Shown: piece by piece, positions 1 to 64,000 of the stretch
Position numbering within the stretch: position 1 is the first letter of the stretch
How the letters are laid out: every line of letters starts with the position of its first letter
Origin: Blattabacterium sp. (Cryptocercus punctulatus) str. Cpu
Lineage (GTDB): Bacteria; Bacteroidota; Bacteroidia; Flavobacteriales; Blattabacteriaceae
NCBI RefSeq assembly: GCF_000236405.1
Contig: NC_016621.1
Location: forward strand, 186,001 to 250,000
Direction: 5' to 3'
Length of the DNA stretch: 64,000 nt
Translations under genes and position numbers: made by a program
The notes under the pieces: model-generated
Told to the model about the DNA's origin: nothing
The model's input: only the letters and a program-made list of their open reading frames with translations
The model's database searches: none

Positions 1-480
1 AATATTTCCTACAGAAGAAACATAAGATATTATTTGAATATTTTTTATTAATTGTTTAGCAATAGATCCCGCTACAACTCTACATATTGTTTCCCGAGCA
101 GAAGATCTACCACCACCTTTATAATCTCTTATTCCATATTTTTTTTCATATGTAAAATCTGAATGAGAAGGACGATATATATTTTTTATATGTTTATAAT
201 CTTCAGATTTATGATCTTTATTATCAATAATAAAACCGATAGGAGTTCCTGTAGTTATTCCATCTAAGATACCTGAAAGAAAATTTACTTGATCAGGTTC
301 ATTTCTTGGAGTTACAATAGATGATTGACCAGGTCTTCTACGATTTAATTCTTTTTGAATTTTTTTAAAATTTAATTTTAATCCAGCTGGACATCCATCA
401 ATAATTCCTCCTAAAGAATTTCCATGGCTCTCTCCAAAAGTAGTAATTCGAAATATATTTCCAAAAATATTACCAGCCAT
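1..480 (-). CDS. aroC: Chorismate synthase, C-terminal part beyond the window edge
   Basis: Catalyses the last step of the shikimate pathway, 5-enolpyruvylshikimate-3-phosphate to chorismate, using reduced FMN in the cytoplasm. The 160 visible codons start at an ATG at 480 and read [20 protein letters not shown], the conserved family N-terminus, with GESHG at residues 16-20. They continue through RRRPGQ (about 48-53), TPIGF, the YRPSHSD segment and [10 protein letters not shown] near residue 125. A full protein is about 350-360 residues, so over half lies beyond base 1. Chorismate feeds both aromatic amino acids and the menaquinone branch whose genes menF and menB are in this window. Confidence 0.96.
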
Positions 481-507
481 AAATTAATGTAATTATTTAA
501 AAAAATT

Positions 508-2160
508 TTAATTTTTTATTTCTATAGAAAGGGGTCTACCAAAATGATTTATTCTACTCATTCCTGTTAAGATTTTATTTTGATAACGTTTTTCTACTTC
601 AAATAAAGAAAAATTTGATAAAATTTCTATATGTCCAATATTAATACGTGAATTTTTATTCACTATTTGATTAATTAAATTAATTAATCTTAATTTTGTT
701 AAATTATCTTTGGATCCTATATTTAAAAAAAGTTTAGAAAAAGATTCTTTTTTGAATTTTTTAGATTTTAAAAAAGATCCTTTTTTGAATTTTTTAGTAT
801 AAAATAAAGAGGAATTAGATTTAGAGGAAAAAATAATATTAAGATCTTTAGAATTTTTATAAGATGAAATAAAACGATTAAATTCTATCCAAGAAAAACG
901 TTTTATTAATTCTTCTTTATCAAAAGATTCTAATTTTTTTTTTATTTTTGGAAAATAAGGAATCATTGATTGTTCATCAACTACTACTTTTTTTACTTTT
1001 TCTATAAAATAAAGGAATTGTTTTTCGCAAATTTCTTTTCCAGAAGGGATCATAGTTCTTTCAAAAGTTTTTCCAATTTTTTTTTCAAATTCTCGTAAAT
1101 TTTTAATTTCATTAGAATGAATAATACAAACGGAAATACCTGAATTTCCAGCTCTTCCCGTTCGACCACTTCTATGCACATAAATTTCATTTTCATCAGG
1201 AAGATTATAGTTTATAACATGAGTAATATCATTTACATCTATTCCTCTAGCAGCAACATCTGTTGCTACAAGTAATTGTAATTTTTTTGTTCTGAATTTA
1301 TTCATAACAGACTCACGTTGTGCTTGTGATAAATCTCCATAAATAGCATCTGTATTATAACCATCTTGTATTAAAGATTCTGCTATTTCTTTAGTATTTT
1401 TTCTAGTTCTACAAAATATAATTCCATAAATTTCGGGATGTATATCTACAATACGTTTTAATGCTAAATATTTATTTGAATTACTTACTATGTAGTAAAT
1501 ATGTTTTACATCATCAGAACAAATATTCCGTTTTCCTGTAATAATTTCTTTTGGTTCTATTAAATAAGAATGTGCTATAACATTCATATATTTAGACATT
1601 GTAGCCGAAAATAATAAACTTTGTCTTTTTTTTGGTAATTTTAATATAATGGAATCTAATTCTTCTTTAAATCCCATATTTAGCATTTCATCTGCTTCAT
1701 CAAGTATTAAATACTTAATATTAGATAAATATAATTTATTTCTTCGAATTAAATCAATAATTCTACCTGGTGTACCTACAATTATATGATTACTTTTTTT
1801 CAATAATTGTATTTGATTATCTATGCTAACTCCACCATATAATGGAATAATTTTTATTAGTAAAATATATTTTGAAAAACTTAATAGATCACGTGTAATT
1901 TGAAGACATAATTCTCTTGTTGGACATAATATTAATGCTTGTGCATAACGAATCTCTAAATTTATTTTTTGTATAATAGGTAATCCAAAAGCTGCAGTCT
2001 TTCCAGTTCCTGTTTGTGCTAATGCTATTATATCTTTTTCAGATTCTAATAAAAATGGAATTACTTTTTTTTGTATAGGAGTAGGATATTTGAATCCAAT
2101 ATTTTCTATAGCTTTAATGATTTTATCGTTTAAAAAATTGTATTCTTTAAAAGTTTTCAT
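508..2160 (-). CDS. DEAD-box ATP-dependent RNA helicase with DbpA-like C-terminal RNA-binding domain
   Basis: Cytoplasmic ATP-dependent RNA helicase, probably for ribosome assembly or mRNA unwinding. From the ATG at 2160 the protein has 550 residues: Q motif PTPIQ (26-30), Walker A GTGKT (51-55), TPGR (130-133), DEAD (154-157), SAT (185-187), and motif VI HRSGRTGR (329-336). The last 80 or so residues look like a DbpA-type RNA-binding domain. The linker before it repeats short Phe/Lys/Ser-rich units. An ATG four codons upstream (2172) is possible, but the chosen one starts directly at the family-like MKTFKEYNF. csdA/deaD and rhlE-type names are both possible, so no symbol is given. Confidence 0.93.
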   Translation of the reverse strand: MKTFKEYNFLNDKIIKAIENIGFKYPTPIQKKVIPFLLESEKDIIALAQTGTGKTAAFGLPIIQKINLEIRYAQALILCPTRELCLQITRDLLSFSKYILLIKIIPLYGGVSIDNQIQLLKKSNHIIVGTPGRIIDLIRRNKLYLSNIKYLILDEADEMLNMGFKEELDSIILKLPKKRQSLLFSATMSKYMNVIAHSYLIEPKEIITGKRNICSDDVKHIYYIVSNSNKYLALKRIVDIHPEIYGIIFCRTRKNTKEIAESLIQDGYNTDAIYGDLSQAQRESVMNKFRTKKLQLLVATDVAARGIDVNDITHVINYNLPDENEIYVHRSGRTGRAGNSGISVCIIHSNEIKNLREFEKKIGKTFERTMIPSGKEICEKQFLYFIEKVKKVVVDEQSMIPYFPKIKKKLESFDKEELIKRFSWIEFNRFISSYKNSKDLNIIFSSKSNSSLFYTKKFKKGSFLKSKKFKKESFSKLFLNIGSKDNLTKLRLINLINQIVNKNSRINIGHIEILSNFSLFEVEKRYQNKILTGMSRINHFGRPLSIEIKN

Positions 2161-2261
2161 AAACGAAATCAATTAATAAAAATAAATACATTATTATTTT
2201 TTTTTTATATCACAAATATAGATATTTAATTATTAATGATTACTTAATCTCAATGAGTTTA

Positions 2262-3536
2262 TTATTTAATAATGTAGATTAAGAGTTTTATATTTTTTTG
2301 TTTTTTTATAAGTCTTTTAGTTATAATTTCATATCTTATTATCAAAAGTATAGATGATAAAGTGATACCTAGTCCTAATCCTATCCATACACCTTGACCC
2401 CCCATTTTAAAATATATAGAGAATAACCATTCTATTGGTAATGCAATAATCCAATAAGAAAAAAAACTTATACACATAGGAATATTAACATCATGAATTC
2501 CTCTTAATGCTCCAATGATTATTCCTTGTATTCCATCAGATATTTGAAAAATACTAGCAATTATAATCATTTTTTTTGCTAGATAAATTACTTCATAATC
2601 ATTTTTAATATATAAATAAGGAATATAATTTCGAAAAAATAAAAATATAAGACTACATATTAACATAAATATTATTCCCATAATTATAATTGACCATCCG
2701 ATTTTTCTTAATTCAGAATAATTTTTTAAAGCTAATTGATTCCCAATTCTAATTGTTGCAGATACGGAGAATCCTGTACTAAGAAGAAAAGTTGATGAGA
2801 CAAGATTAAGAACTATTTGATGTGCTGCTAATTCTTTTATTCCGCATTTTCCAGATATAAAAGAAGAAATTGAAAAAGCACCTATTTCAAATAACATATG
2901 TAATCCAGATGGAATACCTATTTTTAGTATTTTTTTAAAATATTTTTTTTTAAAAAAAAAATATTTGAAATGATTATAATAATTACGAACTTTTTTATAT
3001 TTATATAATAAAAAATAAATACCTATTAACATTATAATCCGAGAAATTAAAGTAGCATAAGCTATTCCAGAAACTCCTAATTTTGGAAATCCATATAAAC
3101 CATTAATGAATAAATAATTTAAAATAATATTAATAAAGGCTGATATCCAAGTAATGATTAGACTAGGTAAAACTAAAGATAATCCTTCTGAAAATTTTCT
3201 AAAAACTTCAAAAATCATCCATGGAATAAAAGTAATAGCTGTAATTTTTAAAAAAGATATTGTATCATTTAAAATTTCTTTAGGTTGTCCTAAATATGGA
3301 AGAATATAAAAAAAAATATGTATAAAAATATACATGAATATTGATAAAAAAAAATTAAATATCAATCCATGATAGAAAATAATAGCTCCTTTTTGATACT
3401 CATTTTTTACATCTACTAATGCTATTAAAGGAGATATTGCGGTAGATATTCCAAATCCAAAAATAACAAAAACAAGAAAAATAGAATTAGCTAATGAAAC
3501 TGATGCTAAAGCTTTTTTACCTAAAAATCCTACCAT
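2262..3536 (-). CDS. MATE family multidrug/cation efflux transporter; true start lies upstream and is not ATG
   Basis: Inner-membrane exporter of the MATE family, with about 12 hydrophobic segments and family-like motifs such as the HQI segment near residue 238 of this reading. The first ATG at 3536 falls inside transmembrane helix 1: the open frame continues upstream to 3677 and encodes YFKKNLLLAIPISFTQLGV followed by VGLSDNIMVGFLG, which is the normal MATE N-terminus. No ATG, GTG or TTG occurs in that extension. The likely initiators are ATT codons at 3668 or 3662, just after the gcvT stop at 3670. Substrate cannot be predicted. Family assignment is firm; the start is not. Confidence 0.9.
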   Translation of the reverse strand: MVGFLGKKALASVSLANSIFLVFVIFGFGISTAISPLIALVDVKNEYQKGAIIFYHGLIFNFFLSIFMYIFIHIFFYILPYLGQPKEILNDTISFLKITAITFIPWMIFEVFRKFSEGLSLVLPSLIITWISAFINIILNYLFINGLYGFPKLGVSGIAYATLISRIIMLIGIYFLLYKYKKVRNYYNHFKYFFFKKKYFKKILKIGIPSGLHMLFEIGAFSISSFISGKCGIKELAAHQIVLNLVSSTFLLSTGFSVSATIRIGNQLALKNYSELRKIGWSIIIMGIIFMLICSLIFLFFRNYIPYLYIKNDYEVIYLAKKMIIIASIFQISDGIQGIIIGALRGIHDVNIPMCISFFSYWIIALPIEWLFSIYFKMGGQGVWIGLGLGITLSSILLIIRYEIITKRLIKKQKNIKLLIYIIK

Positions 3537-3669
3537 TATATTATCAGATAATCCAACAATTATAACTCCTAATTGTGTAAAAGATATAGGAATAGCTAAT
3601 AAAAGGTTTTTTTTAAAATATTGTAAATATGTTGTATATTTTTTTATTATATTTTTATAAATGGAAATT

Positions 3670-4740
3670 TTACAATATTAATAGGAATTTTTTTTCTCTT
3701 ATTGAAATAAAAATAGATTTTTTATCTAATTTATTTTTTATAATAAAACCTAATCCTATCCCTTTTTTTAGAATTGGAGAAAAACATCCGGATGTTACTT
3801 TTCCAATAATAGAATTTTTTTTATTTTTTAATAAATTACCTTGTCTAGGTATTTTATTTTCTTCTATAAAAAAAGAAAAAATTTTTATATGTACCTTTAA
3901 TTTTTTGTTTTTTAATATTTTTTTTGCAATAAATTTTTTATTAAATTTTGTAATCCAAGATAATCCAGCTTCTATAGGAGTAATTCTTTCAGTTATATCT
4001 TGACCATATAAACGGTATCCCATTTCTATTCTTAATGAATTTCTACTTGCTATTCCACAAGGTATCATATTTGAAAAAGAACCTATATTTAAAATATTAT
4101 TCCATACATATTCCGTATATTTATTATGAATATAAATTTCTACCCCTTTAGATCCAGTATATCCTGTTTTTGAAATCAAAATTTTATCTATATCTGAAAA
4201 TTTTCCTATTTCAAAATGATAAAATGGAATTTTAGATAATGGAATATTTGTCAATTTTTGAATAGAAGATATAGATTTTGGTCCTTGTATGGATAAAAGT
4301 GAATATTCTTGAGATAAATCTAAAAATGTTAATTTTTTATTTTTTATATAATTATTTATCCATTTTTTATCTTTTTCAATATTTATTGCATTAACTATAA
4401 GTAAAAATTCTATTTTTGAAATTTTATAAATAATTAAATCATCAATAATACCTCCTAAAGTATTAACTAAACAAGTGTATTGGGCTTGTCCAGATTTTAT
4501 ATTAGACAAATTATTTATAGTTAGGTATTGAAGTAAATTATGAGAATCTTTTCCTTTTAAAATAAATTTTCCCATATGACTAATATCAAATATACCTACC
4601 GATTTTCTTACAGCTATATGTTCTTTTAATGAAGATGTATATTGAAGTGGCATAGAAAAACCAGAATAAGGGATCATTTTTGCTCCTAATTGTATATGTT
4701 TATTATATAATATTGTTTTTTTTAATCCATTAAGATCCAT
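3670..4740 (-). CDS. gcvT: Aminomethyltransferase, glycine cleavage system T protein
   Basis: Transfers the aminomethyl carbon of glycine from the H protein to tetrahydrofolate, giving methylene-THF and ammonia. About 356 residues, normal length. Visible family features are the N-terminal GAKMIPYSGFSMPLQY region, SVGIFDISHMGK, GYTGSKGVEIY, and a C-terminal domain with GKVTSGCFSPIL and IGLGFI. Two adjacent ATGs (4743, 4740) overlap the 3' end of queD by 11-14 bases, suggesting translational coupling; a TTG at 4752 is less likely. The stop is immediately followed by the presumed start of the MATE gene. gcvP and gcvH are not in the window. Confidence 0.95.
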   Translation of the reverse strand: MDLNGLKKTILYNKHIQLGAKMIPYSGFSMPLQYTSSLKEHIAVRKSVGIFDISHMGKFILKGKDSHNLLQYLTINNLSNIKSGQAQYTCLVNTLGGIIDDLIIYKISKIEFLLIVNAINIEKDKKWINNYIKNKKLTFLDLSQEYSLLSIQGPKSISSIQKLTNIPLSKIPFYHFEIGKFSDIDKILISKTGYTGSKGVEIYIHNKYTEYVWNNILNIGSFSNMIPCGIASRNSLRIEMGYRLYGQDITERITPIEAGLSWITKFNKKFIAKKILKNKKLKVHIKIFSFFIEENKIPRQGNLLKNKKNSIIGKVTSGCFSPILKKGIGLGFIIKNKLDKKSIFISIREKKFLLIL

Positions 4741-5140
4741 CATATTCTGCAAAATTATTTTTAGTTTCGTACAAAGTTATTTTTAAATTTAAATTAGAAG
4801 ATATTTTTTTTTTAATTTTTTGCCAAAGAAAAATAACAATATTTTCCATTGTAGGATTAACATCATAAAATTCTTCAATATCTACATTAATATTTTTATG
4901 ATCAAAAAGAATATTTATTTCTTCACGAAGAATATTTTTTAATTTTTGGATACTAAAAACAAATCCAGTTTTTGAATTTATTTTTCCTGTAATACTAACA
5001 ATATATTCATAATTATGTCCATGATAATTGATATATGCACATTTTCCAAATTCTTCAATATTTTTATTATGATCCCAATGAGGATTATAAAGTCTATGTG
5101 CAGCACTAAAATGACCTTTTCTATTTATAGTTACTTTCAT
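4730..5140 (-). CDS. queD: 6-carboxytetrahydropterin synthase / 6-pyruvoyltetrahydropterin synthase family
   Basis: T-fold enzyme acting on dihydroneopterin triphosphate, in bacteria usually the QueD step of queuosine/preQ0 synthesis. 136 residues, normal length. The zinc-binding histidines are visible as HFSAAHRL near residue 10-17 and the YHGHNY motif near 39-44; the LFDHKN and ENIVIFLW segments are also family-typical. The C-terminus ETKNNFAEY is the conserved substrate-binding end. It overlaps gcvT downstream and lies 21 bases after idi. With so few queuosine genes in view, a pterin role cannot be excluded. Confidence 0.92.
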   Translation of the reverse strand: MKVTINRKGHFSAAHRLYNPHWDHNKNIEEFGKCAYINYHGHNYEYIVSITGKINSKTGFVFSIQKLKNILREEINILFDHKNINVDIEEFYDVNPTMENIVIFLWQKIKKKISSNLNLKITLYETKNNFAEYDGS

Positions 5141-5161
5141 AATAATAATTATTATTATTTA

Positions 5162-5701
5162 TTAAAAATTTAATTTTTTCAAATATTTATTTATAATAAT
5201 TTTTAACCATATAGTATAAGAATTTGGGTATAAATACATATCTATAATCAATTTTTTTAATGTAATCCATTTCCATTTATCAACTTCTTTAGAATTAATT
5301 ATAGGTGGATATGCATAATATCCTATAAAAACATGATCTAATTCATATTCTATTAATCCATTATTTAATAATTCATAATAAGTAAAACAAAATTTTTTTT
5401 CTAAAAAACAATCAAATCCCATTTCTTCTATTAAACATCGATGTGCAGCTTTTAAAATAGATTCATTTTTTTTAGGATGACTACAACATGTATTAGTCCA
5501 AAGTAATGAAGAATGATATTTTTTTGAAGATCTTTTTTGTAACATTAATAATTTATTATTATTCTTTGGATTATATTTAAATATAAATACTGATACTGCA
5601 CTATGTAATAATCCTTTTATATGAACTTTTTCTTTTTTTTCAAAACCAATAATTTTATTTTTTTTTCCTATTAAAGGGATAAAAATATCTTTTTTTTTCA
5701 T
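5162..5701 (-). CDS. idi: Isopentenyl-diphosphate delta-isomerase, type I
   Basis: Interconverts IPP and DMAPP for isoprenoid synthesis, needed here for the menaquinone side chain and undecaprenyl carrier. 179 residues with a Nudix-like fold. The catalytic cysteine region TNTCCSHP (about residues 68-75), the RCLIEEMGF Nudix segment, and ELDHVFIGYY with the catalytic glutamate are all present. First gene of the leftward idi-queD-gcvT-MATE string. The ATG at 5701 is followed by a Lys-rich stretch, as is common in this genome. The intergenic region to menI (5702-5867) must carry divergent promoters but shows no clear consensus. Confidence 0.94.
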   Translation of the reverse strand: MKKKDIFIPLIGKKNKIIGFEKKEKVHIKGLLHSAVSVFIFKYNPKNNNKLLMLQKRSSKKYHSSLLWTNTCCSHPKKNESILKAAHRCLIEEMGFDCFLEKKFCFTYYELLNNGLIEYELDHVFIGYYAYPPIINSKEVDKWKWITLKKLIIDMYLYPNSYTIWLKIIINKYLKKLNF

Positions 5702-5814
5702 TATGATTTATTTTTTTGAATTTAGAATTACCAACTTTTTTTTAAAATTAATTTTTTCTATTAAAATAAAAATTGTATTTATTAGAAATTTATTTTAAAA
5801 AATTTAAAAAAATG

Positions 5815-5825
5815 AAAAAAAAAAA
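5815..5825 (+). repeat. Poly(A)11 tract directly after the probable menI start codon
   Basis: Eleven consecutive A residues follow an ATG at 5812-5814. Read literally, that ATG gives a 7-codon peptide ending at TAA. With one extra A the frame joins the conserved N-terminus of the hotdog thioesterase. It is therefore a candidate slippage site or sequencing indel. Confidence 0.8.
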
Positions 5826-5867
5826 TTATTATTAAATGAATTAAATAATTTAAGAAAAAATACTTTA

Positions 5868-6236
5868 ATGTATACTTTAAATATAAAATATATTGATATA
5901 GGAATAAATACTTTAGTAGCAAAAATGTTAGTAAGTAAAAAATTACTTCAACCTATGGGATATCTTCATGGTGGTGCAACAATTGCTTTAGCAGAAAGTG
6001 TTGGAAGTGCATTATCTATAATAAATTTAAATCAAAATAATTTAAATGTTTTTAATATAGAAATCTCTGCAAATCATATACGAAATGTTAGAAATGGAAT
6101 TATTTTTGCTAATTCAAAGATTATTCATAAAGGGGAAAAAATTCATTTCATAAAAATAAATATTTATAATAAACATAAAAATATTATTAGTTTTTGTAAA
6201 ATGACCAATATAATAATTCCTAAAAAAAAAATATGA
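5868..6236 (+). CDS. menI: Hotdog-fold thioesterase, probable DHNA-CoA thioesterase; N-terminus disrupted by an A11 tract
   Basis: PaaI/YdiI-type hotdog thioesterase; next to the isochorismate synthase gene it most likely hydrolyses 1,4-dihydroxy-2-naphthoyl-CoA in menaquinone synthesis. The active-site segment QPMGYLHGGATIALAESVGS is intact. The reading from the ATG at 5868 (122 residues) lacks the usual first helix. That helix is encoded just upstream in the same frame (LLLNELNNLRKNTLMYTL), but its only ATG, at 5812, is out of frame because it is followed by eleven A residues (5815-5825). Nine or twelve would restore a full protein. The stop overlaps menF by ATGA. Exact substrate is inferred from context. 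Confidence 0.85.
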   Translation: MYTLNIKYIDIGINTLVAKMLVSKKLLQPMGYLHGGATIALAESVGSALSIINLNQNNLNVFNIEISANHIRNVRNGIIFANSKIIHKGEKIHFIKINIYNKHKNIISFCKMTNIIIPKKKI

Positions 6237-7300
6237 AATTTATAGAAATAAGTATTATTAATTTATACAAAAAAATAATAAAAAAATATTATAATAATGA
6301 GAGCTTTGTTTTATTTAAAAAACCTTATGAAAATAAAATTTATTTTTATTCTCGTGGTAATAATAGAAAAATTAAAATAAAAGAAAATTTTTTTTTAATT
6401 GGAAGTTTCAATCATAAAAATATCGTAAAAATTTATACTAACGAAATTTATTTTATAGATATAAAAAAAATTATATTTTCTAAAAAATTAATTACTATTC
6501 CTTCTTCTTTTTTAGATATAAATTTCTCTCATTTAATTTATTCATATGAATATCAAAATTTACTTAAAAAAGCTATTAAATTTATTAAAAATAATTACTT
6601 TAAAAAAGTAGTTTTATCTAGATTAATAAAAATACCATTTCAAAATTTTTATTTAAAAAAAACTTTTCAAAAATTAATTTTTTCTTATCCTAATTCTTTT
6701 ATAAGTTTATGGTATGATTTTGCTTATGGTTTTTGGATAGGAGCTTCTCCAGAATTATTAATGAAATGTAATGATAAAAAATTAAAAACTGTAGCATTAG
6801 CTGGGACTATTTCATCTTTAGAAAATAAAAATAAATGGACAAAAAAAGAAATAGAAGAACATAAAATTGTAATAGAATATATTACTACTTTTTTAAAAAA
6901 GTATTATTCAGGAATTTTATCTATAGGAAAAACAAAAATACTGAATTTAGGTACTATAGAACATTTAAAAACTCCAATTAATTTTTCATTTTTTAAAAAA
7001 CCAAATTTTTACGAAATTTTGGAAAATATGTATCCAACTCCTTCAATATGTGGTTATCCTAAAAGAAAATCTTTAGATTTTATTCAAAAATATGAAGGTT
7101 ATAATAGAAATTTTTATACTGGATATTTTGGTCCTGTTGATAAAATTAATATGGAATTATATCTTAATTTAAGATGTGCAAAAATAAAAATGGATAAAAA
7201 AGAAATTAATTTATATGCAGGAAGTGGAATAACTATACATAGTAATGTAGATCAAGAATATTTAGAAACAGAAAATAAAATAAAAAATTATTTTTTCTAA
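6233..7300 (+). CDS. menF: Isochorismate synthase (menaquinone pathway)
   Basis: Converts chorismate to isochorismate, first committed step of menaquinone synthesis. 355 residues, typical for the Bacteroidetes enzyme. The C-terminal chorismate-binding domain shows KVVLSR (about 121-126), FWIGASPELL, TVALAGT, EHLKT, PTPSICGYPK, GYFGP and the terminal NLRCAK and YAGSGI segments. The ATG overlaps the menI stop (ATGA), so the two are co-translated. The poorly conserved N-terminal third is rich in Lys/Asn/Ile as expected for a reduced A+T-rich genome. Works with menB at the right edge of the window. Confidence 0.95.
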   Translation: MKFIEISIINLYKKIIKKYYNNESFVLFKKPYENKIYFYSRGNNRKIKIKENFFLIGSFNHKNIVKIYTNEIYFIDIKKIIFSKKLITIPSSFLDINFSHLIYSYEYQNLLKKAIKFIKNNYFKKVVLSRLIKIPFQNFYLKKTFQKLIFSYPNSFISLWYDFAYGFWIGASPELLMKCNDKKLKTVALAGTISSLENKNKWTKKEIEEHKIVIEYITTFLKKYYSGILSIGKTKILNLGTIEHLKTPINFSFFKKPNFYEILENMYPTPSICGYPKRKSLDFIQKYEGYNRNFYTGYFGPVDKINMELYLNLRCAKIKMDKKEINLYAGSGITIHSNVDQEYLETENKIKNYFF

Positions 7301-7327
7301 ATTTATTTTCAATTAATCTTTTTTTTT

Positions 7328-8602
7328 CTATAAAATTTTTTTTATAATTATACGTATACTTTTATTATAATGAAAATATTGAATAATCCAATTTGTTAAA
7401 ACTATTATTTTATTTCTAAATCCAACTAGACTAATTAAATGAACAAACATCCAAATAATCCATGCTAAAAAACCTTTTAATTTAAAATAAGTAAAATCAC
7501 ATACAGCTTTATTTCTACCAATAGTAGCCATATTCCCTAAATTTTTATATTTAAAAGGGGGTCCTATTTTATTATTTAATAAAAAATAATTAAAATTTTT
7601 AGCTAGCCATTTTCCTTGTTGAATAGCAGGTTGTGCAGTCATAGGATGACCATTTGGATAATATTTATTTTTAATTATATATGCTACATCTCCAATAGCA
7701 AAAATATTTGGATATTTTAAAGTTTTAAGATAATTATCTACTAAAATTCTTTGTCCACTCATTATGTCTTCTTTTATAAATCCTTTAATTATAGCACCTT
7801 TTACTCCTGCTGCCCATATAACATTAGCAGATTCTATTTTTCTATTTTTATCCATAAAAATAATTTCACTATCGTAATCTTTTACTAAACAATTTAACCA
7901 AATATTTACTCCTAGTTCTTTTAAATTTTTAAAAGCTTGTTTTGAAGATTTTTCTGACATTCCATCTAATAATCTAGAAGATGCTTGTAATAAATGAATA
8001 TTCATATGTTGAATATTTAAATCTGGATAATCATTTTGCAATATATATTTTTTCATTTCTGCTAAAGATCCAGCTAGTTCTACTCCAGTAGGACCACCAC
8101 CAACAATAACAAATGTTATTAATTTTTCTCTTTCTTTAGAATTTTTTGTAAGTAATGCATATTCAAAATTTTGTAATATAAGACTTCTTATATTTAATGC
8201 TTCTGGAATTGATTTCATTGGTAAAGAAAAAAATTCTATATTTTTATTCCCGAAATAATTAGTTATAGATCCAGTAGCTATAATTAAATAATCATAAAAT
8301 AAAATTCCTACATTTGTATGTATTTTTTTTTCTTTTATATTGATAAAATGTACATTAGCTAGTCTAAAAAAAAAGTTTTTTGTTTTTTTTATAATTGTTC
8401 TAATAGTATGTATAATCGAATCCGGTTCTAATCCCGATGTTGCTACTTGATATAATAAAGGTTGAAAAGTATGATAATTATTTTTATCAATAAGAACTAC
8501 TTGAAATTTATCTCTTCTCAATTTTTTAGCAACTTGTAATCCAGCAAATCCAGCTCCAATTATTACGACTCTTTTTAAATTATTTTTTATTGGAATATTC
8601 AT
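7328..8602 (-). CDS. ndh: Type II NADH dehydrogenase (NAD(P)/FAD-dependent oxidoreductase)
   Basis: Peripheral membrane flavoenzyme passing electrons from NADH to quinone without proton pumping. 424 residues from the ATG at 8602 (a TTG lies two codons upstream). The FAD site VVIIGAGFAGLQ is near residues 12-23, the NADH site FVIVGGGPTGVELAGSLAEM near 165, and FAIGDVA and the C-terminal amphipathic or membrane-anchoring segment (FLAWIIWMFVHLISLVGF) follow. It matches the menaquinone genes in the window as its electron acceptor pathway. Convergent with menF. Confidence 0.94.
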   Translation of the reverse strand: MNIPIKNNLKRVVIIGAGFAGLQVAKKLRRDKFQVVLIDKNNYHTFQPLLYQVATSGLEPDSIIHTIRTIIKKTKNFFFRLANVHFINIKEKKIHTNVGILFYDYLIIATGSITNYFGNKNIEFFSLPMKSIPEALNIRSLILQNFEYALLTKNSKEREKLITFVIVGGGPTGVELAGSLAEMKKYILQNDYPDLNIQHMNIHLLQASSRLLDGMSEKSSKQAFKNLKELGVNIWLNCLVKDYDSEIIFMDKNRKIESANVIWAAGVKGAIIKGFIKEDIMSGQRILVDNYLKTLKYPNIFAIGDVAYIIKNKYYPNGHPMTAQPAIQQGKWLAKNFNYFLLNNKIGPPFKYKNLGNMATIGRNKAVCDFTYFKLKGFLAWIIWMFVHLISLVGFRNKIIVLTNWIIQYFHYNKSIRIIIKKIL

Positions 8603-8703
8603 AGTCAAAAGTTTGACGTATAAATTTATTATAAAAAATTATATTTTCATTTTAATTAATAAATTAATAATTTTGTTAATAAAGATAAAGATTATATAAT
8701 TTT

Positions 8704-9396
8704 ATGATTTATTATTTTATTATAGGAATAACATTTTTTATTAGTGTTATAGTAAGTAAAATTTTGAAAGATAAAATTCAGACATATTCTAAATTTTATT
8801 TGCAAAATCATATGAGTGGAAAAGAAATAGCAGAAAAAATGTTAACAGATAATGGTATTTATGATGTAAATATTATATCTGTAGAAGGAGAATTAACTGA
8901 TCATTATAATCCATTAAATAAAACAATTAATTTAAGTGAAAAAGTTTATTATGAAAATTCTTCTGCTTCTGCTGCTATTGCGGCTCATGAATGTGGTCAT
9001 GTTTTACAACATAAATGGGGTTATAATTTATTAAAATTCCGAAATGGATTAATTCCTATTTTAAATTTTAGTTCTAAATTTACACATTTAGCTATTATGA
9101 TTGGCCTTACAATATTTTATAGTTCAGAAGGAAAAAATTCTTTTATTCTTAAATTAGGTATAGGTTTATTTTCTTTAGCAGTTTTTTTTTCTTTTATTAC
9201 TCTTCCAATAGAATTTGATGCTAGTAAAAGAGCTTTAACATGGTTAAAAAATAAAAATATGGTAACATTTCAGGAATATGAGCAGGCAAAAGATTCTTTA
9301 AAATGGGCAGCAATGACTTATGTTATTTCAGCCTTAGGAAGTTTAGCTCAATTAATGTATTTTTTATCTATTTTTAATAATAAAAGAGATGAATAA
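8704..9396 (+). CDS. Membrane zinc metallopeptidase, YugP-like family
   Basis: Integral-membrane protein of 230 residues belonging to the zinc-dependent neutral peptidase type 2 family (YugP-like). The N-terminal hydrophobic helix (residues 1-20), the NISLSEK-type conserved core, and the HECGH zinc-binding/catalytic motif near residue 97-101 followed by LQH are clear. Two or three further membrane segments and a helical C-terminus with AMTYV follow. Its substrate is unknown. It is the only rightward gene between ndh and the leftward coaE group. Confidence 0.88.
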   Translation: MIYYFIIGITFFISVIVSKILKDKIQTYSKFYLQNHMSGKEIAEKMLTDNGIYDVNIISVEGELTDHYNPLNKTINLSEKVYYENSSASAAIAAHECGHVLQHKWGYNLLKFRNGLIPILNFSSKFTHLAIMIGLTIFYSSEGKNSFILKLGIGLFSLAVFFSFITLPIEFDASKRALTWLKNKNMVTFQEYEQAKDSLKWAAMTYVISALGSLAQLMYFLSIFNNKRDE

Positions 9397-9398
9397 TT

Positions 9399-9499
9399 TC
9401 AATTATTTTTTATTTTTTTAGAATTTCTAGGATTTTTACGAATATTACCATATGTTTTATTTTTATTTTCCTTTTTAGTTTTTTATCTCCTTTACCCAT
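9399..9499 (-). pseudogene. 30S ribosomal protein THX-like short gene with a one-base frame disruption
   Basis: Reading leftward from the ATG at 9499 gives MGKGDKKLKRKIK, the diagnostic start of the tiny basic THX protein that flavobacteria carry. The rest, KTYGNIRKNPRNSKK ending at a TGA at 9399, is in another frame. One missing base between about 9453 and 9475 separates the two halves; without it the product would be about 33 residues, close to family length. The ATG overlaps the out-of-frame end of coaE, so the two were probably coupled. It could be a true pseudogene, a slippage-rescued gene, or a sequence error. Confidence 0.65.
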
Positions 9500-9547
9500 T
9501 TTTTAAAATTTTTTGAATAATTTTATTATGTATTTCTTTGTTTTTTT

Positions 9548-10096
9548 TTAAAAAAAAATATCTTGAGTATTTTCAATAATTATGTTAGAATATTTAATTT
9601 TTTTTTTATTAGAAATTTGAAATTTAATACGATTCATAATTTTTTTTTCATTTAGATGATCTCTTTTAATAATTCGTTCAATCATTTTTTCTATAGGTGA
9701 AATAATAGTAATAATTAAATCACAATTTTTATAAGATCCACTTTCAAATAAAATAGCAGATTCTTTTATAGAATAAAAAGTTTTTTGTGAAAAAATCCAA
9801 TTTTTAAAATCTAAAAAAATCCATGGATGAATAATAGAACATAATAATTTTAAATAAATAGGATTTTGAAATACTATTTTAGATAAAAATTTTGTATTTA
9901 CTTTATTATTTTTATATGATTTTTTAACCAAAAAATTTATAATATTATTTTTTAATAATTTTATTTTATTCATTAAAATTTTACTTCTTTGATCTGATGA
10001 ATATACAGGAATTCCAATATTTTTAAAAAAAAGAGGGAAAATAAACTTTTTCCAAGATCCCATATTTCCAGTAATTCCTATTAACAATGATCTCAT
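9548..10096 (-). CDS. coaE: Dephospho-CoA kinase with altered P-loop and frameshifted C-terminus
   Basis: Last step of coenzyme A synthesis, phosphorylating the ribose 3'-OH of dephospho-CoA. The 182-residue reading keeps IGITGN, GIPVYSSD (about 28-35), IHPW and the RIIKRD lid motif. Two abnormalities: residues 13-17 read GSWKK where the family has GSGKS/T, and the frame with the normal P-loop is present one base off. The reading also stops at a T9 tract (9550-9558); one more T would extend it through NKEIHNKIIQKILKNG to a TAA at 9492, a normal CoaE end. Starts inside yajC by ATGA overlap. Function is doubtful as written. Confidence 0.85.
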   Translation of the reverse strand: MRSLLIGITGNMGSWKKFIFPLFFKNIGIPVYSSDQRSKILMNKIKLLKNNIINFLVKKSYKNNKVNTKFLSKIVFQNPIYLKLLCSIIHPWIFLDFKNWIFSQKTFYSIKESAILFESGSYKNCDLIITIISPIEKMIERIIKRDHLNEKKIMNRIKFQISNKKKIKYSNIIIENTQDIFF

Positions 10097-10452
10097 TTTT
10101 TCTCGATATTTTCTTTAAATTCTATTTCTTTTATTTTATTATTATTTTTATTTTTTTTTAATAAATTTTCATAACGTAACTGAGATAATTCTTTAGATAT
10201 AGCGTTTTTTTCAAATTTTATTTTTCCTGTAATAGTTTCTAATATACAGAAATGATTTGTAATTTCTATAATTTTTCCATGTAATCCAGAATTTGTTACT
10301 ATGTAAATTCCTTTTTTTAAATTTTTTTGAAATTTTTTTTCTATTTTTTGTTTTCGTATTTGAGGACGTATCATAAAAAAATAAAATACAATAAATATTA
10401 ATACAAACATTAAAATAGTGTTTGTTATAGAATTTTGTAATATAGAAAACAT
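10093..10452 (-). CDS. yajC: Preprotein translocase subunit YajC
   Basis: Small single-span inner-membrane protein associated with SecDF-YidC. 119 residues: a transmembrane helix at about residues 12-28 is followed by FFMIRPQIRKQK, the family hallmark, then a basic stretch and the TNSGLHGKIIEI beta domain. The C-terminal 25 residues are Lys/Asn/Glu-rich. It sits between nusB and coaE, the usual flavobacterial order, and overlaps coaE by four bases. Confidence 0.95.
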   Translation of the reverse strand: MFSILQNSITNTILMFVLIFIVFYFFMIRPQIRKQKIEKKFQKNLKKGIYIVTNSGLHGKIIEITNHFCILETITGKIKFEKNAISKELSQLRYENLLKKNKNNNKIKEIEFKENIEKK

Positions 10453-10505
10453 AAAATTTAATATTTTTTTTGAATATATAATAAATAAAATGAGTAAGAA
10501 AATAA

Positions 10506-11444
10506 TTATATTAATTTTTTTTCAATTTTAAATATTTTATTTTGTTTATATAATAATTTGAATACTTTATCTAGAATACCATTAATGAAAATTTTACTTT
10601 TTTCCATACAAAATATTTTTGTAATTTCTATATATTCATTTATAGTTGCTTTTGGAGGAATATTTGGAAAATATAAAAATTCACAAATAGCCATTTGTAA
10701 TATGATTAAATCTACAGTAGCTATTCTATTTATAGTCCAATTTTTAGATATATATTCAATTAATTTATTAAATTCATCTTTATGATAAATTGTATTTCTA
10801 TATAAATCAATAATAAATTTTTTATTTTCATTATTTTTATAAATATTATATAATTTAAAATTTTTAGGGGTAGATAATTTTATAGATTGTAAAGTTTTAC
10901 AAACTATCATATGTGCGATATATAAATTTTCGGATCCATTTATTACATATCTATCCTCAATATAATCAATTAATTTTTTATTAGGAATTATACTATTTTT
11001 ATAATATTTTATAATAAAATTTTTTTCCTCTTCAAAAGAAGAATTAAATTTTTGTATAGAATTTTTAAAAATTTGTGATTTTTGCATTTCTTTTATTAAT
11101 AAAAAAAGAAAAGATTCATCCTGTTTTATCCATAATTTTTTTTCATAATATTTTAAATATTTATATTTTAATAAATATTTATTATTAGATAATATTTTAA
11201 TGATGGAATTATATGCTATTTTTTGTATAGAATTTATTTTTTTTTTAGTTGAAATTTCATTCATATTTTTTATAGCTTTATCTCTAATTTTTAATATTAA
11301 ATAGAGTAAAAAAATATATAATTCATGTAGTTCTTCAATATTTTGAAGCATATTTTTTTCTACTTTTTTAAAATTTATTTTAGATAAATGTTGGGCATAT
11401 AAAAATTGCAAACTTCTTATTCTGAAGTATCGCCTAATTAACAT
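10506..11444 (-). CDS. nusB: Transcription antitermination factor NusB (long Bacteroidetes form)
   Basis: Component of the Nus complex acting in rRNA antitermination and early ribosome assembly. 312 residues, about twice the E. coli length, as usual in Bacteroidetes. The N-terminus MLIRRYFRIRSLQFLYAQ resembles the RR..R..A.Q.LYA pattern, and the C-terminal NusB domain includes NRIATVDLIILQMAICEFLY, PPKATINEYIEI and SKIFINGILDKVF. The middle is a rapidly evolving Lys/Ile-rich helical region. Heads the leftward cluster nusB-yajC-coaE. The ATG at 11444 is the only reasonable start. Confidence 0.94.
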   Translation of the reverse strand: MLIRRYFRIRSLQFLYAQHLSKINFKKVEKNMLQNIEELHELYIFLLYLILKIRDKAIKNMNEISTKKKINSIQKIAYNSIIKILSNNKYLLKYKYLKYYEKKLWIKQDESFLFLLIKEMQKSQIFKNSIQKFNSSFEEEKNFIIKYYKNSIIPNKKLIDYIEDRYVINGSENLYIAHMIVCKTLQSIKLSTPKNFKLYNIYKNNENKKFIIDLYRNTIYHKDEFNKLIEYISKNWTINRIATVDLIILQMAICEFLYFPNIPPKATINEYIEITKIFCMEKSKIFINGILDKVFKLLYKQNKIFKIEKKLI

Positions 11445-11459
11445 TTTTTTATGGTATTA

Positions 11460-12300
11460 ATTTTTTATAGTTTACAATTATATAAATAAAATTTTAAACT
11501 TAAAAGTTTGGATTTTTATTATATTGGTTAGTTTATTTATTTACCGAATATTTAATGAGTCATATTACAGAATATATTTTTTTTATTCGCCAATATATAT
11601 AGGTTTAGGAGATATATATTTTATTAATTTTAATAGTTTTATTTTTAATGATTTTTATATAAATATTCCGAATTAGATTAAATATTGACTCTTATAAGAA
11701 TTCCTAATTTCTAGACTATTCATTTACAAGAAATTTTTTCTAGAATTAATGTTCTAGAATTAATGTTGTTAAATCATTTGTATTTTAATTTTTTTTTCAA
11801 GAAAAATATAAAAAATTATATTAAAATATTAAAAAAAATATAGCATTAGTTAAAATGGATATTATTTTATTTTTTATTATTTTTTTTAGAGGTAAAAAAT
11901 ATTTTAAAGGAGAAATAATAGAAATTCTTACAAAATTTTTATGTATATAAATGTATTAGTTTTATTTATAATTCTAATTTTTTAAAAAATTAATATAATC
12001 TTAAGAAATTAGGTATCTTTTTTTTTTCTCATATTTTATTATTAAAATAATATAGTTTTTGTAAATATTAAAAAAGAAAATTTATATAAAGTTTATGAAA
12101 CTACAAGGAAAATAATGATAGAAGAGGAAATTATTAATTTTAAAATGAGTATGAAATGATTCATAGAATAGAGAAGTAAACATTATCTAGAGGAAAAAAA
12201 ATAAAAAAATGTATTGTAATAAAAATTATAAGTAATCCAAGAATATTTATATTTGATGATAGTTTTTTCTATAGATTAAAAAACTATAAAATTAATAATT
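11460..12300 (+). pseudogene. Remnant of an ABC transporter (fused permease-ATPase type), decayed
   Basis: This roughly 890-base stretch has no intact gene. Its right half still translates, across stops and a frame change, into the ordered motifs of an exporter-type nucleotide-binding domain. From 12001 it gives LRN.VSF, then NNIVFVNIKKEN. From 12118 it gives IEEEIINFKMSMK, and from 12183 LSRGKK (ABC signature, LSGGQ-like) running in frame to ISNPRIFIFDDSF (Walker B, 12231-12269). No Walker A or full permease part can be found; too little DNA remains for the whole gene. Flavobacteria often carry such a gene between nusB and DUF3276, from memory. The left half shows only A+T-rich debris. Confidence 0.75.
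11739..11766. repeat. 14-bp tandem duplication in the pseudogene region
   Basis: Two exact adjacent copies of TCTAGAATTAATGT occupy 11739-11752 and 11753-11766. They lie inside the decayed ABC transporter region and look like a recent replication-slippage duplication in unconstrained DNA. Confidence 0.85.
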
Positions 12301-12344
12301 TTTTATTTAGATTTGCTTAATTAGGATTTATAATTTTGTTTGAA

Positions 12345-12734
12345 ATGGACGAAAAAGAAAATATTAAAGAAAGAAATGAAATTTGTTCACGTACTTTAAA
12401 AACAGGAAGTCGTACATATTTTTTTGATGCTAGAGAAACAAGAGCAGGAGATTATTATTTGACTATTACTGAAAGTAAAAAAATTTTTTCTGAAAGTGGA
12501 GAAATTACTTATAAAAAACATAAAATTTATTTATATAAAGAAGATTTTTCTAAATTTCAGAGTATACTTGATGATATGATTCGATTTATTATAAATGAAA
12601 AAGGGAGAGAAGTAATTTCAGAACGTCATCAAAAAGATTTTAAAAATCATACATTTAATCAAGAAATTAAAAAAATTCATAAAAAACCATTAGAAAAAAA
12701 AAACATTACAAATATTAATTTTGAGGATATATAA
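12345..12734 (+). CDS. DUF3276 / PUR-like DNA/RNA-binding protein
   Basis: Small Bacteroidetes protein related to the PUR-alpha nucleic-acid-binding fold. 129 residues from the ATG at 12345; a TTG three codons upstream could also start it. The core EICSRTLKTGSRTYFFDARE, then DYYLTITESKK and KIYLYKEDFSKF, matches the family closely, followed by a poorly conserved basic tail of about 40 residues. Exact role is unknown; nucleic-acid binding is the family expectation. It is directly downstream of the ABC transporter remnant and has survived its loss. Confidence 0.88.
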   Translation: MDEKENIKERNEICSRTLKTGSRTYFFDARETRAGDYYLTITESKKIFSESGEITYKKHKIYLYKEDFSKFQSILDDMIRFIINEKGREVISERHQKDFKNHTFNQEIKKIHKKPLEKKNITNINFEDI

Positions 12735-12832
12735 ATAAGTATATTTAAGTATTGGTAAATTTCATATTATATAATATTTTTAGTATATTTTCAAATATGA
12801 TTTAGTTTATTGATAGATAATATTTTTATATT

Positions 12833-13351
12833 ATGGAAAATTATAGAAATATAATGAAGAATATTAATACTTTTATTTTTGATGTTGATGGGGTATTAAC
12901 TAATTGTACTTTAAATTTATTTCCTGATGGGAATATGGTACGTCAAATGTTTGCTAAAGATGGATTTGCTATAGAATTAGCGAAAGATAGAGGATATAAT
13001 TTATGTATTATTACAAGAGGTGCAGATTTAATGGTTTTTCGTCGTTTAAGAGATTTTAATATTCAATATATTTATCAAGGTATTGATAATAAAAAAAAAT
13101 ATTTGGATGAATATTGTAATATTTTAAATATTACTAGAAAAAAAATATTATATATGGGGGATGATATTCCAGATATTGAAATTATGCAATCTGTAGCTTT
13201 ACCTTGTTCCCCAATAGATGCAGTACCAGAAGTAAAAAAAGTATCTAAATATATTTCTCCTAAAAAAGGAGGTAGGGGGTGTGTAAGAGATGTAATAGAA
13301 CAAACTTTGAAAATTCAAAAAAAATTGGTTATAATAATAAAAAAAAAATAG
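12833..13351 (+). CDS. kdsC: HAD-family phosphatase, KdsC-like (Kdo-8-phosphate phosphatase)
   Basis: 172 residues of the C0 HAD type. The nucleophile motif FDVDGVLT (about 15-22), motif II ITRG with the threonine in IITRG, the lysine in KKKYLDE, and motif IV MGDDIPDIEIM are all present, as is the C-terminal GGRGCVRDVIE typical of KdsC. The family reaction is Kdo-8-P to Kdo for lipopolysaccharide core. No other Kdo gene is visible here, so another sugar phosphate is possible. It converges on groEL across a shared terminator hairpin that includes its stop codon. Confidence 0.87.
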   Translation: MENYRNIMKNINTFIFDVDGVLTNCTLNLFPDGNMVRQMFAKDGFAIELAKDRGYNLCIITRGADLMVFRRLRDFNIQYIYQGIDNKKKYLDEYCNILNITRKKILYMGDDIPDIEIMQSVALPCSPIDAVPEVKKVSKYISPKKGGRGCVRDVIEQTLKIQKKLVIIIKKK

Positions 13352-13376
13352 TGTCCATCGACACTATTTTTTTTTT
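13340..13376. terminator. Bidirectional terminator between kdsC and groEL
   Basis: ATAGTGTC (13348-13355), loop CATC, GACACTAT (13360-13367) is a perfect 8-bp stem flanked by an A run on the left and a T run on the right, so it works in both directions. It overlaps the kdsC stop codon. Confidence 0.85.
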
Positions 13377-13414
13377 ATTATTTCTTCTTATTTTTATTTA
13401 ATATTATTCCTCAT

Positions 13415-15088
<1,674 letters not shown>

Positions 15089-15124
15089 TTATTCATAATT
15101 ATTTATTATTTCAATAATTAATTA

Positions 15125-15400
15125 TTATATAACTGCTATTACATCAGATTCCCGCATGATAAGATATTCTTCTCCTTCCCATTTTAATTCAGTTCCAGAA
15201 TATTTTCCATATAAAATTCTATCTCCTTTTTTTAGAATCATAGGTTCATTTTTTTTTCCATTTCCAATAGATATCACAGTTCCTTTTTGTGGTTTTTCCT
15301 TTGCAGTATCAGGAATTATTATACCTGATGCTGTTTTTGTTTCAGCAGGATCAGGTTTTACTAGTACTCGATCTGCTAAAGGTTTAATCTTTACTTCCAT
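15125..15400 (-). CDS. groS: Co-chaperonin GroES
   Basis: Heptameric lid for GroEL. 91 residues from the ATG at 15400 (an adjacent ATG at 15403 is equally possible). The family sequence [13 protein letters not shown] opens it, followed by the mobile loop around [12 protein letters not shown] with the hydrophobic III/IIP contact, then [21 protein letters not shown] and [14 protein letters not shown] sigma-54-like promoter element lies 48-62 bases upstream. Confidence 0.98.
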
Positions 15401-15447
15401 CATATTTAAAATAATTTTTAAAGTTAATGATACTAATCCCGTTCAAA

Positions 15448-15462
15448 GCCAAAAACATGCCA
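15448..15462 (-). promoter_or_regulatory. Sigma-54-like -24/-12 promoter upstream of groES
   Basis: On the minus strand TTGGCATGTTTTTGGCTT contains the invariant GG (15461-15460) and GC (15449-15448) separated by ten bases. The -24 half TGGCA matches the consensus TGGCAC; the -12 half is TGGC instead of TTGC. A start about a dozen bases further on would give a leader of some 30 bases before the groES ATG. Inferred only from sequence; rpoN is not in the window. Confidence 0.6.
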
Positions 15463-15502
15463 AATAAAAAATATTTGAATTTTTTGTATTTAACTAATAT
15501 TA

Positions 15503-15519
15503 TATGCCATAATGACATA
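15503..15519. promoter_or_regulatory. Near-palindromic motif between secG and groES
   Basis: TATGCCATAATGACATA is an inverted repeat with one mismatched pair. The miaB-pncB spacer at 18977-18993 differs at only two of 17 positions on the opposite strand, and the dnaK upstream region shares its first 11 bases. Operator or secG 3' end signal; function unknown. Confidence 0.4.
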
Positions 15520-15526
15520 TTTTTTT

Positions 15527-15766
15527 TTATAAATTATGTTTTAATAAATAATTAAAAAATAAAACTAAAAAAAATATAAAAATAGATAATATCCAAGTTA
15601 ATTTTTCTAAAAAATTATTTGTTCTTTTAATTCCAAAAAGTCTAAAATTTTTATCCATAAAAGATTGATAAAAAATTCCTTTTTTAGGATTTTGTATTAA
15701 AATTATTATAATAAGAAAAAAACATATTAAAATAATAAACATTCCTATAAATATAATTGAATACAT
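15527..15766 (-). CDS. secG: Preprotein translocase subunit SecG
   Basis: Accessory membrane subunit of the SecYEG channel. 79 residues with two hydrophobic spans (about 4-26 and 55-74), and between them the polar loop with IIILIQNPKKG, the typical SecG LVQ.pKGgg-like motif in eroded form. The Gly/Ser-rich loop is shortened and Phe/Lys-rich. It sits between lptE and groES, as in free-living flavobacteria by memory. Weak sequence conservation keeps confidence below that of larger genes. Confidence 0.85.
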   Translation of the reverse strand: MYSIIFIGMFIILICFFLIIIILIQNPKKGIFYQSFMDKNFRLFGIKRTNNFLEKLTWILSIFIFFLVLFFNYLLKHNL

Positions 15767-15776
15767 ACATAATTAA

Positions 15777-16265
15777 TTACCAATTATTAAATATTTTATT
15801 ATATAATTGAGAAACTAAATTATTAATAATTTTTTCTGTTATAAGATAATTTTCTAATGGAAAGTTATCTTGTTGAGAAAAAGATTTTACAATATCAAAA
15901 TATTTTTCCCAATTTTTTTCTGGATTTAAATTATCTTTACAATAAATTTTTACTGTCATTTTAATAAATTTTAATTTTGAATTTCTTTTTTTAATTATTT
16001 TATAGTCTATAAAATCTCCAGATAAATGAATATTCCCTCCTTTTTTTACAAAATTCCAAGGAGTGTGTTTTAAAATAAAATTTTCAAATTTTTTTTTAAA
16101 TTCAAAAGAAATAGATTTTCCTGAAATATTTATATTATTATCTGAAAAATTTCCAATTTCTATTGTTTTTTTATCTTTATCCAATAAAAAAGGTTTATAA
16201 TGACAATGACTATTATTTAAAAAAACGTAAAAGAGAAATATAATAAAAATATTTTTATAAACCAT
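15777..16265 (-). CDS. lptE: LptE-like lipoprotein for LPS assembly (Bacteroidetes type)
   Basis: 162 residues with an N-terminal hydrophobic signal (about 4-20) ending in a cysteine in NNSHC near residue 21, an unusual lipobox. The core has TIEIGNFSDN, a LptE-family strand, and ISFEFKKKFENFIL. In the family the protein helps LptD insert lipopolysaccharide into the outer membrane. The call rests partly on position: between the sigma-54 activator and secG, the usual flavobacterial arrangement. It overlaps the activator gene by 11 bases. Sequence alone would be only a weak match. Confidence 0.72.
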   Translation of the reverse strand: MVYKNIFIIFLFYVFLNNSHCHYKPFLLDKDKKTIEIGNFSDNNINISGKSISFEFKKKFENFILKHTPWNFVKKGGNIHLSGDFIDYKIIKKRNSKLKFIKMTVKIYCKDNLNPEKNWEKYFDIVKSFSQQDNFPLENYLITEKIINNLVSQLYNKIFNNW

Positions 16266-17529
16266 ATTGTTTAATTTTTCTATATAATGTTCTTTCTGAA
16301 ATACCTAATTCTATTGCGGTTTTCTTTCTTTTTCCATTATTTTTTTTTAAAGCTTTTTTAATAAATTCAATTTCTTTTTTTTGTAATGAAAAAGAATTAG
16401 ATTCTTTTTTTGAAACATCTTCTTCTATTTCTTCATAATCGAAATCATATTTTGATAAAGGTTTTGAAGAATTTTCTAATTGAAATATTGAATCTTTTAC
16501 TATAGATTTAATAGAATTATTGGAAGGTTTAATTATTTTTCCAAATACTTTTTCCATAAGTTCTTGATTTTTTTTTATAAATTTATTATCATTGTTATTT
16601 TTTATTAATTGTAAGGTTAAGTTTTTAAGATGATTTAAACTTTTTTTCATATCAAATAAAATTTTATATAGAAAATCTCTTTCGTTAGAAAAATTTTGAA
16701 AAAAATACTCATTATTTATTGGATGAGAAAATGATAAAAATGGGATATTTTCTGGAATATATTCTTTTAATTTTTCTGATGAAATTTCACGTTTTTTTTC
16801 TATTACTGACATTTGTTCTATAATATTTTTTAATTGTCTTATATTTCCAGGCCAAGGATATTTTTCTAGATATATTATAGCATCTTCAGTCAATTTCATT
16901 GAAGGAATATGATATTTATCTGAAAAATCATTAGAAAATTTTTTAAATAATAATTTAATATCATTTTTACGAAAACGTAAAGGAGGAAGATTTATTTGAA
17001 CTGTATTAAGACGATAATATAAATCTTCTCTAAATTTTCCTTTTTGAATAGATTCTAGAAGATTTAAATTAGTTGCAGCTACAATTCGTATATTAGTTTT
17101 TTGTATTTTAGAAGACCCAACTTTTATAAATTCACCTGTTTCTAAAATTCGAAGTAGACGAACTTGTGTAGTTAAAGGTAATTCACCAACTTCATCTAAA
17201 AATATAGTTCCTCCATTTGCACCTTCAAAATATCCTTTTCGCATATTTGTAGCTCCTGTAAAAGATCCTTTTTCATGTCCAAATAATTCACTATCAATAG
17301 TTCCTTCTGGAATTGCCCCACAATTTACAGCAATATAAGAATGATGTTTTCTATAGGAAAATTGATGAATTATTTTAGGAATAAATTCTTTTCCTACTCC
17401 ACTTTCTCCAAGAACTAGTACGGAAATATCTGTTGGTGCAACTTGAATAGTTTTTTCTAAAGCTCTATGTAAAGCATAATCATTCCCAATAATGGAAAAT
17501 TTTTTTTTTATGTTATGAATAGATTCCAT
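16255..17529 (-). CDS. Sigma-54 interaction domain AAA+ transcription activator
   Basis: Enhancer-binding protein that remodels the sigma-54 RNA polymerase closed complex with ATP. 424 residues, no receiver domain. AAA+ motifs: Walker A GESGVGKE (about 41-48), GSFTGA (the sigma-54-contacting GAFTGA loop) after SELFGHEK, Walker B TIFLDEVGE, and RIVAATN. A linker of about 100 Lys/Asn-rich residues precedes a C-terminal Fis-type helix-turn-helix (KKTAIELGISERTLYRKI). The lack of a sensor domain suggests constitutive or protein-level control. It is the only specific activator in the window and sits in the same leftward string as secG and groESL. Confidence 0.95.
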   Translation of the reverse strand: MESIHNIKKKFSIIGNDYALHRALEKTIQVAPTDISVLVLGESGVGKEFIPKIIHQFSYRKHHSYIAVNCGAIPEGTIDSELFGHEKGSFTGATNMRKGYFEGANGGTIFLDEVGELPLTTQVRLLRILETGEFIKVGSSKIQKTNIRIVAATNLNLLESIQKGKFREDLYYRLNTVQINLPPLRFRKNDIKLLFKKFSNDFSDKYHIPSMKLTEDAIIYLEKYPWPGNIRQLKNIIEQMSVIEKKREISSEKLKEYIPENIPFLSFSHPINNEYFFQNFSNERDFLYKILFDMKKSLNHLKNLTLQLIKNNNDNKFIKKNQELMEKVFGKIIKPSNNSIKSIVKDSIFQLENSSKPLSKYDFDYEEIEEDVSKKESNSFSLQKKEIEFIKKALKKNNGKRKKTAIELGISERTLYRKIKQYGL

Positions 17530-17546
17530 ATATGGATTTTACTTAT

Positions 17547-18938
17547 TTATTTTTTTTCTATTCCTATTCCTATTAATGTAGCAGATGTATAATCTATTAT
17601 TTTTATAAAAACGGTTTCTCCTATTTTATAAGTTTTTTTTGGAAAAACTATTACAATATTTTGAGTATTTTTTCCATACCAATATTGATTATTTTTTTTA
17701 GATTCTCCTTCTATTAAAACTTCTTGAATTTTTCCTATATATTTTTTCATTTGAAAAATAGAATGATCTCTTTGAAGGTTAATAATTTCTTGTAATCGTT
17801 TTTTTTTTATAAATTCTGGAACATTATTTTCTAATTTATTATAAGAATAAGTTCCAGGTCTAGGAGAATATGAAAACATATAACCATAATTATATTTTAC
17901 TTCATTCATTAAACTAATTGTTTCTTGATGATCTTTTTCATCTTCATTACAAAATCCAGTCATAATATCATGAGATATAGAACATTCAGGAATTATAAAT
18001 TTAATTTTTTTAATTAAAGAAAGATATTGTTTACGAGTATATTTTCTATTCATTAATTTTAATATTTTATCGCTACCAGATTGGACTGGTAAATGAATAT
18101 GTTTACATATATTAGAATGTTTTGATATTACTTCTATTACTTTATTAGACATATCATGTGGATTAGAAGTAGAAAAACGAATTCTCATAAAAGGTATTTC
18201 TATAGCTAATAAATCTAAAAGTTTAGAAAAATCTATTATTTTTTTTTTTTCAGTGTATATTTTTTTATAAATTCTTTTTTTTAATCCATCATTACCCAAC
18301 CATACGTAAGAATCTACATTTTGACCTAAAAGAGTTACTTCTTTAAATCCTTTTTTATATAAAGTTTTACATTCTTTAATTATAGAATATGGATCACGAC
18401 TAATTTCTCTTCCTCTTGTAAAGGGAACTATACAAAAAGTACACATGTTATCACATCCTCTTGTTATACTTAAAAATGCTGTTATTTTATTTTTTTTTCT
18501 AAATGGCTTTATATTGTCATAGGTTTCTTTTTTAGATGAAAAAATATGAGAAATTTTTTCTCCTTTCATAGATAAACTAATTATACTAGGTATTTTTTTA
18601 TAGTAATCTGGTCCAATTGTAAAATTAATCAAATTATTATCTAAAAAATTTTTTTTCATTGAATTTGATAAACAACCCAAAATACCGAATAATATAGGTT
18701 TTTCTTTTTTTAAATATTGTAATTTTTGTAATCTATTTTTTATAGCTAATTCTACTTTAGTTCTTATAGAACAAGAATTTAATAAAATTATATTTGCTAT
18801 TTTCAAATTTTCTGTTAAAAAAAATCCATTATTTAATAATATAGAAGTAACTATTTCATTATCAGAAATATTCATTTGACATCCATAACTTTCTATATAA
18901 AAAAAATGTTTTTTAAATACTAAATTTTTTTCATTCAT
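17547..18938 (-). CDS. miaB: tRNA-2-methylthio-N6-dimethylallyladenosine synthase MiaB
   Basis: Radical-SAM enzyme that methylthiolates i6A37 in tRNAs. 463 residues, normal. The N-terminal UPF0004 domain carries the first cluster cysteines in SYGCQMN (about 14-20), NSCSIR and LGCLS. The radical SAM motif CDNMCTFCIVP is at about 161-171. A TRAM-like C-terminal domain holds VLIEGESKK and RPGTYSY lies before it. Followed at 17 bases by the sigma-54 activator gene. miaA, which supplies the i6A substrate, is not in the window. Confidence 0.96.
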   Translation of the reverse strand: MNEKNLVFKKHFFYIESYGCQMNISDNEIVTSILLNNGFFLTENLKIANIILLNSCSIRTKVELAIKNRLQKLQYLKKEKPILFGILGCLSNSMKKNFLDNNLINFTIGPDYYKKIPSIISLSMKGEKISHIFSSKKETYDNIKPFRKKNKITAFLSITRGCDNMCTFCIVPFTRGREISRDPYSIIKECKTLYKKGFKEVTLLGQNVDSYVWLGNDGLKKRIYKKIYTEKKKIIDFSKLLDLLAIEIPFMRIRFSTSNPHDMSNKVIEVISKHSNICKHIHLPVQSGSDKILKLMNRKYTRKQYLSLIKKIKFIIPECSISHDIMTGFCNEDEKDHQETISLMNEVKYNYGYMFSYSPRPGTYSYNKLENNVPEFIKKKRLQEIINLQRDHSIFQMKKYIGKIQEVLIEGESKKNNQYWYGKNTQNIVIVFPKKTYKIGETVFIKIIDYTSATLIGIGIEKK

Positions 18939-18976
18939 TATTAATTAATTTCTTTAAAAATTTAAAGATAAAAAAA

Positions 18977-18993
18977 AATGTCATTATGTCATA
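18977..18993. promoter_or_regulatory. Copy of the groES-region motif in the pncB-miaB spacer
   Basis: On the minus strand TATGACATAATGACATT, followed by a T run, lies after pncB and about 40 bases before the miaB start. It matches the groES-side motif at 15 of 17 positions. It could be an operator for the miaB-activator string or part of the pncB 3' end. Confidence 0.35.
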
Positions 18994-19022
18994 TATAATG
19001 TAAAATTATTATTATTTATAAA

Positions 19023-20198
19023 TTATGGAATTTGAAGTATTTTTTTAGCGTAAATAATCATTTTTTTATCTCCCGTAGATTTTTCTTTTACATTAGAAAG
19101 TTTAATAACAGATATCCATTTTTTTTTTGGAATCGCTTTTACCATTTTAATAACTATATTCATTGATGGAGGTCCAACATCATTGGTGAAATTAGTTCCT
19201 ATACAAAAAAATGGAATAATTTTATTTTTACAAAAAGAGGAAATATAAGTTATTTTATACGGATTAAGATTATCGGAAAATATAATTTTTTTTTGTAATG
19301 GATTGATTTTAAATTTTTTATAATGTTTTATAGTTTCCTCAATAAAAAAAATTGGATCTCCACTATCATGTCTAATACCTTCAAAAATATTTGCTAAGTT
19401 TTGATCAAAATTTTTAAAAAAAATCGGAGTAGTATATGTATCAGATAAAGCTATACCTAAATTTTTTCCATATATATTTAACCAATTTTTCATAGAAATT
19501 TTATCAGCCATATTAAATCCATATTTAGCTGCATGAAACATTACCCATTCATGTCCTTGAGTCCCAATAGGTTTTATTGATAAAATATGGGATAAATGTA
19601 CATTACTAGTACCTATAAAAAAAGATGGAGCTTCTTTTTTTATAAATTTTAAAACTAATTTATGTATTTGATATGAAAATCTTCTTCTAGTTCCGTATTC
19701 TCCAATTTTTATATTTAATTTTTTATATTTATTTAATTTTTCTTTCGTTAAAAAAAGAATTTTTTTATTTGAAATTCGTTTTGCATCTGTTAATTGATAA
19801 TATAATTCAGATATTATTGCCATTAAAGGTACTTCCCATAAAATAGTTCTATGCCATAATCCTTCTATATGTATTTGTATATTTTTTCCTTTTTGAGATA
19901 TATTAACTTCTTTTGGATTATATTGATATTTTTTTAAAAAATCAAGATAAGTAGAATCTAAATAAGGACAATTTTTTTCTAAAAAAATCCTTTCTTCATT
20001 TGATAATTTTAGATCCGACATTTTATCAAGATTTTTTTTTAAAAGATTAGCAAAATTTCTTGGAAAAGAATGTTTTCCACGATTTATAAATTCATATTTA
20101 GTTTTTACTAAAGGAAATAATTTTATTACAGCATTTTGCATAGTAAATTTATAAAAATCATTATCTAATAAAGAAGATACAATAGAAAATTCATTCAT
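19023..20198 (-). CDS. pncB: Nicotinate phosphoribosyltransferase
   Basis: Makes nicotinate mononucleotide from nicotinate and PRPP, the salvage entry to NAD. About 391 residues from the ATG at 20198 (another ATG three codons upstream at 20207). Visible family motifs are LLDNDFYKFTMQ (8-19), FINRG, GEYGTRRRFSYQ with the phosphorylated/substrate-binding region, FIGTSNVHLSH, QGHEW, GIRHDSGDP and FCIGTNFTND. Conserved His in TQGHEWVMFH is intact. Implies uptake of nicotinate from the host or from other NAD breakdown. Divergent from the RRM protein gene. Confidence 0.95.
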   Translation of the reverse strand: MNEFSIVSSLLDNDFYKFTMQNAVIKLFPLVKTKYEFINRGKHSFPRNFANLLKKNLDKMSDLKLSNEERIFLEKNCPYLDSTYLDFLKKYQYNPKEVNISQKGKNIQIHIEGLWHRTILWEVPLMAIISELYYQLTDAKRISNKKILFLTKEKLNKYKKLNIKIGEYGTRRRFSYQIHKLVLKFIKKEAPSFFIGTSNVHLSHILSIKPIGTQGHEWVMFHAAKYGFNMADKISMKNWLNIYGKNLGIALSDTYTTPIFFKNFDQNLANIFEGIRHDSGDPIFFIEETIKHYKKFKINPLQKKIIFSDNLNPYKITYISSFCKNKIIPFFCIGTNFTNDVGPPSMNIVIKMVKAIPKKKWISVIKLSNVKEKSTGDKKMIIYAKKILQIP

Positions 20199-20291
20199 TA
20201 TATTCATTAAATATAATCTTCGATAATTATTATTATTTGGAATACCTAAAAATAAAAAATTTTTTCAAAAAATTTTGTTTTTTTTATATAT

Positions 20292-20307
20292 GAAGTTAAA
20301 AAACTTC
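20292..20307 (+). promoter_or_regulatory. Hairpin in the leader of the RRM protein gene
   Basis: GAAGTT, AAAA, AACTTC forms a perfect 6-bp stem. A second A+T-rich hairpin (around 20317-20344) follows before the ATG at 20381. Possible leader structure controlling the RNA-binding protein; function unproven. Confidence 0.4.
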
Positions 20308-20380
20308 TTCAATAAGAATATTTTTCTTTTAGAAAAAATATTTCTCTAAATTTGCTTTTAAAACAATTTATTTTTTAATT

Positions 20381-20650
20381 ATGGATTATACGAAATTATA
20401 CGTTGGCAATTTATCTTATGATATGACAGAACAAGAATTAAAAGAATATTTTGAATCTATAGGAGAAGTTATTAACGCAAAAATTATTTTTGACGAATCT
20501 ACTTCTAATAAAAGAAGTAAAGGATTTGGATTTATAGAAATGTCTAATGAAGAAAATGCTAAACAAGCTATAGAAAAATTAAATGGAACAGAATTTATGG
20601 GAAGAAATATTATTGTTTCTGTAGCTAGACCAAGGATAAAAAGAGATTAA
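20381..20650 (+). CDS. RRM-type RNA-binding protein
   Basis: 89 residues forming a single RNA-recognition motif. RNP2 is LYVGNLSYD (about 6-14) and RNP1 is KGFGFIEM (about 48-55), with the aromatic residues that stack on RNA in place. It ends right after the domain with VARPRIKRD, lacking the Gly-rich tail of many relatives. Related bacterial proteins are often cold-induced RNA chaperones. It has a 180-base leader with two hairpins, so post-transcriptional control is plausible. Single-gene unit ahead of dapA. Confidence 0.93.
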   Translation: MDYTKLYVGNLSYDMTEQELKEYFESIGEVINAKIIFDESTSNKRSKGFGFIEMSNEENAKQAIEKLNGTEFMGRNIIVSVARPRIKRD

Positions 20651-20758
20651 TTCTTTTTTTATTTTTCTATACGTCTACATCTGTATTTATATAAATAAAA
20701 ATAAAAAAAATACTGAAATATTAATAATAATGTTAGTGAATTCACTATATGGATTTTT

Positions 20759-21631
20759 ATGAAAAAATTATATGGAACAGGTGTAGCGTTAGTTACTCCT
20801 TTTAAAAAAAATAGAAAAATTGATTTTAATGGACTTGAAAAGCTTTTAAAATATATAGAAGATAAAGTGGATTATTTAATAATATTAGGTACTACAGCAG
20901 AAACTTCTACTTTAGAAGAAAATGAAAAAAAAGATATAATTGAATGTATTAAAAATTCCAATTATAAAAAAATACCTTTAATATTAGGAATAGGAGGTAA
21001 TAATACAGAAAATGTTATCAAAAAAATAAAAAGTATAAATTTATCAGATTTTTTAGCAATTCTTTCTATTTCTCCTTATTATAATAATCCATCTCAAGAA
21101 GGAATATATCAACATTTTAAATCTATTATTAATAATACAGATGCCAATATAATCGTTTATAATGTTCCTAAGAGAACAGGATCAAATGTTTTTCCTGAAA
21201 CAATTATTCGTTTAGCTAATGATTTTAATAGAATTATAGGAATAAAAGAAGCATCTGGTAATATTTTACAATCTTATAAGATTATAAAAAAAAAACCAAA
21301 AAATTTTAGTGTGATAGCAGGAGATGATTTTATTTCTTTGCCTTTAATACTAGGTGGAGGAAATGGAATTATATCTGTAATAGCTCAAGGATTTCCAGAT
21401 AAAATATCTAAAATGATTTCTTTAGCGAAAAGTAATAAAGTTAAAGAAGCTTTTTCAATTTTTTATGAAATTTTTAATATGATTTATCTTATTTATGAAG
21501 AAGGAAATCCTACAGGAATAAAAACTTTTTTGGAGATTATAGGTATATGTAGTTCATATGTAAGATTACCATTATTAAGTGGAACTTATAATTTAAAAAA
21601 AAAAATGGAATTTTTATTAAAAAAACTATAA
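20759..21631 (+). CDS. dapA: 4-hydroxy-tetrahydrodipicolinate synthase
   Basis: Condenses pyruvate and aspartate semialdehyde, the committed step to lysine and meso-diaminopimelate. 290 residues, normal. GTGVALVTPF opens it; GTTAETSTL matches the family GTTGE.xTL loop; the catalytic tyrosine is in NVPKRTG/VYNVP and the Schiff-base lysine in GIKEASG (about 164); AGDDF and GGGNGIISV follow. Heads a compact rightward run dapA-ferritin-bamD-rpoZ. Fits amino-acid provisioning or peptidoglycan synthesis by an endosymbiont. Confidence 0.95.
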   Translation: MKKLYGTGVALVTPFKKNRKIDFNGLEKLLKYIEDKVDYLIILGTTAETSTLEENEKKDIIECIKNSNYKKIPLILGIGGNNTENVIKKIKSINLSDFLAILSISPYYNNPSQEGIYQHFKSIINNTDANIIVYNVPKRTGSNVFPETIIRLANDFNRIIGIKEASGNILQSYKIIKKKPKNFSVIAGDDFISLPLILGGGNGIISVIAQGFPDKISKMISLAKSNKVKEAFSIFYEIFNMIYLIYEEGNPTGIKTFLEIIGICSSYVRLPLLSGTYNLKKKMEFLLKKL

Positions 21632-21652
21632 ATTAATTATTTAATTTTTATT

Positions 21653-22180
21653 ATGTTTAGTAAAAAAATACAAGTAGAATTAAAAAAACAATTAAATAGA
21701 GAATTAGAATCTTCTCAATTATATTTATCTATGGCATCTTGGGTTGAATATAAATATGGTGGTCTTGATGGAATATATAATTTTTTATATGATCATTCGG
21801 ATGAAGAAAGAAGACATATGTTGAAGTTAATAAAGTATATTAATAAAAGAGGAGGATATGTGGATAATTTTAATAAAAGTGAATATTATATTTTTGAAAA
21901 AATTTCATATAATTCTTTGATGAATTTATTTTATAAATTATTTGAACATGAAAAAAAAAATTCTTTGGAAATTAATTTTTTAGTTGAATTATCATTACAG
22001 GAAAAAGATTTTTTTACATATAATTTTTTACAATGGTATGTCGAAGAACAAATAGAAGAAGAAGTTTTAATAAAAAAAATATTGGATAAAATTGAATTAA
22101 TTGGAGAAGATAAAGGTGGTTTATATTTATTTAATCATGATATTAAAAATTTTTATTCAAAAAAATTTGGAAAAAATTAG
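21653..22180 (+). CDS. ftnA: Ferritin (non-heme)
   Basis: Iron-storage four-helix-bundle protein, 175 residues, normal. Ferroxidase ligands are visible in ELESSQLYLSMASW (about 17-30), the HSDEERRHMLKL helix (about 47-58) with the E..H pair, and YVEEQIEEE near residue 130. Iron storage also limits oxidative damage. It is only 21 bases after dapA and 6 before bamD, so probably co-transcribed. The N-terminus MFSKKIQVELKKQLNRE fits the family, so the start is secure. Confidence 0.94.
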   Translation: MFSKKIQVELKKQLNRELESSQLYLSMASWVEYKYGGLDGIYNFLYDHSDEERRHMLKLIKYINKRGGYVDNFNKSEYYIFEKISYNSLMNLFYKLFEHEKKNSLEINFLVELSLQEKDFFTYNFLQWYVEEQIEEEVLIKKILDKIELIGEDKGGLYLFNHDIKNFYSKKFGKN

Positions 22181-22186
22181 ATAATT

Positions 22187-22828
22187 ATGAATTATAACAA
22201 AATTATTTTTTTTTTATTATTTATAATAACTGGATGTTATGATGGAAAACATTTATCAAAATGGAATACTAATTTTTATAATAAAAAAAATGAAATTTCT
22301 ATATTAGAAAATATTTTTCGAAAATTGAATCTTTTTTCAAAAAAAAAGTATTTAGAAAATAATTATGAGGAAAATGAATCATTTAAACGTGGATTGACTT
22401 ATTATTTTAAATCTTTAAATTTCGATTTAGATCAAAAGAAAACTAAAGAAGCAATTGAAGTCTTAAATAAATTTATTAAAGCATATCCAAATAGTTCGAA
22501 ATTAGAAGAAATTAATGAAATTTTAAATAAATTATCAAAAAGACTTGAAAAAAAAGATTATTATATTGCTAATACATATTTTTTTATGAAAAAATACCAA
22601 TCATCTTTAATTTATTTTCAAAATTTTTTAAATAATTTTCCAAAAAGTAATTTTAAAGAAGATGTTTTATACAAAATTTGTTTAATTACATATAAACTTT
22701 CTATTAATAAAAAAGAAAATCAAAAAAATAAAATTTCAAATTTTATTGATGCATATTATAAATATGTAAAATTATATCCAAATTCTTCTAATATAAAAAA
22801 ATTAAAAATTTTTATGAAAAATTATTAA
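22187..22828 (+). CDS. bamD: Outer-membrane assembly lipoprotein BamD, short
   Basis: TPR lipoprotein of the BAM complex that inserts beta-barrel proteins. 213 residues, noticeably shorter than the usual 250-280. A lipoprotein signal ends in FIITGC (Cys at 17). TPR-like units include AIEVLNKFIKAYPNSS, YQSSLIYFQNFLNNFPKS and YYKYVKLYPNSSN, the repeated FxxxYPxS pattern of BamD. The missing length seems to be at the C-terminus. Directly upstream of rpoZ, the flavobacterial order. Confidence 0.87.
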   Translation: MNYNKIIFFLLFIITGCYDGKHLSKWNTNFYNKKNEISILENIFRKLNLFSKKKYLENNYEENESFKRGLTYYFKSLNFDLDQKKTKEAIEVLNKFIKAYPNSSKLEEINEILNKLSKRLEKKDYYIANTYFFMKKYQSSLIYFQNFLNNFPKSNFKEDVLYKICLITYKLSINKKENQKNKISNFIDAYYKYVKLYPNSSNIKKLKIFMKNY

Positions 22829-22832
22829 AATA

Positions 22833-23144
22833 ATGAATTTTAAAGAAATTAAAGCTCCAATAAATACAGAAACAATAGATCGTGAAGAATTAGAAAAAAA
22901 ATCCGGAAAAAATATTTATGGAACTATTTGTATTTTAGACAAAATTAGTCAAAAAATTAGTCAAAAAATTAAAGAAAATTTAGATAAAAAATTGGAAGAA
23001 TTCAATTTTATAAATAAAAATAATTTAGAAGAAATTTTTGAAAATAAGGAACAAATAGATTTATCTAAATTTTATGAAAAACTTCCAAAATCTACATCTA
23101 TTTCTATTCAATATTTATTAGATAATAAAATAAAAATTAATTAA
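22833..23144 (+). CDS. rpoZ: DNA-directed RNA polymerase omega subunit, Bacteroidetes type
   Basis: Small RNA polymerase assembly subunit. 103 residues beginning MNFKEIKAPINTETIDREEL, with GNIYGTI-like SGKNIYGTICIL, the repeated ISQKISQKIKENL helix, and the Bacteroidetes-specific EIFENKEQIDLSKFYEKLPK. This matches the Bacteroidetes omega family rather than the short E. coli form. The DNA repeat behind ISQKISQ suggests a small in-frame duplication. Convergent with the transaldolase gene, overlapping its 3' end by 8 bases. Confidence 0.9.
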   Translation: MNFKEIKAPINTETIDREELEKKSGKNIYGTICILDKISQKISQKIKENLDKKLEEFNFINKNNLEEIFENKEQIDLSKFYEKLPKSTSISIQYLLDNKIKIN

Positions 23145-23799
23145 TAATATTTTCATAATCTTCTAAAAATTTTTTCAGTCCTATTTTTGTTAATGGATGG
23201 TTAAATAAAGATAGAATTATTTTTAATGGAGATGTTACTGCATATATTCCTATTTTAGAACATTCTATAATTTGTAATGGATTACGTATTGAGGCTGCTA
23301 AAATTTTTGTATCAAAATGGTAATTATTATAGATATTTTTAATTTCCTTTATTAAATTTAATCCATTATATGATAAATCTTCTAATCTTCCTAAAAATGG
23401 AGAAATATAATTAGATCCTGCCTTTGCAGCTAAAATAGCTTGACCAGAGGAAAATACTAAAGTACAATTAGTTTTAATATTTTTTTTTGATAAATATTTT
23501 ATTGCTTTAATTCCATCTTTAATCATCGGAATTTTTACTACTATTTTTGGATGTAAAAGTGAAATTTTTTCACCTTCTTGAATCATATCTATATAATTTG
23601 TACTTATTAATTCTGCACTTACATCTCCTTCCTCATCATCTAATAATTGACAAATAGATATATAATGATTATTAATCTTATTTTTTGGAATAAATTCTTT
23701 TGATATTAAAGTAGGATTTGTTGTTACACCATCTAATACCCCTAATTTTTTTGCCTGTTTTATTTCTTTTAAATTAGCTGTATCTATAAAAAATTTCAT
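23137..23799 (-). CDS. tal: Transaldolase (small, fructose-6-phosphate aldolase type)
   Basis: Non-oxidative pentose phosphate enzyme exchanging a dihydroxyacetone unit. 220 residues, typical for the short transaldolase/FSA group. Motifs: FIDTANLKEIK (4-14), GVTTNPTLISKE (24-35), catalytic lysine in VVKIPM (about 88), NCTLVFSSGQA, SPFLGR and KILAASIRNP. The sequence cannot separate transaldolase from fructose-6-phosphate aldolase activity; the pathway argument favours transaldolase. Leftward single gene between rpoZ and lpd. Confidence 0.92.
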   Translation of the reverse strand: MKFFIDTANLKEIKQAKKLGVLDGVTTNPTLISKEFIPKNKINNHYISICQLLDDEEGDVSAELISTNYIDMIQEGEKISLLHPKIVVKIPMIKDGIKAIKYLSKKNIKTNCTLVFSSGQAILAAKAGSNYISPFLGRLEDLSYNGLNLIKEIKNIYNNYHFDTKILAASIRNPLQIIECSKIGIYAVTSPLKIILSLFNHPLTKIGLKKFLEDYENIIN

Positions 23800-23883
23800 A
23801 TATTTTTAATAAGTAATAAAAACAAATTTATAAAAAATTAAGAATAAAAATTTGTAAATTTATATTTATCAAAAATTATAATT

Positions 23884-25266
23884 ATGAATTTTGATGTTAT
23901 TGTTTTAGGTAGTGGCCCAGGTGGTTATATTGCCTCTATACGATCTGCACAACTTGGAATGAAAACTGCTGTAATAGAAAAAGATTCTTTAGGTGGTGTA
24001 TGTTTAAATTGGGGGTGTATTCCAACAAAATCTATTTTAAATAGTGCTAAAATTTTACAAGAAATAAAAAAAAATAAAAAATTATTTGGTATAAATCAAA
24101 TAAAAGTTGACTTTTCTCAAATACTTTCTAAAAGTAGAAATATCGTAGATAAAATGAGAAAAAGAATTTCATTTTTAATGAAAAAAAATGGAATACATGT
24201 TATTCATGGAGAAGCAAAATTAAAAAAAGGAAAAAAAATTGAAATTTTTAGAGATAAACAAAAAATTGGGGAATGTTATGCTTCACATATTATTATAGCT
24301 ACAGGTGGGAAACCCAAAATTGAAAAAAAATTTCAACAAAATCCCAAAAAAATAATAGGATATAAAGAAGCATTATCTCTTTCAAAATTACCTAAAAAAA
24401 TGATTATTATCGGTTCCGGTTCTATTGGATTGGAATTTTCTTATTTTTATCATTCTATGGGAACAGAAGTTATCCTTATAGAGCTTTTTCCTAAACTTTT
24501 TCCAAGTGGAGATGAAGAAATATCTGATCAAATAAAATTTATTTTTGATAAGATAGGAATTAAAAGTTATGTTTCATCTTTTATAAAAAAAATAAATTAT
24601 ACTGATAAAGGAATTATAGTTGATATTAAAAATTCTAAAAAAAATATTACTATAGAAGCAGAAATAGTACTTTCTGCAATTGGAACTATTCCAAATATTA
24701 ATATAGGATTAGAAGAAATTGGAATTAAAACTAAAGATGGTTTTATAGTAGTAGATGAAAAATATAGAACAAATATAGAAGGTTATTATGCTATTGGAGA
24801 TGTAATTGAAGGACCATCATTAGCACATGTAGCTTCGAATGAAGCAATTTCATGTATTGAAAATATCAAAGAATTAAATCCTCAAAAAATAGATTATGGA
24901 AATATTCCAAAATGTGTTTATTGTTCTCCAGAAATTGCATCAGTAGGTTATACTGAAAAACAAGCTAAAGAAAAAGGATATAAAATTAAAGTTGGAAAAT
25001 TTCCTTTTCATTCTATTGGAAAATCAATTTGTGATGAAAATATTGAAGGTTTTGTTAAAGTTATTTTTGACGAAAAATATGATGAATGGTTAGGTTGTCA
25101 TATGATTGGAAATAATGTTTCGGAACTTATTTCTGAAGTTGTAGTTGCTAGAAAATTAGAGGCAACTAATTATGAAATAATGGGAAGTATTCATCCACAT
25201 CCTTCATTAAGTGAATCAATTCTTGAATCTATTTTTCATGCTTATGGAAAATCAATTCATTTATAA
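23884..25266 (+). CDS. lpd: Dihydrolipoyl dehydrogenase
   Basis: FAD flavoprotein re-oxidising the lipoyl group of pyruvate and 2-oxoglutarate dehydrogenases and of the glycine cleavage H protein, thus also serving GcvT's system. 460 residues. FAD motif VLGSGPGGY (6-14), redox disulfide GGVCLNWGCIP (about 37-47), NAD motif IIGSGSIGLE (about 178), the second FAD motif YAIGDV and the C-terminal catalytic HPHPSLSE (about 438-445) are intact. Single gene with 120-base A+T-rich spacers. Confidence 0.96.
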   Translation: MNFDVIVLGSGPGGYIASIRSAQLGMKTAVIEKDSLGGVCLNWGCIPTKSILNSAKILQEIKKNKKLFGINQIKVDFSQILSKSRNIVDKMRKRISFLMKKNGIHVIHGEAKLKKGKKIEIFRDKQKIGECYASHIIIATGGKPKIEKKFQQNPKKIIGYKEALSLSKLPKKMIIIGSGSIGLEFSYFYHSMGTEVILIELFPKLFPSGDEEISDQIKFIFDKIGIKSYVSSFIKKINYTDKGIIVDIKNSKKNITIEAEIVLSAIGTIPNINIGLEEIGIKTKDGFIVVDEKYRTNIEGYYAIGDVIEGPSLAHVASNEAISCIENIKELNPQKIDYGNIPKCVYCSPEIASVGYTEKQAKEKGYKIKVGKFPFHSIGKSICDENIEGFVKVIFDEKYDEWLGCHMIGNNVSELISEVVVARKLEATNYEIMGSIHPHPSLSESILESIFHAYGKSIHL

Positions 25267-25388
25267 TTATTTTTTTCATAAAAAAAATTATAATTATTCT
25301 TAAGTATTAAGTGTACTGATCGGAATTATTTATTCCCTTTTATCATAATTTCTATATATTTTTTATATTATTTATCATTATTTTTTTT

Positions 25389-25997
25389 ATGATACACATT
25401 ATATTATTTGGTCCACCAGGATGTGGAAAGGGTACTCAAGCAAAAATTTTAGAAAAAAAATTCAGATTAGTTCACTTATCTACCGGAATGCTATTTAGAC
25501 ATCATATAAAAAATAAGACAAATTTAGGTAAACTTTCTCGTTATTATATTAATAAAGGGATATTAGTTCCTGATCAGATTACAACAAATATGTTGAATAT
25601 AGAAATAAAAAAACATATTCAATCTAAAGGTATTATTTACGATGGATATCCTAGGACAAAAAAACAAGTTTTTTCTTTAGAAAAAATATTAAAATCTTTA
25701 TTTTTAGGTAAGATCAATATAATTTTTTCTTTTGAAATAAAGAAAAAATTATTAATCAATAGATTATTAAAAAGAGGGAAGATTAGTCATCGTGATGATG
25801 ATTCGGATATTATTACAGTTCAAAGAAGAATAGAAGAATATAATAAAGAAACTTTTTTTATTTGGAATGAAAAAAAATGGAAAAATAATTTTATAAAAAT
25901 AAATGCTTCTTCTTCTATAAATGAAATTTCTTTTTTTTATAGAAAAAGAAATTTCAAATTTAAATATTTAAATAATAATTTTTTTTATGAAAAATAA
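25389..25997 (+). CDS. adk: Adenylate kinase with probable frame change in the last 25 residues
   Basis: Interconverts AMP, ADP and ATP. 202 residues as read. P-loop GPPGCGKGTQ (7-16), the AMP-site STGMLFR, the YDGYPRT segment (about 83-89) and the lid R in GKISHRDDDSD are present; a short lid without zinc cysteines. After INEISFF the reading becomes YRKRNFKFKYLNNN, atypical. Dropping one base from the T8 tract at 25931-25938 gives IEKEISNLNI and a TAA at 25971, the expected type of ending and one that removes the overlap with obgE. Catalysis should be unaffected either way. Confidence 0.92.
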   Translation: MIHIILFGPPGCGKGTQAKILEKKFRLVHLSTGMLFRHHIKNKTNLGKLSRYYINKGILVPDQITTNMLNIEIKKHIQSKGIIYDGYPRTKKQVFSLEKILKSLFLGKINIIFSFEIKKKLLINRLLKRGKISHRDDDSDIITVQRRIEEYNKETFFIWNEKKWKNNFIKINASSSINEISFFYRKRNFKFKYLNNNFFYEK

Positions 25998-26946
25998 TTT
26001 TATAGATTCTATAAAAATTTATTGTAAAAGTGGTGATGGAGGAAAAGGATGTATTCATTTTCATAAAAAAAAATATATAAAAAAGGGAATTCCTGATGGA
26101 GGATCAGGTGGTAAAGGAGGTAATATTATTATACGAGGAAATTCTAATATTAATACTTTTATTCATTTAAAATATAATAAACATTGGATTGCTGGATCTG
26201 GAAATCCAGGAAAAAAAAATAATATTACCGGAAAAAATGGTAAAAATTTATTGATTGAAGTCCCTATAGGAACTATAATTAAAAATATCAATGATACTAT
26301 TTTAGTAGAAATAATTAAAAATGATCAAAAAAAAATTTTATTTAAAGGTGGAAAAGGAGGAAAAGGGAATATTTTTTTTAAAAATTCGAAATATCGATTT
26401 CCATTTTATGCACAATCCGGAATAAAAACTACAGGAAATTGGATATTTTTAGAATTAAAAATTTTAGCAGATGTTGGTTTAATTGGATTTCCAAATTCCG
26501 GAAAATCAACTTTACTTTCTATAATTACGAAAGCAAAACCAAAAATAGGAAATTTTCCTTTTACAACTAAAATACCTAATTTAGGAATAGTTAAAATGAA
26601 TTATGAGACTTTTTTAGTAGCCGATATTCCCGGTATTATAGAAAAGGCTTCAAAAGGTAAAGGATTAGGGTATACTTTTCTAAGACATATAGAACGTAAT
26701 CTAGTTCTATTATTTTTAATTTCTTCAGAAAAAAAAAATAATAAAATGGAATATTTTATATTATTGAATGAATTAAAACAATTTAATCGAAAATTATTAA
26801 ATAAAAAACGTTTATTAGTTATTTCTAAATCAGATTTAATTGATAATGAAATAAAAAAAAATATAAAAAATTTTTCTAAAATTAGGAGAAAATATCATTT
26901 TTATTTCTTCTTTTACAAAAGAAGGAATAAATCAATTAAAAAATAA
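25987..26946 (+). CDS. obgE: GTPase ObgE/CgtA, C-terminus frameshifted
   Basis: Essential GTPase for 50S subunit maturation. N-terminal Obg glycine-rich domain (GDGGKGCIHF, GGSGGKGG, GGKGGKGN, residues 1-155), then the G domain: G1 GFPNSGKS (about 166-173), G3 DIPG, G4 KSD. The final residues turn into KYHFYFFFYKRRNKS. One base off, the same DNA reads ENIIFISSFTKEGINQLKNK and on to [10 protein letters not shown] ending at 26983, which contains the G5 SSFTKEG. So the normal protein of about 331 residues has a single extra base between about 26866 and 26885. Downstream overlaps clpX tail to tail. Confidence 0.93.
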   Translation: MKNNFIDSIKIYCKSGDGGKGCIHFHKKKYIKKGIPDGGSGGKGGNIIIRGNSNINTFIHLKYNKHWIAGSGNPGKKNNITGKNGKNLLIEVPIGTIIKNINDTILVEIIKNDQKKILFKGGKGGKGNIFFKNSKYRFPFYAQSGIKTTGNWIFLELKILADVGLIGFPNSGKSTLLSIITKAKPKIGNFPFTTKIPNLGIVKMNYETFLVADIPGIIEKASKGKGLGYTFLRHIERNLVLLFLISSEKKNNKMEYFILLNELKQFNRKLLNKKRLLVISKSDLIDNEIKKNIKNFSKIRRKYHFYFFFYKRRNKSIKK

Positions 26947-26960
26947 ATTATGGGATTTAA

Positions 26961-28187
26961 TTAAAGAATTACGAGTAAAATAATTTTTTTAATAACCATA
27001 TTTTTATCTATATTTAAAATTTTGTTAGATTCTTTCATTTCAAATATATAATCTACAAATATTTTTTCACAAAAAGTACGTAATCCTCTAGCACCTAATC
27101 CTAATTGAATAGTTTCATTTACTATAATATCCAAAGCATCCTCCGTAATATTCATGGATATTTTATCCATATTAAATAATTTTTTATATTGTTTTATTAA
27201 AGCATTTTTTGGTTCAATTAAAATTTTTTTTAATGTAATTTTATTTAATGGATCTAAATAGGTGATAATAGGAAATCTACCAATAAGTTCGGGAATTAAT
27301 CCAAATTTTCTAAGATCATTAACTATAATATTTTGTAAATAATTTTTTTTTCTTTTTTCTTTTTTTATAATAAATCCAATAGAGAATTGATTAATTCTAT
27401 CGGATATAATTTTTTCTATTCCATCAAATGTACCTCCAGCAATAAATAATATATTATCGGTATTAATTTGAATCATTTTTTGATCTGGATGTTTACGACC
27501 ACCTTGTGGTGGAACATTAATAATAGTACCTTCTAATAACTTCAACAAAGCTTGTTGTACACCTTCACCGGATACATCTCTAGTAATAGATGGATTATTT
27601 TTTTTTCTAGCAATTTTATCAATTTCATCTATAAAAATAATTCCTTTTTCAGCATGATTTATATCATAATTTACAGATTGTAATAATCTTGTTAAGATAG
27701 ATTCGACATCTTCTCCAACATATCCTGCTTCCGTTAAAGTAGTTGCATCTGCTATAGTAAAAGGAACTTTTAATAGTTTAGAAATACTTTTAGCGAGTAA
27801 AGTTTTTCCGGTACCTGTATTCCCAATTAATAAAATATTGGATTTTTCTATTTCTATATCATCTTTATTTTTATTTTTATCGTATTGTATACGTTTATAA
27901 TGATTATATACAGCAACAGAAATAATTTTTTTTGCTTCATTTTGTCCTATAATATATTTATCTAAAAAATCTTTTATTTCTTTAGGTTTTTTTATTTGTA
28001 TTTTTTGATTTTTTACATTATATATTTTTTCTTCAAAATCTTTTTTTTCCGTAGAAAATTTTTTATGAATTATAGAATATGTTTTTTCTATACAAAAATT
28101 ACAAATATGCCCATTAATACCTGATATTAGAAATGTTATTTCATCTTTTTTTCTACCACAAAAATTACATTTTAAAAAATTTTCCAT
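26961..28187 (-). CDS. clpX: ATP-dependent Clp protease ATP-binding subunit ClpX
   Basis: AAA+ unfoldase feeding ClpP. 408 residues. The N-terminal zinc-binding C4 domain has CNFCGRKK (8-15) and ICNFC; Walker [10 protein letters not shown] (about 117), the GYVGEDVES pore segment, Walker [18 protein letters not shown], and the sensor-2 GARGLR are present. clpP is not in the window. The 3' end overlaps the restored obgE end by about 23 bases. Start ATG at 28187 is followed by the family [11 protein letters not shown]. Confidence 0.96.
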
Positions 28188-28211
28188 AAAAATATTCAGG
28201 ATATATAATAT

Positions 28212-28315
28212 GGAGCAAGCAAAGCTATATCATATCGCTACGACCTTAATTACCTTTGCTGTGTTCCCACCCTGGAGGATTTTTATTAGGGAGCTGATTA
28301 TATAGAGCTTGCTCC
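28212..28315 (-). ncRNA. ffs: Signal recognition particle RNA (small bacterial type)
   Basis: The leftward transcript begins GGAGCAAGCTC and ends GCTTGCTCC, complementary ends that close one long hairpin of about 104 bases. Its apex carries the SRP domain IV signature: CAGG, GTG stem, GGAA tetraloop, CAC, then AGCA, forming the conserved symmetric loop that binds Ffh. This explains the otherwise non-coding, higher-G+C segment between clpX and pyrG. Works with FtsY, Ffh and YidC in membrane targeting. Ends are estimated from base pairing. Confidence 0.9.
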
Positions 28316-28323
28316 AAGTTTGG

Positions 28324-28331
28324 CAAATATA
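28324..28331 (-). promoter_or_regulatory. Bacteroidetes -7 promoter box for SRP RNA
   Basis: Minus-strand TATATTTG matches the Bacteroidetes housekeeping -7 consensus TAnnTTTG exactly and lies 8 bases before the predicted 5' end of the RNA. The -33 box is not clear in the A/T runs upstream. Confidence 0.55.
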
Positions 28332-28427
28332 AAAAAAAATTATAAATTCTTTAGTTTTTAAATATATATATCATTTTTTTTTAATAATTAATAAATTAAT
28401 TATCAAGTAATAATAAAAAATTATTTC

Positions 28428-30053
28428 ATGGTTATTAAATACATTTTTGTTACTGGTGGAGTAACTTCTTCATTGGGTAAAGGAATTATTTCTGCTTCCT
28501 TAGGAATGTTATTGAAAAGTAGAGGATATAAAATTACAATTCAAAAATTAGATCCTTATTTTAATGTAGACCCAGGGACATTAAATCCTTATGAACATGG
28601 AGAATGTTTCGTAACTCAAGATGGAGCTGAAACGGATTTAGATTTAGGTCATTATGAGCGGTTTTTAGATCAACCTACTACGAAAGATAATAATGTTACT
28701 TCTGGTCTTATATATAAAACGGTCATTGATAATGAACGAAAGGGCTATTATTTAGGAAAAACTGTACAAGTTATTCCTCATATTACAAATGAAATTAAAA
28801 GACGTATTAAAATGTTGGGATCATCCAATAATTATGATATTATTATTACTGAAATAGGAGGAACTGTTGGAGATATAGAATGTCTTCCTTATATTGAATC
28901 TGTTCGTCAATTAAAATGGGAATTAGGAGAATTAAATAGTTTAATAATTCATTTAACTTTATTACCATATATATCAGTTACTGGAGAAATAAAAACAAAG
29001 CCAACACAACATTCTGTTCGAAATTTAATGAAAAATGGGATTCAAGCAGATATTTTAGTATGTAGAACAGAAAAACACATATCTAAAAATATTCGAAATA
29101 AATTAGCATTATTTTGTAATGTAAAACCAGAATATGTAATTGAATCTATTAATACAAAAGTTATATATGATATTCCATATTTATTACATTTACAAAATTT
29201 TGATAAATCTGTTTTAGATCATTTAAATTTATCTACTTTTACATCCCCTAATTTGCATAAGTGGAAAATTTTTCTAAAAAAATATAAAAATCCTAAATAT
29301 GAAATTAAAATTGCATTAGTTGGAAAATATGTTTCTCTACATGATTCTTATAAATCAATTACTGAAGCATTAATTCATGCAGGTACAGAAAATGAAATTT
29401 ATGTTAATATAAAATGGATTTATTCAGAAAAAATAAAAGAAAATAATATAGAAGAATATTTTAATGAAATTTCAGGAATTTTAATTGCTCCTGGATTTGG
29501 AATTAGAGGAATAGAGGGTAAAATACTTGCAACAAAATATGCAAGAGAAAAAAAAATCCCTTTTTTAGGTATATGTTTAGGTATGCAAATAGCAGTAATT
29601 GAATTTGCTAGAAATGTATTAGAAATACGAAATGCGGAAAGTAATGAAACTAATCCATATGCTCCTTATCCAGTTATTAGTTTAATGAAAGAACAAAAAA
29701 ATATTACAAAAAAGGGTGGGACTATGCGTTTAGGAAATTGGAAATGTTCTTTAATAAAAGGATCGAAAATTTTTTCTATTTATGGAGGGAAAAAAGAAAT
29801 TATTGAAAGACATCGTCATAGGTATGAATTTAATAATGAATATTTAGAAAATTTTTCTAATGCTGGAATGAAAACTGTAGGAATAAATCCTGATACCGGA
29901 TTAGTAGAAGCCATAGAATTAGATAATCATATTTTTTTTTTAGGGGTTCAGTTTCATCCTGAATATAAAAGCACAGTTTCTAATCCTCATCCTTTATTTA
30001 ATTATTTTGTTCAAATTTCTAAAAATTATAAATCATTTGTTTATCATGGATAG
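28428..30053 (+). CDS. pyrG: CTP synthase
   Basis: Aminates UTP to CTP using glutamine. 541 residues. N-terminal synthetase domain: FVTGGVTSSLGKGI (7-20), DPYFNVDPGTLNPYEHGECFVT, GGTVGDIE; C-terminal amidotransferase domain with GFGIRGIEGK, the nucleophile in GICLGMQ (about 383) and the His-Glu pair in QFHPEY (about 509). Full length and intact. It is 14 bases ahead of yidC, a pairing seen in flavobacteria by memory. The upstream region also carries the promoter of the divergent SRP RNA. Confidence 0.97.
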   Translation: MVIKYIFVTGGVTSSLGKGIISASLGMLLKSRGYKITIQKLDPYFNVDPGTLNPYEHGECFVTQDGAETDLDLGHYERFLDQPTTKDNNVTSGLIYKTVIDNERKGYYLGKTVQVIPHITNEIKRRIKMLGSSNNYDIIITEIGGTVGDIECLPYIESVRQLKWELGELNSLIIHLTLLPYISVTGEIKTKPTQHSVRNLMKNGIQADILVCRTEKHISKNIRNKLALFCNVKPEYVIESINTKVIYDIPYLLHLQNFDKSVLDHLNLSTFTSPNLHKWKIFLKKYKNPKYEIKIALVGKYVSLHDSYKSITEALIHAGTENEIYVNIKWIYSEKIKENNIEEYFNEISGILIAPGFGIRGIEGKILATKYAREKKIPFLGICLGMQIAVIEFARNVLEIRNAESNETNPYAPYPVISLMKEQKNITKKGGTMRLGNWKCSLIKGSKIFSIYGGKKEIIERHRHRYEFNNEYLENFSNAGMKTVGINPDTGLVEAIELDNHIFFLGVQFHPEYKSTVSNPHPLFNYFVQISKNYKSFVYHG

Positions 30054-30067
30054 AACTATTTTTAGTT

Positions 30068-31897
30068 ATGAAGGATAAAAAATTAGATTATCAATCCACT
30101 ATTGGGCTATTACTTATATTGTTTATTTTAACAATTTTTACATATTTTAATGTATCTGAGGATAAAAAATATTCTTCAGAAAAAATTATTAAAAAGGATC
30201 CTTTTTTTTTAAAAACATCATTGTCTAAAACAAAAAAAAAAATAAATAATTATTTTCATTTAGAAAATGATGTTTTAAAACTTAAAATTTCTAGTTTAGG
30301 AGGATCAATTAACGAAGTTTTTTTAAAAAAATATAAAGCTTATGATCCTATTCATTTATCTCATAATAAAAATCTTTATTTAATAAAAGACTCTAGTTTT
30401 TTATATAAGATGATTTTTTTTAAAAAAGAAAATTTAAAAAATAATAATAAAATTATAGATACTAGTTCTCTGTATTTTTATCCTTTTTTTTTAAAAAAAG
30501 TAGGAAATAATAATAGAGTTTTTATAATGAGAGCTAAAAATCCTTATGGAAAAGGATTTATAGAATATATATATATTATAAAGAAAAAAAATCAATATAA
30601 TATTGATTTTTTTATTCGTACAGTAGGTTTTTCTTCTTATTTAATCGATAAGACTATTTCTATTGATTTAGAACAAAAAATTTTTTCTTTAGAAAAAGAT
30701 AGAAATTGGGAAAATTCTTATACTCAGGTATATTATTCTTATAATAAAAATTATAAATCCAAAATAAATTATTTATCAGAAAAAAATTCAGAAGAAAAAA
30801 ATATAAATAATTTAAATTGGATTGCTAATAAACAACAATTTTTTACTTCTATTTTTTTTTCAAAAAATCCTTTGAAAAATATTTTTATTCGTTCTGAAAA
30901 TTTTTCTTCTGGAAATTTTTTAAAAAAAATTCAATCAAGATTTTTTTTAAAAATAAAAAATAATGATAATTTGAATCTTTCTTTTCAGTTATATTTTGGT
31001 CCATTAGATTTTTATTTATTAAAAAATATGAAAAAAAATATTGAAAATATTATTCCATTTGGTTGGGGTTTTTTAAAATGGATTAATAAATATTTTTTTT
31101 TAATCATTTTTCAATTTTTGGAAAAAACAAATTTAAATTATGGAATTATTATTATTTTAATGACTATTGTTGTAAAGTTAATACTATCACCAATAACTTA
31201 TAAACAATATAAATTAAGTGCTATGATGAAATTAATTCGTCCTGAAATAGACGAATTAAATAATAAATTTAAAAATTCAGATCCATTAAAAAAACAAAGG
31301 GCTACAATGGAATTATATCGAAAAGCAGGAATAAATCCTATGTCTGGTTGTATTTCTACTTTATTTCAAATTCCTATTTTTTATTCATTATTCAAATTTT
31401 TTCCTACTCTCATTAATCTTAGAGGAAAATCTTTTTTTTGGGTAGAAGATTTGACCTCATATGATTCCATTTTTGAATTACCATTTTCTATTCCATTTTA
31501 TGGAAATCATATAAGTTTACTTACTTTATTATATTCATTAGCTCTTTTAATTTATACAAAATTAAGTAGTGATGGAAGAAATGATTATTCCAATAAAAAT
31601 AATATTCCAGATATGCATTTTATGTTATATTTGATGCCTATAATCATGTTGTTTTTCATAAATAGTTATGCTTCTGGTCTTTCTCTTTATTATTTTACAT
31701 CTAATGTAATCAATATTGGCTTGATTTTTTTTATTAAAAAATTTATGTTAAATGAAGATAAAATTCATAAAAAAATTCAAGAAAATAAAAAAAAACCAAT
31801 AAAACATAATTATTGGAATCGTAAAATAAAAGAAATGATTGAGAAAAATAGAAAAGAATACTTTTATAAGTATAAAGAAAATAACAATCTTAATTAA
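30068..31897 (+). CDS. yidC: Membrane protein insertase YidC
   Basis: Inserts and folds inner-membrane proteins with or without Sec. 609 residues. One N-terminal span (about 10-28), a large periplasmic domain (about 60-330), then the five-helix core: GIIIILMTIVVKLILSPITY (first core helix, with the positive charge typical of the groove), KLSAMMKL, GINPMSGCISTLFQIPIFYSLFKF, and LPIIMLFFINSYASGLSLYY. The basic tail may touch ribosomes. Stop codon overlaps that of convergent birA by four bases. Confidence 0.95.
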   Translation: MKDKKLDYQSTIGLLLILFILTIFTYFNVSEDKKYSSEKIIKKDPFFLKTSLSKTKKKINNYFHLENDVLKLKISSLGGSINEVFLKKYKAYDPIHLSHNKNLYLIKDSSFLYKMIFFKKENLKNNNKIIDTSSLYFYPFFLKKVGNNNRVFIMRAKNPYGKGFIEYIYIIKKKNQYNIDFFIRTVGFSSYLIDKTISIDLEQKIFSLEKDRNWENSYTQVYYSYNKNYKSKINYLSEKNSEEKNINNLNWIANKQQFFTSIFFSKNPLKNIFIRSENFSSGNFLKKIQSRFFLKIKNNDNLNLSFQLYFGPLDFYLLKNMKKNIENIIPFGWGFLKWINKYFFLIIFQFLEKTNLNYGIIIILMTIVVKLILSPITYKQYKLSAMMKLIRPEIDELNNKFKNSDPLKKQRATMELYRKAGINPMSGCISTLFQIPIFYSLFKFFPTLINLRGKSFFWVEDLTSYDSIFELPFSIPFYGNHISLLTLLYSLALLIYTKLSSDGRNDYSNKNNIPDMHFMLYLMPIIMLFFINSYASGLSLYYFTSNVINIGLIFFIKKFMLNEDKIHKKIQENKKKPIKHNYWNRKIKEMIEKNRKEYFYKYKENNNLN

Positions 31898-32658
31898 AAG
31901 ATGAGTTTTATTTTTTTTTGAGAAAAAAAATATAATTTATTATCATTTTTAAATTCTATAATTAAATTTCCTTTTTTAGTTATATTTCGTATAACTCCTT
32001 GAGTAAATTTTTTATGTTTATAATTATTATTAATAATCTCAAAAAAAGATATTTTATCTTTCATATAAAGGTTATTTATGTAATAATTTCTTATAAATTT
32101 TTCTCCATAAGTTATAAAAAGAAAACATTCTTTTTGAATGAAATAAATTAATTCATAAAAAAGTTTTTCTAATTGAAAATTTTTTTTAAGAATTTTTTTT
32201 AAAGAAGAAGCTTGAAATTTTTTATCAAATTTTATTTGATTTACATTCAATCCTATTCCAATAATAATTGCATATATTTTTTTATATAAAACATTATTTT
32301 CAATTAAAATTCCTCCTATTTTTTTATTAAATAAAATGATATCATTAGGCCATTTAATCCATATATTTTTATTATAAATAAATAATGTTTTATGAATTGC
32401 ATTACTTATAATAAAATTGATAATATATCCTTTATTAATAGGAAAAATTATTGATTTTAAAAAAATACTAAAAGTCAAATTTTTTCCTTTTTCTGTCTCC
32501 CAATTGTTTTTCCCTACTCCTTTTCCATTTATTTGATTTATAGACCAAACTATAGTCCAATTTTTCATATGTTTTAATGTAATTCTTTTTATATACTGAT
32601 TAGTAGAATCTACTTTTTGTAAAAAAATTAAATATATTGGCCAAATGAATTTTTTCAA
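31894..32658 (-). CDS. birA: Biotin--[acetyl-CoA-carboxylase] ligase
   Basis: Attaches biotin to the carboxyl carrier protein of acetyl-CoA carboxylase. 254 residues, no N-terminal DNA-binding domain, so monofunctional. DSTNQYIKR (about 17-25), the biotin-binding loop GKGVGKNNWET in place of GRGRxGR-type sequences, KWPNDI (about 103-108), KIGGILIEN and IGIGLNVN are visible. The altered GRGR loop keeps Gly and Lys but lacks the second Arg. Divergent from rsfS. Confidence 0.9.
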   Translation of the reverse strand: MKKFIWPIYLIFLQKVDSTNQYIKRITLKHMKNWTIVWSINQINGKGVGKNNWETEKGKNLTFSIFLKSIIFPINKGYIINFIISNAIHKTLFIYNKNIWIKWPNDIILFNKKIGGILIENNVLYKKIYAIIIGIGLNVNQIKFDKKFQASSLKKILKKNFQLEKLFYELIYFIQKECFLFITYGEKFIRNYYINNLYMKDKISFFEIINNNYKHKKFTQGVIRNITKKGNLIIEFKNDNKLYFFSQKKIKLIF

Positions 32659-32750
32659 AATATTTTATATTGAAAAATTTAAATTTTTTAGAATGAAAAC
32701 CTTATTTTTGTTTTTTGAAATTAAAAAAATAATATAATAAAAATTCCGTT

Positions 32751-33071
32751 TTGTTATTAAATAAAATTATAGAAGGGATAAAAATTGTAAATGAAAAAGA
32801 TATTTCTATTTTAAACTTTAAAAATAGAAAAAATTTTGTTTGTGATTATTTTGTTATTTGTGATGGAAAATCTAAAAGTCAAGTTTATGCTATTTTTAGA
32901 TATATAGAAAAAATGACAATTGAAAAATTAAAAATAAAGCCTTGGCATATCGAAGGATCGGAAAATGGAGAGTGGATATTGATGGATTATATTTCTATTG
33001 TTGTACATATTTTCCAAAAAAAACTGAGATTATATTATAATTTAGAAAATATTTGGAATGAAAAATTATAA
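32751..33071 (+). CDS. rsfS: Ribosomal silencing factor RsfS
   Basis: Binds L14 and blocks subunit joining in starvation. 106 residues, slightly short. CDYFVICDGKSKSQV (about 30-44), KPWHIEGSENGEWILMDY (about 63-80) and IVVHIF are the family core. There is no ATG: the frame opens at 32733 after a TAA and the only standard initiator is TTG at 32751, which leads directly into LLNKIIEGI. Upstream of ftsH, the normal flavobacterial order birA-rsfS-ftsH-cdsA-psd. Confidence 0.9.
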   Translation: MLLNKIIEGIKIVNEKDISILNFKNRKNFVCDYFVICDGKSKSQVYAIFRYIEKMTIEKLKIKPWHIEGSENGEWILMDYISIVVHIFQKKLRLYYNLENIWNEKL

Positions 33072-33111
33072 TCATGCTTAGTTTATATATTTAGATAAAT
33101 GAAGAAAATTT

Positions 33112-35058
33112 ATGATAGATAAAAAAGTGAAAAGAAAAAATAACTTTTTTTGGATATATGCAGTTATATTAATTATATTTCTGGGAATATTTTTTTTTAA
33201 ATCTTCTTTTTCTAATCCTAGAAAAATTGATCAAGATACCTTTTTTGAAATTCTCATGAAAGGGGAAATACAAAAAATAATAATAAAACATAGAGAAATT
33301 GTACATGTTTATTTGAAAAAAAAGTATTTATCTTCTAATAATCATATCAATCAATATGATATAAAAAATCAAAATTATCAAAAATTTATTATACATCCTT
33401 TACAATATGAATTTGAAATAGGAGATTTACAATTTTTTCAAAAAAAATTTGAAGAATACAAAAATAAATATAATCTAGATACAATTATTGATTTTAAAAA
33501 TCAACAGGAATATACTATAACAAAATTTTTTTTTGATTATGGTATATTTCTAATATTGTTAATTATTTTTTGGATTTTTATATTTAGAAAAATTGGATCT
33601 TCTGCAGCTGGTCCAGGAAGTCAAATATTTAATATTGGAAAATCTAGAGCTAAATTATTTGATGAAAATGATAATGTTAAAATAACATTTAAGCAAGTTG
33701 CTGGTTTAGAAGAAGCTAAAGAAGAAGTACAAGAAATTGTAGAATTTTTAAAAAGTCCTAATAAATATACTAAACTAGGAGGTAAAATCCCTAAAGGTGT
33801 ACTATTGATAGGTCCTCCTGGTACTGGAAAAACTTTATTAGCAAAAGCTGTAGCTGGTGAAGCTAAAGTTCCTTTTTTTTCCATTTCTGGTTCTGATTTT
33901 GTAGAAATGTTTGTTGGTGTAGGAGCTTCTAGAGTGAGAGATTTATTTGAAAAAGCAAAAGAAAAATCTCCTTGTATAATATTTATTGATGAAATTGATG
34001 CTATAGGAAGAGCGAGAGGAAAAAGTAATATAGCTGGATCTAATGATGAAAGAGAAAATACATTAAATCAATTACTTACAGAAATGGATGGATTTGGAAC
34101 ACATACAAATGTAATTGTTTTAGCAGCTACTAATAGATCTGATATTTTAGATAAAGCATTGCTTCGACCTGGTCGTTTTGATAGAACTATATTAGTAGAT
34201 CCTCCTGAATTAAATGAAAGAAAAGAGATATTTAGGGTACATATTCAAAAACTTATATTATCTGATAAAGTAGATATTAATTTTTTAGCTAGGCAAACTC
34301 CAGGTTTTAGTGGAGCTGATATAGCAAATATTTGTAATGAATCTGCACTTATTGCAGCAAGAAAAAATAGATCTAAAATAGAAAATAAAGATTTTTTAGA
34401 TGCTATAGATCGTATTATAGGTGGGTTAGAAAAAAAAAATAAGATTATTAAACCAAATGAAAAAAAAAGAATTGCTTATCATGAGGCGGGACATGCTGCA
34501 ATAAGTTGGTTATTAGAACATGCATCTCCATTAGTTAAAGTAACAATTGTCCCAAGAGGAAAATCTTTAGGATCGGCATGGTATCTTCCTGAGGAAAGAC
34601 AATTAACAACTCCAGAACAAATGAAAGATGAAATCTGTGCTTTACTTGCAGGTAGATCTGCAGAAGAAATTATTTTTAATAATATTTCAACAGGGGCCTT
34701 AAATGATTTAGAAAAAGTAACTAAACAAGCTCAATCTATGGTAGCAGTTTTTGGATTGAATGATAAAATTGGAAATATTTCTTATTATGATTCTACAGGA
34801 CAAAATGAATTTTCTTTTTCTAAACCTTATAGTGAAAAAACTGCTCAAATTATAGATGAAGAAATATCAAAAATTATTACAGAACAATATAAAAGAGCTA
34901 AAAATATATTAAAAAATAATGAAAAAAAATTATCTATCCTTGCTAATGAATTATTAGAAAAAGAAGTTATTTTTAGAGAAGATTTAAAAAAAATATTTGG
35001 AGAAAGACCTTTTTCTGATGATATCGGAGATATGTTAACTACAGTTAATCATTTTTAA
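33112..35058 (+). CDS. ftsH: ATP-dependent zinc metalloprotease FtsH
   Basis: Membrane-anchored quality-control protease. 648 residues. Two spans (about 12-30 and 142-160) surround a small periplasmic domain; then GPPGTGKT (about 234-241), the pore [15 protein letters not shown], Walker [10 protein letters not shown], second region of homology RPGRFDR and the zinc site HEAGH near residue 457-461 with the third ligand in LNDLEK. Stop and cdsA start overlap as TAATG, so translation is coupled. Confidence 0.97.
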
Positions 35059-35879
35059 TGAAAATAGAATTAATGAAAAAAAAAAATGATTTAGGGATAA
35101 GATTTTTTACCGGATTTATTTATGTTTTTATGATTATTTTTTCAATTGAAAAAGGAGAAAAGATTTTTAGAATGGTAATGATGATATTATCTTTTTTTTG
35201 TTTATTTGAATTTTTAGTTATTTTAAAAACAAATACAACTTTAATAAAAATAAATTCATTCTTTTTTTTATTTTCGATATTTTTAGATTTTCTTGTAGAA
35301 AAAGATATATTTTTATATATCATATGTTTTATCCCATATTCTATAACATTTTTTATTATTCAATTGTTTTCTAAAGGGGTTTCTCATCAAGAGAAAATAA
35401 GACAAATAAGTCATTTAACTTTTGGATTAGTATATGTTTTAATTCCATTTTTTTTAGCATCTTATATATATTCTAAATATGGAAAAGAATTAATTTTAGG
35501 TACATTTTTTCTTATATGGACAAATGATACTTTATCCTATTTGATAGGAATAAAATGGGGAAAAAGGAAAATAGATATATCTATATCTCCTAAAAAATCT
35601 ATAGAAGGATTTATTGGAGGTTTATTTTTTTGTTTAATATTGGGAATATTATTATCCAATATTTGGGGAAAAAAATATTGGTTTATTCTTTCTTTTATCA
35701 TTCCTATTTTTTCTACTATTGGAGATCTTGTAGAATCTACTATTAAAAGATCTTATAATGTAAAAAATTCAGGAATATGGTTTCCTGGACATGGTGGATT
35801 TTTAGATAGATTAGATAGTTTTATATTTGTCATACCAATTATAGCTACTATTGCTACTGGAATAGTATATTTTTTTTAA
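35058..35879 (+). CDS. cdsA: Phosphatidate cytidylyltransferase
   Basis: Makes CDP-diacylglycerol for all phospholipids in the inner membrane. 273 residues with about 7-8 hydrophobic helices. The CdsA signature near the C-terminus, STIGDLVESTIKRSYNVKNS then GHGGFLDRLDS (about 225-256), is intact, as is WTNDTLSYLIG. Start by TAATG overlap with ftsH; a second ATG five codons in is possible. Its product feeds PssA, absent here, and then psd, which follows. Confidence 0.94.
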   Translation: MKIELMKKKNDLGIRFFTGFIYVFMIIFSIEKGEKIFRMVMMILSFFCLFEFLVILKTNTTLIKINSFFFLFSIFLDFLVEKDIFLYIICFIPYSITFFIIQLFSKGVSHQEKIRQISHLTFGLVYVLIPFFLASYIYSKYGKELILGTFFLIWTNDTLSYLIGIKWGKRKIDISISPKKSIEGFIGGLFFCLILGILLSNIWGKKYWFILSFIIPIFSTIGDLVESTIKRSYNVKNSGIWFPGHGGFLDRLDSFIFVIPIIATIATGIVYFF

Positions 35880-35942
35880 ATAAAATATAGATGATCCATA
35901 AAGAAGGATTTCCATTTTTAATATATTTATTAATATTAATAT

Positions 35943-36557
35943 TTGATAGGAATTTTTATTTCTATTTTTATATTTTCTAGATTTTTTAACTTATTTTTAA
36001 TATTTTTTTTAATTATATTTTATGCATTTTTCCTTTTCTTTTTCAGAAATCCAAAAAAAAATTTATCTAAAAAAAAATTTAAAAATGATAATGAAGTGAT
36101 TTCTCCTTCTGATGGAAAAATATTAGAAATAAAAAAAATTTTTGAAAGTGAATTTTTACAAAAAAATTGTATATGTATATCTATATTTATGTCTCCATTT
36201 GATGTACATGTAAATAGATTTCCAGTATCTGGAAAAATAATTTATGTTAGATATCATCCAGGTAAATATTGGTTAGCATGGAATAAAAAATCATCGTTAA
36301 ATAACGAACGAACAACTACAGTTATAGAAACAATAAATACAAAAAAAAAAATACTATTTCGACAAATAGCTGGATTTTTAGCTCGTCGTATTATTCTTTA
36401 TGCTAAAGAAAATTGTTTAGCTAAAAAAGGAGAAGAATTTGGATTTATTAAATTTGGATCTAGAATAGATATTTATCTACCATTAGATTCTATTATTTTT
36501 ATCAAAAAAGGGGAAAAAGTTATTGGTGGAGAAACTATAATTTCTATGATACCATAA
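35943..36557 (+). CDS. psd: Phosphatidylserine decarboxylase, N-terminus out of frame
   Basis: Pyruvoyl enzyme making phosphatidylethanolamine. The reading from a TTG at 35943 has 204 residues: hydrophobic N-terminus, FFFRNPKK, SPSDGKIL, the SPFDVHVNRFP segment (about 82-92), and the FIKFGSRIDIYLP self-cleavage site where the Gly-Ser bond makes the pyruvoyl group. The expected start MIHKEGFPFLIYLLIL lies at 35891 in another frame and joins perfectly if one T is removed around 35942-35944. So either a TTG start lacking about 17 residues or a frameshift. Core is intact. Confidence 0.92.
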   Translation: MIGIFISIFIFSRFFNLFLIFFLIIFYAFFLFFFRNPKKNLSKKKFKNDNEVISPSDGKILEIKKIFESEFLQKNCICISIFMSPFDVHVNRFPVSGKIIYVRYHPGKYWLAWNKKSSLNNERTTTVIETINTKKKILFRQIAGFLARRIILYAKENCLAKKGEEFGFIKFGSRIDIYLPLDSIIFIKKGEKVIGGETIISMIP

Positions 36558-36564
36558 AAATAAT

Positions 36565-36600
36565 AAAAAAACTAATCCCAATAAGGGGATTAGTTTTTTT
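36565..36600. terminator. Bidirectional terminator between psd and dnaK
   Basis: A7 then CTAATCCC (36572-36579), a six-base loop, GGGATTAG (36586-36593) then T7: a strong stem with flanking A and T runs, placed 7 bases after the psd stop and just after the dnaK stop on the other strand. Confidence 0.92.
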
Positions 36601-36601
36601 A

Positions 36602-38506
36602 TTATTTAACTTCTTCATAATCTACATCTTGGACATTTTCATTTCCTTTATTATTTTTTTCTTCATTATTTTTTTTATTAGAATCATTTGAATTATTATT
36701 TTTTTTATTGGAAGAATAAAGTTCTTGTGATGCATTAGCCCAAACTTCGTTTAATTTTTTCATACAAATATCAATAGATGAAAAATCTTTTTTACTGTGT
36801 GCCAGTCTTAATTCTTCTAAAGATTTTTTTATATTTTTTTTATTATTTTCAGATAATTTATCTCCATAATCTTTTAACTGTTTTTCAGATTGAAAAATCT
36901 GATTATCTGCGGAATTTAATTTATCTATTTCTCCTTTTATTTTTTCGTCTTTTTTTGCATTTTCTTCCGCTTCTCTTTTCATTTTTTCAATTTCCTCTTG
37001 ATTTAACCCTGAAGAAGTTTCAATTCGTATAGATTGTTCTTTTCCAGTCCCTTTATTTTTTGCAGAAACATTAAGTATTCCATTAGCATCAATATCAAAA
37101 CTAACCTCAATTTGAGGAATTCCTCTAGGTGAAGGAGGGATCTCAATGAGATCAAATCTTCCTATTTCTTTATTATCATTGAACATAGGTCTTTCTCCTT
37201 GTCCTACTCTTATAGTTACTGCAGATTGATTATCTGATGCTGTAGAAAAAATTTCTGATTTTTTAGTAGGAATAGTAGTATTGGATTCTATAAGTTTTGT
37301 AAAAACACCCCCTAAAGTTTCTATTCCTAAAGATAAAGGAGTTACATCAAGCAATAAAACATCTTGTACATCACCTGTTAAAACTCCTCCTTGTATAGCA
37401 GCACCAATAGCTACAACTTCATCTGGATTTACTCCTTTAGATGGTTTTTTTTTAAAAAATTCTTCAACTTTTTCTTGTACTTTTGGAATTCTCGTAGAAC
37501 CTCCTACTAAAATAACTTCGTCAATATCTTTAGTAGATAATCCAGCTGATTCTAATGCTTTGGAACATGGATTAATAGATCTAAATATTAAATTTTCAGA
37601 TAATTGTTCAAATTTAGATCGAGTTAATGTAAGAACCATATGTTTTGGCCCTGATTCTGTAGCAGTAATATATGGTAAATTTATTTCTGTTTTAGTAGAA
37701 GATGATAATTCTATTTTAGCTTTTTCAGAAGCTTCTTTTAAACGTTGTAAAGCCATAGGATCATTTCTAAGATCTATTTCTTCTTTAGATTTAAATTCAT
37801 TGGATAAATAATCAATTATAACTTGATCAAAATTATCTCCTCCTAAATGTGTATCTCCATTAGTAGAAAGTACTTCGAAAACTCCATCTCCTAATTCTAA
37901 AATAGAAACATCGAATGTCCCACCACCTAAATCATATACTACTATTTTTTTATTTTGATTTTTTTTATCTAAACCATAAGCTAATGCTGCAGCTGTTGGC
38001 TCATTAATAATCCTTTCTACTTTCAATCCGGCAATTTCTCCAGCTTCTTTAGTAGCTTGTCTTTGGGCATCATTAAAATATGCTGGTACAGTAATAACTG
38101 CTCTATTTACTTTTTTTCCTAGATAATCTTCAGCTGTTTTTTTCATTTTTTGAAGTATCATAGCAGATATTTCTTGAGGTGCATATAATCTATTTTCTAT
38201 ATTAACACGTGGTGTGTTATTTCCACCTTTGACAATTTTATAAGGAATATGTTTTGATTCTTCTGTTACTTCAGAAAACATTCTACCCATAAAACGTTTA
38301 ATTGAAAAAATAGTTTTTTGTGGATTCGTAACTGCTTGTCTTTTTGCAGGATCTCCTATTTTTCTTTCTCCATCTTCTATAAAAGCCACTATTGATGGAG
38401 TAGTCCTTTTACCTTCTGAATTAGGTATGACAACAGGATCATTTATTTCCATTACTGCAACACAAGAATTTGTTGTCCCTAAATCTATTCCTATAATTTT
38501 ACTCAT
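36602..38506 (-). CDS. dnaK: Chaperone protein DnaK (Hsp70)
   Basis: Hsp70 chaperone. 634 residues. [14 protein letters not shown] (4-17), [38 protein letters not shown] and [10 protein letters not shown] define the ATPase domain; [14 protein letters not shown] is the linker and start of the substrate domain. The C-terminal end is Asn/Lys-rich, with DVDYEEVK as last residues, close to the usual EEVD-like DVDYEEVK of bacteria. dnaJ and grpE are not adjacent. A sigma-54-like element precedes it at the same spacing as at groES. Confidence 0.98.
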
Positions 38507-38526
38507 TTTTATTACTTTATTTTCAT

Positions 38527-38546
38527 ACTGTCATTCAATAGACAGT
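38527..38546. promoter_or_regulatory. Inverted repeat ahead of dnaK
   Basis: ACTGTC (38527-38532), eight bases, GACAGT (38541-38546). It lies 21-40 bases before the dnaK ATG, where transcription from the neighbouring sigma-54-like element would start, so operator or leader hairpin are both possible. Confidence 0.4.
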
Positions 38547-38561
38547 TCAATCATTATGCCA
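38546..38561 (-). promoter_or_regulatory. Sigma-54-like promoter upstream of dnaK
   Basis: Minus-strand TGGCATAATGATTGAA: TGGCA, six bases, TTGA, with the spacing of the TGGCA-N6-TTGC consensus. The -12 GC is GA here. The GG pair lies 53-54 bases before the dnaK ATG, compared with about 57-60 for the groES element. Confidence 0.5.
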
Positions 38562-38699
38562 TAATAAAGTTATAGAATGAATTACCATAATATCCTTTTA
38601 ATAAAAAAAAAAATTGGAATAATAGTATGACAAAAAGTCATTTATATTCAAATTTTATTTTAAAATATCTTATATTTCTTAAATTAATTTATTTTGATT

Positions 38700-39140
38700 A
38701 TGGATTTTTTAAGTTTTAAAACTATTAATAAAAATGATTCAAAAAATTGGATTATTATGGATGCAAAAGATCAATATTTAGGTAGATTTTCTACTAAGAT
38801 TGCTTTAATAATAAGAGGAAAACATAAGACTAATTTTTCTCCAAATTTAGATTGTGGAGATTATGTAATTGTAATAAATTCTAAAAAAATTAAACTTACA
38901 GGAAAAAAATGGATTAATAAAAAATATATTCGTTATACTGGATATCCAGGAGGAAAAAAAATAATATTTGCTAAAGATCTTTTGATTAAAGATTCAACAA
39001 AAATAATATATAAATCTGTTAAAGGAATGCTTCCTAAAAATCGTTTGGGAAACAAAATTATAAAAAATCTTCATATTTATCCAAATTCTGAACATAAACA
39101 TCAAGCCCAAAAACCAATTCAATTATATATAAAAAATTAA
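38700..39140 (+). CDS. rplM: 50S ribosomal protein L13
   Basis: Early-assembly protein of the large subunit. 146 residues from the ATG at 38700 (TTG two codons upstream less likely). WIIMDAKDQYLGR (about 17-29), the LIIRGKHK segment, NLDCGDYVIVIN, and VKGMLPKNRLG are family-specific. First gene of rplM-rpsI-rpsB-tsf. Divergent from dnaK across 193 bases that must hold both promoters. Confidence 0.96.
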   Translation: MDFLSFKTINKNDSKNWIIMDAKDQYLGRFSTKIALIIRGKHKTNFSPNLDCGDYVIVINSKKIKLTGKKWINKKYIRYTGYPGGKKIIFAKDLLIKDSTKIIYKSVKGMLPKNRLGNKIIKNLHIYPNSEHKHQAQKPIQLYIKN

Positions 39141-39146
39141 TAAAAG

Positions 39147-39521
39147 ATGATCCATACTATAGGAAGAAGAAAACGTTCTCTTGCACGTATTTATTTAAAA
39201 CCTGGAAATAAAATTATTACGATTAATTCTAAAAAATTAGAAAAATATTTTCCAAAAAATATCCATGGAAAAATTTTATATCCTTTTCAATTAATAAATA
39301 ATAATAAATTTGATATAAAAATAAAAGTTTGTGGAGGGGGATTTAATGGTCAAGCAGAAGCTATTTGTTTAGCTATATCTAGAGCACTTTGTAAATTAGA
39401 CCCAGAAAATAGAAAAATATTAAAATTTAATGGATTATTAACTAGAGATTCTAGAAAAGTAGAAAGAAAAAAATTTGGTCAAAAAAAAGCAAGAAAAAAG
39501 TTTCAATTTTCAAAACGTTAG
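39147..39521 (+). CDS. rpsI: 30S ribosomal protein S9
   Basis: Small-subunit protein whose C-terminal tail reaches the P-site tRNA. 124 residues: IGRRKRSLARIYLKPG (5-20), GGGFNGQAEAICLAISRAL (about 66-84), LTRDSRKVERKKFGQKKARKKFQFSKR with the terminal basic tail ending in KR. Six bases after rplM, the universal pairing. Confidence 0.96.
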   Translation: MIHTIGRRKRSLARIYLKPGNKIITINSKKLEKYFPKNIHGKILYPFQLINNNKFDIKIKVCGGGFNGQAEAICLAISRALCKLDPENRKILKFNGLLTRDSRKVERKKFGQKKARKKFQFSKR

Positions 39522-39549
39522 AGGATTGATTCAAAATTAAATAAAAAAA

Positions 39550-40275
39550 ATGAAAGCTAATACTCAAGATTTATTAAAAGCAGGTGTACATTTTGGACAT
39601 ATTTCTCGAAAATGGAATCCAAAAATGCGTCCTTATATTTTCATGAAAAAAGGAGGATTTCATATTATAGATTTATCAAAAACTGTAATTAAACTAGATA
39701 TAGCCTGTCAAGAATTAAAAAAAATTGTAACCTTGGGTAAAAAAATTTTATTAGTAGGAACAAAAATTCAGGCTAAAGAAAAAGTTTTTTTTTATGCAAA
39801 AAGTGTAAATATGCCTTGTGTAACGGAAAGATGGTTAGGGGGATTATTAACAAACTTTACTACTATTCGAAAATCAGTAAAGAAAATGAATAGTATAGAA
39901 AAAATGAAAAAAAATGGAACTTTCGATGCTTTATCTAAAAAAGAACGATTATTAATAAATAGGTTATATACAAAATTATATAGAAATTTAGGAAGTATTT
40001 CTTTTATGAATCATCTTCCAGGGGGTATTTTTTTGATAGATCCATTTAAAGAAAAAATAGCTTTATCAGAATCTATAAAATTAAAGATTCCTATTTTTGC
40101 TATGGTAGATACAAATACAGATCCAAATGGTATAGATTATCCAATCCCATCTAATGATGATTCATCTAAATCTATTGATATAATTTTACAATTTATTACA
40201 AAAGCAATTCAACAAGGTCATTTATTAAAAAAAAATGAACGTGAAGAAAAAAAATCTATAAATGAAAAATCATGA
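39550..40275 (+). CDS. rpsB: 30S ribosomal protein S2
   Basis: Small-subunit platform protein. 241 residues: LLKAGVHFGHISRKWNPKM (8-26), FIxxKKGG.HIIDLSKT, WLGGLLTNFTTIRKS (about 98-112), and DTNTDPNGIDYPIPSNDDS near the C-terminus. The stop overlaps the tsf start as ATGA, so the two are coupled as in most bacteria. Confidence 0.97.
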   Translation: MKANTQDLLKAGVHFGHISRKWNPKMRPYIFMKKGGFHIIDLSKTVIKLDIACQELKKIVTLGKKILLVGTKIQAKEKVFFYAKSVNMPCVTERWLGGLLTNFTTIRKSVKKMNSIEKMKKNGTFDALSKKERLLINRLYTKLYRNLGSISFMNHLPGGIFLIDPFKEKIALSESIKLKIPIFAMVDTNTDPNGIDYPIPSNDDSSKSIDIILQFITKAIQQGHLLKKNEREEKKSINEKS

Positions 40276-41087
40276 AAATTTCAATTTCTCAAATTTATAA
40301 ACTAAGAAAAATTACTGGTATTGGAATAATGGATTGTAAGATAGCTTTAATTAAAACCAATGGAAATTTTGAAAAAGCAATCGATTTTTTAAGAAAAAAA
40401 GGAGAAAAAATAGCTATAAATCGTGCTTCTTTAAAAGTTAAAGCAGGTTCAATTATATCTTGTATAAATGCTGATCAAACATCTGGTACTATTATCGGTT
40501 TAAGTTGTGAAACAGATATTCTTTCCAAAAGTTCAGATTTTTTAAATTTTTTATCCAAATTATCTGATAAATCATTTTTATGCAATACAAAAGAAGATTT
40601 TTTATCTAGTTTATATCATGGAAATAGTATTCGAGAAATGATCTTTGAAAAGATTAGTGCTTTTAATGAAAAATTAGAATTAAAAATATTTGAGAAAATA
40701 AATTCCCCATTTGTGATAAATTATACGCATAATAATAAAATAGCTTCTTTAGTTGGATTTTCTTCTAAAATTCAAAAATCAATTGCAAAAAATATTGCTA
40801 TGCATATTACAGCTATGAATCCAATAGCTATAGATAAAAAAGAAATACCCGAAAATTTAATGAAAAAAGAATTAGAAATAATTCGATTTCAGATAGAAAA
40901 AGAAAAAAAACCAGATCAAATAAAGGAAAAAATGATTTTTGGAAAAATAAAAAAATTTATAATGGAGAATACTTTATTGAATCAAAAATATATAAAAGAT
41001 AACAATATAACTATTCAAGAATATATGAATAGATCATTTTCAAAAAATATAAAAATAAATTCTTATAAAAGAATAAGTATTTTTTAA
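40272..41087 (+). CDS. tsf: Elongation factor Ts
   Basis: Nucleotide exchange factor for EF-Tu. 271 residues. The N-terminal UBA-like region has LRKITGIGIMDCKIALI (about 11-27) and AIDFLRKKGEK; the EF-Tu contact GLSCETDILSKSSDF replaces the common VNCETDFVAKN. The C-terminal half is diverged and Lys/Ile-rich. Its stop is directly followed by the gpmI ATG. Confidence 0.95.
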   Translation: MKISISQIYKLRKITGIGIMDCKIALIKTNGNFEKAIDFLRKKGEKIAINRASLKVKAGSIISCINADQTSGTIIGLSCETDILSKSSDFLNFLSKLSDKSFLCNTKEDFLSSLYHGNSIREMIFEKISAFNEKLELKIFEKINSPFVINYTHNNKIASLVGFSSKIQKSIAKNIAMHITAMNPIAIDKKEIPENLMKKELEIIRFQIEKEKKPDQIKEKMIFGKIKKFIMENTLLNQKYIKDNNITIQEYMNRSFSKNIKINSYKRISIF

Positions 41088-42659
41088 ATGAAAAAATTGA
41101 TATTGATAATTTTAGATGGTTGGGGTTTATCTTCTTCTGAAAAATCTTATAGATCGGCTATTCATATTGCTAAAACTCCATTTATGGATTATTGTTATAA
41201 ACATTATCCATTTAGTAAATTACAAGCATCTGGTTTATCTGTAGGATTACCATCAGGACAAATGGGAAATTCAGAAGTAGGTCATATAAATTTAGGATCT
41301 GGTAGAAAAGTAATTCAAAGTTTAGAAGAAATAAATAATTCTATTAAAAATAAATTTTTTCAAAAAAAAGTAAATTCTATTTTTGATTATATTTTTTATA
41401 CTAAAAAAAGAATTCATTTTATTGGTTTATTATCAGATGGTGGTGTACATTCACATATAAATCATCTTTTTTATTTGCTTAAAATAGCTCATAAAAAACA
41501 GATCAATAATGTTTTTGTACATGCATTTACAGATGGACGTGATACTTCTCCTAAGAAAGGAATTTTTTATTTAAAAAATCTTTTGTCTTTTATGAAAAAA
41601 AATATTGGAAAATTATCTTCTGTTATTGGAAGATATTATTCCATGGATCGAGATAAACGATGGGAAAGAACTAAAATAGCATATGATGCTATCGTTCATT
41701 CAAAAGGATATTATTGTAAATCCGATAATATATTAAAATATATAGAATATTCTTATAATAAAGGTATTACTGATGAATTTTTAAAACCTATAATAAGTGT
41801 TGATAATTTTGGAAATCCTATTTCTAAAATAGAAAAAGAAGATGTAGTTTTTTGTTTTAATTTTCGTTCAGATCGATCAAGACAATTAACCGAATTTTTA
41901 ACAAATAATCTTGAAAAGAATACGAAGAGTAATTCACTTTCTAAAATAGATAAATTAAATTTATATTATATAACTATGACTTGTTATAATCCTAAATATA
42001 AAAATATTAATGTTCTTTTCAAAAAAAAAAATTTATCAAATACTTTAGGAGAAATATTAGAAAAAGAAGGTAAAAAACAAATTCGTATAGCTGAAACCGA
42101 AAAATACCCACATGTTACTTTTTTTTTCTCAGGAGGCCGTGAAATTCCATTTATTGGAGAAACTCGGATTTTATGTAAATCTCCTAAAGTTACTACTTAT
42201 GATCAAAAACCTGAAATGAATGCAAAACAAATTGTAAATAAAATTATTCCTGAATTAAAAAAAAAAGAAGTTGATTTTATTTGTTTAAACTTTGCAAATC
42301 CGGATATGGTAGGTCATACTGGAAAAATGAAAGAAACAATAAGAGCATGTGAATTTGTTGATTATTGTACAAAAATTTGTTCCGAAGAAGCTATAAAAAA
42401 TTCATATACAGTTATTATAGTTGGAGATCATGGAAATGCCGATTATATGATTAATCCGGATGGAAGTCCAAATACTTATCATTCTAGTTCTTTTGTTCCT
42501 TTTATTCTTTTGGATCAAATATATAAAAATAATAAAAATATTCTTTTAAAAAAAATTGCATCTTTATCAGATGTTACTCCTACTATTCTTCAATTAATGA
42601 ATTTACCGAAACCTAGTATTATGAATGGAATATCTATAATAAAAAAGATAAATAAATAG
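41088..42659 (+). CDS. gpmI: 2,3-bisphosphoglycerate-independent phosphoglycerate mutase
   Basis: Interconverts 3- and 2-phosphoglycerate with two metal ions, feeding enolase, which lies at the far end of the ribosomal block. 523 residues. LILDGWGLS (5-13), the phosphoserine motif MGNSEVGHINLG (about 62-73), HAFTDGRDTSPKKG, NFRSDRSRQL, GRE-IPF, VGHTG and GDHGNADYM are all visible. It interrupts the order of the ribosomal genes by sitting between tsf and map/rpsL. Confidence 0.96.
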   Translation: MKKLILIILDGWGLSSSEKSYRSAIHIAKTPFMDYCYKHYPFSKLQASGLSVGLPSGQMGNSEVGHINLGSGRKVIQSLEEINNSIKNKFFQKKVNSIFDYIFYTKKRIHFIGLLSDGGVHSHINHLFYLLKIAHKKQINNVFVHAFTDGRDTSPKKGIFYLKNLLSFMKKNIGKLSSVIGRYYSMDRDKRWERTKIAYDAIVHSKGYYCKSDNILKYIEYSYNKGITDEFLKPIISVDNFGNPISKIEKEDVVFCFNFRSDRSRQLTEFLTNNLEKNTKSNSLSKIDKLNLYYITMTCYNPKYKNINVLFKKKNLSNTLGEILEKEGKKQIRIAETEKYPHVTFFFSGGREIPFIGETRILCKSPKVTTYDQKPEMNAKQIVNKIIPELKKKEVDFICLNFANPDMVGHTGKMKETIRACEFVDYCTKICSEEAIKNSYTVIIVGDHGNADYMINPDGSPNTYHSSSFVPFILLDQIYKNNKNILLKKIASLSDVTPTILQLMNLPKPSIMNGISIIKKINK

Positions 42660-42664
42660 ATATT

Positions 42665-43486
42665 ATGGTTAAAACAATTGAAGAAATAATTCTTATAAAG
42701 AAAAGTGCTTTTTTAGCATCAAAAACATTAGGAATGTTAACTAAAGAAGTAAAACCAGGTATAAATACACTTTATTTAGATAAACTTGCTGAAACTTTTA
42801 TTCGTGATCATGGAGGTACTCCTGCATTTTTGGGATTATATGATTTTCCAAATACTTTATGTGTTTCTCCTAATTACCAAGTTGTACATGGAGTTCCTAA
42901 TCAAAATACCTTATATGAAGGAGATATTTTATCTATAGATTGTGGTGTATATATGAATGGCTTTTATGGAGAACATGCTTATACTTTTGAAGTTGGGAAT
43001 GTTTCTAGTAAAATAAAAAAATTTCTTAATTGTTCAAAAAAATCTCTTTATATTGGATTATCTAAATGTAAAAAAGGAAATTATGTTGGTGATATAGGAT
43101 ATTCTATACAATCTTATATTGAAAATTATGGATATAGTGTGATAAAAAATCTTGTAGGTCATGGATTAGGAAAAAAAATGCACGAAAATCCTCAAATACC
43201 TAATTTTGGAAAAAAAGGAGAAGGTATCAAATTAAAGGAAGGTTTTGTTCTTTCTATAGAACCAATGGTTAATAAAGGAACTCCTGAAATCATCTTTCAT
43301 AAAGATGGTTGGACTATTACAACTTTAGATAAAGATCTTTCTGCACATTATGAACATAATGTAGCTATTGTTGATGGACTCCCTTGTTTACTTTCTACTT
43401 ACCGTTATATTTATAATGAACTTAATATTAATTCTTTAGAAGAAGAATTCTTTCAAAATGAAAAAATTAATATTGATAATTTTTAA
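42665..43486 (+). CDS. map: Type I methionine aminopeptidase
   Basis: Removes initiator methionine. 273 residues. Metal and substrate residues: HGVPN (His about 76), DCGVYMNGFYGEHAYTF (Asp pair), VGHGLGKKMHENPQIPN (about 167-183) and SIEPMVN with the catalytic Glu. Flavobacteria usually carry map beside secY in the spc operon; here it precedes rpsL. The gpmI-map spacer is 5 bases. Confidence 0.96.
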   Translation: MVKTIEEIILIKKSAFLASKTLGMLTKEVKPGINTLYLDKLAETFIRDHGGTPAFLGLYDFPNTLCVSPNYQVVHGVPNQNTLYEGDILSIDCGVYMNGFYGEHAYTFEVGNVSSKIKKFLNCSKKSLYIGLSKCKKGNYVGDIGYSIQSYIENYGYSVIKNLVGHGLGKKMHENPQIPNFGKKGEGIKLKEGFVLSIEPMVNKGTPEIIFHKDGWTITTLDKDLSAHYEHNVAIVDGLPCLLSTYRYIYNELNINSLEEEFFQNEKINIDNF

Positions 43487-43572
43487 TTAAATTTTTGAAT
43501 TTTAATTGTAATTTGTTATTAATTAATATAATTTGTTTCCTTTGTATATTCTAAAAAAAATTGAAATAAAAT

Positions 43573-43953
43573 ATGCCTACTATACAACAATTAATTAGAA
43601 AAGGTAGATCATCTATTTCTAAAAAAAGAAAATCTGTTGCATTAGGATTTTGTCCTCAACGAAGAGGTGTTTGTACACGGGTTTATACAACTACTCCAAA
43701 AAAACCTAATTCTGCTATGCGAAAAGTTGCTCGTGTACGTTTTACAAATGGTAAAGAAGTTATTTGTTATATAACTGGAGAAGGTCATAATCTTCAAGAA
43801 CATTCTATAGTATTAGTAAAAGGTGGTAGAGTAAAGGATTTACCAGGAGTAAAATATAAAATTGTACGAGGAGCTCGTGATACTGCCGGAGTAAATGGAA
43901 GAAAAAAGAGCAGAAGTAAGTATGGAGCTAAAATTTCTAAAAAAGAAAAATAA
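43573..43953 (+). CDS. rpsL: 30S ribosomal protein S12
   Basis: Decoding-centre protein. 126 residues: [37 protein letters not shown] (about 34-57, with the PKKPNSA loop of streptomycin fame) and [14 protein letters not shown] (about 91-104). Lys42- and Lys87-equivalents are present, so no streptomycin-resistance change is apparent. First gene of the str operon after an 86-base A+T-rich spacer. Confidence 0.98.
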
Positions 43954-43965
43954 TTTCTATCTAAA

Positions 43966-44442
43966 ATGAGAAAAATAAAGAAAAAAAGAAAAATATATTT
44001 TCCTGATCCACAATTTAATGATCCTCTAGTTTCTCGTTTTATTAATCATTTAATGAAAAATGGAAAAAAAAATTTAGCATATAAAATATTTTATGATGCT
44101 ATGAAAGAAATAGAAAAGATTAAAGAAAAAGAAGAAAAATCAGCATTAGAAATATGGAAAAATGGATTAAAAAATGTAATGCCTCATGTAGAGGTAAAAA
44201 GTCGTCGTATGGGAGGATCTAATATTCAAATTCCTATTCCTATTTCTTCCAATAGTAAAATAACAAAAGGTATGAAATTACTTATATCTTGTGCTTCTAT
44301 TAGAAGTGAAAAAAAAATGTCAAGTAAATTAGCTTTTGAAATATTAGATGCACATAAAGAACAAGGAGAAGCAATAAAAAGAAAAGAAAATATCCATAAA
44401 ATTGCCGAAGCTAATAAAGCTTTTTCTCATTTTAGATTTTAG
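43966..44442 (+). CDS. rpsG: 30S ribosomal protein S7
   Basis: Nucleates the 3' domain of 16S rRNA. 158 residues: [54 protein letters not shown] (about 68-92), and [24 protein letters not shown] at the end. Four bases separate its stop from fusA. Length and motifs are normal. Confidence 0.97.
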
Positions 44443-44446
44443 AAAA

Positions 44447-46579
44447 ATGAAAAGGAACTTAAAATATACAAGAAATATAGGAATTGCGGCACATATTGAT
44501 GCAGGTAAAACTACAACTACAGAAAGAATTTTATTTTATACTGGAATAAATCATAAAATCGGTGAAGTACATGATGGTGCTGCAACAATGGATTGGATGT
44601 TACAAGAACAAGAACGTGGAATTACTATTACTTCTGCTGCTACATTTTGTGAATGGATTTACAAAAATAAAAAATACCAAATTAATATTATTGATACTCC
44701 AGGTCATGTTGATTTTACGGTAGAAGTAGAAAGATCATTGAGAATATTAGATGGAATGGTAGTTTTATTTAGTGCAGTAGATGGTGTAGAACCACAATCA
44801 GAAACAATATGGAGACAAGCAGATAAATATAATATTCCTAGAATAGCTTTTGTAAATAAAATGGACCGTCAAGGATCAGATTTTTTTAATGTTTGTTTAC
44901 AAATGAAAAAAATGTTGGGGGCTAATTCTATTCCATTACAAATTCCTATTGGATATGGAGATAATTTTATTGGAGTTGTAGATTTAATATCTAATAAAGC
45001 TATTGTATGGGATGAAAATAATTATGGTATTACCTATCAAGAAGGTCCTATCCCATTTGAAATGAAGAATATTGTAAAAAAATATCAAAATAAGATTATT
45101 GAATCTTTATCGGAGTATGATGATGTTATTATGGAAAAATTTTTGTATAATTCTTCTTCTATTTCTGAAGAAGAAATTATAAATTCTTTGCAAAAGAATA
45201 CAATAAATATGAGAATAATTCCTGTATTTTGCGGTTCTTCTTTTAAGAATAAAGGAGTACAAGCAATGTTAGATGGAGTATGTCGTTACCTACCTTCTCC
45301 TCTTGAAGTTAAAGATATTGTAGGAGTTAATCCTATTAATCAAAAAATAGAAACGAGAAAAGCTAGTGAAAAAGATCCTTTTTCTGCTTTAGCGTTTAAA
45401 ATATCTAGTGATCCATTTGTAGGAAAATTAGCTTTTTTTAGAGTATATTCTGGTAAAGTTCATGCTGGTTCATATAGTTTAAATACAAGATCTGGAAATA
45501 AAGAACGTATTTCTAGAATATATCAAATGCATGCTAATAAACAAAATCCTATTGGTAGTATAGAGGCAGGAGATATTGCTGCTATAGTAGGATTTAAAGA
45601 TATTAAAACAGGGGATACTTTATGTGATGAAAAATTTCCAATTCTTTTAGAAAGTATATCTTTTCCAGATCCGGTTATTGGTATAGCGATTGAACCTAAA
45701 TTTAAGTCAGATATAGATAAAATGAGTTTAGCACTATCTAAATTAATGGAAGAGGATCCTACTTTTCAAGTACGAACGGATAATTATACCGGACAAACTA
45801 TTATTTCTGGTATGGGAGAATTACATTTAGAAATTCTTATAGACCGTATGAAAAGAGAATTTAAAGTAGAAGTAAATCAGGGTAAACCAAAAGTAGAATA
45901 TAAAGAAGCTTTAACAGATTTAGTAGAACATAGAGAAATTTATAAAAAACAAACTGGAGGTAGAGGAAAATATGCAGATATATTATTTCGAGTAGAGCCG
46001 GGTAATATAGGGACATATGGATTAGAATTTATTAATAAAATAAAAGGTGGAAATATACCTAAAGAATATATTCCTTCTATAGAAAAAGGATGTAAAGAAA
46101 TGATGAAAAATGGACCTTTATTAGGATATGAAATTGATAGTGCAAAAGTTACAGTATTAGATGGATCTTATCATTCTGTGGATTCTGATCAGTTATCTTT
46201 TGAAATAGCTGGTAAACTTGGTTTTAGAGCTGCCATAAAAAAATCTAATCCTGTTTTATTAGAACCAATTATGAAGTTAGAAGTAATAATTCCAGAAGAA
46301 AATATGGGAGATATTATAGGAGATTTAAATCGAAGAAGAGGGATGATTCGAAGTATGGATAATCGAAAAAATATCAAAGTGATTCAAGCAATAGTTCCAT
46401 TATCTGAAATGTTTGGATATGTTACTATATTACGTACACTTTCTTCTGGAAGGGGTAATTCAGTTATGGAGTTCTCTCATTATGATATAGTTCCAAAAAA
46501 TATTACGGATAATATTATTATGGGAAATAATTGTGTAACTAATAAAGAAAAAAAAATAATAAAAAATAAAAAGTATTGA
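44447..46579 (+). CDS. fusA: Elongation factor G
   Basis: Translocation GTPase. 710 residues from the ATG at 44447, chosen because [20 protein letters not shown] is the family start; an upstream ATG at 44402 lies inside rpsG. G1 AHIDAGKTT (about 14-22), RGITI switch [19 protein letters not shown] and domain [11 protein letters not shown] are intact, as is the catalytic His in the PGHVDF loop. Four bases ahead of rpsJ; no tuf gene follows, which differs from many bacteria. Confidence 0.98.
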
Positions 46580-46583
46580 CAAT

Positions 46584-46889
46584 ATGGGTCATAATATAAA
46601 AATTAAATTAAAATCTTACGATTATAATTTATTAGATAAATCTGCTGAAAAAATTGTAAGCTCTGTTTTGCCAACAGGAGTTATTTTGAATGGTCCAGTA
46701 CCATTACCTACTGAAAAAAAAATATTTACAGTTTTACGTTCCCCCCATGTAAATAAAAAATCTAGAGAACAATTTATGCTTCCAACTCATAAAAGACTGT
46801 TACAAATTCATAATGCATCGTCCAAAACAGTAGATGCTTTGATGAAATTAGAATTACCAAGTGGAGTTGAAGCTGAAATTAAAGTATAA
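46584..46889 (+). CDS. rpsJ: 30S ribosomal protein S10
   Basis: Also NusE. 101 residues: [21 protein letters not shown] (5-25), [28 protein letters not shown] (about 38-65), and [16 protein letters not shown]. Pairs with NusB, also encoded in this window, in antitermination complexes. First gene of the S10 operon, close behind fusA with no promoter space. Confidence 0.98.
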
Positions 46890-46894
46890 ATAAA

Positions 46895-47536
46895 ATGAAT
46901 GGATTAATAGGTATCCATCTTGGTATGAGTAGTATTTTTTCCCAAGATGGAAAAAATATTCCATGTACTATTATCAAAATTGGTCCATGTTATATAGTAC
47001 AGATAAAAACTATAAAAAAAGATGGTTATTCATCTATTCAATTAGGAATAGAAGATAAAAATAAAAAAAATACGACTAATTCTTTAAAAGGACATTTTAA
47101 AAAAGCTGGGATTACCCCAAAAAAAAAACTTATAGAAATTAGAAATGTTTTTTTGATAGATAAAAAATATTTTAAATTAGGTAGTAAAATAAATCCAGAT
47201 TTCCTTATAGAAGGAGAATTAGTTGACGTAAAAGGAATTTCTAAAGGTAAGGGATTTCAAGGTGTTGTAAAAAGACATAAATTTTCAGGAGTTGGAGAAA
47301 AAACTCATGGTCAACATAATCGTTTAAGATCTCCTGGATCTGTTGGAGCTGGATCGGATCCTTCACGTATTTTCAAAGGGAAAAAAATGGCTGGAAGAAT
47401 GGGTGGAGGAAATGTAACTATTCAAAATTTGAAAATATTAAAAATAGATATATCTAAAAATATTTTAATATTAAAGGGGTCTGTTCCAGGAAATAAAAAT
47501 TCATATTTAATGATAAAGAAAAAAAAATGGAATTAA
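46895..47536 (+). CDS. rplC: 50S ribosomal protein L3
   Basis: Large-subunit protein near the peptidyl-transferase centre. 213 residues: [14 protein letters not shown] (2-15), the central [15 protein letters not shown]...[21 protein letters not shown] loop with the methylated-Gln-type region (about 124-160), [16 protein letters not shown]. Its 3' end overlaps rplD by 10 bases. Confidence 0.97.
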
Positions 47537-48156
47537 AAATTTTGGATATTAAAGGAAATTATACAGATCGAAAAATTGAATTTAATGAAAAATTTTTTGG
47601 TAAAAAGTCTTATGATCATTCTATTTATTTAGAAATAAAGAGATATTTATCTGCACAGCGTCAAGGAACACATAAATCTAAAGAAAGAGGAGATTTATCT
47701 GGAAGTACTAGAAAATTACATAGGCAAAAAGGAACTGGTGGGTCTAGAAAAGGTAATATTAAAAATCCTATATTTAGAGGAGGTGGAAGAATTTTTGGAC
47801 CACGTCCTAGACATTATTTTGAAAAAATAAATAAATTAACAAAGAATTTAGTAAAAAAAACAATTATAGGATATAAATTAAAGGAAAATAAAGTAAAAAT
47901 TATAGAAGATTTTCAATTAAAAATTCCAAAAACTAAATTTATATTAAAAATATTGAAATTTTTGAAATTAGAAAATAAAAAATCATTAATGATAATTGAA
48001 AAACCAAATAAAAATTTATATTTATCATCTAGAAATTTAAAAAATTTTAAATTATTAAATATCAATGAATTAAATAGTTATTCTCTATTAAATTCTTTAT
48101 ATATTATTTTTTCTGAAAATTCAATGAAAAAAATTTATGAAATATTGAATAATTAG
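47527..48156 (+). CDS. rplD: 50S ribosomal protein L4
   Basis: Lines the exit tunnel. 209 residues: [56 protein letters not shown] spans about residues 41-95 and includes the KGTGxxR tunnel loop involved in macrolide response, intact. The C-terminal half is diverged. The start overlaps rplC. Confidence 0.96.
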
Positions 48157-48164
48157 TTATATAT

Positions 48165-48455
48165 ATGATTTTAATCAAACCTGTTATTACGAATAAATCT
48201 TCTATAAATGAAAAGCAAACTTGTTATACTTTTTTTGTATGTATAAAAAGTAATAAAAATCAAATAAAAAAAGAAATAAATAAAGTATTTGGTGTTACTA
48301 TAAAAAAAATTCGAACTATGATTTATCCTAGAAAAGATAAATCTAAATATACTAAAAAAGGATTTTTATATGGAAAAACAATTAGATTGAAAAAGGCTAT
48401 TATTCAATTAAAAGAAAATCAAAAAATTGATTTTTTAAATCAAAAAAAAATTTAA
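48165..48455 (+). CDS. rplW: 50S ribosomal protein L23
   Basis: Tunnel-exit docking site for SRP and trigger factor. 96 residues: LIKPVITNKSSI (3-14), TFFVCIKSNKNQIKKEINKVFGV, IRTMIYPRKDK and KKAIIQLKENQKIDF. Stop directly abuts the rplB ATG. Family-normal length. Confidence 0.95.
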   Translation: MILIKPVITNKSSINEKQTCYTFFVCIKSNKNQIKKEINKVFGVTIKKIRTMIYPRKDKSKYTKKGFLYGKTIRLKKAIIQLKENQKIDFLNQKKI

Positions 48456-49280
48456 ATGTCAGTAAAAAAAATAAAACCTACAACACCTAGTCAACGATTT
48501 AAAATTATTAATAATTTTGATGAAATTACAAATTTTAATCCTGAAAAGTCTTTGACAAAAGGAAAATGTAAATCTGGAGGTAGAAATAATTTTGGAAGAA
48601 TGACTATGCGTTATTTCGGAGGTGGGCATAAAAAAAAATATAGAATAATTGATTTTAAAAGAAGAAAATTTGGAATATCAGCTATTATAAAATCTATAGA
48701 ATATGACCCAAATCGATCTTCTTTTATTTCTCTTTTACATTATAAAGATGGAGAAAAACATTATATTTTAGCTATAAATGGATTTAAAATAGGACAAAAA
48801 GTTATATCTGGAAAAAAAGTTCCTTTGAATATAGGTAATTCAACTTTTTTAAGTGAAATTCCATTAGGAACAAATATTTCTTGTATAGAATTAATTCCTG
48901 GACAAGGAGCTAAAATAGCTAGGAGTGCAGGATCTTATGCACAATTATTTGCAAAAGAAGGAAAATATGCAACTATAAAATTTCCTTCTGGAGAATTAAG
49001 AATAGTTTTGGTTTCTTGTATGGCTACTATCGGTATAGTTTCTAATTTAGATCATCAATTAGAAATATATGGAAAAGCTGGTAAAAATCGACATCTTGGA
49101 AGAAGACCTAGAACTAGAGGAGTAGCTATGAATCCAGTGGATCATCCTATGGGAGGAGGAGAAGGGAAAGCTTCTGGTGGTATACCTAGAAGTAGAAAAG
49201 GAATACCTTCTAAAGGATTTAGAACCCGGACTAAAAAGAAATATTCAGATAAATATATTTTGCAAAGAAGAAAAAAATAA
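48456..49280 (+). CDS. rplB: 50S ribosomal protein L2
   Basis: Binds 23S rRNA near the peptidyl-transferase centre. 274 residues: [37 protein letters not shown] (about 42-67), [32 protein letters not shown], and the catalytic-region [18 protein letters not shown] with the key histidine (about 228). Intact. Confidence 0.98.
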
Positions 49281-49292
49281 ATTTTTTATATT

Positions 49293-49577
49293 ATGGCAAG
49301 ATCTTTAAAAAAAGGACCATTTGTTTCTCAAAAATTGTATAAAAAAGTTTTGAAAAATATTAAACTTGAAAAAAAATCTATTATTAAAACATGGTCTAGA
49401 CCATCTACAATTATTCCAGATTTTATAGGACAAACTTTTGCAGTTCATAATGGAAGACAATTTATTAATGTGTATATTACAGAAAATATGATTGGTCATA
49501 AATTAGGTGAATTTTCTCCTACTCGTACTTTTAGAGGCCATTCTGGTTCTAAAAATAAATTAAAAGTAAAAAGTTAG
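49293..49577 (+). CDS. rpsS: 30S ribosomal protein S19
   Basis: Head protein binding 16S rRNA with S13. 94 residues: [12 protein letters not shown] (1-12), [53 protein letters not shown]. The SRPSTIIP and [12 protein letters not shown] blocks are textbook. Operon position after rplB is universal. Confidence 0.97.
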
Positions 49578-49593
49578 AATTTTCTTAAAAAAA

Positions 49594-49959
49594 ATGAATT
49601 TTAAAGAAAAAACTATTGTTTCAGGGTCTTTAAATAGAATCCGAAGTTCTCCAAGAAAAATAAGATTAGTAGTTGATATTATTCGTAATAAAGAAATTAA
49701 AAATGCTTTGGATATATTAAAATATAGTAAAAAACATAGAATTTCTATTTCATTAAGAAAATTATTAATTTCTTTATTATCCAATTATAAAAAAAAATAT
49801 ATGGAAGATAATATTGATGAAAAATCTTTATGTATAAAGGAAATTAGAGTTGATCAAGGAAAAACTTTAAAAAGATTACGTCCTGTACCTCAAGGTAGAG
49901 GTCATAAAATTAGAAAAAGATCAAGTAATGTAGTAGTTACTTTAGGAAAGAGAAAATAA
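49594..49959 (+). CDS. rplV: 50S ribosomal protein L22
   Basis: Tunnel protein. 121 residues: [28 protein letters not shown] (about 16-43), [40 protein letters not shown] with the beta-hairpin loop. The N-terminus is a little longer than E. coli as in Bacteroidetes. Sixteen bases after rpsS. Confidence 0.96.
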
Positions 49960-49972
49960 AAGTAAAATATAT

Positions 49973-50689
49973 ATGGGACAAAAAACTAATCCAATTGTTA
50001 ATCGTTTAGGGATTGTTATGGGCTGGCAATCTAGTTGGTGTAATAATTATAAGGATAGAATACAAGAGGATTTTAAAGTTAGAAGGTATATAGAAACTCG
50101 TTTACTTAAAGGAATTGTTTCTCGAATTTTTATAGATAGAACTCTAAAATTTATAACGATAACTATTAGAACATCTAGACCAGCTCTTGTTATAGGAAAA
50201 AGAGGAGAAGAAGTGGATACTATTAGAAAAGAATTAAGAAAATTTACTCAAAAAGAAGTTCAAATTAATATATCTGAAGTAAGAAGACCAGAGTTAGATG
50301 CCCCTTTAGTAGCTAAAGGATTGGTTAGACAATTGGAAAATAGAATATCTTATAAAAAAATAATTAAATTATCTATTATTTCAGCTATGAGAATGAATGC
50401 TCAAGGTATAAAAATTCAGATTTCTGGAAGATTGAATGGATCTGAAATGGCTAGACGAGAATCTTATAAAGAAGGTCGAATTTCTCTTGGGACTTTTCGG
50501 GCAGATGTTGATTATCATATGGAAGTTGCTCATACAGTTTATGGAACTATCGGGATAAAAGTTTGGATTATGAAAGGAGAAATATATGGAAAAAAAGAAT
50601 TATCTCCATTATTTGGATTACAACAACAAAAAAATCACGTTTTTATAATAATAAATTTTCTGCTTTTAAATAAAAAGAAAAAATATTAA
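49973..50689 (+). CDS. rpsC: 30S ribosomal protein S3, tail possibly frameshifted
   Basis: mRNA-entry protein. 238 residues: [14 protein letters not shown], the KH domain [21 protein letters not shown] (about 64-84), RVEL-type [30 protein letters not shown] and [13 protein letters not shown]. After [10 protein letters not shown] the last residues are [13 protein letters not shown], oddly hydrophobic. One more A in the A7 run (50628-50634) would give [14 protein letters not shown] ending at 50673, more like a basic S3 tail. The core is intact either way. Confidence 0.95.
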
Positions 50690-50728
50690 TTTTTTTATTA
50701 ATATAATATCTAATTATTATTTTTATGT

Positions 50729-51148
50729 ATGTTACAACCAAAAAAAACAAAATATAAAAAAAATCAAAAAGGTAGAATCCGGGGTAATGCTTCAAAAGGA
50801 CTTATTCTTTCAAGAGGATTATATGGAATAAAAGCGATGGAAGGTACGTGGATTACATCTAGACAATTAGAAGCTGCTCGTGTAGCTGCTACTAGATATA
50901 TGAAAAGAGAAGGAAGATTGTGGATAAATATTTTTCCAGATAAACCAATAACAAAAAAACCACAAGAAGTTCGTATGGGAAAAGGAAAAGGACCTGTAGA
51001 ATTTTGGGTATCTATTGTTAAACCTGGAAGAATATTATTTGAAATAGATGGTGTAGAAATGATCATTGCTAAGGAAGCATTAAGATTAGCTTCTCAAAAA
51101 TTTCCTATAAAAATGAAATTTATTTTTTCAAAAGAATTTGTAGAATGA
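50729..51148 (+). CDS. rplP: 50S ribosomal protein L16
   Basis: Binds 23S rRNA near the A site. 139 residues: [11 protein letters not shown] (1-11), [52 protein letters not shown] (about 28-79), [24 protein letters not shown]. Another ATG four bases earlier is out of frame. Overlaps rpmC start by 4 bases. Confidence 0.97.
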
Positions 51149-51354
51149 AAAAATATTCGGAAATTCAAATTTTATCTATTAATGATATTAAAATAAATAT
51201 ACAAATTCAAAAAAAAATTTATCAAAAAATGAAATTTGATCAAGTTTTAAATTTTAAAAAAAATTTTATAAAAATTAGGATTTTGAGAAGATATATCGCT
51301 AAATTAAAAACTGAATTAAATAAAAAAATAAATGATAATAAATCAGGAAAATAA
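51145..51354 (+). CDS. rpmC: 50S ribosomal protein L29
   Basis: Small tunnel-exit protein. 69 residues, mostly helical: [15 protein letters not shown], then [16 protein letters not shown] and [18 protein letters not shown] near the end, the conserved C-terminal RR.IARxxT pattern. The coding end overlaps rpsQ by 23 bases, an unusually long overlap. Identification depends on position as well as motif. Confidence 0.9.
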
Positions 51355-51622
51355 TAGTATTACTATTCCTAGAAGAAATAGTAGAAAACAAAGAATAGGA
51401 ATAGTAGTTAGTAATAAAATGAATAAAACAATTATTGTTTCTGAAACTAAAAAAGTAAAACATAAATATTACGGAAAAAGTATTTTAAAAAAGAAAAAAT
51501 ATATGGTTCATGATGAAGAAAATATATCCAAAAATGGCGATAAAGTAAAGATTATGGAAATAAAACCTATTAGTAAAAATAAATGTTGGAGATTAATTTC
51601 TGTTTTAGGTAAAATCGGATAA
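51332..51622 (+). CDS. rpsQ: 30S ribosomal protein S17
   Basis: Binds 16S rRNA 5' domain. 96 residues from the ATG at 51332: [50 protein letters not shown] (about 15-65) is the family core. Its first 8 codons overlap rpmC; later starts without the overlap would remove only unconserved residues. Confidence 0.95.
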
Positions 51623-51623
51623 T

Positions 51624-51995
51624 ATGTTACAACAAGAATCTAGATGTAGAGTTTCTGATAATTCAGGAGCAAAAGTAGCTTTAATTATTCGTGTTCTAGG
51701 AGGATCTAAAAAAAAATATGCTTTTTTAGGTGATTCGATAGTTGTTACAATAAAATCGGCTATTTCTAGTGGTGGTATAGTAAAAAAAGGACAAATTGCT
51801 AAAGCAATAATAATTAGAACAAAAAAAAGAACGAGAAGAAAAGATGGATCTTATATAAGTTTTGATGATAATGCTTGTGTTTTAATAAATCCTTCTGGTG
51901 AGATGATGGGAACTCGAGTTTTTGGACCAGTAGCAAGAGAGTTAAGAGATTTGGAATATATGAAAATTATTTCTTTAGCTCAAGAAGTTTTATAA
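51624..51995 (+). CDS. rplN: 50S ribosomal protein L14
   Basis: Interface protein and target of RsfS, also encoded here. 123 residues: [27 protein letters not shown] (1-27), [58 protein letters not shown]. Complete and normal. Confidence 0.97.
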
Positions 51996-52025
51996 AGTTA
52001 TATATAAAAGTTTATTTATTTAAAT

Positions 52026-52271
52026 ATGATAAAAAAAGGAGATAAAATTTCGATTTTATCAGGAAATTATAAGGGGTTAAAAGGAGTAATTTCAAAAGTT
52101 TTTCCAAAAAAAAAAAAAGTTATTGTATTTGGAATAAATATGATTCAAAAACATATTAAACCTAATGCAAAAAATCCTAAAGGAGGAATTATAAAAAAAG
52201 AAGCTCCTATACATATATCTAATTTAAAAAAAGAAGAAAAAAAGAAAATAGATGATTCCTTATCAGTCTAG
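52026..52271 (+). CDS. rplX: 50S ribosomal protein L24, short
   Basis: Assembly initiator protein. 81 residues, about 20 fewer than usual. The KOW domain IKKGDKISILSGNYKGLKGVISKVFPKKKKVIVFGINMIQKHIKPNAKNPKGGIIKKEAPIHISN (residues 2-66) is intact, but the usual C-terminal third is replaced by a short acidic/basic tail that runs 20 bases into rplE. Shortening is likely reductive. Confidence 0.93.
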   Translation: MIKKGDKISILSGNYKGLKGVISKVFPKKKKVIVFGINMIQKHIKPNAKNPKGGIIKKEAPIHISNLKKEEKKKIDDSLSV

Positions 52272-52812
52272 ATTAAAAAATTTATATAAAGAAAATATAG
52301 TTCCAAAGTTAATAAAAAAATTTGATTATGGTTCTATTATGGAAGTTCCTAGACTTAATAAAATAATTGTACATCAAGGTATTGGAAAAGCAACATTAGA
52401 TAAGAAACTTATAGATTTTTCTATGAATGAAATAACATCTATTGTAGGGCAAAAAGCAGTTTTTTGTTATTCAAAACATGATGAATCTGGATTTAAATTA
52501 AGAAAAGGGATGCCAATAGGAGTAAAGGTTACTTTACGAAGGATAAAAATGTATGAATTTTTGGAAAGATTAATTACGGTTTCTTTACCTAGAGTGAGAG
52601 ATTTTAATGGAGTAAAAATAAATAGTTTTGATAGATTTGGAAATTATAATATGGGGATTACGGAACAAGTAATTTATCCAGAAATTAATATTGATAAAAT
52701 TAAAAAAAATATGGGAATGAATATTACATTTGTTACTTCCGCAAAAAGTAATTTAGAAGCTAAATTTCTTTTATTTTATTTTGGAATACCATTTCAAAAA
52801 AATGATAAATAA
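52252..52812 (+). CDS. rplE: 50S ribosomal protein L5
   Basis: Binds 5S rRNA. 186 residues: YQSRLKNLYKENIVPKLIKKFDYGSIMEVPRLNKIIVHQGIG (about 4-46), FKLRKGMPIGVKVTLRR, NYNMGITEQVIYPEI (about 139-153), TSAKSNLEAKFLL. ATG overlaps the end of rplX; the stop abuts rpsN. Confidence 0.97.
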   Translation: MIPYQSRLKNLYKENIVPKLIKKFDYGSIMEVPRLNKIIVHQGIGKATLDKKLIDFSMNEITSIVGQKAVFCYSKHDESGFKLRKGMPIGVKVTLRRIKMYEFLERLITVSLPRVRDFNGVKINSFDRFGNYNMGITEQVIYPEINIDKIKKNMGMNITFVTSAKSNLEAKFLLFYFGIPFQKNDK

Positions 52813-53082
52813 ATGGCGAAAGAATCTGTAAAAGCAAGACAAATAAAAAGAGAAAAAATTGTATTAAAATATGCAAAAAAAAGAGAAAGTTTGAAAAAAT
52901 CTAAAAGTTATGAATTATTGCAAAAACTTCCCCGAAATGCATCTCCGGTACGTTTAAGAAATAGATGTTCAATAAGTGGAAGAAGTAGAGGATATATGAG
53001 ATTATTTGGTATATCTCGTATTGTTTTCAGAAGTATGGTTTCTCAAGGTCTTATACCTGGAGTAAAAAAAGCAAGTTGGTAA
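52813..53082 (+). CDS. rpsN: 30S ribosomal protein S14
   Basis: 89 residues, the longer zinc-free form (no CxxC pairs). [15 protein letters not shown] (1-15), [54 protein letters not shown] (about 37-89) is the conserved C-terminal core. Starts at the base following the rplE stop. Confidence 0.97.
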
Positions 53083-53108
53083 CTGATATTATTATAAAAA
53101 AATAAAAT

Positions 53109-53498
53109 ATGAATACCGATCCTATTGCAGATTTTTTAACTAGAATTAGAAATGCTTGTATAGTAAAACACAAATTATTAAAAATTCCCTCTTCTAAATT
53201 AAAAAAAGAACTTTCTAAAATTCTATTAGAAAATGGTTATATTTTAGATTATAAATTGGAAAAAAAGGATAAGGAAATAATTAAAATTGCTTTAAAATAT
53301 TTTAAAAATAATTCCGTAATTCAACGATTAATTAGAATAAGTAAACCAGGATTAAGAAAATATACTAAATATAAAAATATACCTCGGGTTTTAAATGGAT
53401 TAGGAATTGCAATTATTTCTACTTCTTATGGTATAATAACAGATAAACAGGCAAGAAAAAAAAGATTAGGAGGTGAAATTTTATGTTATGTTTATTAA
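53109..53498 (+). CDS. rpsH: 30S ribosomal protein S8
   Basis: Central-domain 16S rRNA binder. 129 residues: [14 protein letters not shown] (4-17), [76 protein letters not shown]. Ends normally with GGEILCYV. Upstream spacer is 26 bases. Confidence 0.97.
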
Positions 53499-53512
53499 AA
53501 ATTTTTTTGATT

Positions 53513-54058
53513 ATGTCTAGAATTGGAAAAATGCCTATATCTATACCTAAGGATGTATATATAAATATTATTGATAATAAAATAATTATAAAAGGGAAAT
53601 TAGGTATTTTAAGTCAAAAATTTTCCGAAAAAATAAAAATTATTTTTAAAAATGATAAATTATTTTTAAGTAGAATACAAGAAGATAAAAAAACTAAATC
53701 TTTACATGGATTATATCGTGTATTAATTGATAATATGGTTAAAGGAGTTACTAATGGATTTCAAAAGGAATTAGAATTAATTGGAATTGGATATAGAGTA
53801 TCTTATTATGAAGAAATATTAGAATTTAATTTAGGTTTTTCTCATAAAATTATGATGAAAATTCCTAAAGAAATTTGTGCAGAAATAAAAATAAATAAAG
53901 GGCAAAATCCAATTCTTATATTAAAATCTTACGATAAACAACTTTTAGGTATGATAGCTTCTAAAATTCGTTCATTAAGAGTACCAGAACCATATAAAGG
54001 AAAAGGAATAAAATATTTAAAAGAATCTATTCGTAAAAAAACTGGAAAATCTGCTTAA
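53513..54058 (+). CDS. rplF: 50S ribosomal protein L6
   Basis: Large-subunit protein near the factor-binding site. 181 residues from the ATG at 53513, chosen because MSRIGKMPISIPKDV is the family start; the ATG at 53483 would add a hydrophobic stretch overlapping rpsH. QKELELIGIGYRVSY (about 83-97), GFSHKI, and VPEPYKGKGIKYLKESIRKKTGKSA (about 157-181) are conserved. Confidence 0.96.
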   Translation: MSRIGKMPISIPKDVYINIIDNKIIIKGKLGILSQKFSEKIKIIFKNDKLFLSRIQEDKKTKSLHGLYRVLIDNMVKGVTNGFQKELELIGIGYRVSYYEEILEFNLGFSHKIMMKIPKEICAEIKINKGQNPILILKSYDKQLLGMIASKIRSLRVPEPYKGKGIKYLKESIRKKTGKSA

Positions 54059-54063
54059 ATATT

Positions 54064-54402
54064 ATGAAGGGAAATAAAAAAAAATTTAAAAAATTTTTAG
54101 GAACTAAAAAAAAACCTAGAATTACTGTTTTTAGAAGTAATAAAGCAATTTATGCACAAATAATTGATGATTTGTCTGGAAAAACTTTAGTATCTTCTTC
54201 TTCTAGAGAAAAAATATTTAGAAATAATATGAAAATAAAACAAACAAAAATAAAATTATCTAATGAAGTTGGAAAATTATTAGGAGAAAGAGCAAGTTTA
54301 TTAAAAATAAAAAAGGTAATTTTTGATAGAGGAAAGTATTTATATCATGGTAGGATCAAATCCTTAGCAGAAGGGGTAAGAGAAATGGGTTTAGATTTTT
54401 GA
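54064..54402 (+). CDS. rplR: 50S ribosomal protein L18
   Basis: 5S rRNA-binding protein, partner of L5. 112 residues: GTKKKPRITVFRSNKAIYAQIIDD (about 13-36), KTLVSSSSRE, FDRGKYLYHGRIKSLAEGVREMGLDF. Normal length. Five bases after rplF. Confidence 0.96.
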   Translation: MKGNKKKFKKFLGTKKKPRITVFRSNKAIYAQIIDDLSGKTLVSSSSREKIFRNNMKIKQTKIKLSNEVGKLLGERASLLKIKKVIFDRGKYLYHGRIKSLAEGVREMGLDF

Positions 54403-54409
54403 TTAAACT

Positions 54410-54943
54410 ATGGTAATATTTTTAGATAAAAAAAGAAAACATTCAGGATTAGAACTAAAAGAAAAATTAGTTGGAGTTACAAGAGTGTGTAAAGTTACTA
54501 AAGGAAGAAGATATTTTAGTTTTAGTGCTATTGTTATTAAAGGAAATGAAGATGGAATGGTAGGATATGGATTTGGAAAATCTAAGGAAGCTACTGATGC
54601 TATTCGTAAAGCTGGGGAACAGGCTAAACGAAATTTATGTAAAGTTTGTATTTATAATGGAACTATACCACATGAACAAGAAGCTAGGTATGGTGGGGCT
54701 CATATTCTTATTAAACCAGCATCTGCAGGAACTGGTATTATAGCTGGGGGACCTTTAAGAGCAGTTCTTGAAACTGTAGGATTGAGAGATGTTTTATCAA
54801 AATCTAAAGGATCATCCAATCCCCATAATATAATTAAAGCTACAATTAAAGCTTTAAAATATATGAGAGATATTCAGATAATTTCTAAAGAAAGAGGTCT
54901 TTCTATTGAAAGAGTATATAATGGAGTGGAATATGTAAAATAA
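54410..54943 (+). CDS. rpsE: 30S ribosomal protein S5
   Basis: Accuracy-related small-subunit protein. 177 residues: [60 protein letters not shown] (about 14-74), [55 protein letters not shown]. In most bacteria rpmD (L30) follows; here only 26 bases separate it from rplO, so L30 is missing. Confidence 0.97.
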
Positions 54944-54969
54944 ATAAAAAAATATAAATAAATTTTATT

Positions 54970-55425
54970 ATGGAGTTAAATTTTTTGATTCCAAAAAAAG
55001 GATCTAAAAAAAAAAAGTTAAGATTAGGTAGAGGACAAGGTTCTGGAAAAGGTGGGACTTGTGGTAGAGGACATAAAGGATCAAAATCCCGTTCTGGATA
55101 TTCTAAAAAATTGGGGTTTGAAGGGGGTCAAATGCCAATTCAAAGAAGAATTCCTAAATTTGGATTTAAAAATCCTAATAGAAAAAAATATTTTATAATT
55201 AATTTAGATTATTTACAAGAATTAGTAAATAAGAGAAAAATATCTGATATTATTAATCAACAAACATTATTAAATAATCGTTTATTAATGAAAAAAAATG
55301 GATTAATAAAAATTTTAGCAGGAAGAAAAATATTAAAAATTTCATTAAAAATTACTGCATCTAAATTTAGTAAAAAAGCTATTTTTTATATAAAAAAAGC
55401 AGGTGGAGAGGTTTTTTATATATGA
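54970..55425 (+). CDS. rplO: 50S ribosomal protein L15
   Basis: Late assembly protein. 151 residues: [50 protein letters not shown] (about 17-67), and [38 protein letters not shown]. Directly after rpsE without rpmD. Eighteen bases before secY. Confidence 0.97.
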
Positions 55426-55443
55426 TATATATAGATTATTTTC

Positions 55444-56862
55444 ATGAATAATTTTTTAATTATATTTCATAATATTTGGAATATAAGAGAATTACGGAAA
55501 AAAATAATAATAACTTTAAGTTTTTTATTAGTATATCGTTTTGGTGCATATATTCCTATTCCTGGAATTAATCCTTTAGGAATTGTAGATTTTATGAAGT
55601 CAATGAATTCAGGATCTAAAGGATTAATGCAAATTCTTTCTTCTTTTACGGGAGGTGCTTTTAATCGTGCTTCTATTTTAGCTTTAGGAATTATGCCATA
55701 TATATCTGCTTCTATTATAATACAATTAATGTGTATTGTAATTCCATATTTACAAAAAGTACAAAGAGATGGAGAAAGTGGAAAAAGACATATCAATTTT
55801 ATAACAAGATGGTTAACTGTTGGAATATGTTTAATTCAAGCTCCTTTATATCTTATTTCTTTAACTAAAAAATTTAGTCCTATTAATAATTCATCATCTT
55901 CTGATTTATTTTTATCCAATACTTATCTTTTGAATATAAATACTTTTTATGGAAAAATTTTATTTTGGACAATTGGAATAATAATATTAACTTCAGGTAC
56001 CCTGTTTACTATGTGGTTAGGAGATAAAATAACGGATGAAGGGATAGGAAATGGAATTTCTTTAATAATTATGTCTGGAATTATAGTTCGTTTTCCAGAT
56101 TCTATTGTAAAAGAAATTTATAATAAATTAAATATTGGAAATGGAGGAATGATTATTTTATTTTTTGAATTTTTATTATGGTTAATAGTAATTCTTTTTT
56201 GTATTGTAATTATTCAATCTATTAGAAAAATTCCCATTCAATATGTTTCTCATTATAAATCTTTAGGATTAAGTGCTAAATTGATTCATAAAAAACATCA
56301 GTATATTCCATTAAAAATGACTGCTGCAGGTGTAATGCCAATTATTTTTTCTCAAGCAATTATGCTTTTTCCATTAACTTTTTTTAATTACGTAAATAAT
56401 GAGAAAATTAAAAATTTTTTTTATTTATTTCAAGATGTTTATGGTTTATGGTATAATTTAGCTTTTTCTATCTTGGTGATAATATTTACTTTTTTTTATA
56501 CAGCAATTACTATCCCAGTAAATCAAATAGCTGATGATTTAAAAAGAAATGGAGGACATATCCCGAAAATAAAACCAGGTAAAGAAACTGTAGAATATAT
56601 AGATTCCATTTTATCAAAAATAACACTTCCGGGAGCTATCTTATTAGCTATAATTGCAATACTACCATCTATAGTTTTTCGTATAGGGATTACTCAAAAT
56701 TTTTCTTTATTTTATGGGGGAACTTCTTTATTAATAGTTGTAGGAGTTATGTTAGATCTTATACAACAAGTAGATATATATTTATTAAATTATTATTATG
56801 ACGATTTAATGATGATAAAAAATCATAACAATAGTAGATATATTTCTAATAATAAAATGTAG
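55444..56862 (+). CDS. secY: Protein translocase subunit SecY
   Basis: Channel of the Sec translocon, partner of SecG and YajC encoded in this window. 472 residues with ten hydrophobic spans. LVYRFGAYIPIPGI (about 29-42), the plug/GGAFNRASILALGIMPYISASIIIQLM segment, GESGKRHINFITRW, GDKITDEGIGNGISLII and NQIADDLKRNGGHIPKIKPGKETVEYID are typical. The C-terminal cytosolic tail is short and Asn-rich. map does not follow it here. Confidence 0.97.
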   Translation: MNNFLIIFHNIWNIRELRKKIIITLSFLLVYRFGAYIPIPGINPLGIVDFMKSMNSGSKGLMQILSSFTGGAFNRASILALGIMPYISASIIIQLMCIVIPYLQKVQRDGESGKRHINFITRWLTVGICLIQAPLYLISLTKKFSPINNSSSSDLFLSNTYLLNINTFYGKILFWTIGIIILTSGTLFTMWLGDKITDEGIGNGISLIIMSGIIVRFPDSIVKEIYNKLNIGNGGMIILFFEFLLWLIVILFCIVIIQSIRKIPIQYVSHYKSLGLSAKLIHKKHQYIPLKMTAAGVMPIIFSQAIMLFPLTFFNYVNNEKIKNFFYLFQDVYGLWYNLAFSILVIIFTFFYTAITIPVNQIADDLKRNGGHIPKIKPGKETVEYIDSILSKITLPGAILLAIIAILPSIVFRIGITQNFSLFYGGTSLLIVVGVMLDLIQQVDIYLLNYYYDDLMMIKNHNNSRYISNNKM

Positions 56863-56926
56863 TAATTTTATGTTTATTTTTATGTATATTATATATCTAT
56901 AATGTAATAATTAATTTTATATTTTT

Positions 56927-57142
56927 ATGTCTAAACAAAAGCATATCGAAGTAGATGGTATAATTATAGAATCTTCTCCAAATGCTATGTTCCGTGTTGA
57001 ATTGGAAAATGGTTGTATTGTTAAGGCTCATATTTCAGGAAAAATGAGAATGCATTATATAAAAATTTTACCTGGTGATAAAGTGAGATTAGAAATGTCT
57101 TCATATGATTTAAATAGAGGTAGGATTACCTATAGATATTAA
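56927..57142 (+). CDS. infA: Translation initiation factor IF-1
   Basis: Small OB-fold initiation factor blocking the A site. 71 residues: [29 protein letters not shown] (1-29), [40 protein letters not shown]. Essentially family-identical. Precedes rpmJ by 26 bases, as in most bacteria. Confidence 0.98.
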
Positions 57143-57168
57143 AAAATGATTCAAAAATTATTATATAT

Positions 57169-57285
57169 ATGAAAGTAAGGACTTCTTTAAAAAAACGAAC
57201 AGATAATTGTAAATTTATTAGAAGAAAAGGACGTTTACGTATTATTAATAAAAAAAATCCTAGATTTAAACAAAGACAAGGTTAA
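57169..57285 (+). CDS. rpmJ: 50S ribosomal protein L36
   Basis: 38-residue protein starting [19 protein letters not shown] and ending [12 protein letters not shown], the zinc-less family pattern with only one cysteine kept. Between infA and rpsM, the standard place. The ATG at 57169 is unambiguous. Confidence 0.97.
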
Positions 57286-57315
57286 TTTTAATATTAAAAA
57301 AATGTATATTATTTT

Positions 57316-57693
57316 ATGGCTAGAATTTCAGGAATAGATATTCCAAAATATAAAAGAGGAATTATTGGTCTTATGTCTTTATATGGAATAAGTAAAAGTT
57401 TATCAAGTAAAATTTTATTTCATGTTGGAATTGATGAAAATGTAAAAGTAGAAAGTTGGTCTGATGAAGATATTAGTAATATAAGAAAATATATATCAGA
57501 TAATATAAAAATTGAAGGTGAATTAAGATCTGAAATTCAATTAAATATTAAAAGATTAATGGATATTGGATGTTATAGAGGGACTAGACATAGAAAAGGT
57601 CTTCCTTTGAGAGGGCAAAAAACTAAAAATAATTGTAGAACTAGAAAAGGAAGAAAAAAAACTGTAGCAAATAAGAAAAAAATAACAAAATAA
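57316..57693 (+). CDS. rpsM: 30S ribosomal protein S13
   Basis: Head protein contacting tRNA and L5. 125 residues: [25 protein letters not shown] (1-25), the [34 protein letters not shown] block (about 87-116 as [19 protein letters not shown]), and a basic tail. Complete and normal. Confidence 0.97.
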
Positions 57694-57713
57694 AATTTTT
57701 TCATATAAAAAAT

Positions 57714-58100
57714 ATGGCAAAGTTATCATCGGGGAAAAAAAAATCAGTTGTAGTTGATCCATTAGGTGAAGCTCACATTCAATCTACATTTAATAATATT
57801 ATTATTACATTAACGAATAAAAAAGGAGAGGTTATAGCATGGTCTTCAGCTGGAAAAATGAATTTTAAGGGTTCTAAAAAGAATACTCCTTATGCTGCTC
57901 AAATAACTGCAGAAAACGTAGCAAAAAAGGGATTAAATGCAGGAATTAAAAAAATTGAAGTAAAAGTAAAAGGTCCTGGAGCAGGTAGAGATGCGGCGAT
58001 ACGAGCTTTAAGTAATTCTGGAATTTTAGTAACTTTAATAAAAGATATTACCCCTTTACCTCATAATGGTTGTCGCCCACCAAAAAGAAGAAGAATTTAA
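57714..58100 (+). CDS. rpsK: 30S ribosomal protein S11
   Basis: Platform protein near the E site. 128 residues: [55 protein letters not shown] (about 18-72), [31 protein letters not shown] at the end, all as in the family. Confidence 0.98.
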
Positions 58101-58113
58101 TTTTTTATAAATT

Positions 58114-58722
58114 ATGGGAAGATATATAGGGCCAAAAACGAAAATTTCTCGTAAATTTGGAGAATGTATATATGGAGAAGATAAATATTTTGAAAGAAGA
58201 AAATATCCATCTGGAGAACATGGAAATAATCGCCGTAGAGGTAAACGATCAGAATATTTTATACAATTGATAGAAAAACAAAAAGCAAAATATACTTATG
58301 GTATATTAGAGCACCAATTTAAAAAATTATTTATAGAATCGTCAAGAAAAAAAGGAATTACTGGAGAATTGTTATTACAATTCTGTGAATCTCGTCTTGA
58401 TAATATTGTTTTTAGATTAAAATTTGCTCCATCTAGATCTTCAGCACGTCAGATAATTTCTCATAAGCATATTATGGTGAATAATACTATTGTTAATATT
58501 CCTTCTTTTAGATTAAAACCTGGGGATAAAATTGAAATAAGAGAAAAGTCAAAAAAACATCCAGTTATATTAGAATCTATAAATAAAAAAATAAGAATTA
58601 TAGTAGAATGGTTAATTTTAGATGAAAAAAATATGTTTGGGATATTTAGAATCATGCCAAAAAGAATACAAATACCAGAAAATATTAAAGAACAGTTAAT
58701 TGTTGAATTTTATTCAAAATAA
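58114..58722 (+). CDS. rpsD: 30S ribosomal protein S4
   Basis: Primary 16S rRNA binder. 202 residues: [15 protein letters not shown] (3-17), [40 protein letters not shown], the S4-type [32 protein letters not shown] motif (about 91-122), [22 protein letters not shown]. No zinc cysteines, Bacteroidetes-like. Confidence 0.97.
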
Positions 58723-58733
58723 GAATCAATATT

Positions 58734-59738
58734 ATGGATATTCTAGATTTTGTTAAACCTAATAAAATTATAGTATCTGAATTTTCAGATTATAAGGGAG
58801 TTTTTCATTTAAAACCTTTAGAACCTGGTTATGGTATTACATTAGGAAATTCTTTAAGAAGAGTATTATTAAGTTCATTAAAAGGATTTGCGATAACTTC
58901 TATTAGAATTAAGGGTGTAAAATATGAATTTTCTACTATAGAAGGTGTAATTGAAGATGTTACTGAAATTATTTTAAATTTAAAAAAAATTCGTTTTAAA
59001 CAGAAAGTATATGGAGTAACTAAAGAAATAGTTAATACTTTTTTGAATAAATATGAAAAAGTAACCGGAAAAATTTTTAATAAATTTATTTCTAATTTTC
59101 AAATTATAAATACAGATTTATTAATTTGTAATAAAAATAAATCCATTCCATTAGAAATAAGTTTTATTATTGAAGAAGGAAGAGGTTATGTTCCAGCAGA
59201 AGAAAATAAAAAAAATAATAATGATTTAATTGGAAATATTCCTATAGATTCTATTTATACTCCTATTAAAAATGTGAAATATACAATAGAAAATTGTCGT
59301 GTTGGGCAAAAAACAGATTTTGAAACCCTTTTATTAGAAATTAAAACGGATGGATCTATATGTCCTAAAATGGCATTAATGGAAGCTGCTAATATTTTAA
59401 TTCAATATTTTTCTATTTTTTCATTAGAAAAAATTGGAAAAGAAGAGCCTGAAAAAATTGGAAAAGAAAATAAATATGATGAAGATTTTTTACGTATGCG
59501 TACATTATTAAAATCTAAATTAAATGAAATGGATTTATCTGTACGTACAAAAAATTGTTTAAAATCTGCTTTTATAGAAACTATAGCTGATTTAGTAATT
59601 CTTGATAAAACTAGTATGTTAAATATGAGAAATTTTGGAAAAAAATCATTAGAAGAATTGGAAATTAAAATGAAAAATAAAGGTTTATATTTTGGAATGA
59701 ATATATCTGAATATAAAATAAATAATAAAAATAAATAG
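58734..59738 (+). CDS. rpoA: DNA-directed RNA polymerase alpha subunit
   Basis: Assembly platform of RNA polymerase. 334 residues. N-terminal domain: [26 protein letters not shown] (about 24-49), [16 protein letters not shown]-terminal domain: [23 protein letters not shown] and [14 protein letters not shown]. The flexible linker contains a near-duplicate EKIGKEE/EKIGKEN, a small in-frame repeat (about 59430-59471). Works with omega, encoded at 22.8 kb. Confidence 0.98.
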
Positions 59739-59751
59739 ATTTTTTATTTTT

Positions 59752-60186
59752 ATGAATCATAGAAAAAAAAATAATCATTTGAGTAGGAAATATGGACATA
59801 GAAAATCAATTTTATCTAATATGTCTTCATCTTTAATTAAAAATAAAAAAATTTTTACTACTCTTGCTAAAGCTAAAGCTTTAAAAAAATATGTAGAACC
59901 TATTATAACAAAATCTAAAATAAACACAACTCATTCTAAAAGAAATATTTTTTCTTTATTAAGAGATAAAATTGCGGTATCGGAACTTTTTAATGAATCT
60001 TTTAAAAAAGTTCGTGAACGTCCTGGTGGATATACAAGAATTATAAAAATTGGATTTCGTTCCGGAGATATGGCAAAAGTATCTCTTATTGAATTGGTAG
60101 ATTTTAATAATATTTATAATTCTAAAAAAAATTTAAAATCAGTAAGACGTAGTGGAAAAAAGAAAAGGGTTAATCCAATAGAATAA
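59752..60186 (+). CDS. rplQ: 50S ribosomal protein L17
   Basis: Tunnel-exit protein. 144 residues: [52 protein letters not shown] (1-52), [30 protein letters not shown] (about 91-120). The tail is basic. Its stop overlaps the eno ATG as TAATG. In other flavobacteria carA may sit here; it is absent. Confidence 0.97.
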
Positions 60187-61478
60187 TGAGAAAAATAAAA
60201 ATTATTAAAGCAAGACAAATATTAGATTCTAGGGGTAATCCTACTGTAGAAGTAGATGTTATTACAAATAATAATATATTAGGACGTGCTTCAGTACCAT
60301 CTGGAGCCTCAAAAGGTGAAAATGAAGCTATTGAATTAAGAGATGGAAATACAGAATTTTTAGGTAATGGAGTTTTGAAAGCCGTTCATAATGTGAATAA
60401 TATTATTGCTCCTGAATTAATAGGAAAATCTGTAATGGATCAATTATATATAGATAAATTAATTTTAAATTTAGATGGAACAAAAAATAAAAGAAGATTA
60501 GGGTCTAATGCAATTTTAGGAGTTTCTTTAGCAGTAACAAAAGCAGCATCTAAAGAATTAAATATTCCTATTTATAAATATATAGGAGGTGTATATGCAC
60601 ATTCACTACCGATTCCTTTAATAAATATTATAAATGGAGGTAAACATTCTGATAGTTCTATAGCATTTCAAGAATTTATGATAGTTCCTGTAGGTGCAAA
60701 TACTTTTTTTGAATCTATTCAAATGGGATATAAAGTTTATTATAAATTAAAAGAAATTTTATCTAAAAAAGGATTATCTACAAATATTGGTGATGAAGGT
60801 GGTTTTTCTTCTAATTTTAATAATATTGAAGATGTATTAGATAATATTTTAGAATCTATACATTTATCAGGTTATGAACCTTATGATCAAATAGGTATAG
60901 CTTTAGATTGTGCTGCTTCTGAATTTTATAAAAAAGAAAAATATAATTATTCTAAATTTGAAAAAATTCAAAATAATAAAGAAAAAATAAAAAAATCTAG
61001 AAAAGAACATGTTGATTATTTATCGTTTTTAACGAAACGTTATCCAATTATATCTATAGAAGATGGAATGGATCAAAATGATTGGAATGGATGGAAATTA
61101 TTAACTAATGAATTAGGTAAAGAAATTCAATTAGTTGGAGATGATCTTTTTGTTACACAAGTTGACAAATTAAATAAAGGAATAAAAGAAAAAATTGCAA
61201 ATTCTATACTAATAAAACTTAATCAAGTAGGAACACTTACAGAAACTATAGAAACGATAAATATAGCAAAAAAAAATAAATATAATAATATTATTTCTCA
61301 TCGTTCTGGAGATACAGAAGATACTTTTATAGCAGATCTTTCTGTTGCATTTAATATTGAACAAATTAAAACTGGTTCTATTTGTCGTTCGGAACGTACT
61401 TCAAAATATAATCAATTATTACGTATTGAAGAATTACTTGGAAAAAATTCTTATTATCCAAGATTATTTTTAAACTAA
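60186..61478 (+). CDS. eno: Enolase
   Basis: 2-phosphoglycerate to phosphoenolpyruvate; takes the product of GpmI. 430 residues: ARQILDSRGNPTVEVDV (9-25), catalytic Glu regions SVPSGASKGENEA (about 38-50) and GDEGGFSSNF, ISIEDGMDQND, QLVGDDLFVT, HRSGDTEDTFIADLSVA and KTGSICRSERTSKYNQLLRIEE. Translationally coupled to rplQ. A strong hairpin lies at its stop. Confidence 0.97.
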   Translation: MRKIKIIKARQILDSRGNPTVEVDVITNNNILGRASVPSGASKGENEAIELRDGNTEFLGNGVLKAVHNVNNIIAPELIGKSVMDQLYIDKLILNLDGTKNKRRLGSNAILGVSLAVTKAASKELNIPIYKYIGGVYAHSLPIPLINIINGGKHSDSSIAFQEFMIVPVGANTFFESIQMGYKVYYKLKEILSKKGLSTNIGDEGGFSSNFNNIEDVLDNILESIHLSGYEPYDQIGIALDCAASEFYKKEKYNYSKFEKIQNNKEKIKKSRKEHVDYLSFLTKRYPIISIEDGMDQNDWNGWKLLTNELGKEIQLVGDDLFVTQVDKLNKGIKEKIANSILIKLNQVGTLTETIETINIAKKNKYNNIISHRSGDTEDTFIADLSVAFNIEQIKTGSICRSERTSKYNQLLRIEELLGKNSYYPRLFLN

Positions 61479-61507
61479 AAAAAATCGTTAAAGATTTTTT
61501 TTAGTTT
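61472..61507 (+). terminator. Terminator after eno
   Basis: AAACTA A7 TC (61472-61486) and its exact complement (61493-61507) make a 15-bp A+T-rich stem around GTTAAA. It includes the eno stop and ends 7 bases before the next ATG, so it probably closes the long ribosomal transcript, though read-through is possible. Confidence 0.75.
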
Positions 61508-61514
61508 AAAAATA

Positions 61515-62789
61515 ATGGAATTAATAATCATATTAGTTTTTATTATAGGATATTTATTTATTACTATTGAGAATTTTATATCCTTAAACAAGGTAATTCC
61601 ATCTATTCTTATGGCAACTATTTGTTGGTCATTAATTATGTTTTGGAATTTACCAGTTTTTGAATTAGATAACGCTTTAATTAAATGGAAAAATCCTAAT
61701 TATTTATTATCACATCATTTAGGGAATGCTTCTGAAATTATTTTTTTTCTTATTGGATCTATGTCAATAGTTTCCATTATTGACATGTATTCTGGTTTTG
61801 AAGTTTTAATAAATTTTTTTTATTCCAATACAAAACGTAATTTTTTATGGATAATAAATTTATTGTCTTTTTTTTTATCTGCAATTATAGATAATCTTAC
61901 AGCGACTATAATTTTAATTACTATTTTAAAAAAAATTATAGTTAATTATAAAGAACGATTATATTATTTAGGATTAATAATTATATCTGCTAATGCAGGT
62001 GGAGTATGGTCTCCAATAGGGGATATAACTACTACTATGTTATGGATTTCTAATAAAGTAACCACTATAAATCTTATAAAAAAAATATTTATACCATCTG
62101 TTTTATGTATGTGTGTGTCTACTTTTATAGGTTCATTAATGCCTGTTTTTAATGGAACCATTCAAATAAAAAAAAATAAATTATCAAAATCAGATTTTAA
62201 AAGAGGATTTTGGATATTAAAATTTGGGTTAGGTCTTATATTATTTGTTCCTATTTTAAAAAATATAACCGGCATTCCACCATATATGGGGATGATGTTT
62301 TCTTTTGGAATTCTTTGTTTAATTACCAATATTTATTATAAAAGTCATTTTTCTATGGATAGAATATTGAAAAAATTAGATTTTTCTAGTATATTATTTT
62401 TTTTAGGAATTTTACTTTCTATTTCTTCCTTAGAATCTTTAGGAAAATTGTATGATTTATCTAATTGGATTAGTAAGATAGTTTACTCATGGAAAATAAA
62501 AACTTTTATATTAGGATTAATATCTTCTTTTATAGATAATGTTCCTTTAATAGCAGCTATTATATCTATGTTTAATTATTCTATAGATCATGAATTTTGG
62601 TATTTTATAGCTTATATGTCTGGAACAGGAGGGAGTATTTTACTAATAGGATCAGCTTCTGGAATAACAGCTATGGGAATGGAAAAAATAGATTTTTTTT
62701 GGTATTTAAAAAAAATAAGTTGGTTAGCTTTTATAGGATTTTTATCTGGTTTTTTATATTTATTAATTTATCCATTTTTTTCTTTGTAA
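61515..62789 (+). CDS. nhaD: NhaD-type sodium/proton antiporter
   Basis: Inner-membrane Na+/H+ exchanger of the ion transporter superfamily, with roles in pH and Na+ balance. 424 residues, about 11 hydrophobic spans. Signature segments are IDNLTATIILITIL (about 116-130), ANAGGVWSPIGDITTTMLWI (about 159-178) with polar residues inside helices, FIDNVPLIAAIISM (about 341-354) and GTGGSILLIGSASG. The paired DN(L/V) and GGxxxPxGD hairpins are the inverted-repeat hallmarks. The symbol is by family; substrate is untested. Confidence 0.85.
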   Translation: MELIIILVFIIGYLFITIENFISLNKVIPSILMATICWSLIMFWNLPVFELDNALIKWKNPNYLLSHHLGNASEIIFFLIGSMSIVSIIDMYSGFEVLINFFYSNTKRNFLWIINLLSFFLSAIIDNLTATIILITILKKIIVNYKERLYYLGLIIISANAGGVWSPIGDITTTMLWISNKVTTINLIKKIFIPSVLCMCVSTFIGSLMPVFNGTIQIKKNKLSKSDFKRGFWILKFGLGLILFVPILKNITGIPPYMGMMFSFGILCLITNIYYKSHFSMDRILKKLDFSSILFFLGILLSISSLESLGKLYDLSNWISKIVYSWKIKTFILGLISSFIDNVPLIAAIISMFNYSIDHEFWYFIAYMSGTGGSILLIGSASGITAMGMEKIDFFWYLKKISWLAFIGFLSGFLYLLIYPFFSL

Positions 62790-63173
62790 TAATTCTATAA
62801 ATGCACCTCCAAGATATGAAAAATGAAAAAATATAGGAAGAATTACAATTTCAAACCATAATGGAAGTGTATATAAAAAAATATGAATGAAAGCAATAAT
62901 AAATAAAATAATTCCAGTTAGTCCTGCATAAGCTTTTTTAGCATTTTGTACAAAAAAAGCTGTTGTAATTCCTCCTAATAAAGCACTAAAAGCATAGAAG
63001 AAAAATAAAGTTATGAAAAAACTAGAAGGAGCATGAATAAATACATGTTGTATATTTTTCAATGGAATGAATTGTATATTGATAAACCAGTTTTTTATTA
63101 ATTTTATGGAATAAATGATTTCAGTAATACTAACTAATATTCCTATGAATACTGCAAAAAAATTTCTATACAT
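62763..63173 (-). CDS. Small membrane protein of unknown function
   Basis: 136 residues with four predicted hydrophobic helices (about 5-20, 50-70, 85-105, 108-125) and short basic loops, ending [10 protein letters not shown] do not recognise a named family. Proline/aromatic content in [16 protein letters not shown] and GGITTAF suggests a real inner-membrane protein rather than a chance frame, and it fills the otherwise empty gap between nhaD and menB. It overlaps the nhaD 3' end by 27 bases and diverges from menB. Confidence 0.75.
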
Positions 63174-63236
63174 ATAACATTATTAAAAAAAGTATTTTTT
63201 TTGTTATTTTGTAAAAATAAAATAATTTATTTTGTT

Positions 63237-64000
63237 ATGTATCCTAAAATAAATTGGAATTATATAAAAAAATATGAGGATATTAATTTCTATTTTTGGA
63301 AAGGAATTTCCAAAATAGAAATTAATAGACCTAAATGTCATAATGCTTTTCGTGTAGAAACAGTAAAAGAAATGATAGATGCTATAGATATATGTCGGGA
63401 TCGAAGAGATGTAGATATATTAATTATAACTGGATCTGGAAAAAAATCTTTTTGTTCTGGAGGAGATCAGAATCAAAGGGGATTAGGTGGTTATTTAGGA
63501 AAAGATGGAATTCCAAGATTAAATATTTTAGATTTTTATAAAAAAATTAGAGAAATACCTAAACCAGTTATTGCTATGGTAAATGGATTTTCTATAGGTG
63601 GGGGACATGTTTTACATGTAGTTTGTGATTTAACTATTTCCTCTAATAATGCTGTTTTTAGTCAAGTAGGACCAAAAGTAGGATCTTTTGATGGGGGATT
63701 TGGAGCTTCTTATTTAGCCCGTCATATTGGTCAAAAAAAAACACGAGAAATGTGGTTTTTATGTAAAAAATATTCTGCTAATGAGGCATTAAAAATGGGA
63801 TTAATTAATAAAGTAGTTCCTCAAAATAAATTAGAAAAAACTACTATAAAATGGTGTCAATTAATCCAAAAACGGAGTCCAATGTCTTTGAGAATGATTA
63901 AACGTTGTTTAAATGCAGAATTAGATGGCCAACATGGATTGATGCAATTAGCTGGAGATGCTACTTTAATGTTTTATTTAATGGAAGAATCTCAAGAAGG
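63237..64000 (+). CDS. menB: 1,4-dihydroxy-2-naphthoyl-CoA synthase, 3' end beyond the window
   Basis: Crotonase-fold ring-closing enzyme of menaquinone synthesis; its product is the substrate of the MenI thioesterase proposed at 5.9 kb. About 254 codons are visible of some 275. The crotonase core [17 protein letters not shown] (about 29-45), the CoA-binding [11 protein letters not shown] (about 77-87), oxyanion-hole [18 protein letters not shown] (about 119-136), [19 protein letters not shown] and the tail with LMLEESQEG-like [11 protein letters not shown] match MenB specifically. Start MYPKINW at 63237. Confidence 0.96.

Follow-up and report, generated by a model that had tools for sequence, protein, structure and literature searches.

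The window, by which we mean the whole 64-kb stretch of Blattabacterium DNA analysed, carries on its minus strand a string of four genes adjoining groES (15125..15403) and groEL (13415..15055): miaB (17547..18938), a gene for a sigma-54 enhancer-binding protein (EBP, 16255..17529), a probable lptE (15777..16265) and secG (15527..15766). The assignment of lptE, which has no Pfam match, follows its position and the annotation of the neighbour in Flavobacterium psychrophilum. Judging by spacing and orientation, miaB, the upstream neighbour of the EBP gene, is presumably the first gene of the activator's operon. The dnaK gene (36602..38506) is encoded on the same strand.

The EBP consists of an AAA+ domain, a linker and a Fis-type helix-turn-helix (HTH) and has no N-terminal sensor domain, which PspF lacks as well. 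Matches to PF00158, PF25601 and PF02954 are above cut-off, and the GSFTGA loop and the Walker motif GESGVGKE are present. The ORF is complete in all 19 genomes of the genus, every one ending in RTLYRKIKQYGL, and the HTH is strongly conserved. The protein differs from PspF in its proposed targets, which are cytoplasmic chaperones, in the approximately 125 residues between AAA+ lid and HTH, and in a score against the PspF family TIGR02974 (271.7 bits) that is below the curated cut-off of 443.55. A structure predicted from 34 sequences had a poor mean pLDDT (62.6), with fair confidence confined to the HTH (382–422) and a linker helix (280–310). No other clear EBP is encoded in the genome. The original prediction had named this ORF as the activator on account of a GSFTGA loop and a Fis-type HTH, and in this point it is confirmed. 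A weaker PF00158 match was discarded as a second EBP, being a ClpC-like ATPase; a second weak match (22.3 bits) lies in a 408-codon ORF at 26961–28187 of the window, which we take for a putative ClpX. The search for rpoN proposed with the prediction was positive: RpoN is encoded in the genome, with the AID, core-binding (CBD) and DNA-binding (DBD) domains as well as TIGR02395 over cut-off. There is one sigma-70-family factor.

Sigma-54 promoters are characterized by GG at −24 and GC at −12 (GG-N10-GC), transcription starting about 12 nt past the −12 element. Upstream of groES, the minus strand contains such a box at 15448..15462 (TGGCATGTTTTTGGC), the first base of which is 59 nt from the groES start. 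All 15 columns are invariant in the 19 genus genomes, GG-N10-GC being complete in each, while the flanks drift. The box upstream of dnaK (38547..38561, minus strand, TGGCATAATGATTGA) is 55 nt from the dnaK start. Its first 14 columns are likewise invariant in 19/19 genomes between drifting flanks, and the 15th, the second base of the −12 element, varies (A in 10, G in eight, T in one). The dnaK box of the window thus reads GG-N10-GA; GG-N10-G is kept throughout the genus, but the canonical C of the −12 element is not. It had been predicted that both elements exist at nearly equal distances from their start codons, with matching architecture and, at groES, a perfect GG-N10-GC, and a lack of conservation of the GG/GC pairs in relatives was to count against it. 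The prediction holds for groES and for the distances; at dnaK the element is present and conserved, except for the C by which it would match groES fully.

Sites with at most one mismatch to TGGCA-N6-TTGC occur six times in the window versus 3.6 expected, and 17 of 100 window shuffles reach six, so that the count alone is not significant. The four sites other than those at groES and dnaK are inside ORFs. Genome-wide, 36 of 39 box-like sites lie within ORFs or rRNA by a hand-checked ORF filter, and the remaining three are those of groES, dnaK and grpE; the proposed search for further elements thereby yielded a third non-ORF site, at grpE–dnaJ. Discarded matches include an exact-consensus match inside the 16S rRNA gene (G000:C2:279941) and one at 29820 inside an 84-codon ORF which, judged by eye, looks like ribosomal protein L27. 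The significance of the groES and dnaK boxes derives from their ORF-free location, their conserved columns and their pairing with an upstream palindrome. A chance origin, for the rejection of which the box count in the window would be insufficient, is ruled out by conservation, exclusivity and shuffles.

The palindrome, TGNCA-N3-TGNCA, accompanies the boxes of groES, dnaK (with one mismatch) and grpE–dnaJ, and we regard it as a putative operator or upstream activating sequence (UAS). At groES it is located at 15505..15517 (TGTCATTATGGCA on the minus strand), ending 42 nt upstream of the box, and is found with at most one mismatch in 19/19 genus genomes. At dnaK (38628..38640, TGACTTTTTGTCA on the minus strand) the corresponding distance is 66 nt; this palindrome differs by one mismatch from TGNCANNNTGNCA and is present in 19/19 genomes. 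The grpE palindrome, outside the window, ends 13 nt upstream of its box, which reads TTGC at −12 in the 16/19 genomes that have it. The combined pattern TGCCA-N8..68-TGNCANNNNGNCA has exactly three matches in the genome, at groES, dnaK and grpE. Across the 19 genus genomes it has 43 matches, 40 of them in front of one of the three genes; its reversed form gave two in total. When one rule was applied to box plus palindrome, pairs were found at groES in 19/19 genus genomes and 9/11 order relatives, at grpE in 15/19 and 9/11, and at dnaK in 11/19 and 10/11, against at most 0.4% in shuffles. A box passes this rule only if its last base is A, C or T, which lowers the dnaK count; taken separately, the 14-nt dnaK box and the dnaK palindrome each occur in 19/19 genomes. 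For each gene 11 of 12 order relatives contributed, there being no locus from G019 (groES), G027 (dnaK) or G024 (grpE). The gaps between palindrome and box cluster near 12, 33, 43, 53 and 64 nt, a 10.5-bp period indicative of helical phasing.

The arrangement extends beyond the genus. Among 80 named Flavobacteriia loci, 11 have no groES on the plus strand within the locus and two have no miaB match. The groES pair was found in 62 of the 69 loci with groES (0.09% in shuffles), seven having no pair by the rule applied. With a box rule fixing TGG, A and the −12 G, the final base of the 69 boxes is A in 34, C in 21, T in 12 and G in two. Because of this variation, the strict consensus with at most one mismatch misses most of them, catching 25/69. 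A survey of class and phylum scanned 67 loci (65 genomes) from 146 genomes with groES, G000, G020 and G023 being counted separately; the groES pair occurred in 9/21 loci of the own class and in 7/32 outside it. Strong EBP matches were obtained in all 37 own-order and own-class genomes searched, and also in families outside the class that are without the groES pair. The Cpu genome shows the traits of a flavobacterial sigma-54 chaperone regulon, namely the shared box and palindrome and an EBP within a miaB-lptE-secG-groES cluster. Judged from these comparisons, the circuit is common to free-living Flavobacteriia and thus inherited rather than invented in the symbiont. The stripped-down endosymbiont circuit of the original prediction is supported, as the reduced form of a shared circuit. 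The palindromes, the third target grpE–dnaJ and a palindrome at the activator's own operon had been overlooked there.

In other bacteria, groESL, dnaK and grpE-type chaperone genes are controlled by sigma-32 or HrcA/CIRCE. Here, HrcA was not found in the whole genome, and CIRCE (TTAGCACTC-N9-GAGTGCTAA), as originally noted, not in the window; the sole sigma-70-family factor further distinguishes this genome from such systems, which serve the same chaperone genes. That single factor might itself read the chaperone genes from −33/−7 promoters, the TGGCA boxes being relics. Constitutive chaperone expression is indeed common in endosymbionts, and in three genus genomes the grpE pair is gone, so that grpE must be read some other way there. 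However, in none of the 19 genus genomes do the 130 nt before groES contain the housekeeping −7 box TANNTTTG, against an expectation of 12.7% from shuffles. In the named loci the same stretch has it in only 6/69 cases for groES (4.6% expected), versus 74/78 for miaB (6.8% expected); upstream of dnaK it is found in 2/19 genus genomes (16.2% in shuffles). Invariant box columns between drifting flanks also speak against relics, as do the mapped transcription starts of groESL, dnaK and grpE–dnaJ in F. psychrophilum, which bear sigma-54-type (SM4) promoters and whose genes lie in one co-expression cluster, B254 (PMC9723704). We consider housekeeping transcription from relic promoters very unlikely.

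A further palindrome is located at the miaB–EBP operon (18979..18991, TGACATAATGACA), 8 nt in the Cpu genome from a −7-like box at 18963–18970 on the minus strand (TANNTTTA), and is a probable autorepression site. It is present in 14/19 genus genomes, missing in five, and in 74/78 named loci (0.19% in shuffles); no sigma-54 box was found at the string in the genus genomes. Without mismatch, TGNCANNNTGNCA occurs at three places of the genome, this string and the groES and grpE promoters, and its reversed control at none. The position at the EBP's own operon ties the palindrome to this protein and suggests autorepression of the PspF type. That the palindrome is the site of another transcription factor, with the EBP acting elsewhere or independently of DNA binding, seems to us highly improbable: EBP binding is deduced from sequence, and across class and phylum some strong EBP matches and groES pairs occur independently of each other, but a foreign factor would account poorly for mismatch-free sites confined to the EBP's own string and two chaperone promoters, for the occurrence at that string in 74/78 named loci, for helically phased gaps and for the conserved Fis-type HTH.

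The role of the miaB palindrome is judged by position, and activation instead of repression is therefore conceivable. In 68 of the 74 named loci, TANNTTTG begins 16–20 nt past the palindrome, which gives the latter a position corresponding to the −33/spacer region of housekeeping-type promoters; the shorter gap in Cpu and the 10 nt in four named loci fit this arrangement less well. Activation is nonetheless unlikely, given that no sigma-54 box was found at the string in the genus and that PspF of Escherichia coli uses the UAS at which it switches on stress genes to repress its own sigma-70 promoter as well (PMC3709507). A start of SM5 type (TAnnTTGY) listed for the EBP–lptE genes of F. psychrophilum (PMC9723704) implies that a promoter inside the string may matter as well.

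Our preferred reading, with a probability of roughly 0.88, is that sigma-54 and the single EBP, acting via the palindromes, drive groESL, dnaK and grpE–dnaJ, with self-repression of the EBP being most likely. Sigma-54 RNA polymerase would transcribe these genes from −24/−12 promoters, and the closed complex would be opened by EBP bound at TGNCA-N3-TGNCA, 13 (grpE), 42 (groES) or 66 nt (dnaK) upstream. The housekeeping sigma factor would read the miaB-EBP-lptE-secG string. As the core promoter region of this string contains the palindrome too, self-repression of the EBP is most likely, by analogy with PspF, which the EBP also resembles in having no sensor domain. As this domain is missing, the output of the EBP would be set by its own amount, perhaps also by a partner, and heat or misfolding may be the trigger. 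The tiny genome of this cockroach endosymbiont has thus retained one complete enhancer-type switch, with sigma-54, a single activator and its putative sites, which appears, from the distribution of sites, to serve the chaperones GroESL, DnaK and GrpE–DnaJ only.

Sigma-54-type promoters at these three targets are already published for F. psychrophilum (PMC9723704). The SM4 set is wider there, including lon, htpG, clpB, skp and gliding genes, and none of three PF00158 proteins was assigned (PMC9723704), whereas Blattabacterium is left with three predicted targets and one EBP, for which an operator is proposed. The groES, groEL, dnaK, dnaJ and grpE genes are also enriched among predicted sigma-54 targets of Flavobacteriia (Carrera-Reyna et al., 2025; PMC12316311). 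An activator or operator for these chaperone targets was not found there, and MiaB, PspF and ‘upstream activating’ do not occur in its main text; both regulator and site are proposed here. Our literature search found none in print for flavobacterial chaperone promoters. Apparently new are the proposed activator, left unassigned when the promoters were found in F. psychrophilum, and the proposed operator, together with the likely self-repression and the reduced form in the symbiont. With these proposals, a single gene deletion would suffice to test how a large bacterial group controls its heat-shock genes. Among insect endosymbionts, retention of RpoN has been described as unusual, and in Walczuchella it was linked to nitrogen (PMC3971599); the sites described here suggest that Blattabacterium retains it for its chaperones.

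DnaK is known to hold sigma-32 inactive. A comparable, rather doubtful extension would be a heat-shock response of Flavobacteriia through one sensorless, self-repressing EBP activating groESL, dnaK and grpE, with chaperone availability as the signal: free DnaK or GroEL might keep the EBP from acting, perhaps by contacting its conserved linker helix (280–310). If so, Blattabacterium would have the smallest natural sigma-54 system known, in which a single sigma factor and a single activator serve three promoters. Reduction continues within the genus: the three genomes in which grpE has neither box nor palindrome are the smallest, and groES and dnaK retain both there. The regulon thus undergoes stepwise erosion, in which promoter and operator of grpE are gone together.

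Our analysis supports, with corrections, the interpretation of the elements upstream of groES and dnaK as sigma-54-type promoters, and we regard control of groESL, dnaK and grpE by sigma-54 together with the enhancer-binding protein (EBP) encoded at 16255–17529 (minus strand) as highly probable (about 0.88). Both elements ('boxes') were confirmed at their places on the minus strand, 15448–15462 for groES (TGGCATGTTTTTGGC) and 38547–38561 for dnaK (TGGCATAATGATTGA), but the -12 element of the latter reads GA rather than GC. The count of box-like sites in the window (six vs. 3.6 expected) is unremarkable by itself. In the whole genome, TGGCA-N6-TTGC within one mismatch occurs at 39 sites (19 + 20; reversed control 6 + 8), 36 of which fall inside ORFs or rRNA. 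Outside these are the groES and dnaK boxes and G000:C2:531483–531497, located upstream of grpE-dnaJ, a further element of the kind that the original prediction had suggested searching for. The filter (ORFs of at least 60–90 codons, rRNA and one 84-codon ORF recognised by eye) is mechanical, and therefore another real site may lie under a chance ORF. The groES site was flagged as well, owing to a 103-codon antisense ORF over groES, and was counted as intergenic because it is located between secG and groES.

Between the dnaK box and the start, at 38528–38545, there is an inverted repeat, CTGTC-N8-GACAG, which probably does not belong to the circuit because this stretch varies in relatives. The GrpE protein of this genome (L064:684–1460; G000:C2:530669–531442) carries eleven N-terminal INDN(P/L)LKE repeats; in relatives, the matched part of GrpE begins within or after the repeat run (residues 62–109).

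The assembly comprises two contigs (609,561 bp), the window being positions 186001–250000 of the 605,745-bp contig. The second contig (3,816 bp) matches Blattabacterium plasmids only (10 of 10 records), with a B. punctulatus plasmid from Cryptocercus punctulatus as top match. A search for rpoN, proposed earlier as a check, revealed the gene; its product contains the activator-interacting, core-binding and DNA-binding domains and scores above the rpoN equivalog cut-off. The sigma-70 region 2 family has one match in the genome and HrcA none; as noted before, no CIRCE element was found in the window. PF00158 has three matches in the genome: EBP (223 bits), a ClpC-like ATPase of 705 residues (35.6 bits) and, weakly, a 408-codon ORF at 26961–28187 (22.3 bits), which we take for a candidate ClpX. 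The AAA+ domain of EBP starts at the very beginning of the protein and a Fis-type helix-turn-helix forms its end, a layout shared by nine orthologues from relatives of the same order. The reading frame is open to the identical end in all 19 Blattabacterium genomes.

The palindrome TGNCA-N3-TGNCA, our proposed operator, is found upstream of all three boxes, the dnaK copy having one mismatch. Mismatch-free copies exist at three places in the genome: upstream of groES, grpE and miaB-EBP (reversed control 0). Looser palindromes with three mismatches were not in excess in the window (32 vs. 30.4 expected), nor was TGACNNNNNGTCA at one mismatch (3 vs. 4.9 expected); the evidence therefore lies in position and pairing, not in the motif alone. 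Exactly groES, dnaK and grpE were retrieved from this genome when a TGGCA box was combined with a palindrome 8–68 nt upstream (one position relaxed). Across the 19 Blattabacterium genomes, this pattern gave 43 matches (reversed pattern two), 40 of them at groES, dnaK or grpE and the others at G017:335902, G003:380452 and G013:416936. One of the 40 is a second copy of the element in genome G002, 0.6 kb further upstream of grpE; the palindrome-plus-box elements there, G002:C1:87562–87592 and 88195–88225, are identical and 633 bp apart. The pattern is unspecific in order relatives, whose genomes are larger (e.g. G019, 12 matches vs. 22 reversed).

Conservation of the GG/GC pairs within the genus held for groES, whose box is invariant in 15 of 15 columns in 19/19 genomes, and for 14 columns of the dnaK box (19/19), but not for the 15th, which is A in ten genomes, G in eight and T in one. 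Both genes have the palindrome in all 19 genomes. Under the common rule, which demands A, C or T as last base, the dnaK pair is counted in 11/19. At grpE, the palindrome is present in 16 genomes and the box in 15 under the same rule, a 16th being one base off. The three genomes lacking both (G008, G009, G016), whose chromosomes are smaller than those of the other 16, could form one clade (support 81/56). In many genus genomes (dnaK upstream regions L034–L050), a TTTTTATTGTCA-like half-site lies between palindrome and box; it was not seen at this position in our genome.

Outside the genus, in the stretches retrieved from 12 relatives of the same order, miaB, EBP and groES are adjacent in nine; one of the three stretches without the full trio ended at a contig end. 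Pairs of palindrome and box were found in 9/11 (groES), 10/11 (dnaK) and 9/11 (grpE) order relatives. A further draw gave groES pairs in 13/14 loci of the same order, 9/21 of the same class and 7/32 outside it (shuffles 0.2–1%), the last confined to families f32 (5/5) and f21 (2/2; other loci 0/25). At groES, all five f32 loci (L296, L306–L309) combine a TGGTAC-type box bearing TTGC with a palindrome that has one mismatch; this may be a divergent version of the circuit. Strong EBP matches (E ≤ 1.7e-165) occur in all 37 own-order and own-class genomes searched, our own included; thus, the groES operator is less widespread than EBP.

Named Flavobacteriia were represented by the best 80 of at least 592 candidate loci, picked by EBP similarity and with many near relatives, hence not independent; 69 have groES downstream. 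Upstream of groES, the palindrome (at most one mismatch) is present in 69/69 (shuffles 6–7%), the strict box in 25 (1%), a looser box in 65 (2.8%) and the pair in 62 (0.09%). After TTGGCAyAATTTCTG, the last base of the box is A in 34 loci, C in 21, T in 12 and G in 2, so absence of C at -12 is normal in the named Flavobacteriia. Gaps from palindrome end to box cluster near 12, 33, 43, 53 and 64 nt, the first of these holding 44 of the 56 one-mismatch sites, at 11–13 nt. Of seven periods tried on this sample of non-independent relatives, 10.5 bp fitted best, with a vector strength of 0.84 (45 exact sites) and 0.88 (56 one-mismatch sites). The symbiont gaps of 13 (grpE), 42 (groES) and 66 nt (dnaK) are close in phase to these. 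In most named Flavobacteriia, the groES box is preceded at a distance of 12 nt by a second, degenerate palindrome or a TGTCA half-site, often in addition to a perfect palindrome farther upstream; half-sites at 12 nt number 50 in the 69 loci.

That flavobacterial chaperones are under sigma-54 control is already known. The F. psychrophilum study (PMC9723704) reports sigma-54-type motifs at mapped starts of groESL, lon, dnaK, grpE-dnaJ, htpG and clpB, the first five forming one co-expression cluster; it reports three PF00158 proteins, none of which is assigned as the activator. PMC12316311 describes groES, groEL, dnaK, dnaJ and grpE as over-represented among the sigma-54 targets predicted for Flavobacteriia, and for experimental dependence cites a Blattabacterium genome paper, a reference that looks misplaced. 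No published account of the activator, operator, autorepression or reduced circuit was found in the literature searched. According to PMC3971599, RpoN is kept in Blattabacterium, Uzinura and Walczuchella and not in the fourth symbiont of its table, by exclusion Sulcia.

An exact palindrome within 250 nt upstream of miaB is present in 74 of 78 named loci (shuffles 0.19%). Of the 19 genus genomes, 14 have the miaB palindrome; no sigma-54 box was found upstream of miaB in the 19. In 68 of the 74 loci TANNTTTG starts 16–20 nt past this palindrome, and in four more at 10 nt. Within 130 nt upstream of miaB it occurs in 74/78 loci (6.8% expected), and upstream of groES in 6/69 (4.6% expected). The nearest equivalent in our genome, TATCTTTA, begins 8 nt past the palindrome. 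This layout is the same as that of PspF, which, according to PMC3709507, uses one UAS both to activate its targets and to repress its own sigma-70 promoter. From this arrangement of sites, it appears likely that EBP would repress its own transcription. For an F. psychrophilum EBP gene, which adjoins lptE and is near groESL by locus numbering, an SM5 start is listed in PMC9723704; therefore more than one promoter may read EBP.
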